Source: Chrysogorgia sp. JL179-B06
Taxonomy: Eukaryota > Cnidaria > Anthozoa > Scleralcyonacea > Chrysogorgiidae
Direction of reading: 5' to 3'
DNA length: 64,000 bases
Assembly: GCA_035772405.1 (NCBI GenBank)
Contig: JAYKKM010000508.1
Coordinates: 107,001 to 171,000, forward strand
Shown here: positions 1 to 64,000 of the stretch, piece by piece
Layout of the letters: each line of letters starts with the position of its first letter
How positions within the stretch are numbered: the first letter of the stretch is position 1
Translations under genes and position numbers: made by a program
The notes under the pieces: generated by a model
Seen by the model: the letters and a program-made list of their open reading frames with translations, nothing else
The model's database searches: none
Told to the model about the DNA's origin: nothing

Positions 1-427
1 ATTTAAAACAAGAAATGGCCAGATCAAGACTCAAGTGCAACCTGTATTCTCAAATTCAAAGAGGAAGGCCGTGTTCCACAAACTGTTGTTAATTCATTTG
101 TGAACAACACTATACATATTTTGCAGAATAGCATGATTAGACTTTGACACTGAATTCCAGGACTCGGCGAATTATTCCACAATAAGAACGCCAGCAACAC
201 AACTATTCCTAGTGGTGAGTATTTTGTTGAAGTTTTTCATGAATTTACAGTAAGGAGTTGAAGATATAGATATTGTAGTTTGACTGTATCAAATATATAA
301 CACAATGTCGTTTGGCCTCATTGAACCATGTGAACTTGCATTGAACGTGGTCAAGTCAAAGGTATGTCAAAGGTGCTGCAGGCTGCCACTATATATACAA
401 CCCATGTCTGACCACAGAGCACAGCTG
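1..427. other. Host intergenic or intronic DNA, no gene seen
   Basis: AT-rich sequence with no convincing reading frame on either strand. I see no repeat boundary or RNA gene here. Confidence 0.5.
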
Positions 428-645
428 AGATCTAAGTGTTGATTTTACTGTCAGCGAGGAAAACCAGAGACCCCAGAGGAAAACCCTCAAAACACAGGAG
501 AGATAAATTAACTCTACTCACACAAGTTCCAAGCTTACGAATCAACACAAGGTCATTCCCAGATAGTCACCCATGCAGATACTAACCCCATCCGACCGGG
601 CTTGACTTAGCGGTGAATGACAGTGCCCTAACAGGACACACAACC
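428..645 (-). mobile_element. 5S-rRNA-derived SINE
   Basis: On the minus strand, about 645-550 reads like the 3' half of 5S rRNA: an AAGTCAAGCCCGGTCGGAT-like block, then GGTTAGTATCTGCATGGGTG, then CTGGGAAT. This region carries the internal RNA polymerase III control box. It runs into a non-5S body with repeated TTTTCCTC motifs that ends near 428. A 5S head joined to an unrelated body is the design of 5S-derived (SINE3-type) SINEs, which are known from fish and cnidarians. The 5' part of 5S is missing, so this is not a functional 5S gene. The exact ends and a target duplication were not resolved. Confidence 0.7.
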
Positions 646-1482
646 CGTGCCTTTTTTGCATTTGCCTAGCACAGTGTTACCCAGGACGTCATCTGAGCTT
701 TCAAACATTTGCGAGCTAAGTTGATATCGGAAGCAACACAGAATGAAAGCACAGCATTAATTTTGTGTGCACCTATAGTAGTTGCATGGTTATCTGAAAA
801 TGCTTTTAATTGTTTTAAATTCTCTTTCATGTGTAGGTTATGAATCCTCATGCCGTGGCAATGACCTGTTGTAGAATGTGTCAAGTACTGTACATACCTG
901 TACAGTATAACCTGTGCTTGAGCAAGTTCAAATAAACAAATACGGTAATAATTGTGTTTCTTGTTTTCAAGCCTTAGTATTCAGCCAATGAACCTAATTA
1001 TAAGTTGTTATGGAAATATGTCTTGCCACATTTTTATAGAATTAAATTAACTACATAAAATTAAGTGGGAAAGTGTATTTAATACTGGTTAAAATAATTT
1101 GCTTGGCTGGCGAAAAGGACAAAATATGTATATTACGAAGTGATTTAATTTGGTGCTTTGAAGTTACTTTATTAAAAAACATTCAAGTTTATATAAACAC
1201 TTGTAAATGCATTGAATCTTTATATTCTTGGACCATATATATTTCTTCTTGCCAATTGGGTCAATGTAGGTTACTTAACCTGTTCAGTACAGGACTTCTT
1301 CCCCGGACAAGCAAAATCATCTTGCATTTGCTAGAGTACAATTCTAAAAGGTTCCTACAGTAGTGAAAGGGTTAATTAAGAAGAAAATAGTGATGCTACC
1401 TGTCAAATGTTTGCCATTTACCTTTAAAATTAGGCTACAATATGTTGCATGTTTGACAACCATGAACATTTCTCATTTTTTC
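646..1482. other. Host DNA without a supported gene
   Basis: AT-rich. Short frames at 666-884 (-) and 1073-1363 (+) have low-complexity composition and no recognisable domain, so I do not call them. Confidence 0.4.
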
Positions 1483-1660
1483 TCAACTATTTCTGGTGCT
1501 TTCTATTATACTTTGGGCAATGTAAGACCAAAAATGAGATCTCCAGTAAATGCTATACAACTGCTTGCATTGGCTACCAGTAATCACATCAAACAGTGTG
1601 GTGTTGAACCAGTCCTGGAAAGGTTTCTACAGGATCTTTCAGAATTGGAAAAGGTACAAT
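1483..1660 (+). pseudogene. Possible exon of a repeat-associated gene (YYTLGNxRP motif)
   Basis: The plus-strand frame encodes FYYTLGNVRPKMRS, followed by a leucine-rich stretch (AIQLLALATSN) and a predicted helical end. It is followed at about 1660 by AAAAG/GTACAA, a possible splice donor. From memory, the YYxLGNxxPxxRS...IQL pattern occurs in multi-copy, transposon-associated proteins of animals, next to a GDNxG-type motif that is not seen here. No matching upstream or downstream exon was found in the window, so this is most likely an orphan fragment. It could also be one exon of a larger host gene. The assignment rests on motif memory only. Confidence 0.3.
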
Positions 1661-1989
1661 TCAGTTGTATAAATGCCCTGAAACTAATCTTTCTAAAATG
1701 AAAACATTATTCCCAAATTATAAGTGTATTACAGTAGTACTAATTTCAAGTTCTCTATACAATATTAATTATGTCTTGTCATATGGAGTGTGAAACCAAC
1801 TACACAGCATGGCGAGCTTGGCAGTTTAACTGGAAATTGAGTCTATTTTTGGTCACAATTCCCTGATTAATGAAATCTGATTTTCTCCTTTGATTTATAT
1901 GGCAATGTTGCAATTGTTTCACAGTTGAATTTGGCTTTTAACACTCATCCAGATTCATGTGAAACCAGATCAAAATTATTTACGAAAAG

Positions 1990-2421
1990 TGACAAAAGTA
2001 GTTAGCTAACAATTTTTAAATGGTTATAGCCAAATCCATTTGGTTACAACCAAATTTAAATGGTTACTTCAATAACCAAATTTAAATGTTTTATTTGGTT
2101 ACAACCAAATTTAAAAAGTTACAACCAAATTTAATGGTTACTTGACTAACCATTTCAAAATGGTTACAACTAAATTAAATTGGTTACTTTAAATGTGACT
2201 TCATTGCAACCATTTGACAATTGGTGAATCCGACCAATTTGTATTGGTCATAACCAATTCTGTTTGGTTGTAAGAGTTACAACTTCAGTGTGGACTAAAC
2301 ATTATTGGTTAGTATAACCAATTTATTCTGGTTACAACCAATTTATTTGGTTGGTTTAACCTCTTGGAATTGGTTGCAACCAATTAAAAAGGTTATTTTA
2401 ACCAATCAGTTTTTACAGTGT
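1990..2421. repeat. Palindromic TTGGTTA/TAACCAA array ending in TTTTTACAGTGT
   Basis: More than 20 short blocks of the forms TTGGTTA, TGGTTAC and AACCAAT alternate in both orientations, so the array is a string of small palindromes. It stops sharply at 2421 with TTTTTACAGTGT. The mirror image of that end (ACACTGTAAAA) opens another array at 4121. The sharp end resembles a transposon terminus. The far, left-hand end is diffuse. Confidence 0.75.
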
Positions 2422-2473
2422 GCAACGCTGGATTTATTATTATTTGAATTTTCCTCAAAATTGTTCTGGTCAT

Positions 2474-3327
2474 CTAACTGTGACGAACGTTTGCGTGTCG
2501 CTTGACGGCTGCTTTATTAATTGGCTTTTTTGGTTGTGAGGACTTGTAGATTTTATCATGCCTTGCACGATATGCTTTAACTTGTGAATTTAAATCTGGG
2601 ACATTTTTCTTTTTGTCACCTTCATCAACAACATTCAAATTAGGATTAGGAACTTGATTTGCATGCTTGACTTTGTTATTATGTAAATGTTCCTCTACTA
2701 TAGAAAGTAGTTCTTCCTGAAAAGGTGTGCTTATATTCTCCCCATTAGCTAGCTCTTCAGCCTTATTTTTATTACTTGGCAATTTTTGGCAAGTAAGATC
2801 AGTAACGGTCGTACCTGACATGTTTGCTTCACCACGTTCGACAGAGTCTTTGTCCTGATCAACCACGTGTGACGACCGCTTGACATGTCGTTTGACGGCT
2901 GCGACATCCTCTTGAATTTTACACATGTGCTCTCGGAAAATATAGATGGATTTAGCGTTATATTGTATATCCTTATTCAGCTCGGCTTCAGCACTCACTA
3001 GATCTATCTTCATGCCCTCGAAATCAGTCTCAAGATTCTTACAATTACATGTGCAAGACGCTTTCTCCGCACCGTGACCAGTCATCGAAGTAACCTTGTT
3101 CATTATTATATTGTCGGCTTTTTTATCGGGGCATATAATTGAGCAAAACAGGCGCTTGATACCTTCGGCTTTATCTCCACTAAAGTTGATATATTTCTTG
3201 TTTTTGAGCCACGAAAACGATGTTGTTCCATCACTGTAGACTTTCTTCTCTCCACCAGGAGAAGTCCATTCGCCATTGATCTTAACATTGTCGCTCACAA
3301 AACTCTTCAAAGATGAAAGATCACCTG
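2474..3327 (-). CDS. Unknown 3' exon or ORF, about 284 codons, between two palindromic arrays
   Basis: The long minus-strand frame may continue to 3340, but a good splice acceptor (TTGGACAG/GTGATC) lies at about 3327. That suggests it is the last exon of a spliced gene ending at 2474. The first 65 residues have a compact look (NGEWTSPGGEKKVY, then FSWLKNKKYINF) that I recall as a small unnamed module in cnidarian proteins. The middle part is rich in charged residues and predicted coil. The end is basic (KKPINKAAVKRH). No catalytic motif is visible and I do not know the function. The whole frame sits between the arrays ending at 2421 and starting at 4121, so it could be cargo of a mobile element. 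Confidence 0.45.
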
Positions 3328-4120
3328 TCCAACACAGCACACTTAGTGGAGGCCTAACATGTGTAGCAGGCCTAACATGTGTAGGTCCATAAACCTGTAC
3401 AATGCATGTTTACAATTATGAACACTACTCAAATGTACAAATGCCCATACAAAAATTAAAATCACAACATTTATGCATGCATTACAGTGAATTATATCAC
3501 CACATAAACATAATCAGGATGAGCAAGGTGCATTGCAGCTGCTTGGTGGCTGAGCTGACACATCAATGCAATTATATCTAGTATTATAAAATGATCGGAA
3601 ATAAATGAGCGACAACACGCTGTCTGTTGAGCTCAAAAACTGTGTCATTTCGACGTATTTTAAGTAGTTTAAATCACAAAAATAATTCAAAGAATACGTG
3701 GATACAAGGCTAATCCAGGTACTAACACAAGTGAATGTTTTAACTGCAACGTTGAGTGCATTTTCATCGCTAAAATCGCTAACGTGTTTTTAACAAAGGC
3801 TAGCAACGCTATAGCAACGCCACATATAACAGCTAAATCTGCATATCTCATGGCTTTATTGTTAATTTAATGGTGTTATTTTATAAAAGAAATAAAAACC
3901 TTGTCTTGTGTGATTATCGAGTTATAATGGCACTTGTTCGCGAGAACAAATACAGCTAAAACTTTATACGAATGACGATAATATTTCACTTCTAAATTAC
4001 TAAGCGACTAACGACTAACTAACTTGTTTACAATTACTTTACGGCTTTTTATAGTCTTTGTCTATCTTTGCATAATGCTAATCTGTTAAACACGCGATAC
4101 AACTATTTAATAACAATACT

Positions 4121-4512
4121 ACACTGTAAAACATGAACTGTTAAAACAACAAAAAAAAATGGTTGTTTTCGATGCAACTGAGAGAACTAATTAAAATTTG
4201 GTTAAATCAACCAAAATCGTTTATGTTGAAACAACCAGGTAAAAATTGGTTAGAATAACCAAATCGTATTGGTTATGTTAACCAAAACAATATTGGTTGT
4301 TTTAAATTAAGAAAATTTGGTTAATATAACCAATACGATTTGGTTATTTTAACCTAATTCTATTGATTATTTCAACCTAGGTTATTTTAACCTAATTCTT
4401 TTGGTCACATAGATGCAACTGGGACAACCAAACGGAATTGGTTGAGCAACCAATTTAAAATTGGTTAAACTAATTTAACCAATTATTAATTGGTTAAATT
4501 AACGAATTATTA
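4121..4512. repeat. Palindromic array beginning ACACTGTAAAA
   Basis: Starts sharply with ACACTGTAAAAC at 4121. It continues as alternating TTGGTTA and TAACCAA blocks, mirror-image to the array at 1990-2421. The right end fades out near 4512. The two arrays face each other across 1.7 kb that holds the ORF at 2474-3327. Confidence 0.75.
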
Positions 4513-4938
4513 CACGAAATATATGATATAAATCATACAGTATATTATTAAGGAAATTTTTAAAATCTTTTATTTGGCAAACACTAACGCGCACTGATTA
4601 TATAAAAGCATGCAGTAAAATTGTATATTTATTTATATATTAAAAATATATAAAAGTTCAGGTGTCCGTTACCCTGCATGCATGGAAGACTCAAACTGCA
4701 ATGTTCCCGTGTAAAATTCTAAAATGTGCATAAAATTCCCAATATGTAATGGTATTAACTATAAAATATGCATTAAATAAATGTACTTAACAAATTTAAA
4801 TGTTCCTCATGCTACTCACGAAATTTTCCAACCCAATTGGCATAGCTTTTCCTTGTGGCGAAGACGATATAAACATGTACTCAAGGAACAAAAACACGTT
4901 TTTGCTTTGCCCACTTTTTCCTTTTTGGGTACTGTGCA

Positions 4939-5124
4939 TTAAAAACAGTATGCAGACAATAAACAAATCACGGCGTTCAACATGTTCAGCGATTTGAACT
5001 TCAGGACAACCATGCCCTCCGCAATCAAAGCCAAGGAGTGCAAATCCTGCAGAATCCCAGTTGAAATCAGCTTTGGAGTGGAACAGGATTTGATGTTTGC
5101 GTCCAGATCAACACCAGCATTCTC
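4939..5124 (-). CDS. Terminal exon of an unidentified host gene (gene A)
   Basis: An acceptor (TTATAG/GAG) at 5125-5126 opens a 186-nt minus-strand exon of 62 codons that ends in TAA at 4939-4941. It encodes ENAGVDLDAN near its start, PKLISTGILQDLHS in the middle and a leucine-rich end. Its phase fits the exon at 6354-6444, which ends on a complete codon. The PKLISTG segment resembles PRLILTG in the last exon of gene B (17067-17150), so the two genes look paralogous. The function is unknown and upstream exons were not located. Confidence 0.45.
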   Translation of the reverse strand, partial: ENAGVDLDANIKSCSTPKLISTGILQDLHSLALIAEGMVVLKFKSLNMLNAVICLLSAYCF

Positions 5125-5179
5125 CTATAACAGAAAAGTAAAATACAATAATGAGATTTGTATGAATGGGAAAATATGA

Positions 5180-6353
5180 TTTTACGGCTTTCGCATAACA
5201 CAAGAAAATAATGAGAAAATTGATGAGAATTTGCTATGCAAATTTGCTCATATCATGCTCATTAATTTTATGAAAGTATGAGTCAATTATGCACATTTTC
5301 CTGCATCTTGAAACCACTTGAGGCTACATTTAGTTTTATCTGTATTTTAACAGCTAAGATATTTGATAATAGTCAAACTTGAAACAAAATTCCATGTGAG
5401 TTAATATTTGATTTTACACATATTTTACCAAGAAATCAAATATTCGTTCTATATGTACTGTATATCTAGCAGTAACAACATAATTCTTATGTCAATACTG
5501 TATAATTAAATCCGGCCGGATAATGATATAATCCCATTACTGGTATCCGGCTGTATATTTTATCAAGGCGTATTAATTTTGTTTCAACTTAAAAAAGAAA
5601 ATATCGATAAAATGCTATGAATAGAAAACAGTTGGACATCAATACAACAAATAAAAGAACATTATTATATAAATTGGTTGACTGTTCCAGTATTTCTGGT
5701 TATAATTAACTAGAAAATAACTACCTTCTTAAATAGACAAAATATGTCAACTGACTCACCCTGTTACAAAAAACTACACTAACTTTGATCAATGATAGTT
5801 ACCATCATTTGCATCGAAGCCATTGATACTTAGTATAGATTAGTAACTATATTATGCATATATATTATGCATAGTCGCATACTGCACATTCTTGACATTA
5901 GGAAAAAAACTCAATACTAATTTAATATTTAAACTTGTTTGACGTTTCATGTTTGTGCATCTAATCTTATTTGAATTATATGATTGACTGGAAACGGAAA
6001 GTGGAGTCATTGGAGTGTGTGTTCATGGAATTATGTTATTACTGTATGTGTGTTGGACAAGAATGTTGATTACCAAAAAGCCAAACACTTAACATTTTGA
6101 GCATCATTGGGCTCTTGGAAAGAAACCCTTTTGGCTCCTATCCTATTATTACATGTCAAGATATGATACACACTTTTAGACAACCTGAAAAGGAGACCTG
6201 AGTCTTGAATAAGAAAATATCCGGTATCCGGCCTGATAATTTTTAACTATCTGGCATATCCGGTATCCGGCCAGATAGTAAAAAGTACTATCCGGTGCAC
6301 CCCTAGTTATTAGACTCGTGTACAGTATATTGTTTTGTATTACAGTAACTTAC
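5180..6353. other. Intron-like host DNA
   Basis: AT-rich sequence between the two exons of gene A. It holds a short inverted pair of TATCCGG-type repeats (about 5513-5555 and 6220-6295: CCGGATA, TATCCGG, ATCCGGCC), probably a degraded MITE. I see no coding frame. Confidence 0.4.
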
Positions 6354-6444
6354 CGGCACAACTTCCCAAAAGCATTCCCCTTGTGTAAATTTATCTGCTG
6401 TCTTCTCTCCAGCAACCCAGCAAAAATGCAACGACTCTCCATTT
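6354..6444 (-). CDS. Internal exon of gene A
   Basis: A 91-nt minus-strand exon with acceptor TTTTAG/AAATGG at 6445-6446 and donor CCG/GTAAGT at 6353. In the frame that leaves one leading base it encodes a segment with GEK, then TQGECFWEVVP. Gene B exon 17334-17434 encodes GEK, then PGEMFWKII. The GEK...GExFW match supports both exons being real and related. The preceding exon was not identified. Confidence 0.45.
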
Positions 6445-6549
6445 CTAAAAGGAAAAATACACTTAGATTAGTCAAAAAGGCTGCTTAAAATGTACCATAT
6501 TTCTAGTGCATAACATTAGATTTTTCTACTTATTGGCGGTTGGCCCATC

Positions 6550-6551
6550 CC

Positions 6552-6638
<87 letters not shown>

Positions 6639-6735
6639 CCTATCTATCTATCTATCTATATCTATCTATATCTATATCTATATTATATCTATCTATATCT
6701 ATCTATATCTATCTATATCTATCTATATTATATAT
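6550..6735. repeat. TATC/TATATC microsatellite
   Basis: About 28 uninterrupted TATC units pass into degenerate TATATCTATC and TATA. Open frames encoding (YLSI)n come from the repeat and are not genes. Confidence 0.95.
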
Positions 6736-6814
6736 AGAAATAGAGAACGGTTGGTGTACTGCCAAATCGGAGAACAACGTGTAAATGTATGATATATATC
6801 CGATAATAATAAAC

Positions 6815-6910
6815 TAACGTTTCGAGCGAAGGCCCTAAATTTATGATATATATTCGATAATAAACTAACGTTTCGAGCGAAGGCCTTCGCTCGAAACGTT
6901 AGTTTATCAC
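6815..6910. mobile_element. Inverted tail fragments of a Penelope-like element
   Basis: AACGTTTCGAGCGAAGGCC occurs twice (about 6818 and 6868). It is then met head-on by GGCCTTCGCTCGAAACGTTA at about 6884-6903. The GCTCGAAACGTTAG core matches the 3' half of hammerhead-type tails found in Penelope-like retroelements, and a related full core lies at 22862. The CTGATGA half is missing, so these are truncated tails in inverted orientation. Confidence 0.5.
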
Positions 6911-7589
6911 GCTTCTGATTCTGACTATGTCGCTTCTGTCACTATTTAAAACCAGCCTTTACGACACACATGCCCCAGTAAACTGCAATATTGCTAAATA
7001 CCAAAACATTAAACACAGACAGATACCTTTCTCTTTTTCAGTCTCACAATCCTCCAACAAAGTGAGCAGTGTTTGCACTTCACTCGACTTGCTTCCTTTC
7101 ACAGCTATCTAAACTGTGATTCAAACCTAATTATCAGGCCGAACATTACACTGGCAAAAACAACGCAATTATTAACCTCTAAAATAACCATCCAATCATT
7201 TGATTGCAATAAGTATGAAAACAAACCATTGGATATAAACAGGGAATAAATAAATGAGCATTATTAAGCAGCTTATTCGATAGCTTAATAGTGGCTGACT
7301 CCGACTCAAATTATAATATACAAATATACAATTAAACTGAATGTGACTTACCGTAAAAAAATATGATTGGAATCCTCGTCTACAGCCCACGACTAGGAAA
7401 GGAACGAGTCCTTTTGAAAACCATCACAAAATACAGCCAAGGAATTCAAATTAAATATCAAAATATAACGATCAAACACAAAGAAACTACAAGTTTGCCT
7501 TCAAACATTTAGAAATGGCCGCGTGGTAAATTTGTGATGTATCCCGTTATCCCTTGTCGTCTCACAAGCATCGTGGGGGAGAGCGGAGA

Positions 7590-7920
7590 TAAGACCCTGG
7601 GTACGAGGTAATAGCCTGCAATGCAGGCTCTTGTATAGAGATCATAAAACTTTTTTTTTAATAAATAAATAAATAAAATCATAAATCAAGAGTTTTATTT
7701 ATGATCTCTATGGGCTCTTGGGGAGGGAGACCCAGTGAAATGGGAAGCAGTTTTGTAAAAGTACTTTGGGTACACCTATCAGTGACCTATCATGGTTAAG
7801 AATTAAGATCAGTGTTAGGATCATCAGAGTTAGGCGAGTTAGGGTTAGATGATATTTACACTAACTTAACTGTGTTATTTTAGATTAATCAAATCTATAG
7901 GCAACCTCGTACCCAGGGAC
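7590..7920. mobile_element. Possible MITE with CCCTGGGTACGAGGT ends
   Basis: CCCTGGGTACGAGGT at about 7595 and its reverse complement ACCTCGTACCCAGGG at about 7904-7918 bound a 330-bp segment. Inside, TAGAGATCATAAA and TTTATGATCTCTA form a further inverted pair (about 7636-7712). This is the structure of a non-autonomous terminal-inverted-repeat element. No target duplication was confirmed. Confidence 0.5.
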
Positions 7921-7959
7921 TTCACCCAGCGGCCGGGTCTATGGGTTATAACATTTTTA

Positions 7960-8535
7960 AATGCAGTATATATAGTTATTGGAAACTATAGTTTTAATTG
8001 GTAATCTATAGTTCTTACCCAGAACTACAGTATAGTTCTGGGTAAGACCCAGAACTATAGTGTCTGGCATAAAATAAAGTTTTTAAATGTAGTTATACAA
8101 AACTATAGTTTTAATAGGGTCACCATATATAGGAAACTAGTTTTTACTCAAAAACAAAACTATAGTTTTTTAAATATAGTAATATAGTTATCGTGGGAAA
8201 CTATAGTTTTCACTCAAACATATAGCTTTCACTCAAACTATAGTTTTTATTCAAAGACTATAGTTTTTGGCAAAGAAACTATAGTTTAATAGGTAACTAT
8301 AGTTTATATGGCAAAGACTATAGTTTTTACTAGAAAACAAAAGTTTTTACTCAACGACTATAGTTGTTATTAAAAAACTATAGTTTTTGGCAAAGAAACT
8401 ATAGTTTTTATGATTAGGAAACTATAGTTTAATAGGTAACTATAGTTTCTATGGCAAAAACTATAGCTTTTACTAGAAAACTATTGTTTTTGCTTAAAAA
8501 CTATACTTTTTAGCATAGAAACTATAGTTTATTTT
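7960..8535. repeat. AACTATAGTTTT palindromic minisatellite
   Basis: Some 25 irregularly spaced copies of AACTATAGTT, itself a perfect palindrome, are separated by T- or A-rich spacers. There is no coding potential. Confidence 0.85.
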
Positions 8536-8745
8536 TGTAAGTGCACAACTTCCACACTATTTCATAGACTTCGGCTCCAAATCTGCCTCTTGATTGTTTC
8601 GGGTTTGTTTAAAGACGGGTTTGTTTCGGGCAGCGGAGGAAAACACACGCAAGGCGGAAAACCCGCGAGGCAATGACGTCCACGCATGCGCGTTTCCATG
8701 TTCCATAAAAAATTCGAAAATGAAACTCCTGCGAACGTAATCGAG

Positions 8746-8969
8746 GAGAGGGTGAGCACGCCATTTATCCTGGTCAGCGGCAAGCAGTCGTCTTCTGGAC
8801 GGGGGTAGGGTTAGGATCTAAGTTGTTTTTGGGTTAGCATGCAGTTCTATGATGTATATTATATTATCGTAATACAGGCATCTCTAGCAGCTACTAAAAA
8901 AGATCGTCCAGAAGACGATTGCTTGCCGCTGACCGGGATAAATGGCGTGCTCACCCTCCCTCTCCGCCC
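8746..8969. repeat. Inverted repeat with arms of about 60-70 bp
   Basis: The arm at about 8746-8801 (GGTGAGCACGCCATTTATCC, then GCGGCAAGCAGTCGTCTTCT) returns in reverse complement at about 8905-8962. The spacer is about 100 bp. This could be a MITE or a folded transcript segment. Confidence 0.6.
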
Positions 8970-9292
8970 GTGGTGATAGGCAGTCGCTTATCTCTCGACA
9001 AAAAATATTTACTCGACCAACTGCTACTTTGAACTAATCTTTACCTATTATTATTTTAATAATTTAACACGACTCCACTACGTCTAGCTGAATACTTGTC
9101 AAAGTTGATGCCAGCATTTACAATAATAAACTGTAAAAAACCTCTCATGTATGAAATGCCGGCAAGATCATATACCGAATATTCTAAAAGTGAATACCCC
9201 ATTAATATCCCATAATAATATTCGATAGATATTACTAGTGCGACTAGAAATACGAATTCGCAATAATCCCCTCGCCCGCCTTTTCTACCCCA

Positions 9293-9318
9293 CCCCCCCC
9301 CCCCCCCCCCCCCCCCCC
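9293..9318. repeat. Poly-C tract
   Basis: About 26 C residues in a row. It creates artificial proline or glycine frames on the two strands. Confidence 0.9.
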
Positions 9319-9424
9319 ACGGGAATTTCTCCATCCATGGTGCCCAGACCTCGCACGCCGTGGCCGTGTATTATTTCTGTTTTGCAAAAATTCACAATTT
9401 CCAAAAGCCCGTTTCGTCGAAGAA

Positions 9425-10085
9425 ATGTTTGAACGTTATCTCGGCCAATATTTAACCGATTTAAACTCTGAAAACAGATTTGGAATTAGCGAGTCAACAT
9501 ACATAACATACGCGTTTACTATATTACGAGAACGTGAGTACCCTTCGTAAAAACGGTTTATGTACTTAGAAATTAGTCGATTATAAACTGGTCACTTCAT
9601 CGTATATTATTTTGAACGTTATCTCGATCAATATTTAACCGTTTTCAATTCTGAAAACAGATTTGGAATTAGCGAGTCAAAATACATCACATATGTGTCT
9701 ACTATATTACGAGAACGTGAATACCCTTCGTAAAAATGGTTTATGTACTTAGAAAGTTAGTCGGCTTTGTCGGCTAAATAATGATTAGCCGGTCACTTCG
9801 TCGAATATTATGTTGAATATCTCGATCAATATATAACCGTTTTCAATTCTGAAAACAGATTTGGAATTAGCGAGTCAAAATACATAACATATGTGTCTAC
9901 TATATTACGAGAACGTGAATACCCTTCGTACAAATGGTTTATGTACTTAGAAATTAGTCCGGGCTTGGTCGGCTATGATAATCTCGATCAATATATAACC
10001 GTTTTCAAATCTGAAAACAGATTTGGAATTAGCGAGTCAAAATACATACTCGAACTCGGATTTCTATTTCCTCAAGAAACGTTGT
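9425..10085. repeat. Tandem minisatellite, about 162-198 bp units, four copies
   Basis: The marker TTTGGAATTAGCGAGTCA recurs at about 9479, 9662, 9860 and 10022, giving spacings near 183, 198 and 162. Each unit also contains GAACGTTATCTCG and ATATTACGAGAACGTGA. Apparent frames are not conserved between copies. Confidence 0.85.
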
Positions 10086-10155
10086 GACGTTCAATGTAAT
10101 CTGAGTATCTAGTTACCAGTGCCACATTTTCCGATGCCGCGCATGAGGACGGTTG

Positions 10156-10340
<185 letters not shown>

Positions 10341-10394
10341 ATAAAGCCGATCCGAGATCAGGATCCGCTTGGATCTCGCGTGATAAGGGACTAA

Positions 10395-10990
10395 ACGCCA
10401 GTCGATAGTAGCACCCTCGCCCTGAGGCCTTCGGCCTTCGGCCGGCGCTTCGCGGGAATATTGTATGAATATGAAAAATATTCATACCAGTAATATTGTA
10501 TGAATATGAAAAATATTCATACCAGTAATCTTAGTCTGAATATCTGGTAATAGGCGTTTTATTCTGAAGCGTATAGATCGCAGAATACGCGAGAATATGT
10601 GGCTATTCATGCAGTGAAAATAACGATTGGCAGTAACAATGAAAATGGTGGCTGTAAATTTTCCTACAATCCTTTGTAGTCAGAAATAAGTTGTAAAAAC
10701 AGATAAACTTTGGTATAGCAATAAATATTTTCCAAAATTATTGACGACTTTTTCATTCTGCAGTTTCTTTTTGCTTTGGGAGGTCTTCTCGTCTTTATGA
10801 AATATATTTGTTCACTCACCCGCAAATGATTGTAGGAAATTCAACGAGTCGCCATCATTTTGGTAGTGTCATTTAGCTTTATAGTATTAATCTCTTGATG
10901 TCTTTGATGTATATATATATAATGAATTGTTAGATAAATAGTATAGATTTACTATATTTCTGCATGCATCTTATTTAAGTTAACTAATAA
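10395..10990. other. Host DNA with short duplications
   Basis: A 35-bp direct repeat (ATTGTATGAATATGAAAAAT...) occurs twice at about 10458-10530, next to a GC-rich block of CCTTCGG repeats at about 10425-10445. No gene is seen. Confidence 0.5.
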
Positions 10991-10999
10991 ACCACAGGC

Positions 11000-11441
11000 C
11001 TTTATTCTTCTGGTTAATGACAACCAATTTGTTCTATATATATAACTATTTTAAATGGTTTAATTTAACTGTAGTAGATGTAAGTGTAACCATTTTAAAG
11101 TGGTTAAAATAACCATTTAATTTGGGTTATTTTAACCAATTTTATATTTGGTTATTTATAACCTTTCGAATTGGTTAAAACAACAAATTAATAATGTCAT
11201 TTCAACCAATTATGGAATTTCAAATTGGTTGAAAATAACCATTTAATATTGGTTATAACCATTTCAATTGGTTATTTTTTCCCCGTGTTAACACTATTAA
11301 TTTTAATATAACCAAATAATTATTGGTTATAACCAATTTTATTTGGTTATTTTGACAGACTTTTTTATGGTAACCTATTCAATTGGTTATTTTAACCATT
11401 TTATTTTAACGGTTGTTTTAACAGTTCATTTTTTACAGTGT
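11000..11441. repeat. Palindromic TTGGTTA array ending in TTTTTTACAGTGT
   Basis: Same family as 1990-2421: alternating AACCAATT and TTGGTTA blocks that stop sharply with TTTTTTACAGTGT at 11441. The BEL/Pao remnant begins immediately to the right. Confidence 0.75.
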
Positions 11442-11874
11442 AATAGCGCTCGATTCGTTCCGCTAGAACAGTTTATAACGTTCGATTATAATTCGGTCCA
11501 AAGTTCCGTCTAAAATAATGTATAATAAAGTTCGGTCTAAACGATTAAAGTTTCTAAATATAATAACATGATAAACATGCAATACTAAAACGTATTCATT
11601 AGTTCCTTCTAAACATTCTCCCCTCCTTGACAGGCTTTAGACTGACAAGTTCATACATACACGTACAGCTCCAATTAATCGATTTTTAGCGGTGCCAACT
11701 TCGTTATCGATCTCATCATCGTCTTATTTTCAACCTGAACCTTTGCCACCGCACATGATTATCCTTACCAGCGAATACTTCAACAATACGTCCTAACGGC
11801 CAATGTCCTCGTGGTTGATCAGGAGAAATAGCAAGTACAAGATCTCCGACTTCTAGGTCACGATTCTTGATTGT

Positions 11875-13359
11875 TCACTTTGCTCGAACGTTGAGTAGTG
11901 GCAACCACTCTTTCATCCATCTCTTCCAGAAATGTGAAATCAATTCTTGCACTCGCCTCCATCGTTGTCTTGGATTGAACTCGACTGAGTCCACAGATTC
12001 AGGGGCACTTTTACCACCAGACTGCCCATGGAGGAAGTGATTTGGCGTGAGAGGTGTTTCGTCTTTTGGATTGGAGGTTTGATAAGTAAGTGGACGGGAG
12101 TTCAATAAAGCTTCTGCTCCGAGAAACACCGTCATCAACTCTTTGTCGTTTACATCTGCGTTGCTAAGAATGGTATAGATTGATTTCTTTGCGGCTTTAA
12201 TCATAACATCGTGGACTCCACCAAAGTGCGGCGCCAATGGTGGATTAAATTGCCATTTGATCCCTTGATCGACAGTCTGCCCTTGGATTTTGGTTTTGTC
12301 GAGTTGATCTACCAATTCCCGTAGTTCCCGAGCTGCACCAACAAAATTCGTACCACAATCACTGATAATTTCTTGTGGATATCCCCTGCGGCTCGTCATT
12401 CTGGTTAGGCACCTCATAAAACTGTCCGTGTTCAAGCCATAGGCCATCTCCAGGTGCACTGCTCGGCTGAGCAAACACGTAAATAGGCATAACCAACGCT
12501 TCTCTCTTTGTTTTCCTCTTCCTTGCACGGTGATAAAGGGACCACCAAAATCTACCGAAATTCGAGCAAATGCTTTCAGAGGCAAACGAAACCGCGTCAT
12601 CGGCAACGGAGCCATTACTTGTGAGGCAGCTTTTGCTCGTCTTCTCTTGCATTTGTTGCATTGATTTTCCCATTCGCGAATTTCTTCTCGGGCGGCAACA
12701 ATCCAGAATTTCGTTGACACGTTTCCAAGCGTATGATTAGTTCCTGTAATGTGCTTACCGATTTCGTGGTAGTGCTTTACGACTATTAGCTTGGTTATCC
12801 AACTTCCTCTTGGCAGAATAATTGGAAATCTGACGTCGTAAGGTAAAAATTCCGCGTAACTCAGCCGACCGTCACATCGTAGCAGTCCATCGTCATCGAT
12901 CTTCGGCATCAGCTTCAAGAGTCGACTTTTTTGTGGAAGTGATTTGCTTTCACGAATTGCTACAAACTCTTCAGTGAATGCTTTTCCTTGAGAATCTCGA
13001 ATACAACTTCGCTGGGCTTCTTCCACTTCGTCAGGCGTTAGTGAACCGACTTGCCGATTTTCACTATGGCTTCGAGAGTTGTTCACGAATCTTAGAACCC
13101 AGGCAAGAACGTGGGTTAGCTGCGTCCAATTTGACCACTTCGTTGGTTCACGTTTCCAGGTGTCGCTACTGCACCGTACTTTCGATGGCCGTGGTGATTG
13201 AGATGAAATGTAGGTTTTCTTCACTTCGGTAGGAACGTCGTTTCCCTTTTTAATTATACTTCGTGGCCATTCCAACTCTTTCATCTTTAGAAATTTCGGA
13301 CTATACCACCACAATTCACTCTTGCTCAATTCTCGGGCTCCAACTCCTCGGGAACACAT
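11875..13359 (-). pseudogene. BEL/Pao integrase region
   Basis: About 494 codons. An H2C2-type zinc-binding motif lies near residues 195-240 (HYHEIGKH, later CNKCKRRR). The DDE integrase core follows: first Asp in SVDFGGPF, second in ISDCGTNF. At the position of the third acidic residue the protein has GGVHDVMIKAAKK; the family usually has Glu after the His, so the Asp here may impair catalysis. The tail (WRRVQELISHFWKRWMKEWL) matches the DUF5641-type end of Pao integrases. The frame has no ATG-based logic of its own; it is the C-terminal part of a polyprotein and overlaps the upstream frame by about 34 nt, in a different frame. Confidence 0.85.
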
Positions 13360-14252
13360 GTCTGCAGGGTTTTCTTTAGTATCAATGTGCTGCCATGACT
13401 TTGAATCACTCCAATTCTATTAGCTACGAATGGACGGAACTGTCTTCCTTTTCCACGAATCCAATAGAGGACGTTCATACTATCACTCCAAAATCTTGCT
13501 TGCGACACTGACATACCCAACGAGGTTGCAATAGACGTTATTAGGTGAAGTCCTAATACAGCCGCCATCAGCTCGAGACGAGGGATACTCATTGGTGCAA
13601 GAGGAGATACTCGCGTTTTTGAAGCAATGATGACCACGCGAACAGTTCCATGTTCGAGGTCAGTTCGAAAATAACTAACTGCTCCATAAGCGTCATTCGA
13701 GGCGTCAACAAAGGTAAGAAGCATCACTGACTTCACATTAGGTGAATTCTGCAGGCATCGAGGTATTGTTATGGTTTGGATTACGACGAGCTCTTCGAAC
13801 CATTCATTTACACGATTATTAACATCTGCATCAATTGAACCGTCCCAATCTAATCCCTTGGACCATGACTCTTGGAGAAGAATCTTCGCACGAACGATGA
13901 AGGGAGAAAGGAATCCCAACGGATCAAAGATTGTCGATAACTTGCTCAAGATTGTTCTCTTTGTCAAAGGTGTTTCCACTGGTCGATTTACAACTTGGAA
14001 GGAAAAGACATCTTCTGACGCCAGCCACAGGACACCCAATGTCTTGGTCACCGGAAGACTGTGTCGGTCCAGGTCGATTTCAGCGGCGCGATGTTCTTTC
14101 GGAATAACTGCAAGCACGGCTGGAGAATTCGACAACCACTTTCGAGGTTCCATTCCTGCTTTTCCCCAAAGGTCGATTAGTTGTCGATGCAATTCGATCG
14201 CAATTTCGTTGGTCTTAACTGAGTCCAACGAGTCGTCCATGTAGGTGGATTA
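13326..14252 (-). pseudogene. BEL/Pao reverse transcriptase C-terminal part and RNase H
   Basis: Begins just after an in-frame TAA at 14250-14252 that precedes the reverse transcriptase active-site box YMDDS. It continues with the thumb region (RKWLSNSP), the Pao signature STIFDPLGFLSPF, and an RNase H-like domain (FVDASNDAYGAV, then PRLELMAAVLG and WSDSMNVLYWI). The stop immediately upstream of the catalytic YMDD shows that the polyprotein is broken here. Confidence 0.85.
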
Positions 14253-14477
14253 TTTAGTAGTCGCGGCGGCAAGTGGAAACTCCTTCTTGTAGATCTCTGC
14301 GTTTTCTTGTGATACAAACTGGGCACGAAATGGAGCGGATGCATCGCCGAAGACAATTCTCTCGAACTCGTATACGTCTGGTTCACGTTCTGGCTCTAAG
14401 TTTCTCCACAGGAATCGGAAATATGAACATCCTGAACCGGAATTCGGATCTGCAAATACATTTATTTTATATGACAT
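14253..14477 (-). pseudogene. BEL/Pao reverse transcriptase palm fragment
   Basis: A short frame with YFRFLWRNLEP and ERIVFGDASAPF, the palm segment between the first catalytic Asp and the YMDD box. It is shifted by one frame from the upstream ORF, which ends at 14462. In that upstream ORF the usual CDIK box reads CHIK, so the first catalytic Asp is also lost. Confidence 0.75.
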
Positions 14478-15997
14478 ACTACGACCACTTGATAACGGCG
14501 AAAACGCATAAGGACATTGAACAAACTGTTCTGCAGTTTGGGACCAGGTAGAATCTCATCGTTTAGAGAAGTTCCTCGATATTTAGCACTCGCGTCGAAG
14601 ACGATCGGTGTTTTTGTTGTCGCCTTATTTTGACGGATTACTGGAAAGATCGGAAGGTACCACACCTTTCCACCAGGCTTCGTTGCTTTCGATTGATCCA
14701 CTTTACGGATGTATCCTTTCTGCTCGTAGGCTTGAATAGTTGTTACGTAGGCTTCTCCAATAGCCTTCTGTCGCAACAATTTTTCTCTGTATTCTCTAAC
14801 CGCCATTTCATAGTTGTTTTCTAACGTAGGATGATCTTTCAGCCACGGTACAGCCACTTGATATCGTTCACCATCGTTCTCTAGTGATCGTCGAACTTTA
14901 TTTGATGCGAGCTTCTCTTCATTTGTCATAACTTTCGTTTGCGGTATCGTTCCCATGGAATCCACTTCCCAGAATCGCTTCAATGAATGATTAATCTCGT
15001 CGAATATTTTTGGTCTTGTGAAGAAAGTGAAGGCCAAATTCGTTCTAGGAATTGAACAACTGTCTTTCTTGTTCAAACGACCAATACAGGACCACCCCAA
15101 CGGTCCAAGTCGTGCCATTGGTTCACCAGGCTGACCTTTAACATCACAGCGGGAATAATGTAGGTCGATATGGTCTTGCCCAATCAGCACGTCAACTACC
15201 GAATCCGTCGCGGCTTCGGGAAAATTGCACACTTGTAAATGAGACCAGCGGGCTTGATGGTTTCTCCAATCTACTATTCGATACTTTCCGGTAATCTGGT
15301 GTGGACAAGTGAAGGCACTAAATGGAACTTTCACACCACCGTCACAACTTTCCAATATCACCTCAACTGGCATTGAATCGAACGTCTCAACGCTATCATT
15401 TAAAACTTGAACAGTCACTGGTTCATATGGAACCGATAAACCAAGAACGCCAGAAACTTCCTCGTTCATGTAGGATGCACTACTTGCGTCATCGAGAACG
15501 GCGTTGACTTTCAGTTTCTTGCCATTTGCTTTGATCCAAACAGACACTGTTCGAAAGGATAACGATTCTTCGGACATTTCTGCTGATGCTAAAGTTGTCG
15601 TATAAGAGAACTGATCCGATACTGCGTCGTGATCTGATTTATGTTCACCTACGGTTGTGGAATCTGGCACAACTTTGAGCGATCGTTCGACGGCCTTCGT
15701 ACTGGCTTCCTTTCGGTCGTTCTTGTTTAACTTCAAATTGAACGGTCTGTGAAGTAGCTTGTGGTGAGTATTCTTACAGCCATCAATCCCACATTCTTTC
15801 GAACTATAGCAATCTTTGCCATGATGATTACCAGAGAGGCAACGAAAACATAATTGTTTATCTTTGGCCAATTTCCATCGCTGATCCACACTCCAATCTT
15901 TCGTAAATTTGAAGCAATCCCACACGCGATGACCGATCTTTTCACAACAAACACAGGCACGGCGATTCTCGAATCGACTTCTTTCGTTTCCCTGCAT
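14462..15997 (-). pseudogene. BEL/Pao zinc knuckles, aspartic protease and reverse transcriptase N-terminus
   Basis: About 511 codons. The N-terminus has cysteine/histidine clusters (CVCCEKIGHRVWDC; CFRCLSGNHHGKDC; CGIDGCKNTHH), the zinc knuckles at the gag-pol junction of Pao elements. Residues about 165-280 form the retroviral-type protease domain (VNAVLDDASSASYMNEE; the usual DTGS-like triad reads DDAS). Then comes the reverse transcriptase N-terminus (GKVWYLPIFPVIRQNK and VFDASAKYRGTSLND). The frame ends at a stop inside the reverse transcriptase. No gag frame precedes it. Confidence 0.85.
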
Positions 15998-16098
15998 CGT
16001 GGCGTAACTGCGTTGTGTCTTCTTTTCGTAAGGCCTCCTCTGGTTGAACGATGCTAGGCCTTCTCTGCTTTCCTGGGCACGAACACAGTAGTATAGAA

Positions 16099-16180
16099 AG
16101 TGGGGCTACCAGCACACTTTTCCATTTTTTCATGCTTCGCAATCAAAATTGAAAAGTTTGCTGTTAGCCCCACTTTCGAG
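16099..16180. repeat. Hairpin-forming inverted repeat, about 30-bp arms
   Basis: AAAGTGGGGCTACCAGCACA (about 16099) is mirrored by a TGCTGTTAGCCCCACTTT block (about 16160-16177). It lies just upstream of the BEL/Pao pol frames and may be a separate small insertion. Confidence 0.55.
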
Positions 16181-16346
16181 ACTACTAAAACGAGACGAAG
16201 TGAGTTAGACTCAAAAATCATCACACACGTTTCCCAAAATATTTTTTCAAGTATTAGTGCGTAGAGACCGCAACTCTCTTTTACGACTGGTCATCCTTTT
16301 CCCGAGTACAGTACGTTTAAACCTCTCGTCTAGTTTCTTCCGCTCT

Positions 16347-16790
16347 ACACTGTAAAAACGAAATGGTTATTTCAAGGAAAAAAAAATGGTTGAAATGTGG
16401 ATCTGAGACAAACAGTTGTAAATGGTTATAACAACCAATTAATAAATGGTCGCCTGTAACCACATTTAAATGGTTACATTTACCATTTGCTAATGGTTGA
16501 AACTAACATTGTGAATTGTTGTAACGACCAATTTCCAATAGTAGATTTAACCATTTTATTTTAGTAGAAATGATCAATTATAATGCGTGTATATGACCAA
16601 TTAGATTTGGTCATTCGAAGTTGTAACCAATTAACAATAGTAGTTTAACCTATTTAGAATAGTACCCAGAGTGGATCTGAGGTAATCAATTCTAAATGGT
16701 TAAAGTGTGTTATTTTAACAATTTTTTATTGGTTGTAGAAATGGTAGTATTAACCATTACACAAATGGTTAACATTTAATGCACAAATCT
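16347..16790. repeat. Palindromic array beginning ACACTGTAAAAA
   Basis: Starts sharply with ACACTGTAAAAACG at 16347 and continues as AATGGTTA/TAACCA blocks until about 16790. It mirrors the array ending at 11441, so the BEL/Pao remnant is enclosed by two arrays whose ACACTGT ends point inward. Confidence 0.75.
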
Positions 16791-17066
16791 TATCCATCTT
16801 ATGAAATATACCAAAAAAAAACAACACAAATTTGATGAAAAAATTTAATCTAAATGCTTCCTGTTTTACAAATGTTTACAAAATTCTTAACAGCAAAAAG
16901 TGCTATATAAAGGGCTTATTACATGGATAGTCTCAGCCTGGCCGGGCTAAAATCTCAGCCCGGTAAGCTGGACTGAAATTTCATCCCGGCTCACAGACAA
17001 ATTGCTTAGTAGTTAAACAGAGAATGGCTTAAAAATTGGACCATTGCCCTCATTGGCCAAACAAAG
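16791..17066. other. 3' flank of gene B
   Basis: AT-rich, with a small CAGCCTGGC/GCCCGG palindromic patch at about 16932-16990. No gene is seen. Confidence 0.4.
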
Positions 17067-17150
17067 TTACTGAACATTTAAAATGGTTCCAGTCAAAATC
17101 AGTCGTGGAGCTTTTGTCTCATGGGTTGATGTCTGTACATCATCTTCATC
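17067..17150 (-). CDS. Exon 3 of host gene B
   Basis: An 84-nt terminal exon: acceptor ATTACAG/GATGAAG at 17151-17152, stop TAA at 17067-17069. It encodes DEDDVQTSTHETKAPRLILT and a short tail. Its phase (0) fits exon 17334-17434, which ends on a full codon. The PRLILTG segment parallels PKLISTG in gene A. Confidence 0.5.
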   Translation of the reverse strand, partial: DEDDVQTSTHETKAPRLILTGTILNVQ

Positions 17151-17333
17151 CTGTAATTATACATGAAATTATGTTACACTATTTTATTATATTATACTAT
17201 CATATTAGGTAATTATACTACCATTATAAAATAAACTAAGAAATGGCAGTTACTGTATTTACAATGTTCCATTCAGGAACATATTGTGCCTTTAAATGGA
17301 AATTGAAAAAGTGGAAATGAATTGCAAACTTAC

Positions 17334-17434
17334 AAGAATGATTTTCCAAAACATCTCCCCAGGGATAAAGTCAGTTGACTTCTTCTCACCAAGCAGGTGT
17401 GGTAGGGCAGCCATAATACAGCGATTGTCCACTT
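17334..17434 (-). CDS. Exon 2 of host gene B
   Basis: A 101-nt exon with acceptor TTCTTCAG/AAGTGG and donor ATTCTT/GTAAGT. Its two leading bases complete the codon left by exon 1 (20413-20506). It encodes CIMAALPHLLGEKK followed by PGEMFWKII, which matches the GEK...GExFW pattern of gene A. Confidence 0.5.
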
Positions 17435-17859
17435 CTGAAGAATAAAATTGGATTTTTTGCATGTCAATTTTATAATTAAATTATTATTAAGCTAAACATT
17501 GCTATTATGGTGATATCAGTGCAAAGTACATACAGAAACTGAATGTGCAAATTAAACAATGGCACTGGAAACAGATAATGTTAATGATTTTAAGAACACA
17601 CGATGCTTTATGTGTATGAAGTGTTAGTGACAACCTAGCCATTAGGGATGTGCCAGGGCAAAATCTAGATGTTTGACACTATCTGGTAAAATTTTGTGGT
17701 CCAGATATTGAACACTGGGAATAACTTACAGTGTGCTAAAAGTAAATCATAAGATATAGCTATGGTAAAGACTGATAATAAAGACTAAAGAGATGGTACA
17801 GAATAGAGATAAAACTCCATTACTCGTGATTTTTAATAGTCTACTAGTTAGTTTCTATG

Positions 17860-18047
17860 TAATCGCAGTGCAAAAACTTGTTATCACAGTGCAAAAATCT
17901 GTTATTACAGTGCAAAAAACTTGTTATCACAGTGCAAAAATATGTTATCACAGTGCAAAAACTTGTTATCACAGTGCAAAAATCTGTTATCACAGTGCAA
18001 AAACTTGTTATCACAGTGAAAAAATCTGTTATCACAGTGCAAAAACA
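17860..18047. repeat. Tandem repeat, about 20-bp unit (TTGTTATCACAGTGCAAAAA)
   Basis: Around nine near-identical copies of a 20-21 bp unit. The open frames on both strands (YHSAKTC and TVITSF patterns) are by-products of the repeat. It lies in the long intron of gene B. Confidence 0.9.
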
Positions 18048-18892
18048 TCATCATTGATGTTTACGTCAAGTGAAAACTTGTCATTTTGTGCTGTACAGAC
18101 AAGCAAGTTTAAATTTAAGTTTGAATTAATATTGTCTCAAACATTTTCCTGTAGTATATTATTAATAAGTAATAGTATGATTTTTCGTGCAATTTGAAAA
18201 AAAAGCACACTCGTGAGTTTTTCAAAGACCCCAAATAGCACTTGTCCTTCTGACTCGTGCTATTTTGAGATATTTGAAAAACTAACTTGTGCATATTTGT
18301 TTCCAAATTGCACTCAAAATCATACTATTACTGTACCTATACAAAACCAGTAGAGTGCTACATATTAAAATAATAATGCATTATGATAATGGTCAACAGA
18401 AAGTAATCATGTGAGAGTGATAAACAAGAAATTTCACCCACTCAACTCTTTCATCTTATTAGATAATTTATGATGGCTGTAAAAAAGAGCATGGGAAACC
18501 TCTTTGTTTACCATTCTCACATTCCTTTCTGTTAGTGACAAACATTATACTGGTTTTGGTAGTATCACTTACCCCATTCCCTTTCTTTTCTTGAAGAGGG
18601 GTAGAGACACTTTTACCCCATTACAGTCAAATGTCTTAAAATAAATTCAAATAAAGAACTTATCAATGAAATTGCTGGTTAAATAGTAAAAAATTGCTGG
18701 TTAAATAGTAGAGTATATAATGTTGATTTGGGTTAAGGCCCATACCACTAAACAAGAGATTAGCGATTAATTTGAGTGACAAAATTCCCCTTAACCTCAA
18801 AACAACTTAGACCCTAACCCCCTGCCTAATGAGTTTTCTAACCCTAACCCAGTTAATATGACTGCTGACCAACAAGAGACCACTGGTGGGCA
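18048..18892. other. Intronic DNA with scattered CCCTAACCC
   Basis: No coding frame. Includes a 26-bp direct repeat (ATTGCTGGTTAAATAGTA, about 18672-18710) and CCCTAACCC patches near 18812 and 18840 that look telomere-like but are isolated. Confidence 0.4.
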
Positions 18893-19096
18893 CTACACAG
18901 CGAAAAATCGCACAAGTTGTTGCAATGTTGTTGGCTGAACAATACTGTAACAAGGCGGCTATCATGCTGTGAACAACATTGTTGAACGAACAATGTTGCT
19001 CATCATTGTTCCAACAACATTGTTCACAGGGTGCAGCACAACATTGTTCACACCTGTTGACAACTTTCAACAGCTTGTGCATTTTTACGCGTGTAG
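18893..19096. mobile_element. MITE, about 204 bp, with CTACAC TIRs
   Basis: The left end CTACACAGCGAAAAATCGCA and the reverse complement of the right end, CTACACGCGTAAAAATGCAC, agree over about 29 bp. Both continue into CAAG(T/C)TGTTG. The interior is built of AACAATGTTG palindromes. The frame at 18807-19082 is translated repeat and not a gene. Confidence 0.75.
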
Positions 19097-19104
19097 AACA
19101 ACCA

Positions 19105-19640
19105 CTGAGACCAATTAACCGTGAGGGAACTGGGACTTAAGCCCTAACACAGCCCTAATCCTAACCATACATTAGGGTTACCTAAACCATACGCATGTCA
19201 TGTAGGGTTATGATTCAACCCGGTCTCTTCCTTAAATTAACTATTATCCTTAATTTACAAATCGCTCTGAATTAAGGATAATGGTTGTTAATCCAATGCA
19301 AGAACCCAACCCCAACACAACAAAGATCCTAACCCTAACCCCCTGCCTAATGGGTTTTCTAACTAATCCCCCGTCAACATTTTCTCCATCCCTAGCCCGC
19401 GACGCATCCACTCCCCTACTTGGCTAGCTAAACTTATAAACAAGTGAGAGATACTAAGCTTGTGGGATAGTAATTGACTAACACACGCATGTGCGACTTT
19501 CACGATCGCCTCTAAATTAACCATTATCCTTAATTTAGAGCGATCGTGTTGTAGGATTATGTTAGGGACTGAATAATAAGCATATTTATTTTCTAGTCCC
19601 AGTTCCCTCGCAGTTAATTGGACCACTGCCCTATATATAA
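19105..19640. repeat. Degenerate inverted repeat around AATTAACCGTGAGGGAACTGG
   Basis: An AACTGGGACT-containing segment near 19125-19140 reappears inverted near 19600-19625. ATTATCCTTAATTTA blocks occur at about 19244, 19275 and 19520. Probably an old MITE in the gene B intron. Confidence 0.45.
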
Positions 19641-20412
19641 CCTCAATATAATATATATATAATATTAGTCCAATTATATATAGATCAGTGCCCATGACAC
19701 AGTAAAAGGCACTAAAATACGTTGACACGATTATTTGACATCACAACCAATCAGCAGGCTTCTTCGCTCGAATCATATGACACTATGTCCTACCAGTCTT
19801 TTGGTGTCGTTTAGGCGCGAAATACGAATGGAAAACGTTCAACGCTAGCTTTAATAGCAACAACTATAAACTCAAAGTTATATCGCAACCTTTGCTTAGT
19901 TAGCGGCATATATCTCAAAACTTCTAAATGATGAATACTTACCAAGCCAGTGACTTTGCTCCATACAGAAATGCATTTTTTCCGTAGCTTTAGTAGAATC
20001 GGGTCATTGTTGTGAGGACAATGAGGTCACTCATCTCGAGGCCAAAAGTCTTCCCCGTCAACTTGGTTTTCTATAAGCAGTTTAAGGTCGCTCGTAAAGT
20101 GTATCTCACTATTGTCGTAAATCAAAGGATACTTTATAATAACATATATATAATAATTGATACATTCTTGTCGAAATGGCCATATTTGACAATAATTTGA
20201 GGCCGAACGAGTTGTTTATCGATTCGAGTCACGCTAGTTAAATTGTTCGGAATATTTTCTGCCGTTTATTCCGTAAAACCATTCAAGGAATAAAATAATC
20301 GTGAACGCGAAAGAAACGAACATTTATAGTTAAACACTTAAATGCAATGTTCTGTGCTAGTGGATTATATACTTGGACAAACGCAACGCGGTATGTGACT
20401 ATTATATCTTAC

Positions 20413-20506
20413 CTTTGAATGCGTCCATCAGTGCGCCCAGGTTTGACTGCTCGAGGAGTTCTAAAAGGTCTTCTGATGTTGATGCTTCGTGTATCGTTAA
20501 GGCCAT
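20413..20506 (-). CDS. Exon 1 of host gene B (predicted 92-aa protein)
   Basis: ATG at 20504-20506 opens 31 codons plus one base before donor AAAG/GTAAGA (20411-20412). It encodes MALTIHEASTSEDLLELLEQ, then NLGALMDAFK, an acidic helical start that vaguely recalls a death-fold or SAM-like helix. The three exons total 279 nt, exactly 92 codons plus a stop, and all junctions are in phase, which is good evidence for a real short gene. Additional exons inside the 2.98-kb intron cannot be excluded. The function is unknown. Confidence 0.5.
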
Positions 20507-20646
20507 CTCAAACAATAATTATCGCAAATAATTATAATAACAATAACGCGGTGTTATTAAATCCACTGTTTGAACGAAAGAAGGAGGCCAGATGAATGCC
20601 AACGGGTCAAGTCACTAAAGTGGCAGATGAGGCCAACTCCTGTCAT

Positions 20647-21222
20647 CAGGGTTGCCAGCAGATCTGAGCCCGAAGTGGCCAAATTCAAGATTAAAAGAAG
20701 CCAAAAAGGGCCAAACTCAAACCCAATCTCCTACCCAGAGGATCGCGCCCAAGCGAAGCTGAATACGTAATTTTTAAGCGCAATGGCACTATGGAGTAAT
20801 ACATATTGAAACGTTTTAAAAGTTGAAAGTGAAACTTTGAAGTTCGAATCGAAATTTTCGTCTTTCTCGAACGGAAAAATCCTTTATATATCTCAGCGGA
20901 TCAAAATTCTTGATATGTGATTGGTTGAAAAATAATCGGACCTCTGCGAAGACAGGTAGCAAGAATCTGAATTCTGATTGGTTTATATTGATCCGACCAA
21001 CGGCGAAGCTTTTCATTCAATATTAATGGTGCGGTGCATTGTCATAGAGTTCAGACTGGGAAATTGTCCATAGTTACTCGAATTTACTCCATACTTTTGA
21101 AAAAAGCCAAAAATAAGCCAAAAAATAGGAATAGGCCAAATAGAATTTTTGGAAGCCAAACCACAATAAAAGAAGCCAAAATCGAGAAATTTGGCCTAAA
21201 AAAGGCCAAATTGGCAACCCTG
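20647..21222. mobile_element. hAT-type MITE, 576 bp, with 8-bp target duplication
   Basis: Starts CAGGGTTGCCA and ends TTGGCAACCCTG. The 8-bp sequence CCTGTCAT lies directly on both sides (20639-20646 and 21223-21230). An 8-bp duplication and CAGGG termini are typical of hAT transposons. Subterminal GGCCAAA repeats are present on both sides. No transposase is encoded, so it would depend on an hAT transposase elsewhere. Confidence 0.88.
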
Positions 21223-21230
21223 CCTGTCAT

Positions 21231-22290
21231 GCGGGGCAGGCAAATAAACCAATCAGCGACGGCGAAAATGGTAGCCCGCCCCCCAGTGCCGCCCCCTGCC
21301 GCTGACCACCCACGACTGTTGTGCCAGTTGCGAGAATAATAATAGATCCACGATAGATCTGACATTCCGATTTAGTTTAAAACCGTCGAAGGCTTTCCGC
21401 TGGAGAACATCATTTACTGATTGGGAAGACGTTTGATTGGGATTACAGGCTTATAGCGCTGAGCTATTCGTCCCGAAGTTCGCAAAGATTGGTAAGCATT
21501 TTGCTCTCAGGTATAGCGTTTCCTTTGTTTCTTCCTGCCCTTTCGGGATTTACTATAAAAGCCAAGGACCCCGAGCTATTGCAAATGATTTCAGTTGTTT
21601 ATTAATAATCACGCGCGAATTTGGCTAAGTTCGGCATCTTCCACAAACTTTGAAGTTCATACCTTTTTAATTTATTGGACTAGTATTTATTGGACTATAT
21701 TACAAAAAATAATACAAAACACAACTGCAGCTTTTGTATTAAGTTTATTCAGGGTTTTCCCCAGTTGACCTTTATTTTTGAGACTCATTTAATATGCATT
21801 GCATATCTGACTTCGCCATTTTAGCCAAATAAACTGTACATGTGATGTCATTAATATGGCCTTTGGTGGTGGGGATTTGATATTTTATTGCATTTCATTT
21901 ATGCTAACATTAGAGTAATAAGCCAGGCCTAGAGATAAGTAATGCATTAATAATACATTACTATCCGATTCCAAATCTTGATTTTATCTGTTGAATGCCT
22001 GGACATTCCACTTAATATCCGCATCCTCCCTATTGAGGGGTTGCTTCACAATCTTTGGATAAAAAAATTCTTTGTCCCCTCTAGGATAGATTTTAACCTA
22101 GTCTCCCCTAGGATACAGGTATCTTCATTTACCCCTTGGATATTGTTAAAACACTAAAATATGGGCCGATTTTGGTCTTGAACAAGAACATTCTTAACAC
22201 TAGTTAATTTTTACTTCAATTTAATTCATTCTGGGACTGCAATAATTGGCAGCCACCCTGCCACTTTTACTATGTGTATGAATTGTATAA
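21231..22290. other. Host DNA, no gene seen
   Basis: Includes a GC-rich patch at 21268-21320, possibly a promoter-type region, and otherwise AT-rich DNA. Short frames here lack recognisable domains. Confidence 0.4.
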
Positions 22291-22428
<138 letters not shown>

Positions 22429-22667
22429 GTGTAGGTTTTGGTCTACGAAATGCAAAGAGTGCTCAACAACATATAGTTAGAGCAAGACAAGACATCACTT
22501 TATATATATATATATATATATACCTGTATATATATATATATATATAGAACATGTACAGTAGTTTAATCGAGTGAAATGCCAAATATTACTTGTAATATAC
22601 CCAGAATCTTATCCCGGCATTACCACCACTATATATACAGAACTTGTGACTAGGCTCTCGGCAACGG

Positions 22668-22745
22668 CATCCGTAGCTCAGTGGTCAGAGCACTGCACTA
22701 GCATCATAATGTCGCGGGTTCAATTCCAGCCAGAATGCATTGAAG
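22668..22745 (+). mobile_element. tRNA-derived SINE head
   Basis: TAGCTCAGTGGTCAGAGCA fits an A box and GGGTTCAATTCC fits a B box, about 40 bp apart. The outer segments GCATCCG and GAATGC can partly pair. There is no clean anticodon stem and one T-stem mismatch, and it runs straight into a non-tRNA body. I therefore read it as a tRNA-derived SINE and not a tRNA gene. The body continues to the Penelope-like tail at 22862. Confidence 0.55.
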
Positions 22746-22849
22746 TTGCATTTTTCGCAGCTGGTCCCGGTTTGGTCTTAAAATGTATATATTCCAACAC
22801 TCGAAATTTCCCTTCACCATAAATCCTGAGAATATATATATACATGTAC

Positions 22850-22905
22850 TGATGAAGGGCTCTGATGAAGGGCTCCGCTCGAAACGTCAGTATCTCGTCA
22901 CTAAA
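22850..22905 (+). ncRNA. Hammerhead-type ribozyme motif in a Penelope-like tail
   Basis: CTGATGA (22862-22868) is followed by a 12-nt segment in which GGGC and GCTC can pair as stem II, then GAAAC (22881-22885) and GTC (22886-22888). The order CTGATGA, stem II, GAAA, GTC is the conserved hammerhead core. Such minimal hammerheads are known in Penelope-like elements and animal retrozymes. A partial duplicate (CTGATGAAGGGCT) lies just upstream at 22849. Stems I and III would be short, so self-cleavage of this copy is uncertain. Confidence 0.55.
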
Positions 22906-22999
22906 TTATTGGCAAAATATATATATAATAAATAAAATAAATACCTTTTCACTTTGCTATATATTCAAAACACTGTCTACGCAGCACTCTACTTTTATA

Positions 23000-23807
23000 T
23001 TATATATATATATATATATGTTTGTAAATATTAAAATCCAACATCCCGGATGTAATTTTTTACTAGCCAAGGGTATTAATTACAAAAAATACCACAATAA
23101 AAAAATTTTAATACCCCTACTAAGTAAAAAAATTTAAGTTTAATATTGACGACATTAGCCAATCAGGAATGAGTAAAATTGATTGAAATGGTATTTGCTG
23201 CCTATGGCAGCATACCAGTCTTGACTTGGGTTGCTGTGTCCTTGTGCCCAGATCTCTTTGCGGACCTATGTACAGTATAGTCAGTGAAATCTCGATTTGT
23301 GTAAATTGCCCTCTGTTGAGATGTTCAGTTTTATGACGTTTTGTGACGTAGAAGTTTTATCATGTGTATTAAATTTCCTGCCTTTCGCCGTTCAGAACTT
23401 GTCAACGCTGTGAAGTTTGAACGATCTGTTCTGCCTTCAGTGAGGAAGTATAAGACGACTAAGATTATGTGTACTGTACTTAATTTTTCTTGTTGAATGC
23501 TCACCAAACAGAAAATATGGCTCAGTGACTGCGAGGTATCTGTGATTTCTTGCAGTCACAGCATCACTTGTCATGGGCTAAATATATCATGATATCAAAT
23601 TGTTTTGTTTGTGAATACAGTTTTACTTCTATTTTAGGTGTATATTGAGTTCATATACTTAATGCAATGTCTGGTAGCAACAAAATAATAATGAACAGTT
23701 TGTCTCAATATAAATGCAGTATCACTTCCTTCAACAAGGAAACTAAAACAGACATGTTTTTTCTTTACTGTGAACTAAAGCATATGAATACCTTTCTTTG
23801 GCACTAC
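23000..23807. other. Host DNA, no gene seen
   Basis: AT-rich with a short TA tract (22999-23018). No supported exon or RNA gene. Confidence 0.4.
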
Positions 23808-25006
23808 AGTAGAACCTGAGTTTTACGACACCCCTTTTAACGACCACCTGCCGTTTACGACCACTTTTTTTGGCACGGACGAATTGTAGTTAAAATGTAC
23901 CTGGAATGAGCGACCACCTGCCTAACGCGACCAGCGACCGCTTTTTGGCGTCCCGAACACGAAATGTACCTGTCATGAGCGACTTTTTACGAGATAAGCG
24001 TTCGTCTTTTGCAGTAAACACTAAACATACAAGAATTTTGACAGCTCGCGAATACAGGAAACAGGTCTCATCAGCGGCCACATTTTAGCGTCCCAAACGC
24101 GAAATACGTTACAATCAACAAGCAAGAAGTTTGACCACGTGCGAAAAGTACAGGGAACAAGAAGACGCACTTGTTGCTTTTTTAGTATTGTTTTGCTTAC
24201 TTTCATCATAAGTGATCGCATTTTGAGAGTACATAATAAATATCCTTATTAGCGACAATCCCAAGCCCTTAAACCGTTAACATTGTTGAGGGAAACGTTT
24301 CTAAATTAACGAAAAGCTCGAACTAATATTTGTTTGTTACTGCCATCTTGTCACGGTTAAAATTTGTCGTGCGAGATCGCAAATAACTTTGCTAATACAA
24401 CATAAAGCTTTAAAACATAGTTTACGTATGCAGTTGTAGATCATTAAACGTTCTTTGATTTAATATATTGTATGAGCTTTTACGTTCAGTACAACGCTTG
24501 AAAACGTTCGAAAACCTCGCCGTTCGAAAATTATATTTTCGTATCCGCCATCTTTGTTTATAACGCAAGATCGCTAATAAATTTGTGCATACGAACATAG
24601 TTAGATACGAATCAGTATATATCGTTGCTCCTTACTATTTTAGTCTGGCTGTTTCTTAGATCAAATTGCTGTATGTAAATAAAATATTTTCGCGATCAAA
24701 GATGAAGTACGTCGTACGCATTGCGTTTTCTTTCACTGCACGCACATCGCCCAGCAAGCTCTGTTCAAACTATGCTTTTTTCCGAACTTTTTCTGACTTT
24801 CTTTCTTTATTAAGAAATATTATATTGGTTTTAAATTATAAATCCATCTTTTAGTCGACTAGAGAACACAGAATAGAGTCGTAAACAATAGCGTTTTCTA
24901 GTATTACTTGCATGACGTCACATCACTAACTGCCATTTACGACCACCTGTCGTTTACGACCACTTTTGCTTGGCAACAGGGGTGGTCGTAAAACTCAGGT
25001 TCTACT
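23808..25006. mobile_element. Non-autonomous DNA transposon, about 1.2 kb
   Basis: The left end AGTAGAACCTGAGTTTTACG and the right end (reverse complement AGTAGAACCTGAGTTTTACG) are identical over about 22 bp and continue into CGAC(C)ACCCC. Subterminal ACGACCACCTG repeats occur at both ends. Internal frames are short and carry no transposase. The superfamily is not assigned, and no clear target duplication was seen. Confidence 0.75.
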
Positions 25007-25800
25007 CATCTATTTATGCTATGATCACATACAACTACAAACATCTTACTTGGATTTGAGGAAATAATTATCTACAGTAGTTTCTACAATTGATTTGTGC
25101 ACAAAGCTGTAAAACTACATATGTAATAAACTGTACATCATGGAATTATTTACCTCAACTTTGTGAAAACTCAGTGGACAATGGAAATTATTTGTTTGCA
25201 AGTTATTTGGGAAAATAAAATACAGTAGTTGCAGTGGTGTATTCTCAAATGACAACTACATTATATGTGGAGTCGTGCACATGCGCAATGAACTAATACA
25301 TCACAGAGAGTATTGCATTCTCAACAAGAACTCCAATAAAAGTTAGACAATGTAAACAATGGATCAACAATACCAGAAACATCTGTTACATACCATTTCT
25401 GGTTTTTATTTTGTCAGTGCTTTGCTTTGCCATCACATATCAGACACTTGCAATTCCACTGACAGTTTTACCACAGTACTAAAGAAGCATGATTTATAGT
25501 GGCAGTGATTTATCGGAAATTTGTTTACCAAACATCAAACAGTCATAATTTATGAATACTGTGCATGCAGTCAAATTCAAAAGCCTTGCCAATTATATTC
25601 AGATAAGTGATAGTTATTTGTAATTTAAGTCTGCTGTAAATAATTGAAAACAATGTGTACATACTACAGTATGTCTGTTACCATTCATATAGTCAACCAC
25701 AGGGTTCATTTTGGAAATTTTATCAAAAATGGCTTTTGAGGCAGCACTTCCCTTGCAATAGTAACTTATAGTATAATGTATATAATATTAACTTGAAATA
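25007..25800. other. Host DNA, no gene seen
   Basis: AT-rich, without a coding frame, RNA gene or clear repeat boundary. Confidence 0.4.
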
Positions 25801-25824
25801 AACTTAAAATAAAATTTATTTTGT

Positions 25825-26394
25825 TAAATTGACCATTATGTATTGGTTAAAACCTTAACCAATTTAAACCTGTTTATTTAAACCAATTCCATTTGGTTGT
25901 ACTAAGCCACCTGTTATTATTGGTTACATTAATCACTGTTTGTTGGTTGAAACCACCATTTTACATTGGTTAATATATAACCAATTTTGAGTGTGTTATT
26001 TCTACCAATTGGTAAATATTTTAACCAATTTAAACCGGGTTATTTAACCAATTCCATTTGGTTATACTAACCACCTATTATTATTGGTTACATTAATCAC
26101 TGTTTTTTGGTTGAAACCACCATTTTTCATTGGTTAATATATAACCAATTTTGAGTGTGTTATTTCTACCAATTGGTTAATATTTTAACCAATTTAAACC
26201 GGGTTATTTAACCAATTCCATTTGGTTATACTAACCACCTATTATTATTGGTTACATTAATCACTGTTTTTTGGTTGAAACCACCATTTTACATTGGTTA
26301 ATATATAACCAATTTTGAGTGTGTTATTTCAACCAATTTGATTTGGTTATAACCAATTTAATTGGTTGAAATAACCATTCCGTTTTTACAGTGT
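25825..26394. repeat. Higher-order palindromic array, 164-bp period, ending in TTTTTACAGTGT
   Basis: The marker GAGTGTGTTATTTC recurs at about 25989, 26153 and 26317, exactly 164 bp apart. Each unit consists of TTGGTTA/AACCAAT blocks in both orientations. The array ends sharply with TTTTTACAGTGT at 26394. The outer viral element starts at the next base, inside a gene. Confidence 0.85.
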
Positions 26395-26529
26395 AGACTA
26401 CTATTAGCGAATAGTTGTCGTTTCATCTCTCTTACCTGGTAGATAAATTGGAGGTCTTCGTTTAGTCTCACTATCTTTTCCTCCACTAACTTCTGACGTT
26501 CTACACTACTCTTCATGACTACAGTACTC
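26395..26529 (-). pseudogene. Truncated copy of the 112-aa Polinton gene (outer)
   Basis: The minus-strand frame starts at ATG 26527-26529 and encodes VEEKIVRLNEDLQFIYQV. This matches the middle of the inner 112-aa protein (VKEKIMRLNDELLYIYWV). It is cut off by the array boundary at 26394, so the C-terminal third and the expected terminal repeat beyond it are gone. Confidence 0.7.
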
Positions 26530-26580
26530 ATTAAGTTAGTATATACTCATGTCTTTAGGTCGTTTTGTAAGTTGTTGTGA

Positions 26581-27129
26581 TTAGATATTACTGTCTCCTT
26601 CGTTCTGGGGTTCTCCCTCAGGGGTTTCCCCTCTAGCCATGTGACTTAGTACGTGTTTACTAGTTGTTAGTCCACCTGATAACAACCCTAAGTAAGGGAG
26701 GTAGGGGGATATATATGATATAATCTTCTCTACATCTCTTTTAAGTAGTTGATCAGTAATCAACTCTTTTTCGAGCTTTTCAGGTGATTCAATAGCGTTG
26801 AACCCTCCTAACGCGTGGGCGAACTTACTTATTAAAAGATCACATAGGAACGCGTTCGCTTTCTCCATTCTTTTTACCTCCCATTCTTCATAGATCTTGT
26901 TGATAACTTTAGATGAGGCCTTTTTTATATAGGCGACGGATTGGTCTATCTCACCGTCTTCTGAGAGTCTTTTTAGTTCGTTTCGTTTATTGTCTACGTC
27001 AGTTTGCGGAGTGTCATCAACTTGTGATGTATCGGTTTGTGGTTCATCGATCACTTCCTGTTCTGCTTCTTGTATGTCTTCGATTAGTTCATCAATTGTC
27101 TCAGGATTTTTTGTCTTACGTCTTGGCAT
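26581..27129 (-). CDS. Polinton conserved protein, 182 aa (outer)
   Basis: Homologue of inner 30064-30597. It has a basic start (MPRRKTK), an acidic low-complexity stretch (residues about 10-45), a helical middle (KKASSKVINKIYEEW, ISKFAHALGGFNAIES) and a moderately hydrophobic region near 140-160 (YISPYLPYLGLLSGGLTT). The function is unknown. I recall similar proteins next to Polinton ATPase genes in cnidarians. It overlaps the ATPase gene by 14 nt. Upstream is the shared AACAT...TATATTATA promoter motif. The frame is intact, although its element is decayed. Confidence 0.75.
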   Translation of the reverse strand: MPRRKTKNPETIDELIEDIQEAEQEVIDEPQTDTSQVDDTPQTDVDNKRNELKRLSEDGEIDQSVAYIKKASSKVINKIYEEWEVKRMEKANAFLCDLLISKFAHALGGFNAIESPEKLEKELITDQLLKRDVEKIISYISPYLPYLGLLSGGLTTSKHVLSHMARGETPEGEPQNEGDSNI

Positions 27130-27754
27130 GTCCTATAATATACGGTATGTTTTGTTTTTGCGGAATGACTATTTCGTATGAGTATGGATGTCTTAGAAGT
27201 ATCTCCAATCTTGCGTACTCATTGTCTTTCAACTGTTTTATTATTTTCTGAATTTCCACTTTATCAACTCCGTTGAGATAATCGTCTACGATAATTTTCA
27301 TATCGTTTCTATTAGGGTTGTAGAATGTTACTAACTTTGAGATGTTCTCACGGTATGGTTTACTAATTGAGGTTAGTTGTTGTGTTATGACTATTGTGGA
27401 TAGGTTGTAGTGTCTAGCACTAAAGGCTAGTTTAACTAGTTCGCTTGTTCTGTTTTTAACGTCCTGCCCACCAGCACAATCATCTAATATTATTAGTGAG
27501 TTGGTACCTTTATAAGTGTCGGTCACATGTTTAAGGATTACGTTGACCTTATCTTGCTCACACTGGATAGCGATAAAGTCTGGGTCTCTCAAGTATTTCC
27601 ACTCTATGTACGTCTTATTCCATTCGAACGTTGGACATATAAGAATGACGAAATCGAAGTGATTCATGTAGTCTTTCTCTATCATATCCAAGAGGTAGTA
27701 CGTTTTACCGCAGGCTGTCATACCAACAATCAGCATGTTAAAAGGTGTTTTCAT
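27116..27754 (-). CDS. ATP: A32/FtsK-like packaging ATPase (outer)
   Basis: 212 residues. Walker A GMTACGKT lies at 11-18 and Walker B LIILDD at 87-92. A later TQQ box (VITQQLTS) fits the sensor position of the HerA/FtsK superfamily. In Polintons and related viruses this ATPase drives genome packaging into the capsid. The frame is intact and nearly identical to inner 30584-31222. The start is preceded by AAACATATAGTACT. Confidence 0.9.
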   Translation of the reverse strand: MKTPFNMLIVGMTACGKTYYLLDMIEKDYMNHFDFVILICPTFEWNKTYIEWKYLRDPDFIAIQCEQDKVNVILKHVTDTYKGTNSLIILDDCAGGQDVKNRTSELVKLAFSARHYNLSTIVITQQLTSISKPYRENISKLVTFYNPNRNDMKIIVDDYLNGVDKVEIQKIIKQLKDNEYARLEILLRHPYSYEIVIPQKQNIPYIIGHAKT

Positions 27755-27770
27755 ATAGAGTACTATATGT

Positions 27771-29009
27771 TTAGTACTGGATTGATTGTAGATCGTTGTT
27801 GATGAAGTTTACGAGACCATCGGAGAGCACGAATATTCTGCACATAACGTTCGCTGTTGTGACTTCTTTATTGATTTCCATCAATATTCCTGCCTGAGTG
27901 TTCACGATCCTTTTTCCAGTTGCAACTTTCACGTTATCTTCGATAGATCTAAGGTCAACAACTAAAGCGAAACCGTCTTTGTAAAACTTTTGAACAGTCA
28001 TATGCTGGTCGGAGTCTAGTCCTTGTCCGAATAGTCTTTTCGCTTCTCCCCATAGTCTTGATTTTGGTATTCCTTGGCTGTATACCATGTTTGGTACACC
28101 TTCAATAGTGAGTTTCACCGACTCTATGTTTGGGTAGACGAACACCTCGCTGTCAGTTCTTATCTTATTTGTGAAGAGTAGAACGACGGCTTTCATTGAT
28201 TTTCTTGGTAGGTTAATATTCTCATTTACGAGTGTGATTCCCTTATCCCACTCCACAGTCTTCATTAGTGTGATGTGTTCGTATGATAGAGACCTTCCGG
28301 ACGCGTATAGAGATGATACTTCATCAGCAATCTCTTGATTCTCGATAGTTTCGTACTCCAACTCGAGGTTCTCTAACGTATAGCTAGCCACAGCTGATCC
28401 AGATTGAGCCACCATAATATCAGACGCTTTTGGGAGTGTGATTATATACCTGAAATTGTTGTTCATGTTGTATGGTGCGTATAGACCATGGTCTTCTAGA
28501 ATCTTGTCGATTTGAACCTTTTGTTTAGTGTTATGGATGGAGAACATCAAACCATCACTAACTTTTTGTACGTCTCCACTGGCTGCACCACTGTCATCCT
28601 TTGAGATTAACTTTCGAAGGTTCTATTTTGCTATACCATATTCAACCATCTGGTCTCGCTCACTGTTAGGTTTCCAGAGGTCTTTGTACGTACCGATGAC
28701 GCTCTCACCACTATTGTCGTACACGGACTCACCAGCTAGTTTTACTACCAGTCTCTCAAATAGTAGTTTCGAAAGGTTGTTAAGAAACCATGATTTCGCG
28801 TTCGAACTCTTAAAGTCGAATAGAATATGGAGACTAGAGGGTACCAAACAAGTGTTACCCTTTGTTTTCGGGATGTCGATGTATAACTCTTCCCCTGGAT
28901 TGGCTTTGTTGGGGTTTAGCGTTACAACGTTACGGGCTATTATGCCTTTGATAGTAGAAATTTCGCGGCTTCTATATCCAGGAAGCAACTCTTTCTCGTT
29001 AGTATTCAT
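27771..29009 (-). pseudogene. MCP: Major capsid protein gene with in-frame stop (outer)
   Basis: Homologue of the inner 412-aa capsid protein. The reading frame stays in register from the ATG at 29009 to the end at 27771, but a TAG at 28623-28625 interrupts it after about 128 codons. The inner copy has a Glu codon there, so a single base change explains the stop. No other break is seen. The sequence after the stop is well conserved, so the lesion looks recent. Confidence 0.85.
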
Positions 29010-29025
29010 ACTATATATTATAACA

Positions 29026-29103
29026 CATGTTTTATTTCCTCTGTTTGTACTGATCGTAGACGAACCAAGCTAGTGCTATCGCTAGGATCCACAAATTAGA
29101 CGC
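29026..29103 (-). pseudogene. C-terminal fragment of the 476-aa gene (outer, left of the insertion)
   Basis: Encodes the terminal membrane segment LWILAIALAWFVYDQYKQRK, identical to the end of inner 32501-33931. It is interrupted at 29103/29104 by the inner element. The rest of the gene resumes at 46404. Confidence 0.9.
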
Positions 29104-29109
29104 TAGCCA
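29104..29109. repeat. Target site duplication TAGCCA, left copy
   Basis: The six bases TAGCCA directly precede the inner element's first base and recur at 46404-46409 directly after its last base. Polintons are known for 6-bp duplications. Removing the element and one copy restores continuity with the homologous intact gene at 32560-32590. Confidence 0.95.
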
Positions 29110-29240
29110 AGTAGTAGTAAAAGGCCGATTCTAACTCACTTTTAGGTAAATCCACTAAGTGGGCGTGGCCAAAGTTTTTAACCACGCCCACTTAGGGAAT
29201 TTCCCTAAAAGTGAGTTAGAATAGGCCTTTTACTACTACT
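29110..29240. repeat. 131-bp terminal palindrome (left)
   Basis: The outer arm (AGTAGTAGTAAAAGGCC, then TTCTAACTCACTTTTAGG) is the reverse complement of the inner arm ending at 29240. The centre holds a second inverted pair, AAGTGGGCGTGG and CCACGCCCACTT. The element end could fold into a long hairpin with an internal arm. Confidence 0.9.
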
Positions 29241-29276
<36 letters not shown>

Positions 29277-29537
29277 TTCCAAGAATTATCTCGAGAAATA
29301 ATTCCAAGAATTCCTTAAGAGAAAGGGCGTGGTCGAGATGCCTTAAAAAAGGGCGTGGCCGAGACGTCTTGAAAAAGGGCGTGGCAGAGGTGCCTTAAAA
29401 AGGGGCGTGGTAGTCACGTGGTCGGCACGTGGTCGAGGTCAAGTTTCAAGGTCAAGTTCCAAGAATTATTTTTGAGATAATTCCAAGAATTCCTTAAGAG
29501 AAAGGGCGTGGTCGAGATGCCTTAAAAAAGGGCGTGG
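29110..29537. repeat. Left terminal inverted repeat, 428 bp
   Basis: Begins AGTAGTAGTAAAAGGCC. The first 131 bp (to 29240) form an imperfect palindrome closing with GGCCTTTTACTACTACT. Six GTCAAG units (29241-29276) follow, then a region with repeated GGGCGTGG boxes spaced by TCCAAGAATTCCTTAAG-type segments. The repeat matches the right end in reverse complement until about 29537. The GGGCGTGG boxes resemble GC/CACC-box promoter elements. Confidence 0.93.
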
Positions 29538-29660
29538 CTGAGACGTCTCAAAAAAAGAGGCGTGGCCGATCCGTTTTGCGGTGTCAGGACAGTTTTCCGA
29601 AAGTCAGATCCGTTTGGAGTCTACGTGGTTTGTAGAGGTGTGTTGTTCCGATCGCTTGGG
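29538..29660. other. Spacer between the left TIR and the first gene
   Basis: Continues with GGCGTGG-type boxes, then unique sequence. It contains no frame. Confidence 0.5.
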
Positions 29661-29999
29661 CTATTCTAGGTTTCTGGCAAACCGTAACTTTGCTTTTATG
29701 CCGGCTATCTTTCTTCCCAGTACAGTGCCTTTGAAGTGTTCGTAAAACCCCTCACGTTCCGTTCTAGTGTTAGTTAAGAGTTGTGTTTTTAGATCTATCA
29801 CCCAGTATATGTAGAGTAACTCGTCGTTGAGTCTCATTATTTTTTCCTTAACTGTCTCCCAACTCCTCACACTGTTACACACACTATCCTCCAAGTATTT
29901 GTATTCTATTAGGTGTTCGTATTTCGTGATGTTGTCGCGTACTGTTGGGTATCCGTGTCTTGTTAAGTATTCGTATCCCTCAAAGTTTTCAAACCTCAT
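29661..29999 (-). CDS. Unknown 112-aa protein (inner)
   Basis: The left-most gene, transcribed toward the TIR. Predicted mostly helical, with a charged C-terminus (GRKIAGIKAKLRFARNLE). No recognised domain. A truncated homologue survives in the outer element at 26395-26529, so the gene belongs to the family. The start MRFENF is preceded by a TATA-like AGTATATAAC context on the minus strand. Confidence 0.65.
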   Translation of the reverse strand: MRFENFEGYEYLTRHGYPTVRDNITKYEHLIEYKYLEDSVCNSVRSWETVKEKIMRLNDELLYIYWVIDLKTQLLTNTRTEREGFYEHFKGTVLGRKIAGIKAKLRFARNLE

Positions 30000-30063
30000 T
30001 AAGTTGTTATATACTTATGTCTTTAGGTCTTCTTGTGAATTATTGTAATTAGATAGCACTGTC

Positions 30064-30597
30064 TCACTTGTTCGGTGGTTTCCCCTCAGGGGTTTCCTCT
30101 CTAGCCATGTGGCTAAATACGTGTTTACTAGTTGTTAGTCCACCCGATAACAACCCTAAACAAGGGAGGTAGGGGGATACGTATGATATAAACTTCTCTA
30201 CGTCTCTTTTAAGTAGCTGGTCAGTAATCAACTCTTTTTCAAGCTTTTCAGGTGATTCAATAGCGTTGAACCCTCCTAACGCGTGGGCGAACTTGCTTAT
30301 TAAAAGGTCGCAGAGAAACACGTTCGCTTTCTCCATTCTTTTTACCTCCCATTCTCCGTAGATCTTGTTGATAACTTTATCTGAAGCCTTTTTGAGATAA
30401 GCGATGGATTTGTCTATCTCACCGTCCTCTGAGAGTCTTCTTAGTTCGTCTCGTTTCTTGTCTACGTCAGTTTGAGGAGTGTCGTCAACTTGTGACGTGT
30501 CGATTTGTGGTTCGTCAATCACTTCCCGTTCTGCTTCTTGTATGTCTTCAATGAGTTCGTCAATTGTCTCGAGATTTTTTGTCTTACGTTTTGGCAT
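30064..30597 (-). CDS. Polinton conserved protein, 177 aa (inner)
   Basis: Homologue of 26581-27129. It has a basic N-terminus, an acidic linker with a DTSQVDDTPQTDV motif, a helical core and a weakly hydrophobic segment (ISYVSPYLPCLGLLSGG). It overlaps the ATPase start by 14 nt, which suggests they are expressed together or have nested promoters. The function is unknown; a virion or packaging accessory role is a guess from position. Confidence 0.75.
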   Translation of the reverse strand: MPKRKTKNLETIDELIEDIQEAEREVIDEPQIDTSQVDDTPQTDVDKKRDELRRLSEDGEIDKSIAYLKKASDKVINKIYGEWEVKRMEKANVFLCDLLISKFAHALGGFNAIESPEKLEKELITDQLLKRDVEKFISYVSPYLPCLGLLSGGLTTSKHVFSHMAREETPEGKPPNK

Positions 30598-31222
30598 GTC
30601 CTATATTATACGGTGTGTTTTGTTTTTGCGGGATAACTAGTTCGTACGAGTACGGATGTCTTAGAAGTATCTCCAATCTTGCGTACTCGTTGTCTTTCAA
30701 CTGTTTTATTATTTTCTCAATTTCCGCTTTATCAACTCCGTTGAGATAATCGTCTACGATAATTTTCATATCGTTTCTGTTAGGGTTGTAGAATGTTACT
30801 AACTTTGAGATGTTCTCACGGTATGGTTTACTAATTGAGGTTAGTTGTTGTGTTACGACTATTGTGGATAGGTTGTAGTGTCTAGCACTAAAGGCTAGTT
30901 TAACTAGTTCGCTTGTTCTGTTTTTGACGTCCTGCCCACCAGCGCAATCGTCTAGTATTATCAATGAATTGGTGCCTTTGTAAATACCAGTCACGTATTT
31001 AAGAAATACGTCGACCTTGTCTTGCTCACACTGAATAGCGATAAAGTTTGGGTCTCTCAAGTATTTCCACTCTATGTACGTTTTATTCCATTCAAATGTT
31101 GGACATATAAGAATGATGTGATCGAAGTGATTCATGTAGTCTTTCTCTATCATATCCAAGAGGTAGTGCGTTTTACCACAGGCTGTCATACCAACGATTA
31201 GCATGTTAAAAGGTGTTTTCAT
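30584..31222 (-). CDS. ATP: A32/FtsK-like packaging ATPase (inner)
   Basis: 212 aa. Walker A GMTACGKT (11-18), Walker B SLIILDDCAGG (86-95), and a TQQ motif near residue 137. It follows the capsid gene with a short spacer (31223-31239), as in many Polintons. Motor for moving DNA into the capsid by family knowledge. The start is chosen at the ATG following an AAACATATAGTATT block. Length agrees with compact A32-like ATPases. Confidence 0.92.
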   Translation of the reverse strand: MKTPFNMLIVGMTACGKTHYLLDMIEKDYMNHFDHIILICPTFEWNKTYIEWKYLRDPNFIAIQCEQDKVDVFLKYVTGIYKGTNSLIILDDCAGGQDVKNRTSELVKLAFSARHYNLSTIVVTQQLTSISKPYRENISKLVTFYNPNRNDMKIIVDDYLNGVDKAEIEKIIKQLKDNEYARLEILLRHPYSYELVIPQKQNTPYNIGHAKT

Positions 31223-31239
31223 ATAGAATACTATATGTT

Positions 31240-32478
31240 TTAGTATTGGATTGATTGTAGATCGTTGTTGGTAAGGTTTACGAGTCCGTCGGAGAGTATG
31301 AACATTCTACACATGACGTTCGCTGTTGTGACTTTTTTAATGATTTCCATCAGTATTCCTGACTGAGTGTTCACGATCTTTTTTCCAGTGGCTACTTTCG
31401 CGTTATCTTCGATAGATCTAAGGTCAACAACCAAAGCGAAACCGTCTTTGTAAAACTTTTGGACAGTCATGTGCTGGTCACAGTCTAGTTTTCGTCCAAA
31501 TAGTCGTTTCGCTTCTACCCATAGTCTTGATTTTGGTATTCCTTGACTGTATACCATGTTTGGCACGCCTTCAATAGTGAGTTTGACTGACTCTATGTTT
31601 GGGTAGACGAACTCCTCACTGTCAGTTCTTGTCTTATTTGTGAAGAGTAGAACGATAGCTTTCATTGATTTTCTTGGTAGGTTAATGTTTTCGTTCATAA
31701 GTGTGATTCCTTTATCCCACTCCACAGTCTTCATTAGCGTGACGTGCTCGTATGATAGAGACCTACCGGACGCGTATAGAGATGATACTTCATCAGCGAT
31801 CTCTTGACTCTCGATAGTTTCATACTCCAATTCGAGGTTCTCCAACGTATAACCAGCTACAGCTGATCCAGATTGAGCCACCATAATATCAGTTGCTTTG
31901 GGGAGTGTGATTATGTACCTGAGATTATTGTTCATATTATACGGTGCGTATAAACCGTGATCTTCTAGAATCTCGTCAAGTTGAATCTTTTGTTTAGTGC
32001 CGTGAATAGAGAACATCAGACCATCGCTAACTTTTTGTACGTTTCCAGTGGCCGCGCCACTGTCGTCCTTCGAGATTAACTTTCGAAGGTTCTCGTTTGC
32101 TAGGCCGTATTCGATCATAGCCGCTCGCTCTGTTTTAGATCTCCACAAGTCTCTGTACGTACCGATAACACTCTCACCACAGTTGTCGTACACAGTCTCA
32201 CCTGCTAGTTTTATAACCAGTTTTTCAGAGAGTAGTCTCGAGAGGTTATTGAGAAACCATGATTTCACGTTCACACTTTTGAAGTCGAATAGAAGATGGA
32301 AACTGGAGGGTACCAAACAAGTGTTACTCTTTGTCTTTGGGATATCAATGTATAACTCCTCCTCTGGATTGGCTTTGTTAGGGTTCAGTGTCACAACGTG
32401 ACGGGTTCTTGTGCCTTTGATAGCAGATATTTCGCGACGTCTATATCCAGGAATCAACTCTTTTTCACTAGTATTCAT
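31240..32478 (-). CDS. MCP: Putative major capsid protein, 412 aa (inner)
   Basis: Beta-rich, with no membrane segment and no enzymatic motif. Features include EELYIDIPKTKSNTCLVPSS and FDFKS in the N-terminal part and FALVVDLRSIED near the C-terminus. From memory these are comparable to the opening strands (...LDLSN...L) and end (...DLT...) of the capsid proteins of Polintons, often annotated as F54H12.2-like. Position supports this: it sits directly before the packaging ATPase in the structural gene block. At 412 aa it is shorter than typical double jelly-roll capsids (about 500-650), so structure prediction would be the test. The start is preceded by AAAACATGTGTTATAATATA. Confidence 0.7.
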   Translation of the reverse strand: MNTSEKELIPGYRRREISAIKGTRTRHVVTLNPNKANPEEELYIDIPKTKSNTCLVPSSFHLLFDFKSVNVKSWFLNNLSRLLSEKLVIKLAGETVYDNCGESVIGTYRDLWRSKTERAAMIEYGLANENLRKLISKDDSGAATGNVQKVSDGLMFSIHGTKQKIQLDEILEDHGLYAPYNMNNNLRYIITLPKATDIMVAQSGSAVAGYTLENLELEYETIESQEIADEVSSLYASGRSLSYEHVTLMKTVEWDKGITLMNENINLPRKSMKAIVLLFTNKTRTDSEEFVYPNIESVKLTIEGVPNMVYSQGIPKSRLWVEAKRLFGRKLDCDQHMTVQKFYKDGFALVVDLRSIEDNAKVATGKKIVNTQSGILMEIIKKVTTANVMCRMFILSDGLVNLTNNDLQSIQY

Positions 32479-32500
32479 ACTATATATTATAACACATGTT

Positions 32501-33931
32501 TTATTTCCTCTGTTTGTACTGATCGTAGACGAACCAAGCTAGTGCTATCGCTAGGATCCATAAATTAGACGCTAACCAAGATATGCCTGCAGCTCCCCAC
32601 TTTAACGCAGTTGCCACCACGTTTAGCAGTCCAGCCAGTAGAGGACCAGCCTTTGTGGCTAGGTTAGTTATAGCTTTTCCTAGTTTTCCAAGTGCTTGAC
32701 CACCTTTGAATACTACGCTTCTAGCGGATATTATAATCGTGGTGATAAAAGAGGCTATGGTTATTCCTAAAGCCGAGGCACCCAACCAATTTTCCTTAAA
32801 CCACTCCTTTATTATTTGTAACCGAGTGATGTCCTCTTCTTGTTGTTCTCTAACAGTCTCACGTTCCAATTGTCCTAAGGTTAGGTCCCTAGCTTTTCTT
32901 AAACCAATTATTCTTTCTTCAAGTCCAATTACCTCTATAGAGTCATCACTATTGTCTCTCTCTTCAAGTGTTTTGTCTATAGCGTCCTGAAAATAGTCGG
33001 CTTGCGCTCTTAGAAATTGTGGTCTAGTGTCTGGGTCGATTGTATCACTTGGGTTTAGGACACCTGTTAACTCGCGATTTTCTTCTTCTGTTAACCCGAA
33101 TACGTTATCGTAATTCGTTTCTGTTCTAATTACTGGGAAGTCTTCACTTGAAACTGTGGTGTCTTCTGTTCTATCGTCAGTTGTTGGGGTGTCTACGTTT
33201 TCTGTTCTAACGTTAGTTGTCGTGTCGAGGATTTGACCGACCAACTGCTTAAACTGCTCAATCGCACTCTTACTATTTTTGTCTGTACTGTAGATTAAAC
33301 CATTTTTTCCAGGTTTTAGTATTAGTTTAGGTTTCAAATATTCACCTTTTTCATTTACCGGTTTGAAAATAACAGAACCTGAGGGTGTCACATATGACCT
33401 ATTGACTATATTCCTTGACACATCGTCGTTACTGAGTCTTTTTTTATACAATTTGCGTATTTTTCTATCTATTAGATTGGTTCTTTTTATACCATTTTCT
33501 AAAATCTCTTTGTTGAGTGTTTTTAGCTTACCCAACCTTCTTTTGATTTCGCTAGCCTCTTCGAAAGCTAAATTGAAGCTCTCGTCGTGGACGTCACCAT
33601 ATGTCGCCGGTTCGGCAAACACTACTGCTGGAGCCTCAGTGGTGACATCGCTGCCTTTACTAGTGATTAACACTGTTTTTCCATCTTTTCTGCCTGTGAA
33701 TAATGTCTCCATAAATCTGTTTTGTAATCTGCGTACTATGTCTCTCTTCTCTATCTCTACTTCCACCCTGGCGATTTTAGCTAATCTAACGGTTTTTTCT
33801 CGATCTGTTTCGTCTTCTATGAGTGTAGTATTGTCAAGTGTCTCAAACTCTTCTTCTAACTGCTCGTCTGTATAATCCTTAAACTCGTCAAGACGTTGCA
33901 TTTCGATTTCATCGAACCCTCCTTCAGCCAT
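32501..33931 (-). CDS. Membrane-anchored structural protein candidate, 476 aa (inner)
   Basis: Acidic, coiled-coil-rich N-terminal half (residues 1-180), a Thr/Asp-rich linker (about 240-275), a second helical segment (about 300-380), then two hydrophobic segments (ASALGITIASFITTIIIS near 390-410 and LWILAIALAWFVY near 456-470) separated by an amphipathic alanine/glycine-rich stretch. The enzyme class is unknown. The amphipathic and membrane end resembles membrane-active minor virion proteins in design, but no homology is claimed. The outer copy of this gene is the insertion target of the inner element. The promoter motif AAAACATCGAGTAGTATATA ends at the ATG. Confidence 0.75.
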   Translation of the reverse strand: MAEGGFDEIEMQRLDEFKDYTDEQLEEEFETLDNTTLIEDETDREKTVRLAKIARVEVEIEKRDIVRRLQNRFMETLFTGRKDGKTVLITSKGSDVTTEAPAVVFAEPATYGDVHDESFNLAFEEASEIKRRLGKLKTLNKEILENGIKRTNLIDRKIRKLYKKRLSNDDVSRNIVNRSYVTPSGSVIFKPVNEKGEYLKPKLILKPGKNGLIYSTDKNSKSAIEQFKQLVGQILDTTTNVRTENVDTPTTDDRTEDTTVSSEDFPVIRTETNYDNVFGLTEEENRELTGVLNPSDTIDPDTRPQFLRAQADYFQDAIDKTLEERDNSDDSIEVIGLEERIIGLRKARDLTLGQLERETVREQQEEDITRLQIIKEWFKENWLGASALGITIASFITTIIISARSVVFKGGQALGKLGKAITNLATKAGPLLAGLLNVVATALKWGAAGISWLASNLWILAIALAWFVYDQYKQRK

Positions 33932-33937
33932 TATATA

Positions 33938-35023
33938 CTACTCGATGTTTTGAATATCACTCTCTGGTATCCATGAATTATGTTTACTGTCATAGCCAAG
34001 CCACTTGACTAAAACCATTTTCTTACCCTTAACCTTCTTTCTCTTTAGTATCTTCTCAACTTTATATACATCGTCTTTTTTATCGACAGCTGACAACTCT
34101 TCCTCGTAGAACTTACCAATGATGGGTTCCCCTTCGTGGTCCTCTATCTCGTATACGGTAGGGTCACCACGTATGACCTTTGTAACTTTGAATAGCTCCT
34201 CAGTGAAGTTAGCCTCATACCCTTTCGCAAATATGCTCTTGTACTTTGATATCCTGACAGTATCACCTACTTTAAACTTTGGTAGTGGGTAGTCACCGAA
34301 ATGGTACCCAAACAACGTCGTCCATACTTCGTTTTCGTTTTTCTTACTAACGTCTTTAGGTTTCATTAGAACAGTACTGTGTTTGGTATTGTTGTAATTC
34401 TTAACGAGCTGATCTAAAACGTCAATCCACTTGTACGTTCCTTTACTGTAGAAGTATTTCCACATAGACGTCTTGAGTGTTCTGTTAAACCGTTCCACGA
34501 CTGCTGCCTTTTTGTCAGAGTTCGTGCTGAAGTACTTAACGTCGTATTTATCCAATAGATCCTTCACACCAATGTTATAGAATTCCTTACCGTCGTCAAA
34601 CTGAGCCAGCTTTGGGTACTCGCCAAATCTAACCTTAGCCATCTCTAGTAACTTTGTGACAGCCTTAGTCATGTTTTTCGTGTCTTTCCTATAGACGGGT
34701 ATTGCGAAAGCATACCTACTAAGGATCTCAGTGGCTGTTAGTATCCAGTAGTACCCGTTGTTCTTATGCTTGTACTTGCCCATATCAACCAAGTCCATCT
34801 GTATCTGCTCACCCAGATAGTCAACGAATGTTTGTCTAAACTTGTGTTTCTTAACAACTGGTTTGTACCTGGTGTACGTGTCTTGAGATTTTAACCAGTC
34901 CTTTATCGTTGCCCTACTAACGTTTAGACCGCCTTCCTGTGCCTTTTGGTATAGCCTCTCAGCGGACTGGTAGCCAGTTGACGGATTATAGTAAATACCT
35001 CTTAGTTCTTGCTCTACGTCCAT
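33938..35023 (-). CDS. INT: Retroviral-type integrase with C-terminal chromodomain (inner)
   Basis: 361 aa from the ATG at 35021-35023; a GTG six bases upstream is not needed. The rve core has its catalytic triad at D77 (QMDLVDM), D143 (QFDDGKEF) and E177 (AVVERFNR). An SH3-like segment follows (FKVGDTVRISK, about 250), then a chromodomain (VLVKWLGYDSKHNSWIPESD) at about 317-360. The integrase joins element ends to host DNA and makes the 6-bp duplication; the chromodomain may guide it to methylated histones. The frame is intact. It overlaps no neighbour but shares a tight boundary with the penton-like gene. Confidence 0.95.
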   Translation of the reverse strand: MDVEQELRGIYYNPSTGYQSAERLYQKAQEGGLNVSRATIKDWLKSQDTYTRYKPVVKKHKFRQTFVDYLGEQIQMDLVDMGKYKHKNNGYYWILTATEILSRYAFAIPVYRKDTKNMTKAVTKLLEMAKVRFGEYPKLAQFDDGKEFYNIGVKDLLDKYDVKYFSTNSDKKAAVVERFNRTLKTSMWKYFYSKGTYKWIDVLDQLVKNYNNTKHSTVLMKPKDVSKKNENEVWTTLFGYHFGDYPLPKFKVGDTVRISKYKSIFAKGYEANFTEELFKVTKVIRGDPTVYEIEDHEGEPIIGKFYEEELSAVDKKDDVYKVEKILKRKKVKGKKMVLVKWLGYDSKHNSWIPESDIQNIE

Positions 35024-35028
35024 ATACA

Positions 35029-35673
35029 CTACGTGATGTGTAAATCTAACAGCACCTCGCCAACGCTAATACTGTTATCGTCCTGGTCTGTTATCTTAAA
35101 CTCTAGTTGGTTGATGACTCCTTTGTTTATTGGGATTTTAGATCCAACACCAAAATGTTGTACAGAGCCCTTAAGTGTCTGTGTGCTAGTTATTGGCAGT
35201 ACTGCGATACAACCACTTTTGCTACCATTAACTATGTTATTAGACCTGTCCACAATATTAGATGTTACTTGTATGTATTTCAGTCCTCTGTTAACGCTCA
35301 CAACGTTAGGACTGGTTTTTGTGGTGGTTATTGTAGTGTTTTCGTCAAACCCTAGAAGTTGTCCAAATTTAAACAGTTCTATTTGTTGGTCAGTTGTTAT
35401 CGTACACGTCGAGTCGTATCTGTTAGCCACTAGCTTGACGTCTCCTAACTCTCTCAAGTAGTCGGCAATCGTTTTAAAGGTGTGGTATCCAGGACTAAAA
35501 ACGTGGTTGTTACTGTTATAAGTTATCTTGTTGTTAGCTGTGGTTACGTTAACGTAGTTCCAAAAGATGGTTGCCTTCTCCACTAGTAAGTGAGGGTCTG
35601 AGTTAGTTGCTAGAGCTGACTCTGGTAGGTCTATAGTTTTCGTTGAACCACTAATCAATACTACCACTCTCAT
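35029..35673 (-). CDS. Putative penton/minor capsid protein (inner)
   Basis: 214 aa, beta-rich. The C-terminal pattern PINKGVINQLEFKITDQDDN then a short VxLDLHI end matches what I remember of Polinton minor capsid proteins (a hydrophobic strand, then ITDQ, then an alternating LxLHL terminus). LGFDENTT in the middle also fits that family. Single jelly-roll pentamers would sit at capsid vertices. The start faces the 574-aa gene across a 17-bp divergent promoter. Confidence 0.6.
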   Translation of the reverse strand: MRVVVLISGSTKTIDLPESALATNSDPHLLVEKATIFWNYVNVTTANNKITYNSNNHVFSPGYHTFKTIADYLRELGDVKLVANRYDSTCTITTDQQIELFKFGQLLGFDENTTITTTKTSPNVVSVNRGLKYIQVTSNIVDRSNNIVNGSKSGCIAVLPITSTQTLKGSVQHFGVGSKIPINKGVINQLEFKITDQDDNSISVGEVLLDLHIT

Positions 35674-35690
35674 ATAACGTACGGTATGTT
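35674..35690. promoter_or_regulatory. Divergent promoter between the leftward and rightward gene blocks (inner)
   Basis: Only 17 bp (ATAACGTACGGTATGTT) separate two divergent ATGs. On each strand it reads as an AACATACCGTA-like or AACGTACGGTA-like copy of the motif found before most genes of the element. The same 17 bp are unchanged in the outer copy (49509-49525). Confidence 0.65.
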
Positions 35691-37415
35691 ATGATGGATG
35701 AGTTCAAAATAAAGTATCCTTATGCTGACAAGAATAGGTTTTTTCTTGATGTTGACGACAATATGCATATGCATATATTCTTCGTGACGAAAACTAATAT
35801 TGGTGACGTTAGTGTAGACTCAAGTAGGTTTAAGAGTAACCCGGAGTACACTAAGTATCTAACTATAAACAAACCAATGATAGTTGACCAAAAAGAGATA
35901 GCTAATGCCATACGTGTGGCTAAGCTGAATCTAGTTAAAAAGTACCCTCACGTCACTTCGAGTAAGTTTGAGTTCGATCCAACTGTCTCACAAGATGGTG
36001 AGGTTAATGGCGTTGACATATATTTTAGAAACAACGACATCATAAGCACTAACATAACTAGTGATACCTTCAAAAACGACAAGAGTATGTGGATTTGGTT
36101 ACACAACAACAAGTCTAGTCACGACGACAAGTTTCCAAAAATATGGCTATCTGGTGGAACTATCCAACCACTATCAAAAGGTCGCAAGAACCACTGGGGA
36201 CTTTGGGATGGCTATCCAACGGAAAACGTGTTGAACTACTCAGTGAATAACTTTAGAGTCTTCGTTAATCAAAAGAACTACTTTCTCTCAAAGTTATCAA
36301 TACTACAAATCACCACTTCAAAGACAAAGTCAAAGTGGGACGATAATGAGAGCTACTATAGGGTCGTGTTTGCAACGTATTGTGCGAGTTTCTGTTGTGG
36401 AGTGTCGTTACAACACTTGTCACCATCGCAAGAAGTTCACCCTGTTATCACTAGTGTAATGAGGTTTCATCTATACTTTACTGTTAGAAGACTTCTCAGA
36501 AGGATGGAAGGTGGTGAGAGTATGAGATCGATAAGTAGAGAGTTTGATGCTGGAGAATTGTATGGTAAGACAGACAAGATTCCTAAAAAACATTACTACC
36601 AGGGTAAAGTCCTTGCTGATGGTACAACAGGCGAGGAGAGAGTCTTCACGATTAACGACGTTAAGAACGACTACAAACGATACGTTCCTCTGGTATCGAA
36701 TGGTTTTACCAACATTGGGCGACAATACCTAAATCAGTCCATAGAAGCCTTTGTTTACTCCACACTTGGTGCACAAGCGAGAACACGTGTGTCAGTCGTT
36801 GGTGATTCTGCAGGCAGTCTAGAGACTCAACAAGAGTTCCGAAAGTTGGTGGAGGATAGTGTTATAAACTACGACGTGTCAACGTGGATTCTCAACATGA
36901 ACAAGTCGATTAGGGACACTAACGTTGTCCAAAACCTTGCGCTGTCACCGTCTACGTGGTTAATGCCAAGTAACGTTGTAATCCTAAAGAACAAAATCGC
37001 TGGGTACAACAACCTATTGAAGACTGCTACACAGAGTATGAAGTTTGGGGTAAACACTGGGTTAAACCACGCGAGAACGACTGAGGTTAAGAAAGTACAC
37101 CAAGAAGGTGGAGAGCACCTGGAGACACTTGACAAACCAAAGGTGACGAATCGTCTGGTGACATCAAACGTGGCACACCAGGAAGGTGGAGAGCATCTGG
37201 AGACACTCGACAAACCAAAGGTGACGAATCGTCTGGTGACATCAAACGTGGCACACCAGGAAGGTGGAGAGCATCTGGAGACACTTGACAAACCAAAGGT
37301 GACACATCAAGAACGTCGTCTAGAAGTGACACCAGGTGACAACACGACAGAGTTGTGGCTAGTCTTAGGGGTCTCGGCTGCGTCTGGCTATTTAGTGAGC
37401 AAATATGTGTTATAG
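35691..37415 (+). CDS. Unknown virion-associated candidate with repeats and C-terminal membrane anchor, 574 aa (inner)
   Basis: The N-terminal 450 residues are globular, with a well-conserved block GRKNHWGLWDGYPTENVLNY and a cysteine pair (YCASFCCG). Three in-frame 26-residue repeats (HQEGGEHLETLDKPKVT...) follow, encoded by 78-bp units from about 37098. The end is one hydrophobic segment (LWLVLGVSAASGYLVSKYVL). The outer copy has fewer repeats and a frameshift. I remember similar proteins as unnamed cnidarian predictions. A surface-exposed stalk anchored in a virion membrane is one reading of the layout. The next gene starts four bases after the stop. Confidence 0.7.
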   Translation: MMDEFKIKYPYADKNRFFLDVDDNMHMHIFFVTKTNIGDVSVDSSRFKSNPEYTKYLTINKPMIVDQKEIANAIRVAKLNLVKKYPHVTSSKFEFDPTVSQDGEVNGVDIYFRNNDIISTNITSDTFKNDKSMWIWLHNNKSSHDDKFPKIWLSGGTIQPLSKGRKNHWGLWDGYPTENVLNYSVNNFRVFVNQKNYFLSKLSILQITTSKTKSKWDDNESYYRVVFATYCASFCCGVSLQHLSPSQEVHPVITSVMRFHLYFTVRRLLRRMEGGESMRSISREFDAGELYGKTDKIPKKHYYQGKVLADGTTGEERVFTINDVKNDYKRYVPLVSNGFTNIGRQYLNQSIEAFVYSTLGAQARTRVSVVGDSAGSLETQQEFRKLVEDSVINYDVSTWILNMNKSIRDTNVVQNLALSPSTWLMPSNVVILKNKIAGYNNLLKTATQSMKFGVNTGLNHARTTEVKKVHQEGGEHLETLDKPKVTNRLVTSNVAHQEGGEHLETLDKPKVTNRLVTSNVAHQEGGEHLETLDKPKVTHQERRLEVTPGDNTTELWLVLGVSAASGYLVSKYVL

Positions 37416-37419
37416 CATA

Positions 37420-38373
37420 ATGAGTCTAAGTTATGGATTTGAGGACAGAGACTACGAGAGTGACAAAATATTAAGAAGAGCGAAGAGACATCTAGACAGT
37501 GACCCTAAGTTAAGCGTTAGCGGTGGGAGGATGTCTGGGAATATAGATATGGCGTTCAGGGCACTCAAAAACGTAGCAGATCCAGAAGACGATTGGGATG
37601 CTATCAATAAAAAAGTGTTGGAGTCTGTATACTTATCACAATACTTTAGAACGCAGTCCTATAACGTTCTATTTGACTTTAACGTCACAAACCATGCTGT
37701 GAGTATGGTGGAATACCACAGTGGAACAAATAAAGTGAAAACCATTAGAGATAAAACGAACATGTTAGTTCAATACGATCCAACGTATGGTCCTATTATT
37801 GGTGTTAACAACGGTCATAGCTTCCTATCCCCCGAGCTAACTCCAATTCCGTTTGAAGCTGGAGTGCATTTTAACTGTCCACGTATGCAATACTGTGACA
37901 TATCCGTTTTTATGGTAGTGAGGTTAGCCATGAGGGTAAATACGATAGATTGGGAGGCAATTATCTCAAACGATGATGGATCGTGGGACAAGTACATAGG
38001 ATACAAAGGAGGAGAAAACGACAAATTATCATATGGTGGTGGCTCTCCAGCAAAGGAGTATACGTGTACAATCCCAAATAACATCGACATCACCAAGAGA
38101 CATATGATATCAATACATTGGCGGATGGGTAACTCCTACGTTAAGGTGAACAACATAAGATCAACAGACTCAGACTTCACGGCTAATCACGAAGAGATAG
38201 GGTCTCCTTACGTAACGATCTTTGGAGTTCATCGACCGAGAACACCACTCTCGCCCTACAAGTACCCGTCTATGATAGAGTTCTACGGTGTGAGGGTTGT
38301 CTCTGGCTACATGACGAGCCGAGACATAATATTAGTTGGTATAGATATGATGAGGGAATATGATGTGAGTTAA
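37420..38373 (+). CDS. Fibre-like attachment protein candidate (inner)
   Basis: 317 aa from the ATG at 37420; an earlier ATG at 37405 overlaps the previous gene and is less likely. Residues about 35-66 carry GRMSGNIDMAFRALKNVADP followed by DDWDAINKK. This fits the repeat that joins shaft to head in phage tail fibres (GxxxMGGNxIxNLxxPxxxxDAxxKxY). The C-terminal 200 residues look like a concanavalin/LamG-type beta sandwich (MISIHWRMGNSYVKVN; IEFYGVRVVSGYM). Such a shaft-plus-lectin design suggests receptor binding. The frame is intact here and frameshifted in the outer copy. Confidence 0.6.
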   Translation: MSLSYGFEDRDYESDKILRRAKRHLDSDPKLSVSGGRMSGNIDMAFRALKNVADPEDDWDAINKKVLESVYLSQYFRTQSYNVLFDFNVTNHAVSMVEYHSGTNKVKTIRDKTNMLVQYDPTYGPIIGVNNGHSFLSPELTPIPFEAGVHFNCPRMQYCDISVFMVVRLAMRVNTIDWEAIISNDDGSWDKYIGYKGGENDKLSYGGGSPAKEYTCTIPNNIDITKRHMISIHWRMGNSYVKVNNIRSTDSDFTANHEEIGSPYVTIFGVHRPRTPLSPYKYPSMIEFYGVRVVSGYMTSRDIILVGIDMMREYDVS

Positions 38374-38378
38374 GATAT

Positions 38379-38879
38379 ATGAGGAGGAAGTCAGTTGTTG
38401 TTTTCAATCACATATCAAAGGATATACCAGAAGAAGAGGTGGTAGAGCTCAAACGCTTATACGCGTACTACCACAAACTAGAAGCCTGTTACAAATGGAA
38501 ATACAAGAGGTTGAAGAAAGTTAAACTATCGTTAAACATGACTAGCATAGGGTTAACGACAGTAGGGATTGTAGCTGGATCGATAACCGCTAACCCTCTA
38601 ATCATTGCTTGTATTAGTGGTCCTGGTGTGATCATCCAAGGCTACTTGGCTAAATCCAATCTGACGAGTAGAGTGGAGCATTGTAAGTTTGCGCACACTA
38701 GCTACAAAAAGATATTGACACAACTAAGATCGTATCTTAGAGGTCTTCCTTACAATGAGTCAATGTTCCTCTCAGACGTTAAAGTATTGGACGATAATGT
38801 GACTGACTTATGCCCACCAATCAACGGAATGGTGAAAAGGTACAATAAAGTATATGACGAGACCAACGTTCCAAAATAG
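38379..38879 (+). CDS. Two-segment membrane protein, 166 aa (inner)
   Basis: A basic amphipathic N-terminus (YYHKLEACYKWKYKRLKK) is followed by a hydrophobic hairpin at about 50-90 (SIGLTTVGIVAGSITANPLI, then a second stretch) and a helical C-terminal domain with YKKILTQLRSYLRG and DDNVTDLCPP. I recall this as a recurrent unnamed gene in cnidarian Polinton-like elements. It starts five bases after the fibre gene, so the two are probably expressed together. The function is unknown. Confidence 0.75.
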   Translation: MRRKSVVVFNHISKDIPEEEVVELKRLYAYYHKLEACYKWKYKRLKKVKLSLNMTSIGLTTVGIVAGSITANPLIIACISGPGVIIQGYLAKSNLTSRVEHCKFAHTSYKKILTQLRSYLRGLPYNESMFLSDVKVLDDNVTDLCPPINGMVKRYNKVYDETNVPK

Positions 38880-39127
38880 GGTAAGATACAAGGGGTGAGT
38901 CACACACGGTCGGTCTACATATCAGAACCAGGAGTGTGTTCCACATGAAAGACGACAAAAACTCAGGTCCTGTTTTGGGACCTGAGTTTTCGAGTGTCAA
39001 AACAGACTAGTCTGACCAACACCTCAAAATGGGACCTTGGTCAGATCACGTGTTCGTGCTATTAAGTGGTTACTCTCTTAAGACGACTGCTATTTAAACA
39101 TAAAATAAAACACGTGTTATATCATAG
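38880..39127. other. Intergenic region with two hairpins and a promoter (inner)
   Basis: Contains hairpin type 2 (38957-38990, ACTCAGGTCC...GGACCTGAGT) and degenerate hairpin type 3 (39014-39042, GACCAACACC...TTGGTC). It is followed by AAACACGTGTTATATCAT, the promoter motif of the next gene. A hairpin here could also end transcription of the upstream genes. Confidence 0.6.
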
Positions 39128-39130
39128 GTG

Positions 39131-39934
39131 ATGAGTATCACTAAAATATTTAGAAATAACGACATGTCTGTCACGACTATTAAAGATGGAGACAATATTT
39201 GGTTCTATGGAAAAGAAGTCGCTAAGGCATTAGGGTATAAAAACGCGAAGTGGGCTATCAGCGTACACGTTGACGATACATATAAGGTCAAACGAGAGGT
39301 GTTTGAAGGGGGGCGCGAATCACGCCCCCCTTTAAACTTACAACCAAACACGATATTAATATCGGAGCCAGGAGTTTACGCTCTAGTCTTCTCATCGAAA
39401 CTTGAGTCAGCAAGAAAGTTCCAAAAATGGGTATTCACAGAAGTCCTACCATCTATTAGAAAGACGGGACAGTACACACAACATAACCAACTATCGATTA
39501 TGAATGAGACAGATTTACACTACGACATTGTGAAGTACATTAGAGAGTACCATCCAACAATAGTCATCCCAGGGTTGGGTGAGTACCAAGACACATCTAC
39601 TAAAAGAATAGATGGATGGAAGAAGGGTTACAGTGGTGGGCAACCAGATTTGATAGTTCCACAACTTCACAAAAGATACAATGGTTTTGCTATAGAGTTC
39701 AAAACACCGAAAGGTAATGGGATTATTAGGAATAACCAGATTAGGATATTAAGGAGACTAAGATCACAAGGGTATAACACGTTACTATCCTCAGACCAAC
39801 ATGAGATAATACATTTCATAGAGACATATATGACAGACTCTAGAGTTCTGTGTGAGTACTGCAATAGGAGATTTAAGAGTGAAACCACACTGTCTAATCA
39901 TCAAAAATACTTTCACCGAATACTCTATCTGTGA
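39131..39934 (+). CDS. Bro-N / PD-(D/E)XK nuclease / zinc-finger fusion (inner)
   Basis: 267 aa from the ATG at 39131. Residues 1-115 match the BRO/ANT N-terminal DNA-binding domain (IWFYGKEVAKALGY; GVYALVFSSKLESARKFQKW; EVLPSIRKTG). Residues about 160-225 look like a VRR-NUC/endonuclease core (GGQPDLIV, then FAIEFKTPKGNG, then a conserved Gln in the next helix). A C2H2 finger closes it (CEYCNRRF...HQKYFH). A palindromic insert at 39306-39333 adds GGRESRPPLN inside the Bro-N domain without breaking the frame. Bro-N and nuclease fusions occur in large DNA viruses. Likely acts on viral or host DNA. Confidence 0.75.
   Translation: MSITKIFRNNDMSVTTIKDGDNIWFYGKEVAKALGYKNAKWAISVHVDDTYKVKREVFEGGRESRPPLNLQPNTILISEPGVYALVFSSKLESARKFQKWVFTEVLPSIRKTGQYTQHNQLSIMNETDLHYDIVKYIREYHPTIVIPGLGEYQDTSTKRIDGWKKGYSGGQPDLIVPQLHKRYNGFAIEFKTPKGNGIIRNNQIRILRRLRSQGYNTLLSSDQHEIIHFIETYMTDSRVLCEYCNRRFKSETTLSNHQKYFHRILYL
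39306..39333. repeat. Palindromic mini-insert type 1 (inner, inside Bro-N gene)
   Basis: AAGGGGGGCGCG and CGCCCCCCTTT arms surround a short loop. The same 33 bp (including TTTAAAC after it) appear in the outer element at 52602-52634, in a different gene. Both copies are read in the same frame as GGRESRPPLN. Confidence 0.85.
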
Positions 39935-39992
39935 GATAATCTGTGAGATGACTGTGAGGTCATCTGTAACAAGACACCACGTATAGTATAAG

Positions 39993-40292
39993 ATGACTGA
40001 CAGTGAGTCCGTACCTATTATAACGTCGACAACGAAGGTTAAAGACCCTAGGAGAGTAGAGGCAGGCAAACGCTTGGCTGCTATATCAAAAGCAGCCAAG
40101 GAGAGGAAGATGAGAGATAGAGTCATAAGTGAGGACGATAGTTTTAACTATGGATACATCATAGGTACTATTGGAGTGGTAATAGCCGCTGGCTCACTGT
40201 ATTACACGATTAGTCAAGACAAACAAGTAGTGAGCGAAGAGCCTAAGACCGTTGTTATAAAACCATCACGTAAACTCGACAGCCTCGATTAA
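39993..40292 (+). CDS. Small single-pass membrane protein, 99 aa (inner)
   Basis: Basic N-terminal half (GKRLAAISKAAKERKMRD), one membrane segment at about 53-73 (YGYIIGTIGVVIAAGSLYY), and a polar tail. Conserved almost unchanged in the outer element. It is preceded by CACGTATAGTATAAG, the shared motif, just before the ATG. The function is unknown. Confidence 0.75.
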   Translation: MTDSESVPIITSTTKVKDPRRVEAGKRLAAISKAAKERKMRDRVISEDDSFNYGYIIGTIGVVIAAGSLYYTISQDKQVVSEEPKTVVIKPSRKLDSLD

Positions 40293-40309
40293 AACATGTC
40301 GTATAATAT

Positions 40310-40543
40310 ATGGCATCAATAGACAGAAAAGAACTGATGAACGAGCTATACGACGCAGCCCTCGTGACTGCTGGAGCCGTAGCCGTATCCATGGCATCAA
40401 AGAAAGTACTAAAAGAACCGTTAGGCACTCCCGAATCAGTGAAGGGCACCCTCAAGTTAGCGACTGCTGTAGGCGTTTCGACGCTACTCGTTAAGTGGGC
40501 GCAGAGCAAGAAATACTTACCTATTGACCCGTTCTCGAAATAA
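40310..40543 (+). CDS. Small hydrophobic protein, 77 aa (inner)
   Basis: Two short hydrophobic helices (ALVTAGAVAVSMASK and LATAVGVSTLLVKWA) separated by KEPLGTPESVKGT, a signature I remember from unnamed proteins in cnidarian Polinton-like elements. Identical in the outer copy at the protein level, so it is under strong constraint. Upstream: AACATGTCGTATAATAT. Confidence 0.8.
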   Translation: MASIDRKELMNELYDAALVTAGAVAVSMASKKVLKEPLGTPESVKGTLKLATAVGVSTLLVKWAQSKKYLPIDPFSK

Positions 40544-40559
40544 CACAGCGTAATATATA

Positions 40560-40976
40560 ATGGCTAGTGCGGTAGCAGGTGGGTTGTTCAACGCCATAGC
40601 ATTCGCAGGAGCTGGGTTTCTATTCAGCAAGCTAAACCATACAGGTTACGAGACAGAGATAAAGAGACACAACAAAGCATTGGAGAGTCTTGCAAGAGCT
40701 AAAGAAAAGTTCTATGAGAACGAGATTCGTCAGAGAGATAAAGTCCAGGAATTAAGACAACAGTTGTCAGATGCTAATGCAGACATAAACGACACGAACC
40801 ACGCTCTGGATCAACTAAGACAAGTACTTACGATACAGTATGATGGGAAGACATTTAGTAAAGAGCCTGAGTTGTCAGACTATTACAAACCCTCAGATGA
40901 GATGAAAGAATACCAAACGGTATTCGTTGGAGTCGTTGGACTACCTTTAGGTTACTTAATATATAGAGTGTTATAG
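40560..40976 (+). CDS. Membrane/coiled-coil protein, 138 aa (inner)
   Basis: N-terminal hydrophobic segment (VAGGLFNAIAFAGAGFLFSK, residues 4-23), a long coiled coil (about 32-90), a conserved PEL/QLSDYYKPS-type box, and a second hydrophobic segment at the end (VFVGVVGLPLGYLIYRVL). Both ends could insert in a membrane with the coil between them. A recurrent gene in this family by memory; no assigned function. Confidence 0.78.
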   Translation: MASAVAGGLFNAIAFAGAGFLFSKLNHTGYETEIKRHNKALESLARAKEKFYENEIRQRDKVQELRQQLSDANADINDTNHALDQLRQVLTIQYDGKTFSKEPELSDYYKPSDEMKEYQTVFVGVVGLPLGYLIYRVL

Positions 40977-40978
40977 AA

Positions 40979-41164
40979 ATGAGCACTAAAACTTTGAAGG
41001 AGATGGCTATGGAATTCGATAAAAAGCGTAACTTGACAGATACACTCTCTTACCAAACTCGTCAGATAGAAGAGTTGGAACAACTACTATCAGACGCTCT
41101 AAAACAGGTCATAACAATAAAGTGTGAGTTGGAGACACTCAACAACAAAGTTACTATACTATAG
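40979..41164 (+). CDS. Coiled-coil microprotein, 61 aa (inner)
   Basis: Starts three bases after the preceding stop. It forms one heptad-rich helix (RQIEELEQLLSDALKQVIT...LETLNNKV). The outer homologue at 54915-55085 (56 aa) is shorter by one small in-frame deletion, which argues that the frame is real. Confidence 0.7.
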   Translation: MSTKTLKEMAMEFDKKRNLTDTLSYQTRQIEELEQLLSDALKQVITIKCELETLNNKVTIL

Positions 41165-41194
41165 TCTAAAGACACATATAGTATAGTAACTTAG

Positions 41195-41815
41195 ATGATT
41201 GACGAACGTACAATGAGAATGTTCTATGCTGGGTATACATTAGATGAGATTGTATCAAAAAAGTGGAGTGGTACTACATTAGGGTATACATTGGACGAGA
41301 TCAAGAACGGAAGTAAGGACGCAACACCGAAAAAGTGGCACGACACCACGTACTGTTATGAGTGTAGTAACCACAGAACCCAAATCGAAGATGGTGTATT
41401 TAGTTGTAACAAGTGTGGAGAGACTACCTACGGACGCGTGAGAAACTTTGTACCTAACATTTGGATGTACAAGAAATCGGCTCATAGTTATAGTAAGTGG
41501 CTAGATAGAATGTTGACTGGACTAGTTAGCGAGAGTGACATACCAACAGTTGTCAGTGATTTTATAGAGATAGTATGGTCTCTTAAAAGAAACAAACTGA
41601 TTGTCAAGAACATATCGAAATATATTTTCTATGTCATAAGAATATGCTCTAGAAGAGGTATAAAGTTGATAGGTAGTTTTAACGACCTCAAACCTGGTAA
41701 GGTTAAGGTACGATTCGAGTATAACCTGTATAGCGTAGTATACAAGGATCTAGGTTGGGATGGGAGAGGAGATCCATACTACAACGAGTGGATCAGAAAA
41801 GGTCTAGAGAAATAA
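41195..41815 (+). CDS. VLTF3-like zinc-ribbon protein, 206 aa (inner)
   Basis: A zinc ribbon with C54-x2-C57...C71-x2-C74 (CYECSN and CNKCG) is followed by the phrase SYSKWLDRMLTGLVSESDIP and a helical domain ending in YYNEW. The order zinc ribbon, then a Y/HxxxWLxxxxG...(D/E)IP helix, is the hallmark of the late transcription factor VLTF3/A2 of large DNA viruses. If right, the element carries its own late-gene activator, consistent with a shared promoter motif on its genes. The match is remote, so confidence is moderate. Confidence 0.5.
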   Translation: MIDERTMRMFYAGYTLDEIVSKKWSGTTLGYTLDEIKNGSKDATPKKWHDTTYCYECSNHRTQIEDGVFSCNKCGETTYGRVRNFVPNIWMYKKSAHSYSKWLDRMLTGLVSESDIPTVVSDFIEIVWSLKRNKLIVKNISKYIFYVIRICSRRGIKLIGSFNDLKPGKVKVRFEYNLYSVVYKDLGWDGRGDPYYNEWIRKGLEK

Positions 41816-41833
41816 AACATATAGTATTATATA

Positions 41834-42013
41834 ATGGGAAGACCTAGAATTTACCAAACCAAAGAAGAAGCTTTAAGAGCAGCAAGAGCGCAAACTAAAG
41901 TGTGGATGAACACTCACAAATGGGTGTGTGAGACATGCGATAGGCCATACCATGTGACCTCTAAATATAAACACCTAAAGACCAAAAAGCATTTGAGAAA
42001 TTTGGAAGCGTGA
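41834..42013 (+). CDS. Small C2H2-type zinc-finger protein, 59 aa (inner)
   Basis: ATG at 41834-41836, stop 42011-42013. It encodes VCETCDRPYH, then HLKTKKH, giving Cys32, Cys35, His47 and His53, a U1-like C2H2 finger. It is preceded by AAAACATATAGTATTATATA. The outer homologue (55741-55920) has the same length. Possible DNA or RNA binding. Confidence 0.75.
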   Translation: MGRPRIYQTKEEALRAARAQTKVWMNTHKWVCETCDRPYHVTSKYKHLKTKKHLRNLEA

Positions 42014-42105
42014 TTACATTGTACTAGTATAGTAAATTATAAAACGACTCTTTTTAGGTAAGGGTCTAAAGAAATAAAACATATCCTATAGTATATAGAC
42101 ATAAC

Positions 42106-45100
42106 ATGTCAAGTAGGACGGAAAAAACGACACGTCCTGAAAACATAATGGATAAACCAACTCCACGCGGACTTAAAGAACCTGTAATGACACCTACGCC
42201 TGCACCTCCCACACCAAGAAGAAGTGTGAGAGAGCGTATGACTTCGTTCAAGGAGTCTCTCAAAACTTTCAAAAAGAAGATGAGTCAATGGAACGAGTGG
42301 ATCGTAGACCACATACCAGAACCCATTAAGAAACACACAACAAGTGCTTTCGACTTGTTCAAAGAAAAGATAGACTCTATATTTAGAGAAACTATACCAC
42401 GAAAGAGTGAGACCTCACTTAGAGGTTTCTCAAACAACTTTGAGATTAACGCTGGGACAAACACAGAACCAAAGGTGTTCCTAGAACAGTCAAAAGTTGT
42501 TGTGTTAGACCTTTGGAAGAAACAGATGAAAAAAGGAATTAAGACCAAGTTAATTCTGGATTGTGTGATGGTTCGCACAGCGAACGACGAAGAGGTTGAA
42601 GCTGAGGCACACTTTCACACTCTCACAAAGATTATACTACCTGGCACAAACTCTGAAGAGACGTACAACGAGATGGTTGAGAAAATGTTAGAGAGCTTCT
42701 CTACATACTTGACTAGAGGAAGTAACTGGAGACTTCTTCGTGTTGTGAGACTAACCATTCACATCGACAAGTACACACCAATGTCTGGGAGCTCCCACAT
42801 TCCTACACCACAAGCACTAGTTCACAAAAAAGCCATCGTAAACGTTAGAAACAAAAAGAACGATATGTGTTTCAAGTGGTCTGTAACTGTTGCTAAAACG
42901 CCACTTGAAGAGAAAAACCAAGAAAGACTAAGTAAGAAACTCGAAGAAGCTTCGACGAATTACAATTGGACCGAGGTTAGGTTTCCAACACCACTAGAGG
43001 ACATTAAGAAATTTTCAAAAAATAACAAGATAGGAATAAACGTATTTGGTTACGATGAGGGTGAGGTGTACCCTCTTCTTATCCAAGGAAACTCTAGAGA
43101 CATCATTAACTTGCTTTACATCAAGAATGAGACAACATCTCATTACGTCTGGATCAAGAACATGAGTAGACTCATGTCAAGTAAGAATAACAACCACCAA
43201 CACGAGATTCACTATTGTTATAGATGTTTAAATAGCTTCAAGAATACTAAGTCACTAGAAAAGCACGACGAATACTGTTCAGACGTTAATAGTATTAAAA
43301 CTATAATGCCGGAAAAAGGTAAAGATGATAAACTAACTTTCACAAACAACCACAAAACACAAGACGTGCCATTCGTGATCTACGCTGATTTTGAGTCGTT
43401 CATCGAGAAGATTGAAGGATGTGAGAACAAACCAAACAGTAGTTTTACCAACAAATACCAACACCATACACCATCAGGATGGACCTTCCACCTAAAATGT
43501 AGTGATGACAAACTATACTGGGAGGAGCCAGTAAGTAGAACCAAGAAGAGCCAGGAAGACGACCTGGCCAAGTCGTTCGTAGAAGAGATAGAGAAAGCTG
43601 CGCGTAGAGCGTACAAGAGATTCAAGGTGATAATACCAATGAACCTAAGCTCTGAGGAGACGGAAATTTTCGAGAATAGCACAAAGTGCTGGATTTGTGA
43701 AAAAGATTCTCCCTACCCTGAAGACTACATAGTCAGAGACCATTGTCACATGACAGGAAAATTCAGAGGAGCCGCACACACGTCGTGTAATCTAAAATAC
43801 AAATTACCAAAATTTATTCCTGTTATTTTCCACAACTTGTCTGGATACGACGCTCACTTGTTTATCAAAAGCCTAGGTGGAGACATAAACTGTATTCCAT
43901 GTAACGAGGAGAAATACGTCTCCTTCAGTAAAAATATTGTGGTGGACCACTACACTGATAAGACTGGTAAAGAAAAACCTATCACCAGAGAAATTAGATT
44001 CTTAGACAGTTTTAAGTTCATGGCTTCTAGTCTAGATAGACTAGCAAAGAACTTGTCTAAAGACCAGTTAGTATCCACAAGAAAACAGTTCGAAAAAGAC
44101 GAAGATTTTGAGCTAGTTTCCAAGAAAGGTGTCTACCCATACGAGTACATGGATCAGATAGAGAAACTAAAAGAGGAAAAATTACCTCCTAAAGAAGAGT
44201 TCTACTCGAAACTGACTGACACAGACATCAGCGACGAGGACTATGAGCACGCCCAAAAAGTTTGGAAAAACTTTGGAATGAAGACCATGAAGGATTACCA
44301 CGACCTCTACCTGTTGACAGATGTGTTGTTGTTGGAGGATGTGTTCGAGAACTTCAGGTCTGTTTGTACGAAAAATTATGGACTAGACCCTGCATGGTAT
44401 TACACATCTCCAGGGCTATCATGGGACGCACTACTAAAAACAACAAAAGTAGAACTAGAGTTGTTGACCGATATTGACATGTTGTTGATGATGGAGAGAG
44501 GTATCAGAGGAGGAGTCTCCACCATCACAAAAAGACACGCCCAAGCCAATAACAAACATATGGGGTACACAAAAACACCAGAGTCAGAACCACGAGCAAA
44601 ACACGATCCTACCAAACCTTGCGTATACTTACCATACCTTGACGCAAACAACCTCTACGGATGTGCTATGAATATGAAATTACCTACGGGAGATTTCAAG
44701 TGGATGAACAGTGCACAACTAAAGAACTGGAAGAAAGCACCTTGTATTCTAGAAGTCGACCTAGAATACCCTGAGAAACTTCACGATGCTCATAACGATT
44801 ATCCTCTAGCCCCAGAGAGGTTAATAATTAACGGAGTGGAAAAGCTAGTCCCTAACTTGATGAACAAGAACAAATACGTTATTCACCGTAAGAACCTTAA
44901 GATGTATCTTAAATATGGAATGAAGTTAACAAAAATTCACAGAGGGATTACTTTCAGAGAGGGAGCTTGGATGAAGAAGTACATAGATCTTAACACACAA
45001 CTGAGAACAAAGGCTACGAACAGTTTCGAGAAAGATTTCTTCAAGATGATGAACAACTCAGTGTTTGGAAAAACTATGGAAAACATCAGGAACAGGGTAG

Positions 45101-45825
45101 ACATCAAGTTAGTGACGAACGAAAAGAAAATGAATAAGCTTGTTTCCAAGCCAAATTACAGTCATCGCGCAATCTTTAGCGAGAACCTAATAGCAGTACA
45201 CATGAAGAGAACAAAAGTGAAATTCTACAAACCCGTATACCTTGGGATGAGTATCTTAGACTTGAGTAAGACTGTAATGTACGAGTTTCACTACGAATAC
45301 ATTAAACCTAAATATGGGGATGCTGCTAAGTTATTGTTCACCGACACTGACAGTCTAATGTACGAGATACACACCGACGACTTTTACGAAGACATCTCAA
45401 ATGACGTTAGAGAGAGGTTCGACACCTCTGAGTACTCTAAGGACCACCCCTCCTGTATTCCAACAGGTTTGAATAAAAAGGTTGTAGGTCTATTCAAGGA
45501 CGAGAATAATGGAGAGCAAGTCCTAGAGTTTGTTGGTCTAAGAGCCAAGCTGTACGCATGTAAGACTAACAACTCAGAGCAGAGGAGATGTAAGGGGATA
45601 AAGAAAGGAGTTGTAACTAGATCAATAACATTTGAAAACTATAAAGAGTGCTTGCTCTCCGGAGAGACACAGATGAGAAGTATGAATACTTTTAGAAGTA
45701 GGAAACACGAAATTTACACAGAGACGGTCAACAAGATAGCACTAAGTAGTAACGACGACAAGCGGTACATCCTACCCGACAAGGTAAACACTCTGGCGTT
45801 GGGGCATCACCTCATCGCGGAATAG
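42106..45825 (+). CDS. POLB: Family B DNA polymerase, protein-primed type (inner)
   Basis: 1239 aa. Exonuclease motifs: ExoI YADFES (D428, E430), ExoII HNLSGYD (about 576-582), ExoIII YLLTDVL (about 735-741). Between ExoI and ExoII lies a Cys/His endonuclease-VII-like insert (CWIC at 528, RDHCHMTGKFRG at about 544-555), usual in Polinton polymerases. Polymerase motifs: A LDANNLYG (about 845-852), B KMMNNSVFG (980-988), C FTDTDS (1078-1083). The long N-terminus (1-400) would hold any terminal-protein function. All catalytic residues are present. It lies on the plus strand next to the right TIR, opposite in direction to the outer element's polymerase. Confidence 0.96.
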   Translation: MSSRTEKTTRPENIMDKPTPRGLKEPVMTPTPAPPTPRRSVRERMTSFKESLKTFKKKMSQWNEWIVDHIPEPIKKHTTSAFDLFKEKIDSIFRETIPRKSETSLRGFSNNFEINAGTNTEPKVFLEQSKVVVLDLWKKQMKKGIKTKLILDCVMVRTANDEEVEAEAHFHTLTKIILPGTNSEETYNEMVEKMLESFSTYLTRGSNWRLLRVVRLTIHIDKYTPMSGSSHIPTPQALVHKKAIVNVRNKKNDMCFKWSVTVAKTPLEEKNQERLSKKLEEASTNYNWTEVRFPTPLEDIKKFSKNNKIGINVFGYDEGEVYPLLIQGNSRDIINLLYIKNETTSHYVWIKNMSRLMSSKNNNHQHEIHYCYRCLNSFKNTKSLEKHDEYCSDVNSIKTIMPEKGKDDKLTFTNNHKTQDVPFVIYADFESFIEKIEGCENKPNSSFTNKYQHHTPSGWTFHLKCSDDKLYWEEPVSRTKKSQEDDLAKSFVEEIEKAARRAYKRFKVIIPMNLSSEETEIFENSTKCWICEKDSPYPEDYIVRDHCHMTGKFRGAAHTSCNLKYKLPKFIPVIFHNLSGYDAHLFIKSLGGDINCIPCNEEKYVSFSKNIVVDHYTDKTGKEKPITREIRFLDSFKFMASSLDRLAKNLSKDQLVSTRKQFEKDEDFELVSKKGVYPYEYMDQIEKLKEEKLPPKEEFYSKLTDTDISDEDYEHAQKVWKNFGMKTMKDYHDLYLLTDVLLLEDVFENFRSVCTKNYGLDPAWYYTSPGLSWDALLKTTKVELELLTDIDMLLMMERGIRGGVSTITKRHAQANNKHMGYTKTPESEPRAKHDPTKPCVYLPYLDANNLYGCAMNMKLPTGDFKWMNSAQLKNWKKAPCILEVDLEYPEKLHDAHNDYPLAPERLIINGVEKLVPNLMNKNKYVIHRKNLKMYLKYGMKLTKIHRGITFREGAWMKKYIDLNTQLRTKATNSFEKDFFKMMNNSVFGKTMENIRNRVDIKLVTNEKKMNKLVSKPNYSHRAIFSENLIAVHMKRTKVKFYKPVYLGMSILDLSKTVMYEFHYEYIKPKYGDAAKLLFTDTDSLMYEIHTDDFYEDISNDVRERFDTSEYSKDHPSCIPTGLNKKVVGLFKDENNGEQVLEFVGLRAKLYACKTNNSEQRRCKGIKKGVVTRSITFENYKECLLSGETQMRSMNTFRSRKHEIYTETVNKIALSSNDDKRYILPDKVNTLALGHHLIAE

Positions 45826-45981
45826 GGTATACGCACCACCACCAGGACCCGTCTGACTCTAACCTCCACCCGAACCCACCAAGCCAAGCCTGACTGCATG
45901 TCGTTGCTACAGAACGTGAACCACATCGCGCAATAATTCCCGGAGTCTAACTCGACCACACCCTGATTTTAAAAAACTTGA
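45826..45981. other. Spacer between POLB and the right TIR
   Basis: A GC-richer stretch with ACCACCACCAGGACC and CCACC repeats. No frame. Confidence 0.5.
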
Positions 45982-46403
45982 CCACGCCCTTTTCTAAGGC
46001 ATCTCGACCACGCCCTTTCTCTTAAGGAATTCTTGGAATTATCTCAAAAATAATTATTGGAACTTGACCTTGAAACTTGACCTCGACCACGTGCCGACCA
46101 CGTGACTACCACGCCCCTTTTTAAGGCACCTCTGCCACGCCCTTTTTCAAGATGTCTCGGCCACGCCCTTTTTTAAGGCATCTCGACCACGCCCTTTCTC
46201 TTAAGGAATTCTTGGAATTATTTCTCGAGATAATTCTTGGAACTTGACCTTGACCTTGACCTTGACCTTGACAGTAGTAGTAAAAGGCCTATTCTAACTC
46301 ACTTTTAGGGAAATTCCCTAAGTGGGCGTGGTTAAAAACTTTGGCCACGCCCACTTAGTGGATTTACCTAAAAGTGAGTTAGAATCGGCCTTTTACTACT
46401 ACT
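45982..46403. repeat. Right terminal inverted repeat, 422 bp
   Basis: Reverse complement of 29110-29537, with three mismatches seen by eye and five (not six) GTCAAG units. It ends GGCCTTTTACTACTACT at 46403. Contains the mirrored 131-bp palindrome at 46273-46403. Confidence 0.93.
46273..46403. repeat. 131-bp terminal palindrome (right)
   Basis: Mirror of 29110-29240, starting AGTAGTAGTAAAAGGCC and ending GGCCTTTTACTACTACT, with the same internal GGGCGTGG / CCACGCCC pair. Both element ends can therefore form the same hairpin. Confidence 0.9.
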
Positions 46404-46409
46404 TAGCCA
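46404..46409. repeat. Target site duplication TAGCCA, right copy
   Basis: Identical to 29104-29109. The outer element's 476-aa gene resumes directly after it. Confidence 0.95.
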
Positions 46410-47766
46410 AGATATACCTGCAGCTCCCCACTTTAACGCAGTCGCCACCACGTTTAGTAGTCCAGGCAGTAGAGGGCCAGCCTTTGTGGCTAGATTAGCT
46501 ATAGCTTTCCCTAGTTTTCCAAGTGCTTGACCACCTTTGAAGACTACGCTTCTAGCGGATATTATAATCGTGGTGATGAAAGAGGCTATGGTTATTCCTA
46601 AAGCCGAAGTGCCTAACCAATTCTCTCTAAACCACTCCTTTATTTTTTGTAACCGAGTGATGTCCTCTTCTTGTTGTTCTCTAACCTCCTCACGTTCCAA
46701 TTGTTCTAAGGTTCGGTCCCTAGCTATCTTGAGACCTGTCAATCGCTCATACAATTCTGTCCTCTTTACGGAACCGTATGTCAATAGCGTCCTGAAAATG
46801 GTCGGCTTGAATTTTTAGAAATTGTGGTCTAGTGCCTGGATCGATTGTATCACTTAAGTTTAGGACACCTCGTAGCTCACTATTTTCTTTTTCTGTTAAC
46901 CCAAATACATTATTGTCGATCACTTCTGTTTCAATTACTGGAAAGTTACTCGAAACTGTGATGTCTTCGTTTTCTGTAACGTCAGTTGTGGTGTCTCCTG
47001 TAACGTTAGTTGAGGTGTTTCCTGTAACGTTAGTTGAGGTGTTTCCTGTAACGTTAGTTGAGGTGTCAGGTATTTGTTCAACTAACTTCTTGAACTGCTC
47101 AATCGCACTTTTACTTCTACTGTCTTTACTGTAGATCAAACCATTTTTTCCAAGTTTTAGAATTAGTTTAAGTTTCAAATACTCACCGGCTTCGTTTATC
47201 GGTTTGAAAAGAATAGATTTTGAGGTAGTCACGTATGACCTATTAACTATATCCCTTGATATATCATCATTACCGAGTCTTTTGCTATACAGTTTACGTA
47301 TTTTCAAACCTATTAGATCAGTTCTTTTTATACCATTTCTTACCAACTTTTTGTTGAGTTCGTTTAGTTTTTTCAGTCTTCTTTCGATTTCGATAGCGTC
47401 TTCGAAAGCTAAATTAAAACTCTCGTCGTGGACGTCACCATATGTAACCGGTTCGTCAAACACTACTGCTGGAGCATTAGTGGTGGTTCCTTTACTAGTT
47501 ATTAACACTGTTCCGTCGTCGTTGTCTATGAATGACGTCTCCGCATGTCTGATCCTGTCTTGTAATCTACGATCTATAACTCTCCTCTCTAGTTCGTGTT
47601 CCACCCTAGTGACTCTTACGCGTGTATAACTAAGATCTCGCGTTGTCCCATGTTCCGCGATTATAGTATTGAGTATGTTGACTTCGCTTTCTAACTCCTC
47701 GTCCGTATACTTCTCAAAATCGTTACGATCTTGCATTCCGATTTCATCGAACCCTCCTTCAGCCAT
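46404..47766 (-). pseudogene. 476-aa structural gene, split and frameshifted (outer)
   Basis: Homologue of inner 32501-33931. The N-terminal part (47766 to about 46750) and the C-terminal part (about 46784 to 46404) lie in different frames, with a frameshift near 46750-46784. The last 25 codons are at 29026-29103, beyond the inner element. The linker is repeat-expanded: TNVTGNTS-type units occur three times near 47000-47060. Confidence 0.88.
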
Positions 47767-47772
47767 TATATA

Positions 47773-48858
47773 CTACTCGATGTTTTGAATATCACTCTCT
47801 GGTATCCATGAGTTGTGTTTACTGTCATAGCCAAGCCACTTGACTAAGACCATTTTCTTACCTCCCACCTTCTTTCTCTTCACTATCTTCTCGACTTTAT
47901 ATACGTCGTCTTTTTTATCAACAGCCGACAACTCTTCCTCGTAGAACTTACCGATGATGAGTTCCCCCTCATGGTCCTCTATCTCGTACACGGTAGGGTC
48001 ACCACGCACAACCTTTGATACTTTGAATAGCTCCTCGGTGAAGTTAGCCTCGTACCCCTTTGCGAATATGCTCTTGTACTTTGATATCCTGACAGTCTCA
48101 CCTACTTTGAACTTTGGCAATGGGTAGTCACCGAAATGGTGTCCAAACAATGTCGTCCAAACTTCACTCTCATTTTTCTTACTAACGTCTTTAGGTTTCA
48201 TTAGAATAGTACTGTGTTTGGTATTATTGTAATTCTCAACGAGCTGGTCTAAAATGTCAATCCACTTGTACGTTCCTTTACTGTAGAAGTACTTCCACAT
48301 AGACGTTTTGAGTGTTCTGTTGAACCGTTCCACGACTGCTGCCTTTTTATCAGAGTTCGTGCTGAAGTACTTTACGTTGTGTTTATCCAACAGATCCTTC
48401 ACACCAACGTTGTAGAATTCCTTACCGTCATCGAACTGAACCAGCTTTGGATACTCACCAAATCTAACCTTAGCCTTCTCCAGTAACTTTGCGACAGCCT
48501 TAGTCATGTTTTCTGTGTCTTTCCTGTAGACAGGTATGGTAAACGCATACCTACTAAGGATCTCAGTGGCTGTTAGTATCCAGTAGTACCCATTGTTCTT
48601 GTGCTTGTACTTACCCATATCAACCAAGTCCATCTGTATCTGCTCACCCAGATAGTCAACAAATGTTTGTCTAAACTTGTGTTTCTTAACAACTGGTTTG
48701 TACCTAGTGTACGTGTCTTGAGATTTTAGCCAATCCTTTATCTTTGCCCTACTAACGTTTAGACCGTCTTCTTGTGCCTTTTGGTACAGCCTCTCAGCAG
48801 ACTGGTAACCAGTTGATGGGTTGTAGTAAATATCTCTTAGTTCTTGCTCTGTGTCCAT
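47773..48858 (-). CDS. INT: Retroviral-type integrase with chromodomain (outer)
   Basis: 361 aa, intact, with the same triad (QMDL, FDDGKE, VERFNR) and chromodomain as the inner copy. Substitutions are mostly conservative (for example V to I). Because it is intact in an otherwise damaged element, it could still act on other elements with matching ends. Confidence 0.93.
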   Translation of the reverse strand: MDTEQELRDIYYNPSTGYQSAERLYQKAQEDGLNVSRAKIKDWLKSQDTYTRYKPVVKKHKFRQTFVDYLGEQIQMDLVDMGKYKHKNNGYYWILTATEILSRYAFTIPVYRKDTENMTKAVAKLLEKAKVRFGEYPKLVQFDDGKEFYNVGVKDLLDKHNVKYFSTNSDKKAAVVERFNRTLKTSMWKYFYSKGTYKWIDILDQLVENYNNTKHSTILMKPKDVSKKNESEVWTTLFGHHFGDYPLPKFKVGETVRISKYKSIFAKGYEANFTEELFKVSKVVRGDPTVYEIEDHEGELIIGKFYEEELSAVDKKDDVYKVEKIVKRKKVGGKKMVLVKWLGYDSKHNSWIPESDIQNIE

Positions 48859-48863
48859 ATACA

Positions 48864-49508
48864 CTACATGATGTGTAAATCTAACAGCACCTCACCAACG
48901 TTAATACTGTTATCGTCCTGATCTGTTATCTTGAACTCTAGTTGGTTGATGACTCCTTTGTTTATTGGGATTTTCGACCCAACACCAAAATGTTGTACAG
49001 AGCCCTTTAATGTCTGTGTGCTAGTTATTGGCAGTACTGCGATACAACCACTTTTGCTACCATTAACTATGTTCTTAGATCTGTCCACGATACTAGACGT
49101 TACTTGTATGTATTTCAGTCCTCTGTTAACGTTAACAACGTTGGGACTGGTTTTTGTGGTAGCTATTGTAGTGGTTTCGTCAAACCCCAAAAGTTGTCCA
49201 AATTTAAACAGTTCTATTTGTTGATCAGTTGTTATCGTACACGTCGAGTCATATCTGTTAGCTACTAGCTTGACGTCTCCTAACTCTTTCAAGTCGTCGG
49301 CGATCATTTTAAAGGTGTGGTACCCAGGATTAAAAACGTGGTCACTACTGTCGTAAGTTATCTTGTTGTTATCTGTGGTTACGTTAACGTAATCCCAAAA
49401 GATGGTTGCCTCCTTCACTAGTAAGTGAGGGTCTAAGTTAGTTGCTAGAGTTGACTCTGGTAGGTCTACAGTTTTCGTTGAGCCACTAATCAATACTACC
49501 ACTCTCAT
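48864..49508 (-). CDS. Putative penton/minor capsid protein (outer)
   Basis: 214 aa, intact homologue of 35029-35673 with the same ITDQ...LDLHI end and LGFDE box. Shares the 17-bp divergent promoter at 49509-49525 with the next gene. Confidence 0.6.
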   Translation of the reverse strand: MRVVVLISGSTKTVDLPESTLATNLDPHLLVKEATIFWDYVNVTTDNNKITYDSSDHVFNPGYHTFKMIADDLKELGDVKLVANRYDSTCTITTDQQIELFKFGQLLGFDETTTIATTKTSPNVVNVNRGLKYIQVTSSIVDRSKNIVNGSKSGCIAVLPITSTQTLKGSVQHFGVGSKIPINKGVINQLEFKITDQDDNSINVGEVLLDLHIM

Positions 49509-49525
49509 ATAACGTACGGTATGTT

Positions 49526-51159
49526 ATGATGGATGCTTTCAAAAGAAAGTATCCTTATGCTGACAAGAATAGGTTTTTTCTTGACGTTGACGACAATATG
49601 CATATGCATATATTCTTCGTGACGAAAACTAATATTGGTGACGTTAGTGTAGACTCAAGTAGGTTTAAGAGTAACCCGGAGTACACTAAGTATCTAACGA
49701 TAAACAAACCAATGATAGTTAATCAGAAAGAGATAGCTAACGCCGTACGCGTGGCTAAGCTGAATCTAGTTAAAAAGTACCCTCACATCACTTTGAGCAA
49801 GTTTGAGTTCGATCCAACTGTCTCACAAGATGGTGAGGTTAATGGCGTTGACATATATTTTAGAAACAACGACATCATAAGCACTAACATAACTAGTGAT
49901 ACCTTCAAAAACGACAAGAGTATGTGGGTTTGGTTACACAACAACAAGTCTCCAAAAGGTCACGACGACAAGTTTCCAGAAATATGGCTATCTGGTGGAA
50001 CTATCCAACCATTATCAAAAGGTCGCAAGAACCACTGGGGACTTTGGGATGGCTATCCAACGGAAAACGTGTTGAACTACCCAGTGAATAACTTTAGAGT
50101 CTTCGTTAATCGAAAGAGCTACTTTCTCTCAAAGCTACCAATATTACAAATCACCACTTCAAAGACAAAGTCAAAGTGGGACGACAACGAGAGTTACTAT
50201 AGAGTCGTGTTTGCAACATATTGTGCAAGTTTCTGTTGTGGAGTGTCGTTACAACACTTATCACCCTCGCAAGAAGTTCACCCTGTTATCACAAGTGTGA
50301 TGAGGTTCCATCTGTACTTTACCATCAGAAGACTTCTCAGAAGGATGGAAGGTGGTGAGAGTATGAGATCGATAAGTAGAGAGTTTGATGCTGGAGAATT
50401 GTATGGTAAGACAGACAAGATTCCTAAAAAACATTACTACCAGGGTAAAGTCCTTGCTGATGGTACGACAGGTGAGGAGAGAGTCTTCACGATTAACGAC
50501 GTTAAGAACGACTACAAACGATACATTCCTCTGATGTCGAATGGTTTCACAAACATTGGGAGACAATACCTAAACCAGTCTATATAGAAGCCTTTGTTTA
50601 CTCCACACTTGGTGCACAAGCGAGGACACGTGTGTCAGTCGTTGGTGATTCTGCAGGCAGTCTAGAGACTCAACAAGAGTTCCGCAAGTTGGTGGAGGAT
50701 AGTGTTATAAACTACGACGTTTCAACGTGGATTCTCAACATGAACAAGTCGATTAAAGACACTAACGTTGTCCAAAACCTTGCACTGTCACCGTCTACGT
50801 GGTTAATGCCAAGTAACGTTGTAATCCTCAAGAATAAAATCGCTGGGTACAACAACCTATTGAAGACTGCCACGCAGAGTATGAAGTTTGGAGTAAACAG
50901 TGGGTTAAACTACACAGAAACGACGGAGGTTAAGAAAGTTCACCAAGAAGGTGGAGAGCATCTGGAGACACTTGGTAAACCAAAGGTGACACACCGTCTG
51001 ACATCAAACGTGACACATCAGGAGACACTCGACAAACCGAAGGTGACACACCGTCTGGAGGTATCAAAGGCGTCACCAGGTGACAACACGACAGAGTTGG
51101 GGTTAATTCTAGTGGTTTCGGCTGTGTCTGGCTATTTAGTGAGCAAATATGTGTTATAA
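49526..51159 (+). pseudogene. 574-aa-type membrane protein gene, frameshifted (outer)
   Basis: Open to 50587, where two extra bases relative to the inner copy create a stop. The rest continues in another frame to 51159. The repeat region is shorter: one full HQEGGEHLETL unit and one partial unit instead of three. The C-terminal hydrophobic segment is kept. Confidence 0.88.
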
Positions 51160-51163
51160 CATA

Positions 51164-52112
51164 ATGAGTCTAAGCTATGGGTTTGAGGACAGAGACTACG
51201 AGAGTGACAAAATACTAAGAAGAGCGAAGAGACATCTAGACAGTGACCCTAAGTTATGCGTGAGCGGTGGGAGGATGTCTGGAGACATAGATATGGCGTT
51301 CAGGACACTCAAAAACATAGCAGATCCAGAAGATGATTGGGATGCTATCAATAAAAAAGTGTTGGAGTCCGTATACTTACCGCAATACTTTAGAACGCAG
51401 TCCTATAACGTTCTATTTGATTTTAACGTCACAAACCATGCTGTGAGTATGGTGGAATACCACAGTGGAACAAATAAAGTGAAAACCATTAGAGATAAAA
51501 CTAACATGTTAGTACAATACGATCCAACGTATGGTCCTATTATTGGTGTTAACAACGGTCATAGCTTCCTATCCCCCCGAACTAACTCCAATTCCATTTG
51601 AAGCTGGAATACATTTTAACTGTCCACGTATGCAATACTGTGACATATCCGTTTTTGTGGTAGTGAGGTTAGCCATGAGGGTAAATACGAAAGATTGGGA
51701 GGCGATTATCTCAAACGATGACGGATCGTGGGACAAATACATAGGATATAAAGGAGGTGATAAATTATCGTATGGTGGTGGAGCTCCAGCAAAGGAGTAC
51801 ACGTGTACAATCCCAAATAACATCGACACCACCAAGAGACATATGATATCAATACATTGGCGGATGGGTAACTCCTACGTTAAGGTGAACAACGTGAGGT
51901 CAACAGACTCAGACTTCACAGCTAATTACGAAGAGATAGGATCTCCTTACGTAACGATCTTTGGAGTTCATCGACCAAGAGTACCACTAGCACCCTACAA
52001 GTACCCGTCTATGATAGAGTTCTACGGTGTGAGGATTGTCTCTGGCTACATGACGAGTCGAGACATAATATTAGTTGGTAGAGATATGATGAAAGAATAT
52101 GATGTGAGTTAA
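51164..52112 (+). pseudogene. Fibre-like gene, frameshifted (outer)
   Basis: Homologue of 37420-38373. A run of C at about 51574-51579 has one extra base, which ends the first frame at 51601; the second half continues to 52112. The fibre-type motif (GGRMSGDIDMAF...DAINKK) and the lectin-like half are otherwise conserved. Confidence 0.85.
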
Positions 52113-52117
52113 GATAT

Positions 52118-52687
52118 ATGAGGAAGAAGTCAGTTGTTGTTTTCAATCACATATCAAAGGATATGTCAGAGGAAGAGGTGCTAGAGCTCAAACGCTTGTA
52201 CGCGTACTACCACAAACTAGAAGCCTGTTACAAATGGAAATACAAGAGGTTGAAGAAAATTAAACTATCGTTAAACATGACTAGCATAGGGTTAACAACA
52301 GTAGGGATTATAGCTGGATCGATAACCGCTAACCCTCTAATCACTGCTTGTATTAGTGGTCCTGGTGTGATCATCCAAGGCTACTTGGCTAAATCCAATC
52401 TGACGAGTAGAGTGGAGCATTGCAAGTTTGCTCACACTAGCTACAAAAAGATACTGACACAACTAAGATCGTATCTTAGAGGTCTTCCTTACAACGAGTC
52501 AATGTTCCTCTCAGACGTTAAAGTGTTGGACGATAATGTGACTGACTTATGTCCACCAATCAATGGAATGACGAAAAGGTACAACAAAGTGTACGAGACA
52601 CAAGGGGGGCGCGAATCACGCCCCCCTTTAAACACAGGTCTACACGTAAGAACCAGTGATGTGTCAGTCGACAAGTTCCAAGAGTAG
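52118..52687 (+). CDS. Two-segment membrane protein with altered C-terminus, 189 aa (outer)
   Basis: Homologue of 38379-38879 over its first 160 residues. A palindromic insert (52602-52629) replaces the normal stop region, adding GGRESRPPLN and a new tail of about 15 residues. The gene is open, so the insert has changed rather than broken the protein end. Confidence 0.75.
   Translation: MRKKSVVVFNHISKDMSEEEVLELKRLYAYYHKLEACYKWKYKRLKKIKLSLNMTSIGLTTVGIIAGSITANPLITACISGPGVIIQGYLAKSNLTSRVEHCKFAHTSYKKILTQLRSYLRGLPYNESMFLSDVKVLDDNVTDLCPPINGMTKRYNKVYETQGGRESRPPLNTGLHVRTSDVSVDKFQE
52602..52629. repeat. Palindromic mini-insert type 1 (outer, inside the 166-aa-type gene)
   Basis: The same arms and loop as 39306-39333, in a different gene and same reading frame. 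Confidence 0.85.
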
Positions 52688-53034
52688 GTGCTCAGAATTA
52701 TTACCATCAATTAGCTCGTTTCGACCAACCCCCCAAAACGGGGGAGTTGGTCAAAGTAGTCCTGAAACAGGACCTCAGCTATTCTTAAAAATAACTTCTA
52801 CTTTGAAGACTACAATTAAGATGTCCTAATAGCGTACAAATAGTAGTAAAATATTAAGACACTACATGTGACCCCCTACTGACAGTATGTTTGTGATCGA
52901 TAGAAGGGTCACTTTGACCAACACCCCGTTTTGGGGTGTTGGTCAAATCATGTGTTTGTGCTATTAAGTGGTTTACTTTCTTAAGATGACTACTATTTAA
53001 ACACAAAAATAAAACATGTGGTATAGTATAGGTG
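52688..53034. other. Intergenic region with two type-3 hairpins (outer)
   Basis: Hairpin at 52723-52752 (GACCAACCCCC...GTTGGTC) and a perfect 33-bp palindrome at 52914-52946 (TTGACCAACACCCC and its mirror). Promoter-like AAACATGTGGTATAGTATA precedes the next gene at 53011-53030. Confidence 0.65.
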
Positions 53035-53853
53035 ATGAGTATCACTAAAATATTTAGAAATAACGACACGTCAGTCACTACTACAAAAGATGGAGATAAC
53101 ATTTGGTTCTACGGAAAAGAGGTAGCCGAAATCTTAGGATATAAAAGACCTTCCAAAGCGATACAACAGCGTGTGAAAGATGATGAGAAAAGAAAGGTTC
53201 AAAATCTCAGGTCCCAAATTGGGACCCGAGATTTCGAGTGTCAAAATAGACAAATTCAGAATAGGCAAGTTTGGCAAATAAATGAAAGTGGTCTATATAG
53301 ACTAATATTCTCGTCTAAACTAGAGTCGGCAGAGACTTTTAGAAAGTGGGTGTTCTCAGAAGTCCTACCATCTATTAGAAAAACAGGTGTTTACACACAA
53401 TGCAACCAGTTATCGATAATGAATGAGACAGACTTGCATTACGATATAGTTAAATATATCAGAGAGTACCATCCAACAATAGTCATCCCAGGGTTGGGTG
53501 AGTACCAAGACACATCTGCTAAAAGAATAGATGGATGGAAGAAGGGTTACAGTGGTGGACAACCAGATTTGATAGTTCCGCAACTACATAAGAGATACAA
53601 CGGTTTTGCTATAGAGTTCAAAACACCGAAAGGTAATGGGGTTATTAGGGATAACCAGTTGAGGGTATTAAGGAGACTAAGATCACAAGGGTACAACACG
53701 TTACTATCCTCAGACCAACATGAGATAATACATTTCATAGAGACATATATGATAGACTCCAGAGTCCTGTGTGAGTACTGCAATAGGAGATTCAAGAGTG
53801 AAACCACACTATTTAATCACCAAAAATACTTTCATCGAATACTTTATCTGTGA
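53035..53853 (+). CDS. Bro-N / nuclease / zinc-finger fusion (outer)
   Basis: 272 aa from the ATG at 53035. Same domain order as inner 39131-39934, with intact GGQPDLIV...EFKTPKG and CEYC...H...H motifs. In the Bro-N region it has a different palindromic insert (type 2, 53201-53234) where the inner copy has type 1. The N-terminal half differs more from the inner copy than the nuclease half, so recombination between Bro-N variants is possible. Confidence 0.75.
   Translation: MSITKIFRNNDTSVTTTKDGDNIWFYGKEVAEILGYKRPSKAIQQRVKDDEKRKVQNLRSQIGTRDFECQNRQIQNRQVWQINESGLYRLIFSSKLESAETFRKWVFSEVLPSIRKTGVYTQCNQLSIMNETDLHYDIVKYIREYHPTIVIPGLGEYQDTSAKRIDGWKKGYSGGQPDLIVPQLHKRYNGFAIEFKTPKGNGVIRDNQLRVLRRLRSQGYNTLLSSDQHEIIHFIETYMIDSRVLCEYCNRRFKSETTLFNHQKYFHRILYL
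53201..53234. repeat. Palindromic mini-insert type 2 (outer, inside Bro-N gene)
   Basis: AAATCTCAGGTCCC and GGGACCCGAGATTT arms, followed by CGAGTGTCAAAA. The same hairpin type with the same CGAGTGTCAAAA flank is intergenic in the inner element (38957-39002). Confidence 0.8.
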
Positions 53854-53912
53854 GATGACTGTGAGATAATCCGTGAGATGACTGTGAGATGACTGTGAGA
53901 TGACTGTGACTA
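53849..53912. repeat. 11-bp tandem repeat GTGAGATGACT
   Basis: Five or six copies (one reads GTGAGATAATC) lie between the Bro-N gene stop and the next promoter. The inner element has about three degenerate copies at 39932-39965. Confidence 0.8.
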
Positions 53913-53931
53913 GATATCACATATAGTATAG

Positions 53932-54231
53932 ATGACTGACAGTGAGTCCGTACCTGTTATAACGTCGACAACAAGGACCAAAGACCCTAAGAGAGTAGAG
54001 GCAGGCAAACGCTTGGCTGCTATATCTAAAGCAGCCAAAGAGAGGAAGATGAGAGAGAGAGTGATAAGCGAGGACGATAGTTTTAACTATGGATACATCA
54101 TAGGTACTATAGGAGTGGTAATAGCCGCTAGCTCACTGTACTATACGATGAGGCAAGACAAACAAGTAGTGACCGAAGAGCCTAAGACCGTTGTTATAAA
54201 ACCATCACGCAAGCTCGACAGTCTCGATTAA
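53932..54231 (+). CDS. Small single-pass membrane protein, 99 aa (outer)
   Basis: Intact homologue of 39993-40292 with the same basic N-terminus and membrane segment (YGYIIGTIGVVIAASSLYY). Confidence 0.75.
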   Translation: MTDSESVPVITSTTRTKDPKRVEAGKRLAAISKAAKERKMRERVISEDDSFNYGYIIGTIGVVIAASSLYYTMRQDKQVVTEEPKTVVIKPSRKLDSLD

Positions 54232-54248
54232 AACATATTGTATAATAT

Positions 54249-54482
54249 ATGGCATCAATAGACAGAAAAGAACTGATGAACGAGCTATACGACGCAGCCC
54301 TTGTGACTGCTGGAGCCGTAGCCGTATCCATGGCATCAAAGAAAGTACTAAAAGAACCGTTGGGTACCCCCGAATCAGTGAAGGGTACCCTCAAGTTAGC
54401 GACTGCTGTAGGCGTTTCAACGCTACTCGTTAAGTGGGCGCAGAGCAAGAAATACTTACCTATTGACCCGTTCTCAAAGTAA
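54249..54482 (+). CDS. Small hydrophobic protein, 77 aa (outer)
   Basis: Protein identical to inner 40310-40543 although the DNA differs at several synonymous sites, which is direct evidence of purifying selection before decay. Confidence 0.82.
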   Translation: MASIDRKELMNELYDAALVTAGAVAVSMASKKVLKEPLGTPESVKGTLKLATAVGVSTLLVKWAQSKKYLPIDPFSK

Positions 54483-54498
54483 TCTAACGTAATACATA

Positions 54499-54915
54499 AT
54501 GGCTAGTGTGATAGCAGGTGGTTTGTTCAACGCCATAGCATTCGCAGGAGCTGGGTTCATATTCAGCAAGCTAAACCATACCGGCTACGAGACAGAGATA
54601 AAGAGACACAACAAAGCATTGGAGAGTCTCGCAAGAGCGAAAGAAAAGTTCTACGAGAACGAGATTCGTCAGAGAGACAAAATCCAGGAATTAAGACAAC
54701 AGTTGTCAGATGCTAACGCAGATATTAACGACACGAACCACGCTTTGGATCAACTAAGACAAGTACTGACTATACAGTATGATGGGAACACGTTTAGTAA
54801 AGAGCCTGAGTTATCAGACTATTACAAACCTTCAGATGAGATGAAAGAGTATCAAATGGTATTCGTTGGAGTTGTTGGGATACCTTTAGGTTACTTAATA
54901 TACAGAGTAGTATAA
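54499..54915 (+). CDS. Membrane/coiled-coil protein, 138 aa (outer)
   Basis: Intact homologue of 40560-40976. The stop codon overlaps the ATG of the following microprotein gene by one base (TAATG). Confidence 0.78.
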   Translation: MASVIAGGLFNAIAFAGAGFIFSKLNHTGYETEIKRHNKALESLARAKEKFYENEIRQRDKIQELRQQLSDANADINDTNHALDQLRQVLTIQYDGNTFSKEPELSDYYKPSDEMKEYQMVFVGVVGIPLGYLIYRVV

Positions 54916-55085
54916 TGAGCACTACTCTGAAGGAGATGGCTATTGAATTTGATAAAAAGCGTAACTTGACACTCCAAACTAGTCAGATAGAAAAGTTGGA
55001 ACAACTACTATCAGACGCTTTAAAACAGGTCGCAACAATAAAATGTGAGTTGGAGACACTCAACCACAAAGTTACTACACTATAG
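54915..55085 (+). CDS. Coiled-coil microprotein, 56 aa (outer)
   Basis: ATG at 54915-54917, stop TAG at 55083-55085. It has the same heptad helix (IEKLEQLLSDALKQV) as the inner 61-aa copy, minus a few codons after LTL. The overlap with the preceding stop suggests coupled expression. Confidence 0.65.
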   Translation: MSTTLKEMAIEFDKKRNLTLQTSQIEKLEQLLSDALKQVATIKCELETLNHKVTTL

Positions 55086-55115
55086 TCTAAAGGTATATAT
55101 AGTATATTAACTTAA

Positions 55116-55793
55116 ATGGTTGACGAACGTACAATGAGAATGTTCTATGCTGGGTATACATTGGATGAGATTGCATCAAAAAAGTGGAGTGGTACTACAT
55201 TAGGGTACACGTTGGACGAGATCAAGAATGGAATTAGGCGTGCAAAACCAAAAAAGTGGTACGACACCACATATTGTTACAAGTGTAGTAACCATAGAAC
55301 CCAAATCGAAGATGGTGTATTTAGTTGTAACAAGTGCGGAGAGACTACCTACGGACGCGTAAGGAACTTTGTACCTAACATTTGGATGTATGGGAAATCG
55401 ACTCACAGTTACAGTAAATGGTTAGGGAGAATGTTGACTGGACTAGTCAACGAGAGTGACATACCAACAGTTGTCAGTGATTTTATAGAGATAGTGTGGT
55501 CTCTTAAAAGAAACGAACTTATTGTCAAGAATATATCGAAATATATATTCTATGTTATAAGAATATGCTCTAGAAGAGGTATAAAGTTGAGAGGTAGTCT
55601 TAACGACCTCAAACCTGGTAAGGTCAAGGTGCGATTCGAGTACAACCTGTATAGCATAATATACAAGGATCTAGGTTGGGATGGGAGAGGAGATCCATAC
55701 TACAACAAGTGGACAAATAAAATATATAGTAATATATATAATGGCAAGACCAAAAATTTACCAAACCAAAGAAGAAGCTTTAGTAGCAAATAG
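55116..55793 (+). CDS. VLTF3-like zinc-ribbon protein with read-through C-terminus (outer)
   Basis: Same zinc ribbon (CYKCSN, CNKCG) and SESDIP-like (NESDIP) helix as inner 41195-41815. The normal end after YYN is lost and the frame runs 53 bases into the next gene in another frame, giving a 225-aa form. This looks like a deletion at the 3' end. Confidence 0.5.
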   Translation: MVDERTMRMFYAGYTLDEIASKKWSGTTLGYTLDEIKNGIRRAKPKKWYDTTYCYKCSNHRTQIEDGVFSCNKCGETTYGRVRNFVPNIWMYGKSTHSYSKWLGRMLTGLVNESDIPTVVSDFIEIVWSLKRNELIVKNISKYIFYVIRICSRRGIKLRGSLNDLKPGKVKVRFEYNLYSIIYKDLGWDGRGDPYYNKWTNKIYSNIYNGKTKNLPNQRRSFSSK

Positions 55794-55920
55794 AGCACAA
55801 ACCAAAGAGTGGATGAGAACTCATAAGTGGGTGTGTGAGACATGTGATAGACCATACCATGTGACCTCTAAATACAGACATTTAAAGACTAAAAAGCATT
55901 TGAGAAATTTAAACATTTAA
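55741..55920 (+). CDS. Small C2H2-type zinc-finger protein, 59 aa (outer)
   Basis: ATG at 55741; a longer upstream extension is unlikely because the inner gene starts at the same place. VCETCDRPYH and HLKTKKH are conserved. Its first 53 bases overlap the extended frame of the previous gene. Confidence 0.72.
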   Translation: MARPKIYQTKEEALVANRAQTKEWMRTHKWVCETCDRPYHVTSKYRHLKTKKHLRNLNI

Positions 55921-55989
55921 TTTCAAACTATTTTATAATGTCCATACGCATAGCTAGATACACCATCTGGTAGTATATGTCGCTTGTCG

Positions 55990-58900
55990 TCAAAGCAACT
56001 CAAGGATATCTTGTTTATTTCGTAGCTTCCTAGTTGGTGGCTCTTGCTGCGAATAGTTTTTAATTATGTGAGACATCTGCTCACCATTTGTCAGGACACT
56101 TTTATAGTTGTCGTGTCTTATATTATTTCTAATGGTACTCTTCTTGATACCCTTAGCAGTCTTCCCACCTTTTCCATCCTCTTTTATGTAGCTATACATT
56201 TTCGACCTTAAACCAACGAACTCAACGATGGGGACTCCTAATGTCTCATCCTTCATTTTACCAATAACCTTCTTATTGGTTAGATCGAAGTAAGGAGATG
56301 ACTTGTCATATCCACTAAAGTCGAACACTTCTTTGTTAGCGTACATGTCTTTGTACACATCCTCCGTCTCAATCTCATACATTAGACTATCCGTATCTGT
56401 GAATAGTAATTTGGCTTTGTTACCATATTTCTTTTTGATGTTACTGTAGTGGAAGTCATACATCAATGTCTTTGACAAGTCTAGAATACACATACCTACG
56501 TATGCTGGTCTATTTAGAGTTAGTATCTCTTTGATCTTGTGAACTGCTACCAAGTTATTGTCAAATATCTTGCTGCTCACAAAGGTTGGTTTTGATGTTA
56601 GTTTCTCCAGTTTTTCCTTATCTGTTACTAACTCCACATTCACACGTTTTCGTAGATTCTCCATAGTCTTTCCGAATACACTATTGTTCATGAGCTTAAA
56701 GAAATCCTTCTCAAAGTCATTCTTCGCTTGGGTTCTCTTGTCAGTGTTAAAGTCGATATATTGCTTGAGCCATGGTGACTGATCGAACTGAAGTACTCTG
56801 TGTATCTTCTTAACCTTCATTCCCAAACTCTTGTATAATTGTAGGTTTCTATAATGAACAACGTACTTACTCTTACCGTTTAGGTTAGGTACAAGTTTTG
56901 CAACCTCTCCAACAGATATCTTAAACTTGTTTTGGATTGTCTTACAATAGTTTGACAACATATCACTACTTACTCTCATCCTCTCAGGGGCTAAAGGATA
57001 GTCGTTGTGAAGATCGTGCAACTCCTCTGGATACTCTAAATCAACCTCGAGTATCAACCCCTTGTCTGATTCGTTGTTATATTTATCTAGATTGTTGATG
57101 TCAAAACCTTCGACCCACTCAAACCCACCAGTCGGTAGATACTGACACATAGCCCAACCATAAAGGTTATTCGCGTCTAGGTATACGATATGTTTCGACG
57201 GCTTACTACTATCATACCCCTTCATGTACTTGTTATTAGCTTCTCCGTGTCTATGTGTTATACAGGATACACCACCTCGCATTCCTTTCTCGATAAACTG
57301 AAACATATCAATGTTAGTCATCAACTCTAGTTCCACTCCTGTCATCTTTAGAGCAGCGTCCCACGACAGTCCAGGTGACGTGAAGTAATGACAAGGATCT
57401 AACTGCTAGTACTGTTTACACGTTCTTCTAAAGTTCTCGAACACGTCAGCCAGTAGTAATACGTCAGACTTCAAGTACAAGTCGTGGTACTCACCCATGT
57501 TTCCCACACCCATCTTCTTCCACACTTCTTGAGCGTGCTTGTAGTCTGTGTCTGACACATGCTCGTCGTTTAGGATGCTGTAGAAACTCTCCTTTGGTGG
57601 TAACTCAGGTTCGTTAAACTTATCGAAACTATCCATATAGTCATACGGGTACACACCTTTTCGCGACACCAACTCTAGCTCCTCACCTTGAAACAGTTCA
57701 GACGTATACTTGAGACAGTCCTTTGGTAGGTTGTTCACTAGGTTGGCTAGACTAGAGCTCATGAATTGGAAACTATCTAGAAACACTAGATGTTTACCTA
57801 ACATGAATGCCATATATTTCTCCATATTATTTGGTATGACGTTGATTTTCAGACCTACCTTACCTATCTCCTGCATTATGAAGTGGCTATCGTACCCTCT
57901 TAGATTGTGAAATATGACAGGTATCTTATCAGTCAGTCTATAGTTCCTATTGCACAACTGATGTGCTGAACCTCTATATTTACCAGTGACATGACAATGA
58001 TCTCTAACTCTCACGTCTCTACGTTTATATTTTACATCACAAATATGACATTTAGTCGCTTTCTTGAAGTTAACCTTATCAGCTACGGTCAACACCATGT
58101 CGTCATTAAAATGCTCCTTCCTGACTTTCTTGCAGTATTTAACCTCCTCTAGCATCTTTTTCATGAACTTCCTAACCGCATTCTTACCTCGAAACATCTC
58201 TACTGGTTTGCTATATTTATCATCGTAACAGCACACTACTTTGTACCCATACCCACAGTCCGTGTGTCTTTGGTACTCGCTGGTGTACGATCCTGTGAGT
58301 GGTTTCACGTTGTCGACCTTCTCTGTGATAGCCTCAAAGTCTGCGTATATCACAAATGGTACCTCTAATTGTTTGTGGTAATTTTTGTACTCAAGAGTGC
58401 TATCTTCTTCATCTGGCATCTTGATCGCTTGCTTACCATTTACCACCATACAAACCTCCTTATGTTTCTCTAGAACCTCACTGGTAGTAAAACATTGAAG
58501 ACAGTACCTACAGAAACTATTGCGACACTTGTGTTTAGATTGACCGCACATAAACCTACAAAAGTCTTTGATATACACGTAGTGTCGTTTAGCACCATTA
58601 GTTATTAGCAGTAGGTCCATATGATCCTCGAACTTCTCCTCAGAAACGTAGATAGGAAATGTCTGCTTGTTCTCATACCCAAACACGCTTATGCTGATAT
58701 CATTCTGTCTCTCTATCTTGTTGTACTGTTTCGTATCCACTGGAAATCTCACTCCGTCATAATTTACAGAACCTATGTTCTTCTTGTGCTTCGACACTCT
58801 CTGCGGATTCTTTCCTACAGGACACTTGTGCAACACGTGACACCACATGAAACACTTGTCATCTTCATTCTTTATATTAACCAAACCTTTCGACGCGTTC

Positions 58901-59589
58901 CTCAACTCCTCAGGTAGCTCAATATAACTCGATCCTTTAAGAGGCTTATACACTACCACATTAATATAGTGGTCACTAACACTGTCTACAACCCACCCAG
59001 ACCCTTCTGACAACCATACAGATATACGATTCACTATCTCCTCACTAGCTTGCTTCGTAGTCCCACTAATATCAACACTATTAGTCACTGTTTTGACCAC
59101 ACTATTGAAGAAGGCTTCCTTAATCACAGACTCACCGTTACCAATCTCTTTCTCTAGAGTTACTTTCAACGTCTCAGAAAACTTTAAACCTTTCAGTCTC
59201 TCTAACTCATTCTTTAAAGTTGAGTCCACTACTACTCTAGTCTTGACTAGTTGTTTTAGTGGATCATTATTGTCGATCACCTCAACACTATACGACTTAG
59301 TGTACCCTTTGAGAGCAACTCTCCTTTGTACTACAGTAGGACGTGTCATCTTAGCAATAAGGTTAGTGATTCTCTCATACTCTTTGTCTGAGACCTCCTG
59401 ACTTAATCGTGACCTCTTAACATATCGTCTAAGATCACGTCTAGCCTCTCGAATCTCTCTGACCTCCCTAACTCTGGTGACTCTATTAATGACGTTCTCT
59501 CTAGATCCCCTTCTAATAAGGTCCATCCACTTATACCCCAATGCTTTAGCATCAGCTAGATAGCCAGACATCCTCTCTAGAAAACTCAT
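55990..59589 (-). pseudogene. POLB: Family B DNA polymerase, second version, with an in-frame stop (outer)
   Basis: About 1199 codons in one register, broken by a TAG at 57406-57408 (after codon 727). Exonuclease motifs (VIYADFEA; HNLRGYD; YLKSDVLLL), endonuclease-like insert (CHIC, RDHCHVTGKYRG) and polymerase motifs (LDANNLYG; KLMNNSVFG; FTDTDS) are all present. The N-terminal 300 residues share almost nothing with the inner polymerase, and the rest is only moderately similar, whereas all neighbouring genes are near-identical between copies. It also lies on the opposite strand. The ATG at 59587-59589 is only 13 bp from the ACACTGT array, so its promoter is missing. Confidence 0.93.
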
Positions 59590-59602
59590 CTTAATATTAG
59601 GT

Positions 59603-59832
59603 ACACTGTTAATTTTAGGGTGTTAATTTAGCACCAAAAGTGGTGTTAAATAAAAAGGTACAGAATAGCACCTTTTGGGGTGCTATTTTAACACCTCTAT
59701 TTAAGGTGTCAATTTAGCACCTTGCGAAGTGCTAAAATAGCACCATTTTTGGTGTCATAATAACCCGGATTTAAGTGTTATTTTAGCACTTACACCTTAG
59801 TGTTAATATAGCACTTGATTATGGTGCTATTT
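59603..59832. repeat. Palindromic array of GTTAATTTAGCACC type, beginning ACACTGTTAATTTT
   Basis: Starts ACACTGTTAATTTT and continues as alternating GGTGCTATTTTAACACC blocks in both orientations. The opening resembles the ACACTGTAAAA start of the TTGGTTA arrays, but the repeat unit is different. It marks the right edge of the outer element. Confidence 0.8.
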
Positions 59833-59844
59833 TCCTTACAAAAA

Positions 59845-60072
59845 AACCTATAGGAATTCCTATAGGAACTTAACTATAAATTCCTATAGGATCCTATTGG
59901 AAATTGGCCCGTGAGTCCGTGACCCTATAGGATCCTATAGGAATTCCTATAGGATCCTATAGGAATTTCTATAGGATCCTATAGGAATTCTTATAGGGTC
60001 CTATAGGAATTCATATAGGATCCTATAGGAATTCTTATAGGATCGTATAGGAATTCCTATAGGATCCTATAC
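59845..60072. repeat. CCTATAGGAATTCCTATAGGATC satellite
   Basis: About nine units of nested palindromes (CCTATAGG, GGATCC, GAATTC). The motif is self-complementary, so the tract could form cruciforms. Confidence 0.9.
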
Positions 60073-60279
60073 AAAATCCATATTGGAGATACTACAGGTA
60101 TATACGGTAGATATCCTGCCAATTACACAAATTGAAAAGCCACAATTGAGACAAAAATGTTAGTTAACCAAATGATTTATTCAATTAATTTCTACAGGAA
60201 TAAAAACTTACAATTTCAATAAAGTTAATTGATAACTCCAGTAAAAAATCCCATTTTGATAAACAACCTTAGGGAAACC

Positions 60280-60400
60280 CATACTTAATTGGCCCGGTTG
60301 GAGTTTGAACTGCCATGACCTTATATAGTATAATATATGGTATACTAGTCTGACGCTCTACTGCTTGAGCTACAAGTCAAGTTGGAAGCAGGTGGAATGC
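60280..60400 (-). mobile_element. tRNA-related SINE
   Basis: On the minus strand TAGCTCAAGCAGTAGAGCG fits an A box and GTTCAAACTCC fits a B box, followed by AACCGGGCCAATTAAGTATG. The anticodon arm is replaced by an AT-rich insert (ATATATTATACTATATAA) and the acceptor ends do not pair, so I do not call a functional tRNA. Confidence 0.45.
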
Positions 60401-60539
60401 TGGTACTTGGGTTTATGATATTTTGAAATTATACATCAAGACATTTCTACAACAGTATAACAAATTCACAAGTGTAAATAGAAATGACTATTGTGGTTTT
60501 AGCCTGATGTTAATTCAGCATACATTATTATTTCACTGA

Positions 60540-60604
60540 TGAAGATGATGCTCTCATATTAGTGACCATATTATATGGTCACTAATATGAGAGCATCATC
60601 TTCA
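60540..60604. repeat. Near-perfect 65-bp palindrome
   Basis: TGAAGATGATGCTCTCATAT... and its exact mirror meet at about 60572 with almost no spacer. It could be a solo terminal-repeat scar or a recent fold-back duplication. Confidence 0.9.
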
Positions 60605-60609
60605 TTATA

Positions 60610-61733
60610 TGACACAGTGATATATGCTCTAGTATTTGACAATTAAATACATTCATAATAATGGTCATAGGTATATTGTGGTACTTCAGGAAAATACTGG
60701 TTTTTATCTCATGATGTTAATGGTATACAAGCTGGTATGTTTCAAGCAAATGCCCTTTGTCAGAGAGATGTTTTCTGTGATGAAGGACCTTTTATATTTT
60801 GATTTGTGTAAGCAAATTCAATGTTCTCTTGTCATTAAAACAAGTATTTTCCTGAAGTACCATAACACACCTATTACCATTCTTATTGCACACTTTTGTT
60901 GTACTATTGAGTTTGCTTGAAATACATGCTTACTTTTAGTCTAATAAAAGTTTGAAAACTACAGGTCTACATAATAAAATCTATGTTGTTTGTCACATAG
61001 ACTAAATGTCACTTTTATAATGTTTATATGCTTTGAGCATCCCATTAAAAGGGGCAGCAATGTCTTGTGGCATTCATCCCTATCTTGTTTTGCTTTGGAT
61101 AGTCAAAATCTAACAGGTAGAAAGATGCCAAAAACCCCACAGTAGCTTCCTTCATATCTCTAACATCAGTTTTGAATAAGATCCTTTTTTCCACAATTAC
61201 ATATACAAAATATTTATCAAATACCAGCACTGGTACATTCCCCACTTGTTTTGTACTCCATGTATCTAATCTGGATCTTCATAATCCTTAAAAGAAACAA
61301 ATATTAGTTTAGTACTGTAAATAGAAACAAATGATTTTCTAATTATATTTTAATATCATACAATGTCTAGGAATGAGTTGTGTTAGAACCTGGATGGAAA
61401 ACAAAACTAACTACTTTTCCAAACGTGCAGACATTAAATGTTTTGTTATATTATATCAATCTATTCAGACAACAAAACATCACAAAACAACTTATCCAGT
61501 ACCGTACTAATTAAAATTTGTCCATTTTTTAAACACAATTTTGTTGAAGGGACAGTAAGATGAAAATCATACATCCCAATTTTGCATTTTGCTTAGAAGT
61601 ACTCTCAAAATGATGACGAATAGCATGCTCGCTTGTTGTCAATATCTCATCTTATTGTAGAAATATCCTAGTTTTTGAAAGATGCAAATGAGATACCTTG
61701 CAACATAAATCTGCACAAAAAGAAAAACTAAAT
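60610..61733. other. Host DNA, no supported gene
   Basis: AT-rich. Two short frames (60636-60920 +, 61045-61245 -) look non-coding by composition. GTACTTCAGGAAAATAC and its mirror (about 60679 and 60846) form a loose inverted pair. Confidence 0.4.
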
Positions 61734-61741
61734 GAGTAATA

Positions 61742-62238
61742 CAGTGATGGATCCAGCTTGATCTGGTAGGGGGTGCTAGTGAAGTGAGATCCTGAGGCGT
61801 GGGGCATAACCGAGGCAGGGTGGAGTGCCCCTGAGGCAGCTACAGCAGGGGTCTGGTGGAGCAAAGCCCACCAGAACATTTTTTTATACCTATTAATACC
61901 TATGAATCATATGATAGCTAATATATGAATCATAGGGGGCTTTCCATTTACACGGTCAGACTGGTTAGTCTGGTCAGAATGGACCTCCTCTTGATTAGGC
62001 CCACATTTTCCGGGCAGACCAGCCGCACTCCTCAAACGTATCGTGTTCCATTTAGCAAAATATTGCCGGACAAACCGGTCTGACCGTGTAATTGGAAAGC
62101 CCCAATATATCTACTGTATGAATCATATGATAGCTATGATACCTAAAAACTGAATTTGACAAAGCAATTGGCACCCTCACTGCACCCCCATTGGCCAAGG
62201 CCAGGGGGTGCATATACCCCCCTGTAAATCCATCACTG
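61742..62238. mobile_element. hAT-type non-autonomous element, 497 bp, with 8-bp target duplication
   Basis: Starts CAGTGATGGATCCAG and ends with the mirror of CAGTGATGGATTTAC. GAGTAATA lies directly on both sides (61734-61741 and 62239-62246). An 8-bp duplication and CAGTG termini indicate hAT. It encodes no transposase. A second MITE sits inside at 61935-62103. Confidence 0.88.
61935..62103. mobile_element. MITE nested in the hAT element
   Basis: GGGGCTTTCCATTTACACGG on the left and GGGGCTTTCCAATTACACGG (reverse complement of the right end) on the right, each continuing into TCAGAC(T/C)GGTT. About 168 bp, with no coding frame. Confidence 0.78.
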
Positions 62239-62246
62239 GAGTAATA

Positions 62247-64000
62247 TACCTAGTATACTTAGGATTCTCTCTCAAGGCATCTCATTTGCATTTAAAGAAA
62301 ATATTGACCAAGCCAGAACACCATTCTTCCTTATTTAATAATGTGAATAAAGTACAGTTTTAGATGGTAATTTAACATAAATAATGGTAGGCTGAAAACC
62401 AAGGTGAGATGATCTAACCATTGAGTCTAGGATGGAGTACCGTACTGCTACATGTTAATGTTTTAAATTTGTCAGAGTGTACACAGTCTTTGACAAACTT
62501 AAAACATAAACAGGTACCCCAGTCAAGGAGTTGGTGAAGTCGGTGTACTGTGCATCCACTGAACACCCAGTTTTTGTCGGTAAGGAGAAAAAATTTTCAA
62601 ATTATTTAAAAATCATACAGATTTTTGAAGGTATATACAGTACTTTATGTATATGCTCTTTCACAAGCATAATAAAAAATTTATTAGTTGATAAAATAAA
62701 CTCAAACTTACCAAAATAAGCAAAATAAATTTTTCCAGCTGCTCTTATCTTAGTTTTATTTAAGCAGGAATGGCAACTTCATCTAGAAACAACCTAATTA
62801 AAATACAGAATTAGATAATGGTTGCAACCACTCAACCAATCCATGTTGAGTATTCCACTGCTCTATACCCATAGTGCTTTAATTCATGATTAGACAGGTT
62901 AATAGTGAACTCTATATAGTATATAGAGTAGAGTCCACTAAAATATCTTTTGTTTTCTTTTGTCATAGCACAGTGGATTCTATATACTGTAGAGTTCACT
63001 AATGAATTCAATAATGATTCTAAATACAATGCCATTACTCTCTGAATTTGTGCTTTTCAGCAAGGATTTAAATGACCTTAGAAATTCCCTTTTGTTGATT
63101 GTTGTTCATACTCTTAATCATTATCACAAACAAATAAAAGGTTATATAAACGGTTATTCCCGATAAATATTTGTATAACATACCGTTTTGTTTCCTGAGA
63201 CCAGATAAAGGATCAGGATGGGCTTTCTCGATCATTCAAATTATTTTGATTAATAGACACTTGATTATCCACATTTCAATTGAAAAATAACTCTTCTCAC
63301 ACAATGGAATACTCTAAGACAAAGGTTTTGATAAGATAAGTTCAGGACAACTATTTGATTTGCTTCAAACGTTCAGATGCATTTAGGAGCTATATAAGTC
63401 TCACTCTGATCTACTATAAATATATTACCTTCGTCTTCGAACTTTGCTGAAAGCCTCAAAACGCATCACTGCCGTATTTACCCTCGCAGCCAGTATTTTG
63501 TAAGATCGACGAATAATTGATGATCAGCCACTTCTTTAGAATTGGTAACACAAAAAGCAATAAAGAATCCAAGACACAAACCACGAGAGATTCAAAATTT
63601 CAAATATGGCGCAGCAACATTAACTCGCTAGGACCTCTGGGAAATGTCCATATACCCTTCACCAATCCCTTCACAATCCCTATACTTCCCTGCAATCCCA
63701 GCCAAAACATTGCTAAAGATGCCACAGAAGGCTACCTGTGGAGGAGGCTAGTAGAAATTATATATAATATCAGCATAATGTCAAGTTGAGCGAGCCAGTG
63801 TATCTTGCTGGTTTATAAAGCTCTCCGGTGAGGGGGAGGGGATTGGGGCGAGCCGCTAGGCTAACTCGAATGACACCAAGACGACTCCGCGTCGCGTTTG
63901 CGCAATGTTTATTCACTTTCAGTTATATACCGGCGGTAATGAGTATGTTGAAATTGACTGAGAAATATGCTATTGTTACAAGTAAATTTCATTGTCGGTA
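62247..64000. other. Host DNA, no supported gene
   Basis: AT-rich up to about 63500. From about 63430 to 63560 and 63600 to 63950 composition rises in GC, with a purine-rich GAGGGGGAGGGGATTGGGGCG block, possibly a promoter region. A TATATAGTATATAGAG / CTCTATATA inverted pair lies near 62910-62935. The frame at 63517-63789 has no recognisable domain. Confidence 0.35.

Follow-up and report, generated by a model that had tools for sequence, protein, structure and literature searches.

The inner Polinton and its genes

The window analyzed in this work is a stretch of 64,000 nucleotides from Chrysogorgia sp. JL179-B06 (contig C508, positions 107001-171000), in which one Polinton/Maverick element lies inside another. 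The inner element occupies positions 29110-46403 of the plus strand (17,294 bp). Its first bases are AGTAGTAG and its last bases CTACTACT, the ends reading AGTAGT...ACTACT, and it is enclosed by two copies of TAGCCA (29104-29109 and 46404-46409) as a 6-bp target duplication. The features of the inner element are as follows.

29104-29109, no strand: target duplication TAGCCA, left copy; natively a single copy in other genomic copies
29110-29537, plus strand: left terminal inverted repeat (428 bp)
29110-29240, no strand: left terminal palindrome (131 bp)
30584-31222, minus strand: A32-like packaging ATPase (Pfam PF04665, E 6.8e-17)
31240-32478, minus strand: predicted double jelly-roll major capsid protein (structure model and Foldseek matches)
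32501-33931, minus strand: open reading frame of 476 aa with hydrophobic C-terminal part, inner copy of the interrupted gene
33938-35029, minus strand: integrase with rve core (PF00665, E 5.8e-08) and C-terminal chromodomain (PF00385, E 7e-13)
39128-39934, plus strand: Bro-N protein (PF02498, E 2.3e-25), with VRR-NUC-like and zinc-finger-like parts below the cut-off
42106-45825, plus strand: putative type B DNA polymerase with endonuclease VII domain, inner clade (by relatives matching PF03175)
45982-46403, minus strand: right terminal inverted repeat (422 bp)
46273-46403, no strand: right terminal palindrome (131 bp)
46404-46409, no strand: target duplication TAGCCA, right copy

The inner element thus combines (AGT)2//(ACT)2 ends, a 6-bp duplication, terminal inverted repeats and a length in the range of 15-20 kb with an rve integrase carrying a chromodomain, an FtsK/A32-like ATPase and a predicted double jelly-roll capsid protein, as expected for a Polinton/Maverick; the C-terminal position of the chromodomain in the integrase is also the adintovirus characteristic. 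The two terminal repeats differ by three substitutions and one 6-base unit. These few changes argue for a recent insertion of the inner element. The dN/dS values between inner and outer core genes range from 0.07 to 0.25 in 11 comparisons, and thus both lines evolved under constraint.

The capsid protein was modeled with a pLDDT of 77. Foldseek matches of the model (TM-scores of about 0.5) include the PBCV-1 and mavirus capsid proteins, with the best E value of 6.3e-14 to an iridovirus capsid protein, and on this structural basis the gene is assigned as encoding a double jelly-roll major capsid protein. By sequence, searches against solved structures yielded two chance-level matches for the capsid protein and none for the polymerase. 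The assignment of the polymerase to type B relies on related proteins: PF03175 is matched by 2 of 21 aligned polymerases, the inner one not being among them, while the endonuclease VII domain is found in all 21. The nearest named relative of the capsid protein comes from the octocoral Paramuricea clavata (66% identity), and those of the two polymerases include stony corals and a sea anemone, together with a single record from a sea spider. Among viral contigs, 11 pattern matches to the capsid protein were obtained, none of which was confirmed, and PHROGs and NCBIfam added little. A Pfam scan of 14 inner open reading frames for a cysteine protease gave no protease family at E <= 1, which leaves room for a diverged or shorter one; a protease is not a feature common to all Polintons.

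The insertion site

The empty site was searched for in the genome of the same organism (781-Mb assembly, 522 contigs) with two separate queries, 28900-29109 for the left flank and 46404-46613 for the right one. Comparison of the best 40 of 848 first-look candidates for the left flank and the best 40 of 841 for the right flank revealed 23 copies besides the window that are common to both lists. In every one of these 23, the flanks share exactly 6 bp, as opposed to the 17,294 bp that lie between them in the window. The empty site is therefore seen natively in other copies, and no joining of sequence is required.

The original prediction of a Polinton that entered a relative and created a 6-bp duplication hence receives support from the end motif, the duplication itself, the terminal repeats, the genes present and the native empty sites, and the inverted repeats and AG...CT ends that it named were found as described above. 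It had also proposed that the insertion interrupts the outer copy of a gene intact in the inner element. This is indeed the case, the inner copy being the open reading frame of 476 aa, and the outer copy being cut about 25 codons before its end. About 29 bp present in 10 other copies compared are missing there from the outer copy of the window. Aligned to the inner copy of this gene, both outer flanks are continuous and join without a gap across positions 32560-32600. The uninterrupted match claimed for these positions thus holds with regard to continuity; full identity does not, since the duplication TAGCCA agrees with the inner sequence TAACCA at 32573-32578 in five of six bases.

The outer Polinton and further nests

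The outer element was delimited with the ends of other outer copies as a guide and comprises the following parts within the window.

16087-16350, plus strand: left end of the outer Polinton, 97.7% identical to the left end of copy C269
16087-16186, part of this left end: left terminal palindrome
16351-26393, no strand: non-Polinton insertion of about 10 kb with a 30-bp inverted repeat at its ends
26394-29109, plus strand: left core segment
46395-47766, minus strand: outer copy of the interrupted gene, main part, frameshifted; last codons at 29035-29112
46404-59601, plus strand: right core segment, including the inverted polymerase; end of the element at C508:174181
55990-57345, minus strand: C-terminal piece of the outer polymerase, gene broken
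57406-59589, minus strand: N-terminal piece of the outer polymerase with endonuclease VII domain
59602-64000, no strand: second non-Polinton insertion (7,074 bp, to window-equivalent 66675)

Accordingly, the outer relative, which had been placed around the inner element only, in fact extends from 16087 to C508:174181 (window-equivalent 67181, outside the window). The picture of a single Polinton in a relative was correct as to the insertion and incomplete otherwise: the relative is a mosaic with other borders, and nesting is not a singular event in this genome. Neither of the two extra insertions (16351-26393 and 59602 to window-equivalent 66675) contains recognized Polinton genes. Several outer genes are broken, and their inner counterparts are single open reading frames.

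Ten other outer copies containing both left flank and outer polymerase were retrieved, and eight of them could be read at both ends. These eight have the terminus AGTAGTATAG in common and are all flanked by perfect 6-bp duplications. The same holds for the duplications of four further outer copies with both ends seen (12 of 12 in total). In the outer copy of the window the duplication is imperfect (GAACAC vs AACACG). Over the left core, for which two of the ten copies were omitted as they contain no full-length stretch, divergence amounts to 0.9-1.7% among the eight other copies, to 1.6-2.1% between these and the outer copy of the window, and to 9.9-10.4% between all nine outer copies and the inner element. 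With the outer copies so close to each other (0.9-2.1%) and all equally remote from the inner element, the two represent separate families.

Further nests were looked for by way of the outer left terminus: of the 39 other copies listed for the left flank, 30 were checked for it, and 25 of these contain it within the fetched range. Three of the 30 copies, all among the five lacking the terminus, carry a nested foreign full-length Polinton with a perfect 6-bp duplication. Their lengths were taken from the end coordinates, the interiors having been read in part.

C326: flanked by TTCCAC on either side, 19,001 bp long, located in the ATPase gene, with no difference between the terminal repeats in the 199 bp compared
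C319: flanked by ATAGTA on either side, 18,337 bp long, located in the left end region, with no difference between the terminal repeats in 300 bp
C209:2338713 (C209c): flanked by ACCATC on either side, 18,540 bp long, located in the capsid gene in reversed orientation, with no difference between the terminal repeats in 400 bp

In the pieces fetched for C416 and C51, no match to a foreign Polinton protein was found.

A shared core with different polymerases and ends

Between positions of about 30000 and 42000, the DNA of the inner and outer elements is mostly 85-97% identical (about 90% for the core); the match is poorer at 32040-32240, within the interrupted gene and at 38900-39500. The borders of this core near 30000 and 42000 are sharp, identity falling to background within about 200 bp. 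While the capsid proteins share 85.7% identity, the polymerases share 38.5% in the N-terminal and 51.1% in the C-terminal part are encoded on opposite strands and fall into two old clades, and the ends are unrelated past AGTAGTA.

For each polymerase, 8,000 candidate relatives were scored and the best 120 listed. All 120 listed for the inner polymerase are closer to it than to the outer one, and so is none of the 120 listed for the outer polymerase. In a tree of 37 rows the two sets are split with a support of 100/100; the sets were picked by the query that found them, and the split is thus favored by sampling. Within the five families sampled from this genome, the inner polymerase is nearest to that of C326 (72.2%), and the outer polymerase to those of C209c and C319 (about 69% in the C-terminal part; 60.9% to C319 in the N-terminal part). 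The terminal sequence follows the same division, with AGTAGTATAG in the outer element, C319 and C209c and AGTAGTAG in the inner element and C326. The order of the capsid proteins is a different one: the inner capsid protein is most similar to that of the outer element (85.7%), followed by C209c (75.1% over 350 aa), C319 (72.8%) and C326 (62.3%). Polymerase clade and terminal sequence therefore go together in these five families, a small sample, and are independent of the core. This suggests that polymerase and ends form a replication module that was swapped. In the simplest reading, the inner lineage would have taken both from a C326-like donor, presumably in one event. Relative to the core, the polymerase of the outer element is oriented opposite to those of the inner element, C319, C326 and C209c. 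As the outer polymerase alone is reversed, it was probably inverted within the outer lineage.

Terminal palindromes

A single hairpin can be folded from the first 131 bp of the inner element (z -16.4), another from the left 100 bp of the outer element (z -11.3) and a third from the right end of the outer family (L029:2960-3181, z -25.8). The palindrome starts from the terminal base in 56 of 57 ends (21 + 36), one of the 56 starting from the second base, with most of these ends being copies of one young family and hence not independent. Away from element ends, the window has seven places or arrays at which a self-palindrome of at least 90 bp begins, and with so few of them a coincidence with the terminus is unlikely. 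Among the three other nested elements, a terminal palindrome is present in C209c (169 bp, 87%), weak in C319 (65%) and absent from C326.

The two arms covary, with 17 two-sided cells on the left as compared to 5.9 in shuffles and 65 on the right as compared to 25.8, the shuffles leaving the relatedness among copies in place; slid controls are far lower on both sides. Against covariation, pairs with two-sided change show no clear excess over shuffles (70 and 52 of 500 shuffles reach the count), and further pair types in the arms are fewer than in shuffles. Copying from arm to arm, or a function of the hairpin as DNA, may keep the arms alike.

Alternative explanations

Both families are highly repeated, as seen from the 848 and 841 first-look flank candidates, and repeat copies might have been joined falsely during assembly. 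A false join, however, would not yield a 6-bp duplication exactly at the AGTAGT/ACTACT ends, and the same exact form recurs in three other nests on other contigs. On account of the exact duplications in all four nests we rejected this explanation, which we regard as exceedingly improbable. It is also improbable, although somewhat less extremely so, that the outer family acquired its polymerase and ends without any module exchange, by a later insertion or by fast divergence in place. The orientation of the outer polymerase, opposite to that of the inner and the three other nested elements, requires at least one rearrangement there and would fit such a course. Yet the same arrangement is present in other copies with their own ends and 6-bp duplications, and the closest relatives of the outer polymerase in C319/C209c and of the inner one in C326 are not expected from divergence in place, which was rejected on the core borders and these family pairings. 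Near-perfect terminal hairpins, together with the endonuclease VII domain common to the aligned polymerases, could furthermore point to hairpin telomeres and a hairpin-transfer cycle as in parvoviruses or poxviruses. Hairpin-transfer cycles invert ends (flip and flop). Among the asymmetric palindromes, though, none of 26 left and none of 28 right ends is flipped, and the C326 family shows no terminal palindrome. The absence of flipped ends disfavors this mode of replication, and flip-flop telomeres were rejected as very improbable.

A further question is whether the frequent nesting results from a high density of Polintons alone or from a preference of the integrase. Three events in about 83 kb correspond to about 28,000 Polintons under uniform insertion (95% interval 5,800-82,500). 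The chance of at least three events is 1.1e-4 with 848 elements and 0.0043 with 3,000, which speaks against density alone, as does the fact that the surveyed copies are among the youngest, in which few insertions are expected. With 10,000 elements, however, the chance rises to 0.09, and Polinton DNA is probably neutral, so that insertions survive there. We give density alone a slight preference. As the chance depends on the total number of Polintons, a preference of the integrase for Polinton DNA is possible but not proven. Gao et al. are said to have found in 2008 that chromodomains direct retrotransposon integration to heterochromatin, and by analogy such targeting offers a candidate mechanism for a nesting preference.

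Proposed course of events

Taken together, we propose, with a probability of roughly 0.87, that the inner Polinton inserted into an older outer Polinton with which it shares a core lineage and from which it differs by an exchanged replication module. Both elements would descend from a common integrase-capsid core lineage, followed by divergence of the core. The replication module, consisting of the polymerase gene and the terminal sequences where copying starts, would then have been exchanged, most likely in the inner lineage and with a donor similar to the element nested in C326. After the exchange, the polymerase would have been inverted in the outer lineage, the outer family would have been amplified, and the outer copy of the window would have inserted. 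As the last step, the inner element entered TAGCCA in a gene of the older outer copy with duplication of these 6 bp, an insertion presumably carried out by its own chromodomain integrase.

Virus-like elements of this kind thus may exchange their replication apparatus en bloc and frequently insert into each other. One might go further and speculate that polymerase and ends are a cassette exchanged as a unit between cores, with the palindrome arms kept complementary, and that the chromodomain integrase steers copies into silenced older Polintons, so that nesting would be a rule that unites exchange partners; we consider this extended scheme rather doubtful.

Comparison with known systems

Vertebrate Polintons/Mavericks have 5'-(AGT)2//(ACT)2-3' ends, 6-bp duplications, lengths of 12.7-24.6 kb and terminal repeats of 46-1,447 bp (PMC8097293). 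The elements described here resemble them in end motif, duplication, size and terminal-repeat length as well as in integrase, ATPase, capsid protein and polymerase, and differ from them in their cnidarian-type sequences, in that no protease was recognized, and in a family size above the vertebrate average of 22 (PMC8097293). Terminal palindromes are a further difference, the term "palindrom" having no occurrence in the text of the same paper. Mobile DNA within an integrated virus-like element is known from virophages and polinton-like viruses that harbor retrotransposons (PMC8547959, PMC12220804); there the insert is a retrotransposon, and here it is a Polinton. A partial survey of the literature, which is weak evidence, returned no prior report of a Polinton inside a Polinton or of palindromic Polinton ends. 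Taken by itself, one nested insertion is of an ordinary kind, which is less true of the exchange with its matched ends, of the palindromic termini and of the rate of nesting. How replication starts and finishes becomes a concrete question in view of the palindromic ends and their covarying arms, and the four nested insertions with exact duplications permit relative dating and a test of the preference of the chromodomain integrase for older Polintons.

Mixing of replication and capsid genes has usually been inferred from deep trees. Exchange of replication and structural modules is described for polinton-like viruses and virophages (PMC11071308), and adintoviruses show mixed Alpha/Beta hexon-polymerase pairs (PMC11071296). 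Like adintoviruses, the elements in Chrysogorgia have an integrase with a C-terminal chromodomain and re-paired polymerase and capsid lineages; unlike in adintoviruses as covered by that source, the partners here still have cores of about 90% identity, the borders have been mapped, and a different polymerase comes with different ends (PMC11071296). Because the core DNA of the two exchange products is still about 90% identical, the borders can be mapped, and the notion that the ends follow the polymerase becomes testable within one genome.

Insertions in the outer Polinton and neighbouring DNA

The outer Polinton is interrupted by a 10-kb insertion that contains tandem repeats of 164 bp, 21 bp and other lengths, and in which no transposase was recognised:

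16351-26393: 10-kb insertion in the outer Polinton, with a 30-bp inverted repeat at both ends

Within the second insertion of this element, which consists of non-Polinton DNA, a tandem array of a 22-bp self-complementary unit (TATAGGATCCTATAGGAATTC-like) was found at positions 59924-60071. Immediately to the left of the outer Polinton lie pieces of BEL/Pao-type retrotransposon (11875-15997), including a Pao peptidase, parts of an integrase and DUF5641. Another genomic copy of the outer family, C437 (L015), has an additional stretch of about 1 kb in its left end, and further ATPase gene fragments lie beyond the element border.

Divergence of the core genes

The window's outer copy of the gene split by the inner Polinton is about 29 bp shorter at 46747-46784 than in all ten of the other copies compared. 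In the inner element, the open reading frame at 35691-37415 contains 78-bp tandem repeats (37097-37330), whose copy number differs between the outer and the inner element. Positions 38379-38879 encode a membrane-like protein with weak, sub-threshold matches to the Ifi-6-16 (Pfam) and SLATT (NCBIfam) models. Among the core genes, the divergence between inner and outer element is greatest for the Bro-N gene (39128-39490), with a dS of 0.84 as compared to 0.14-0.44 for the remaining core genes. A local exchange at the Bro-N gene is possible.
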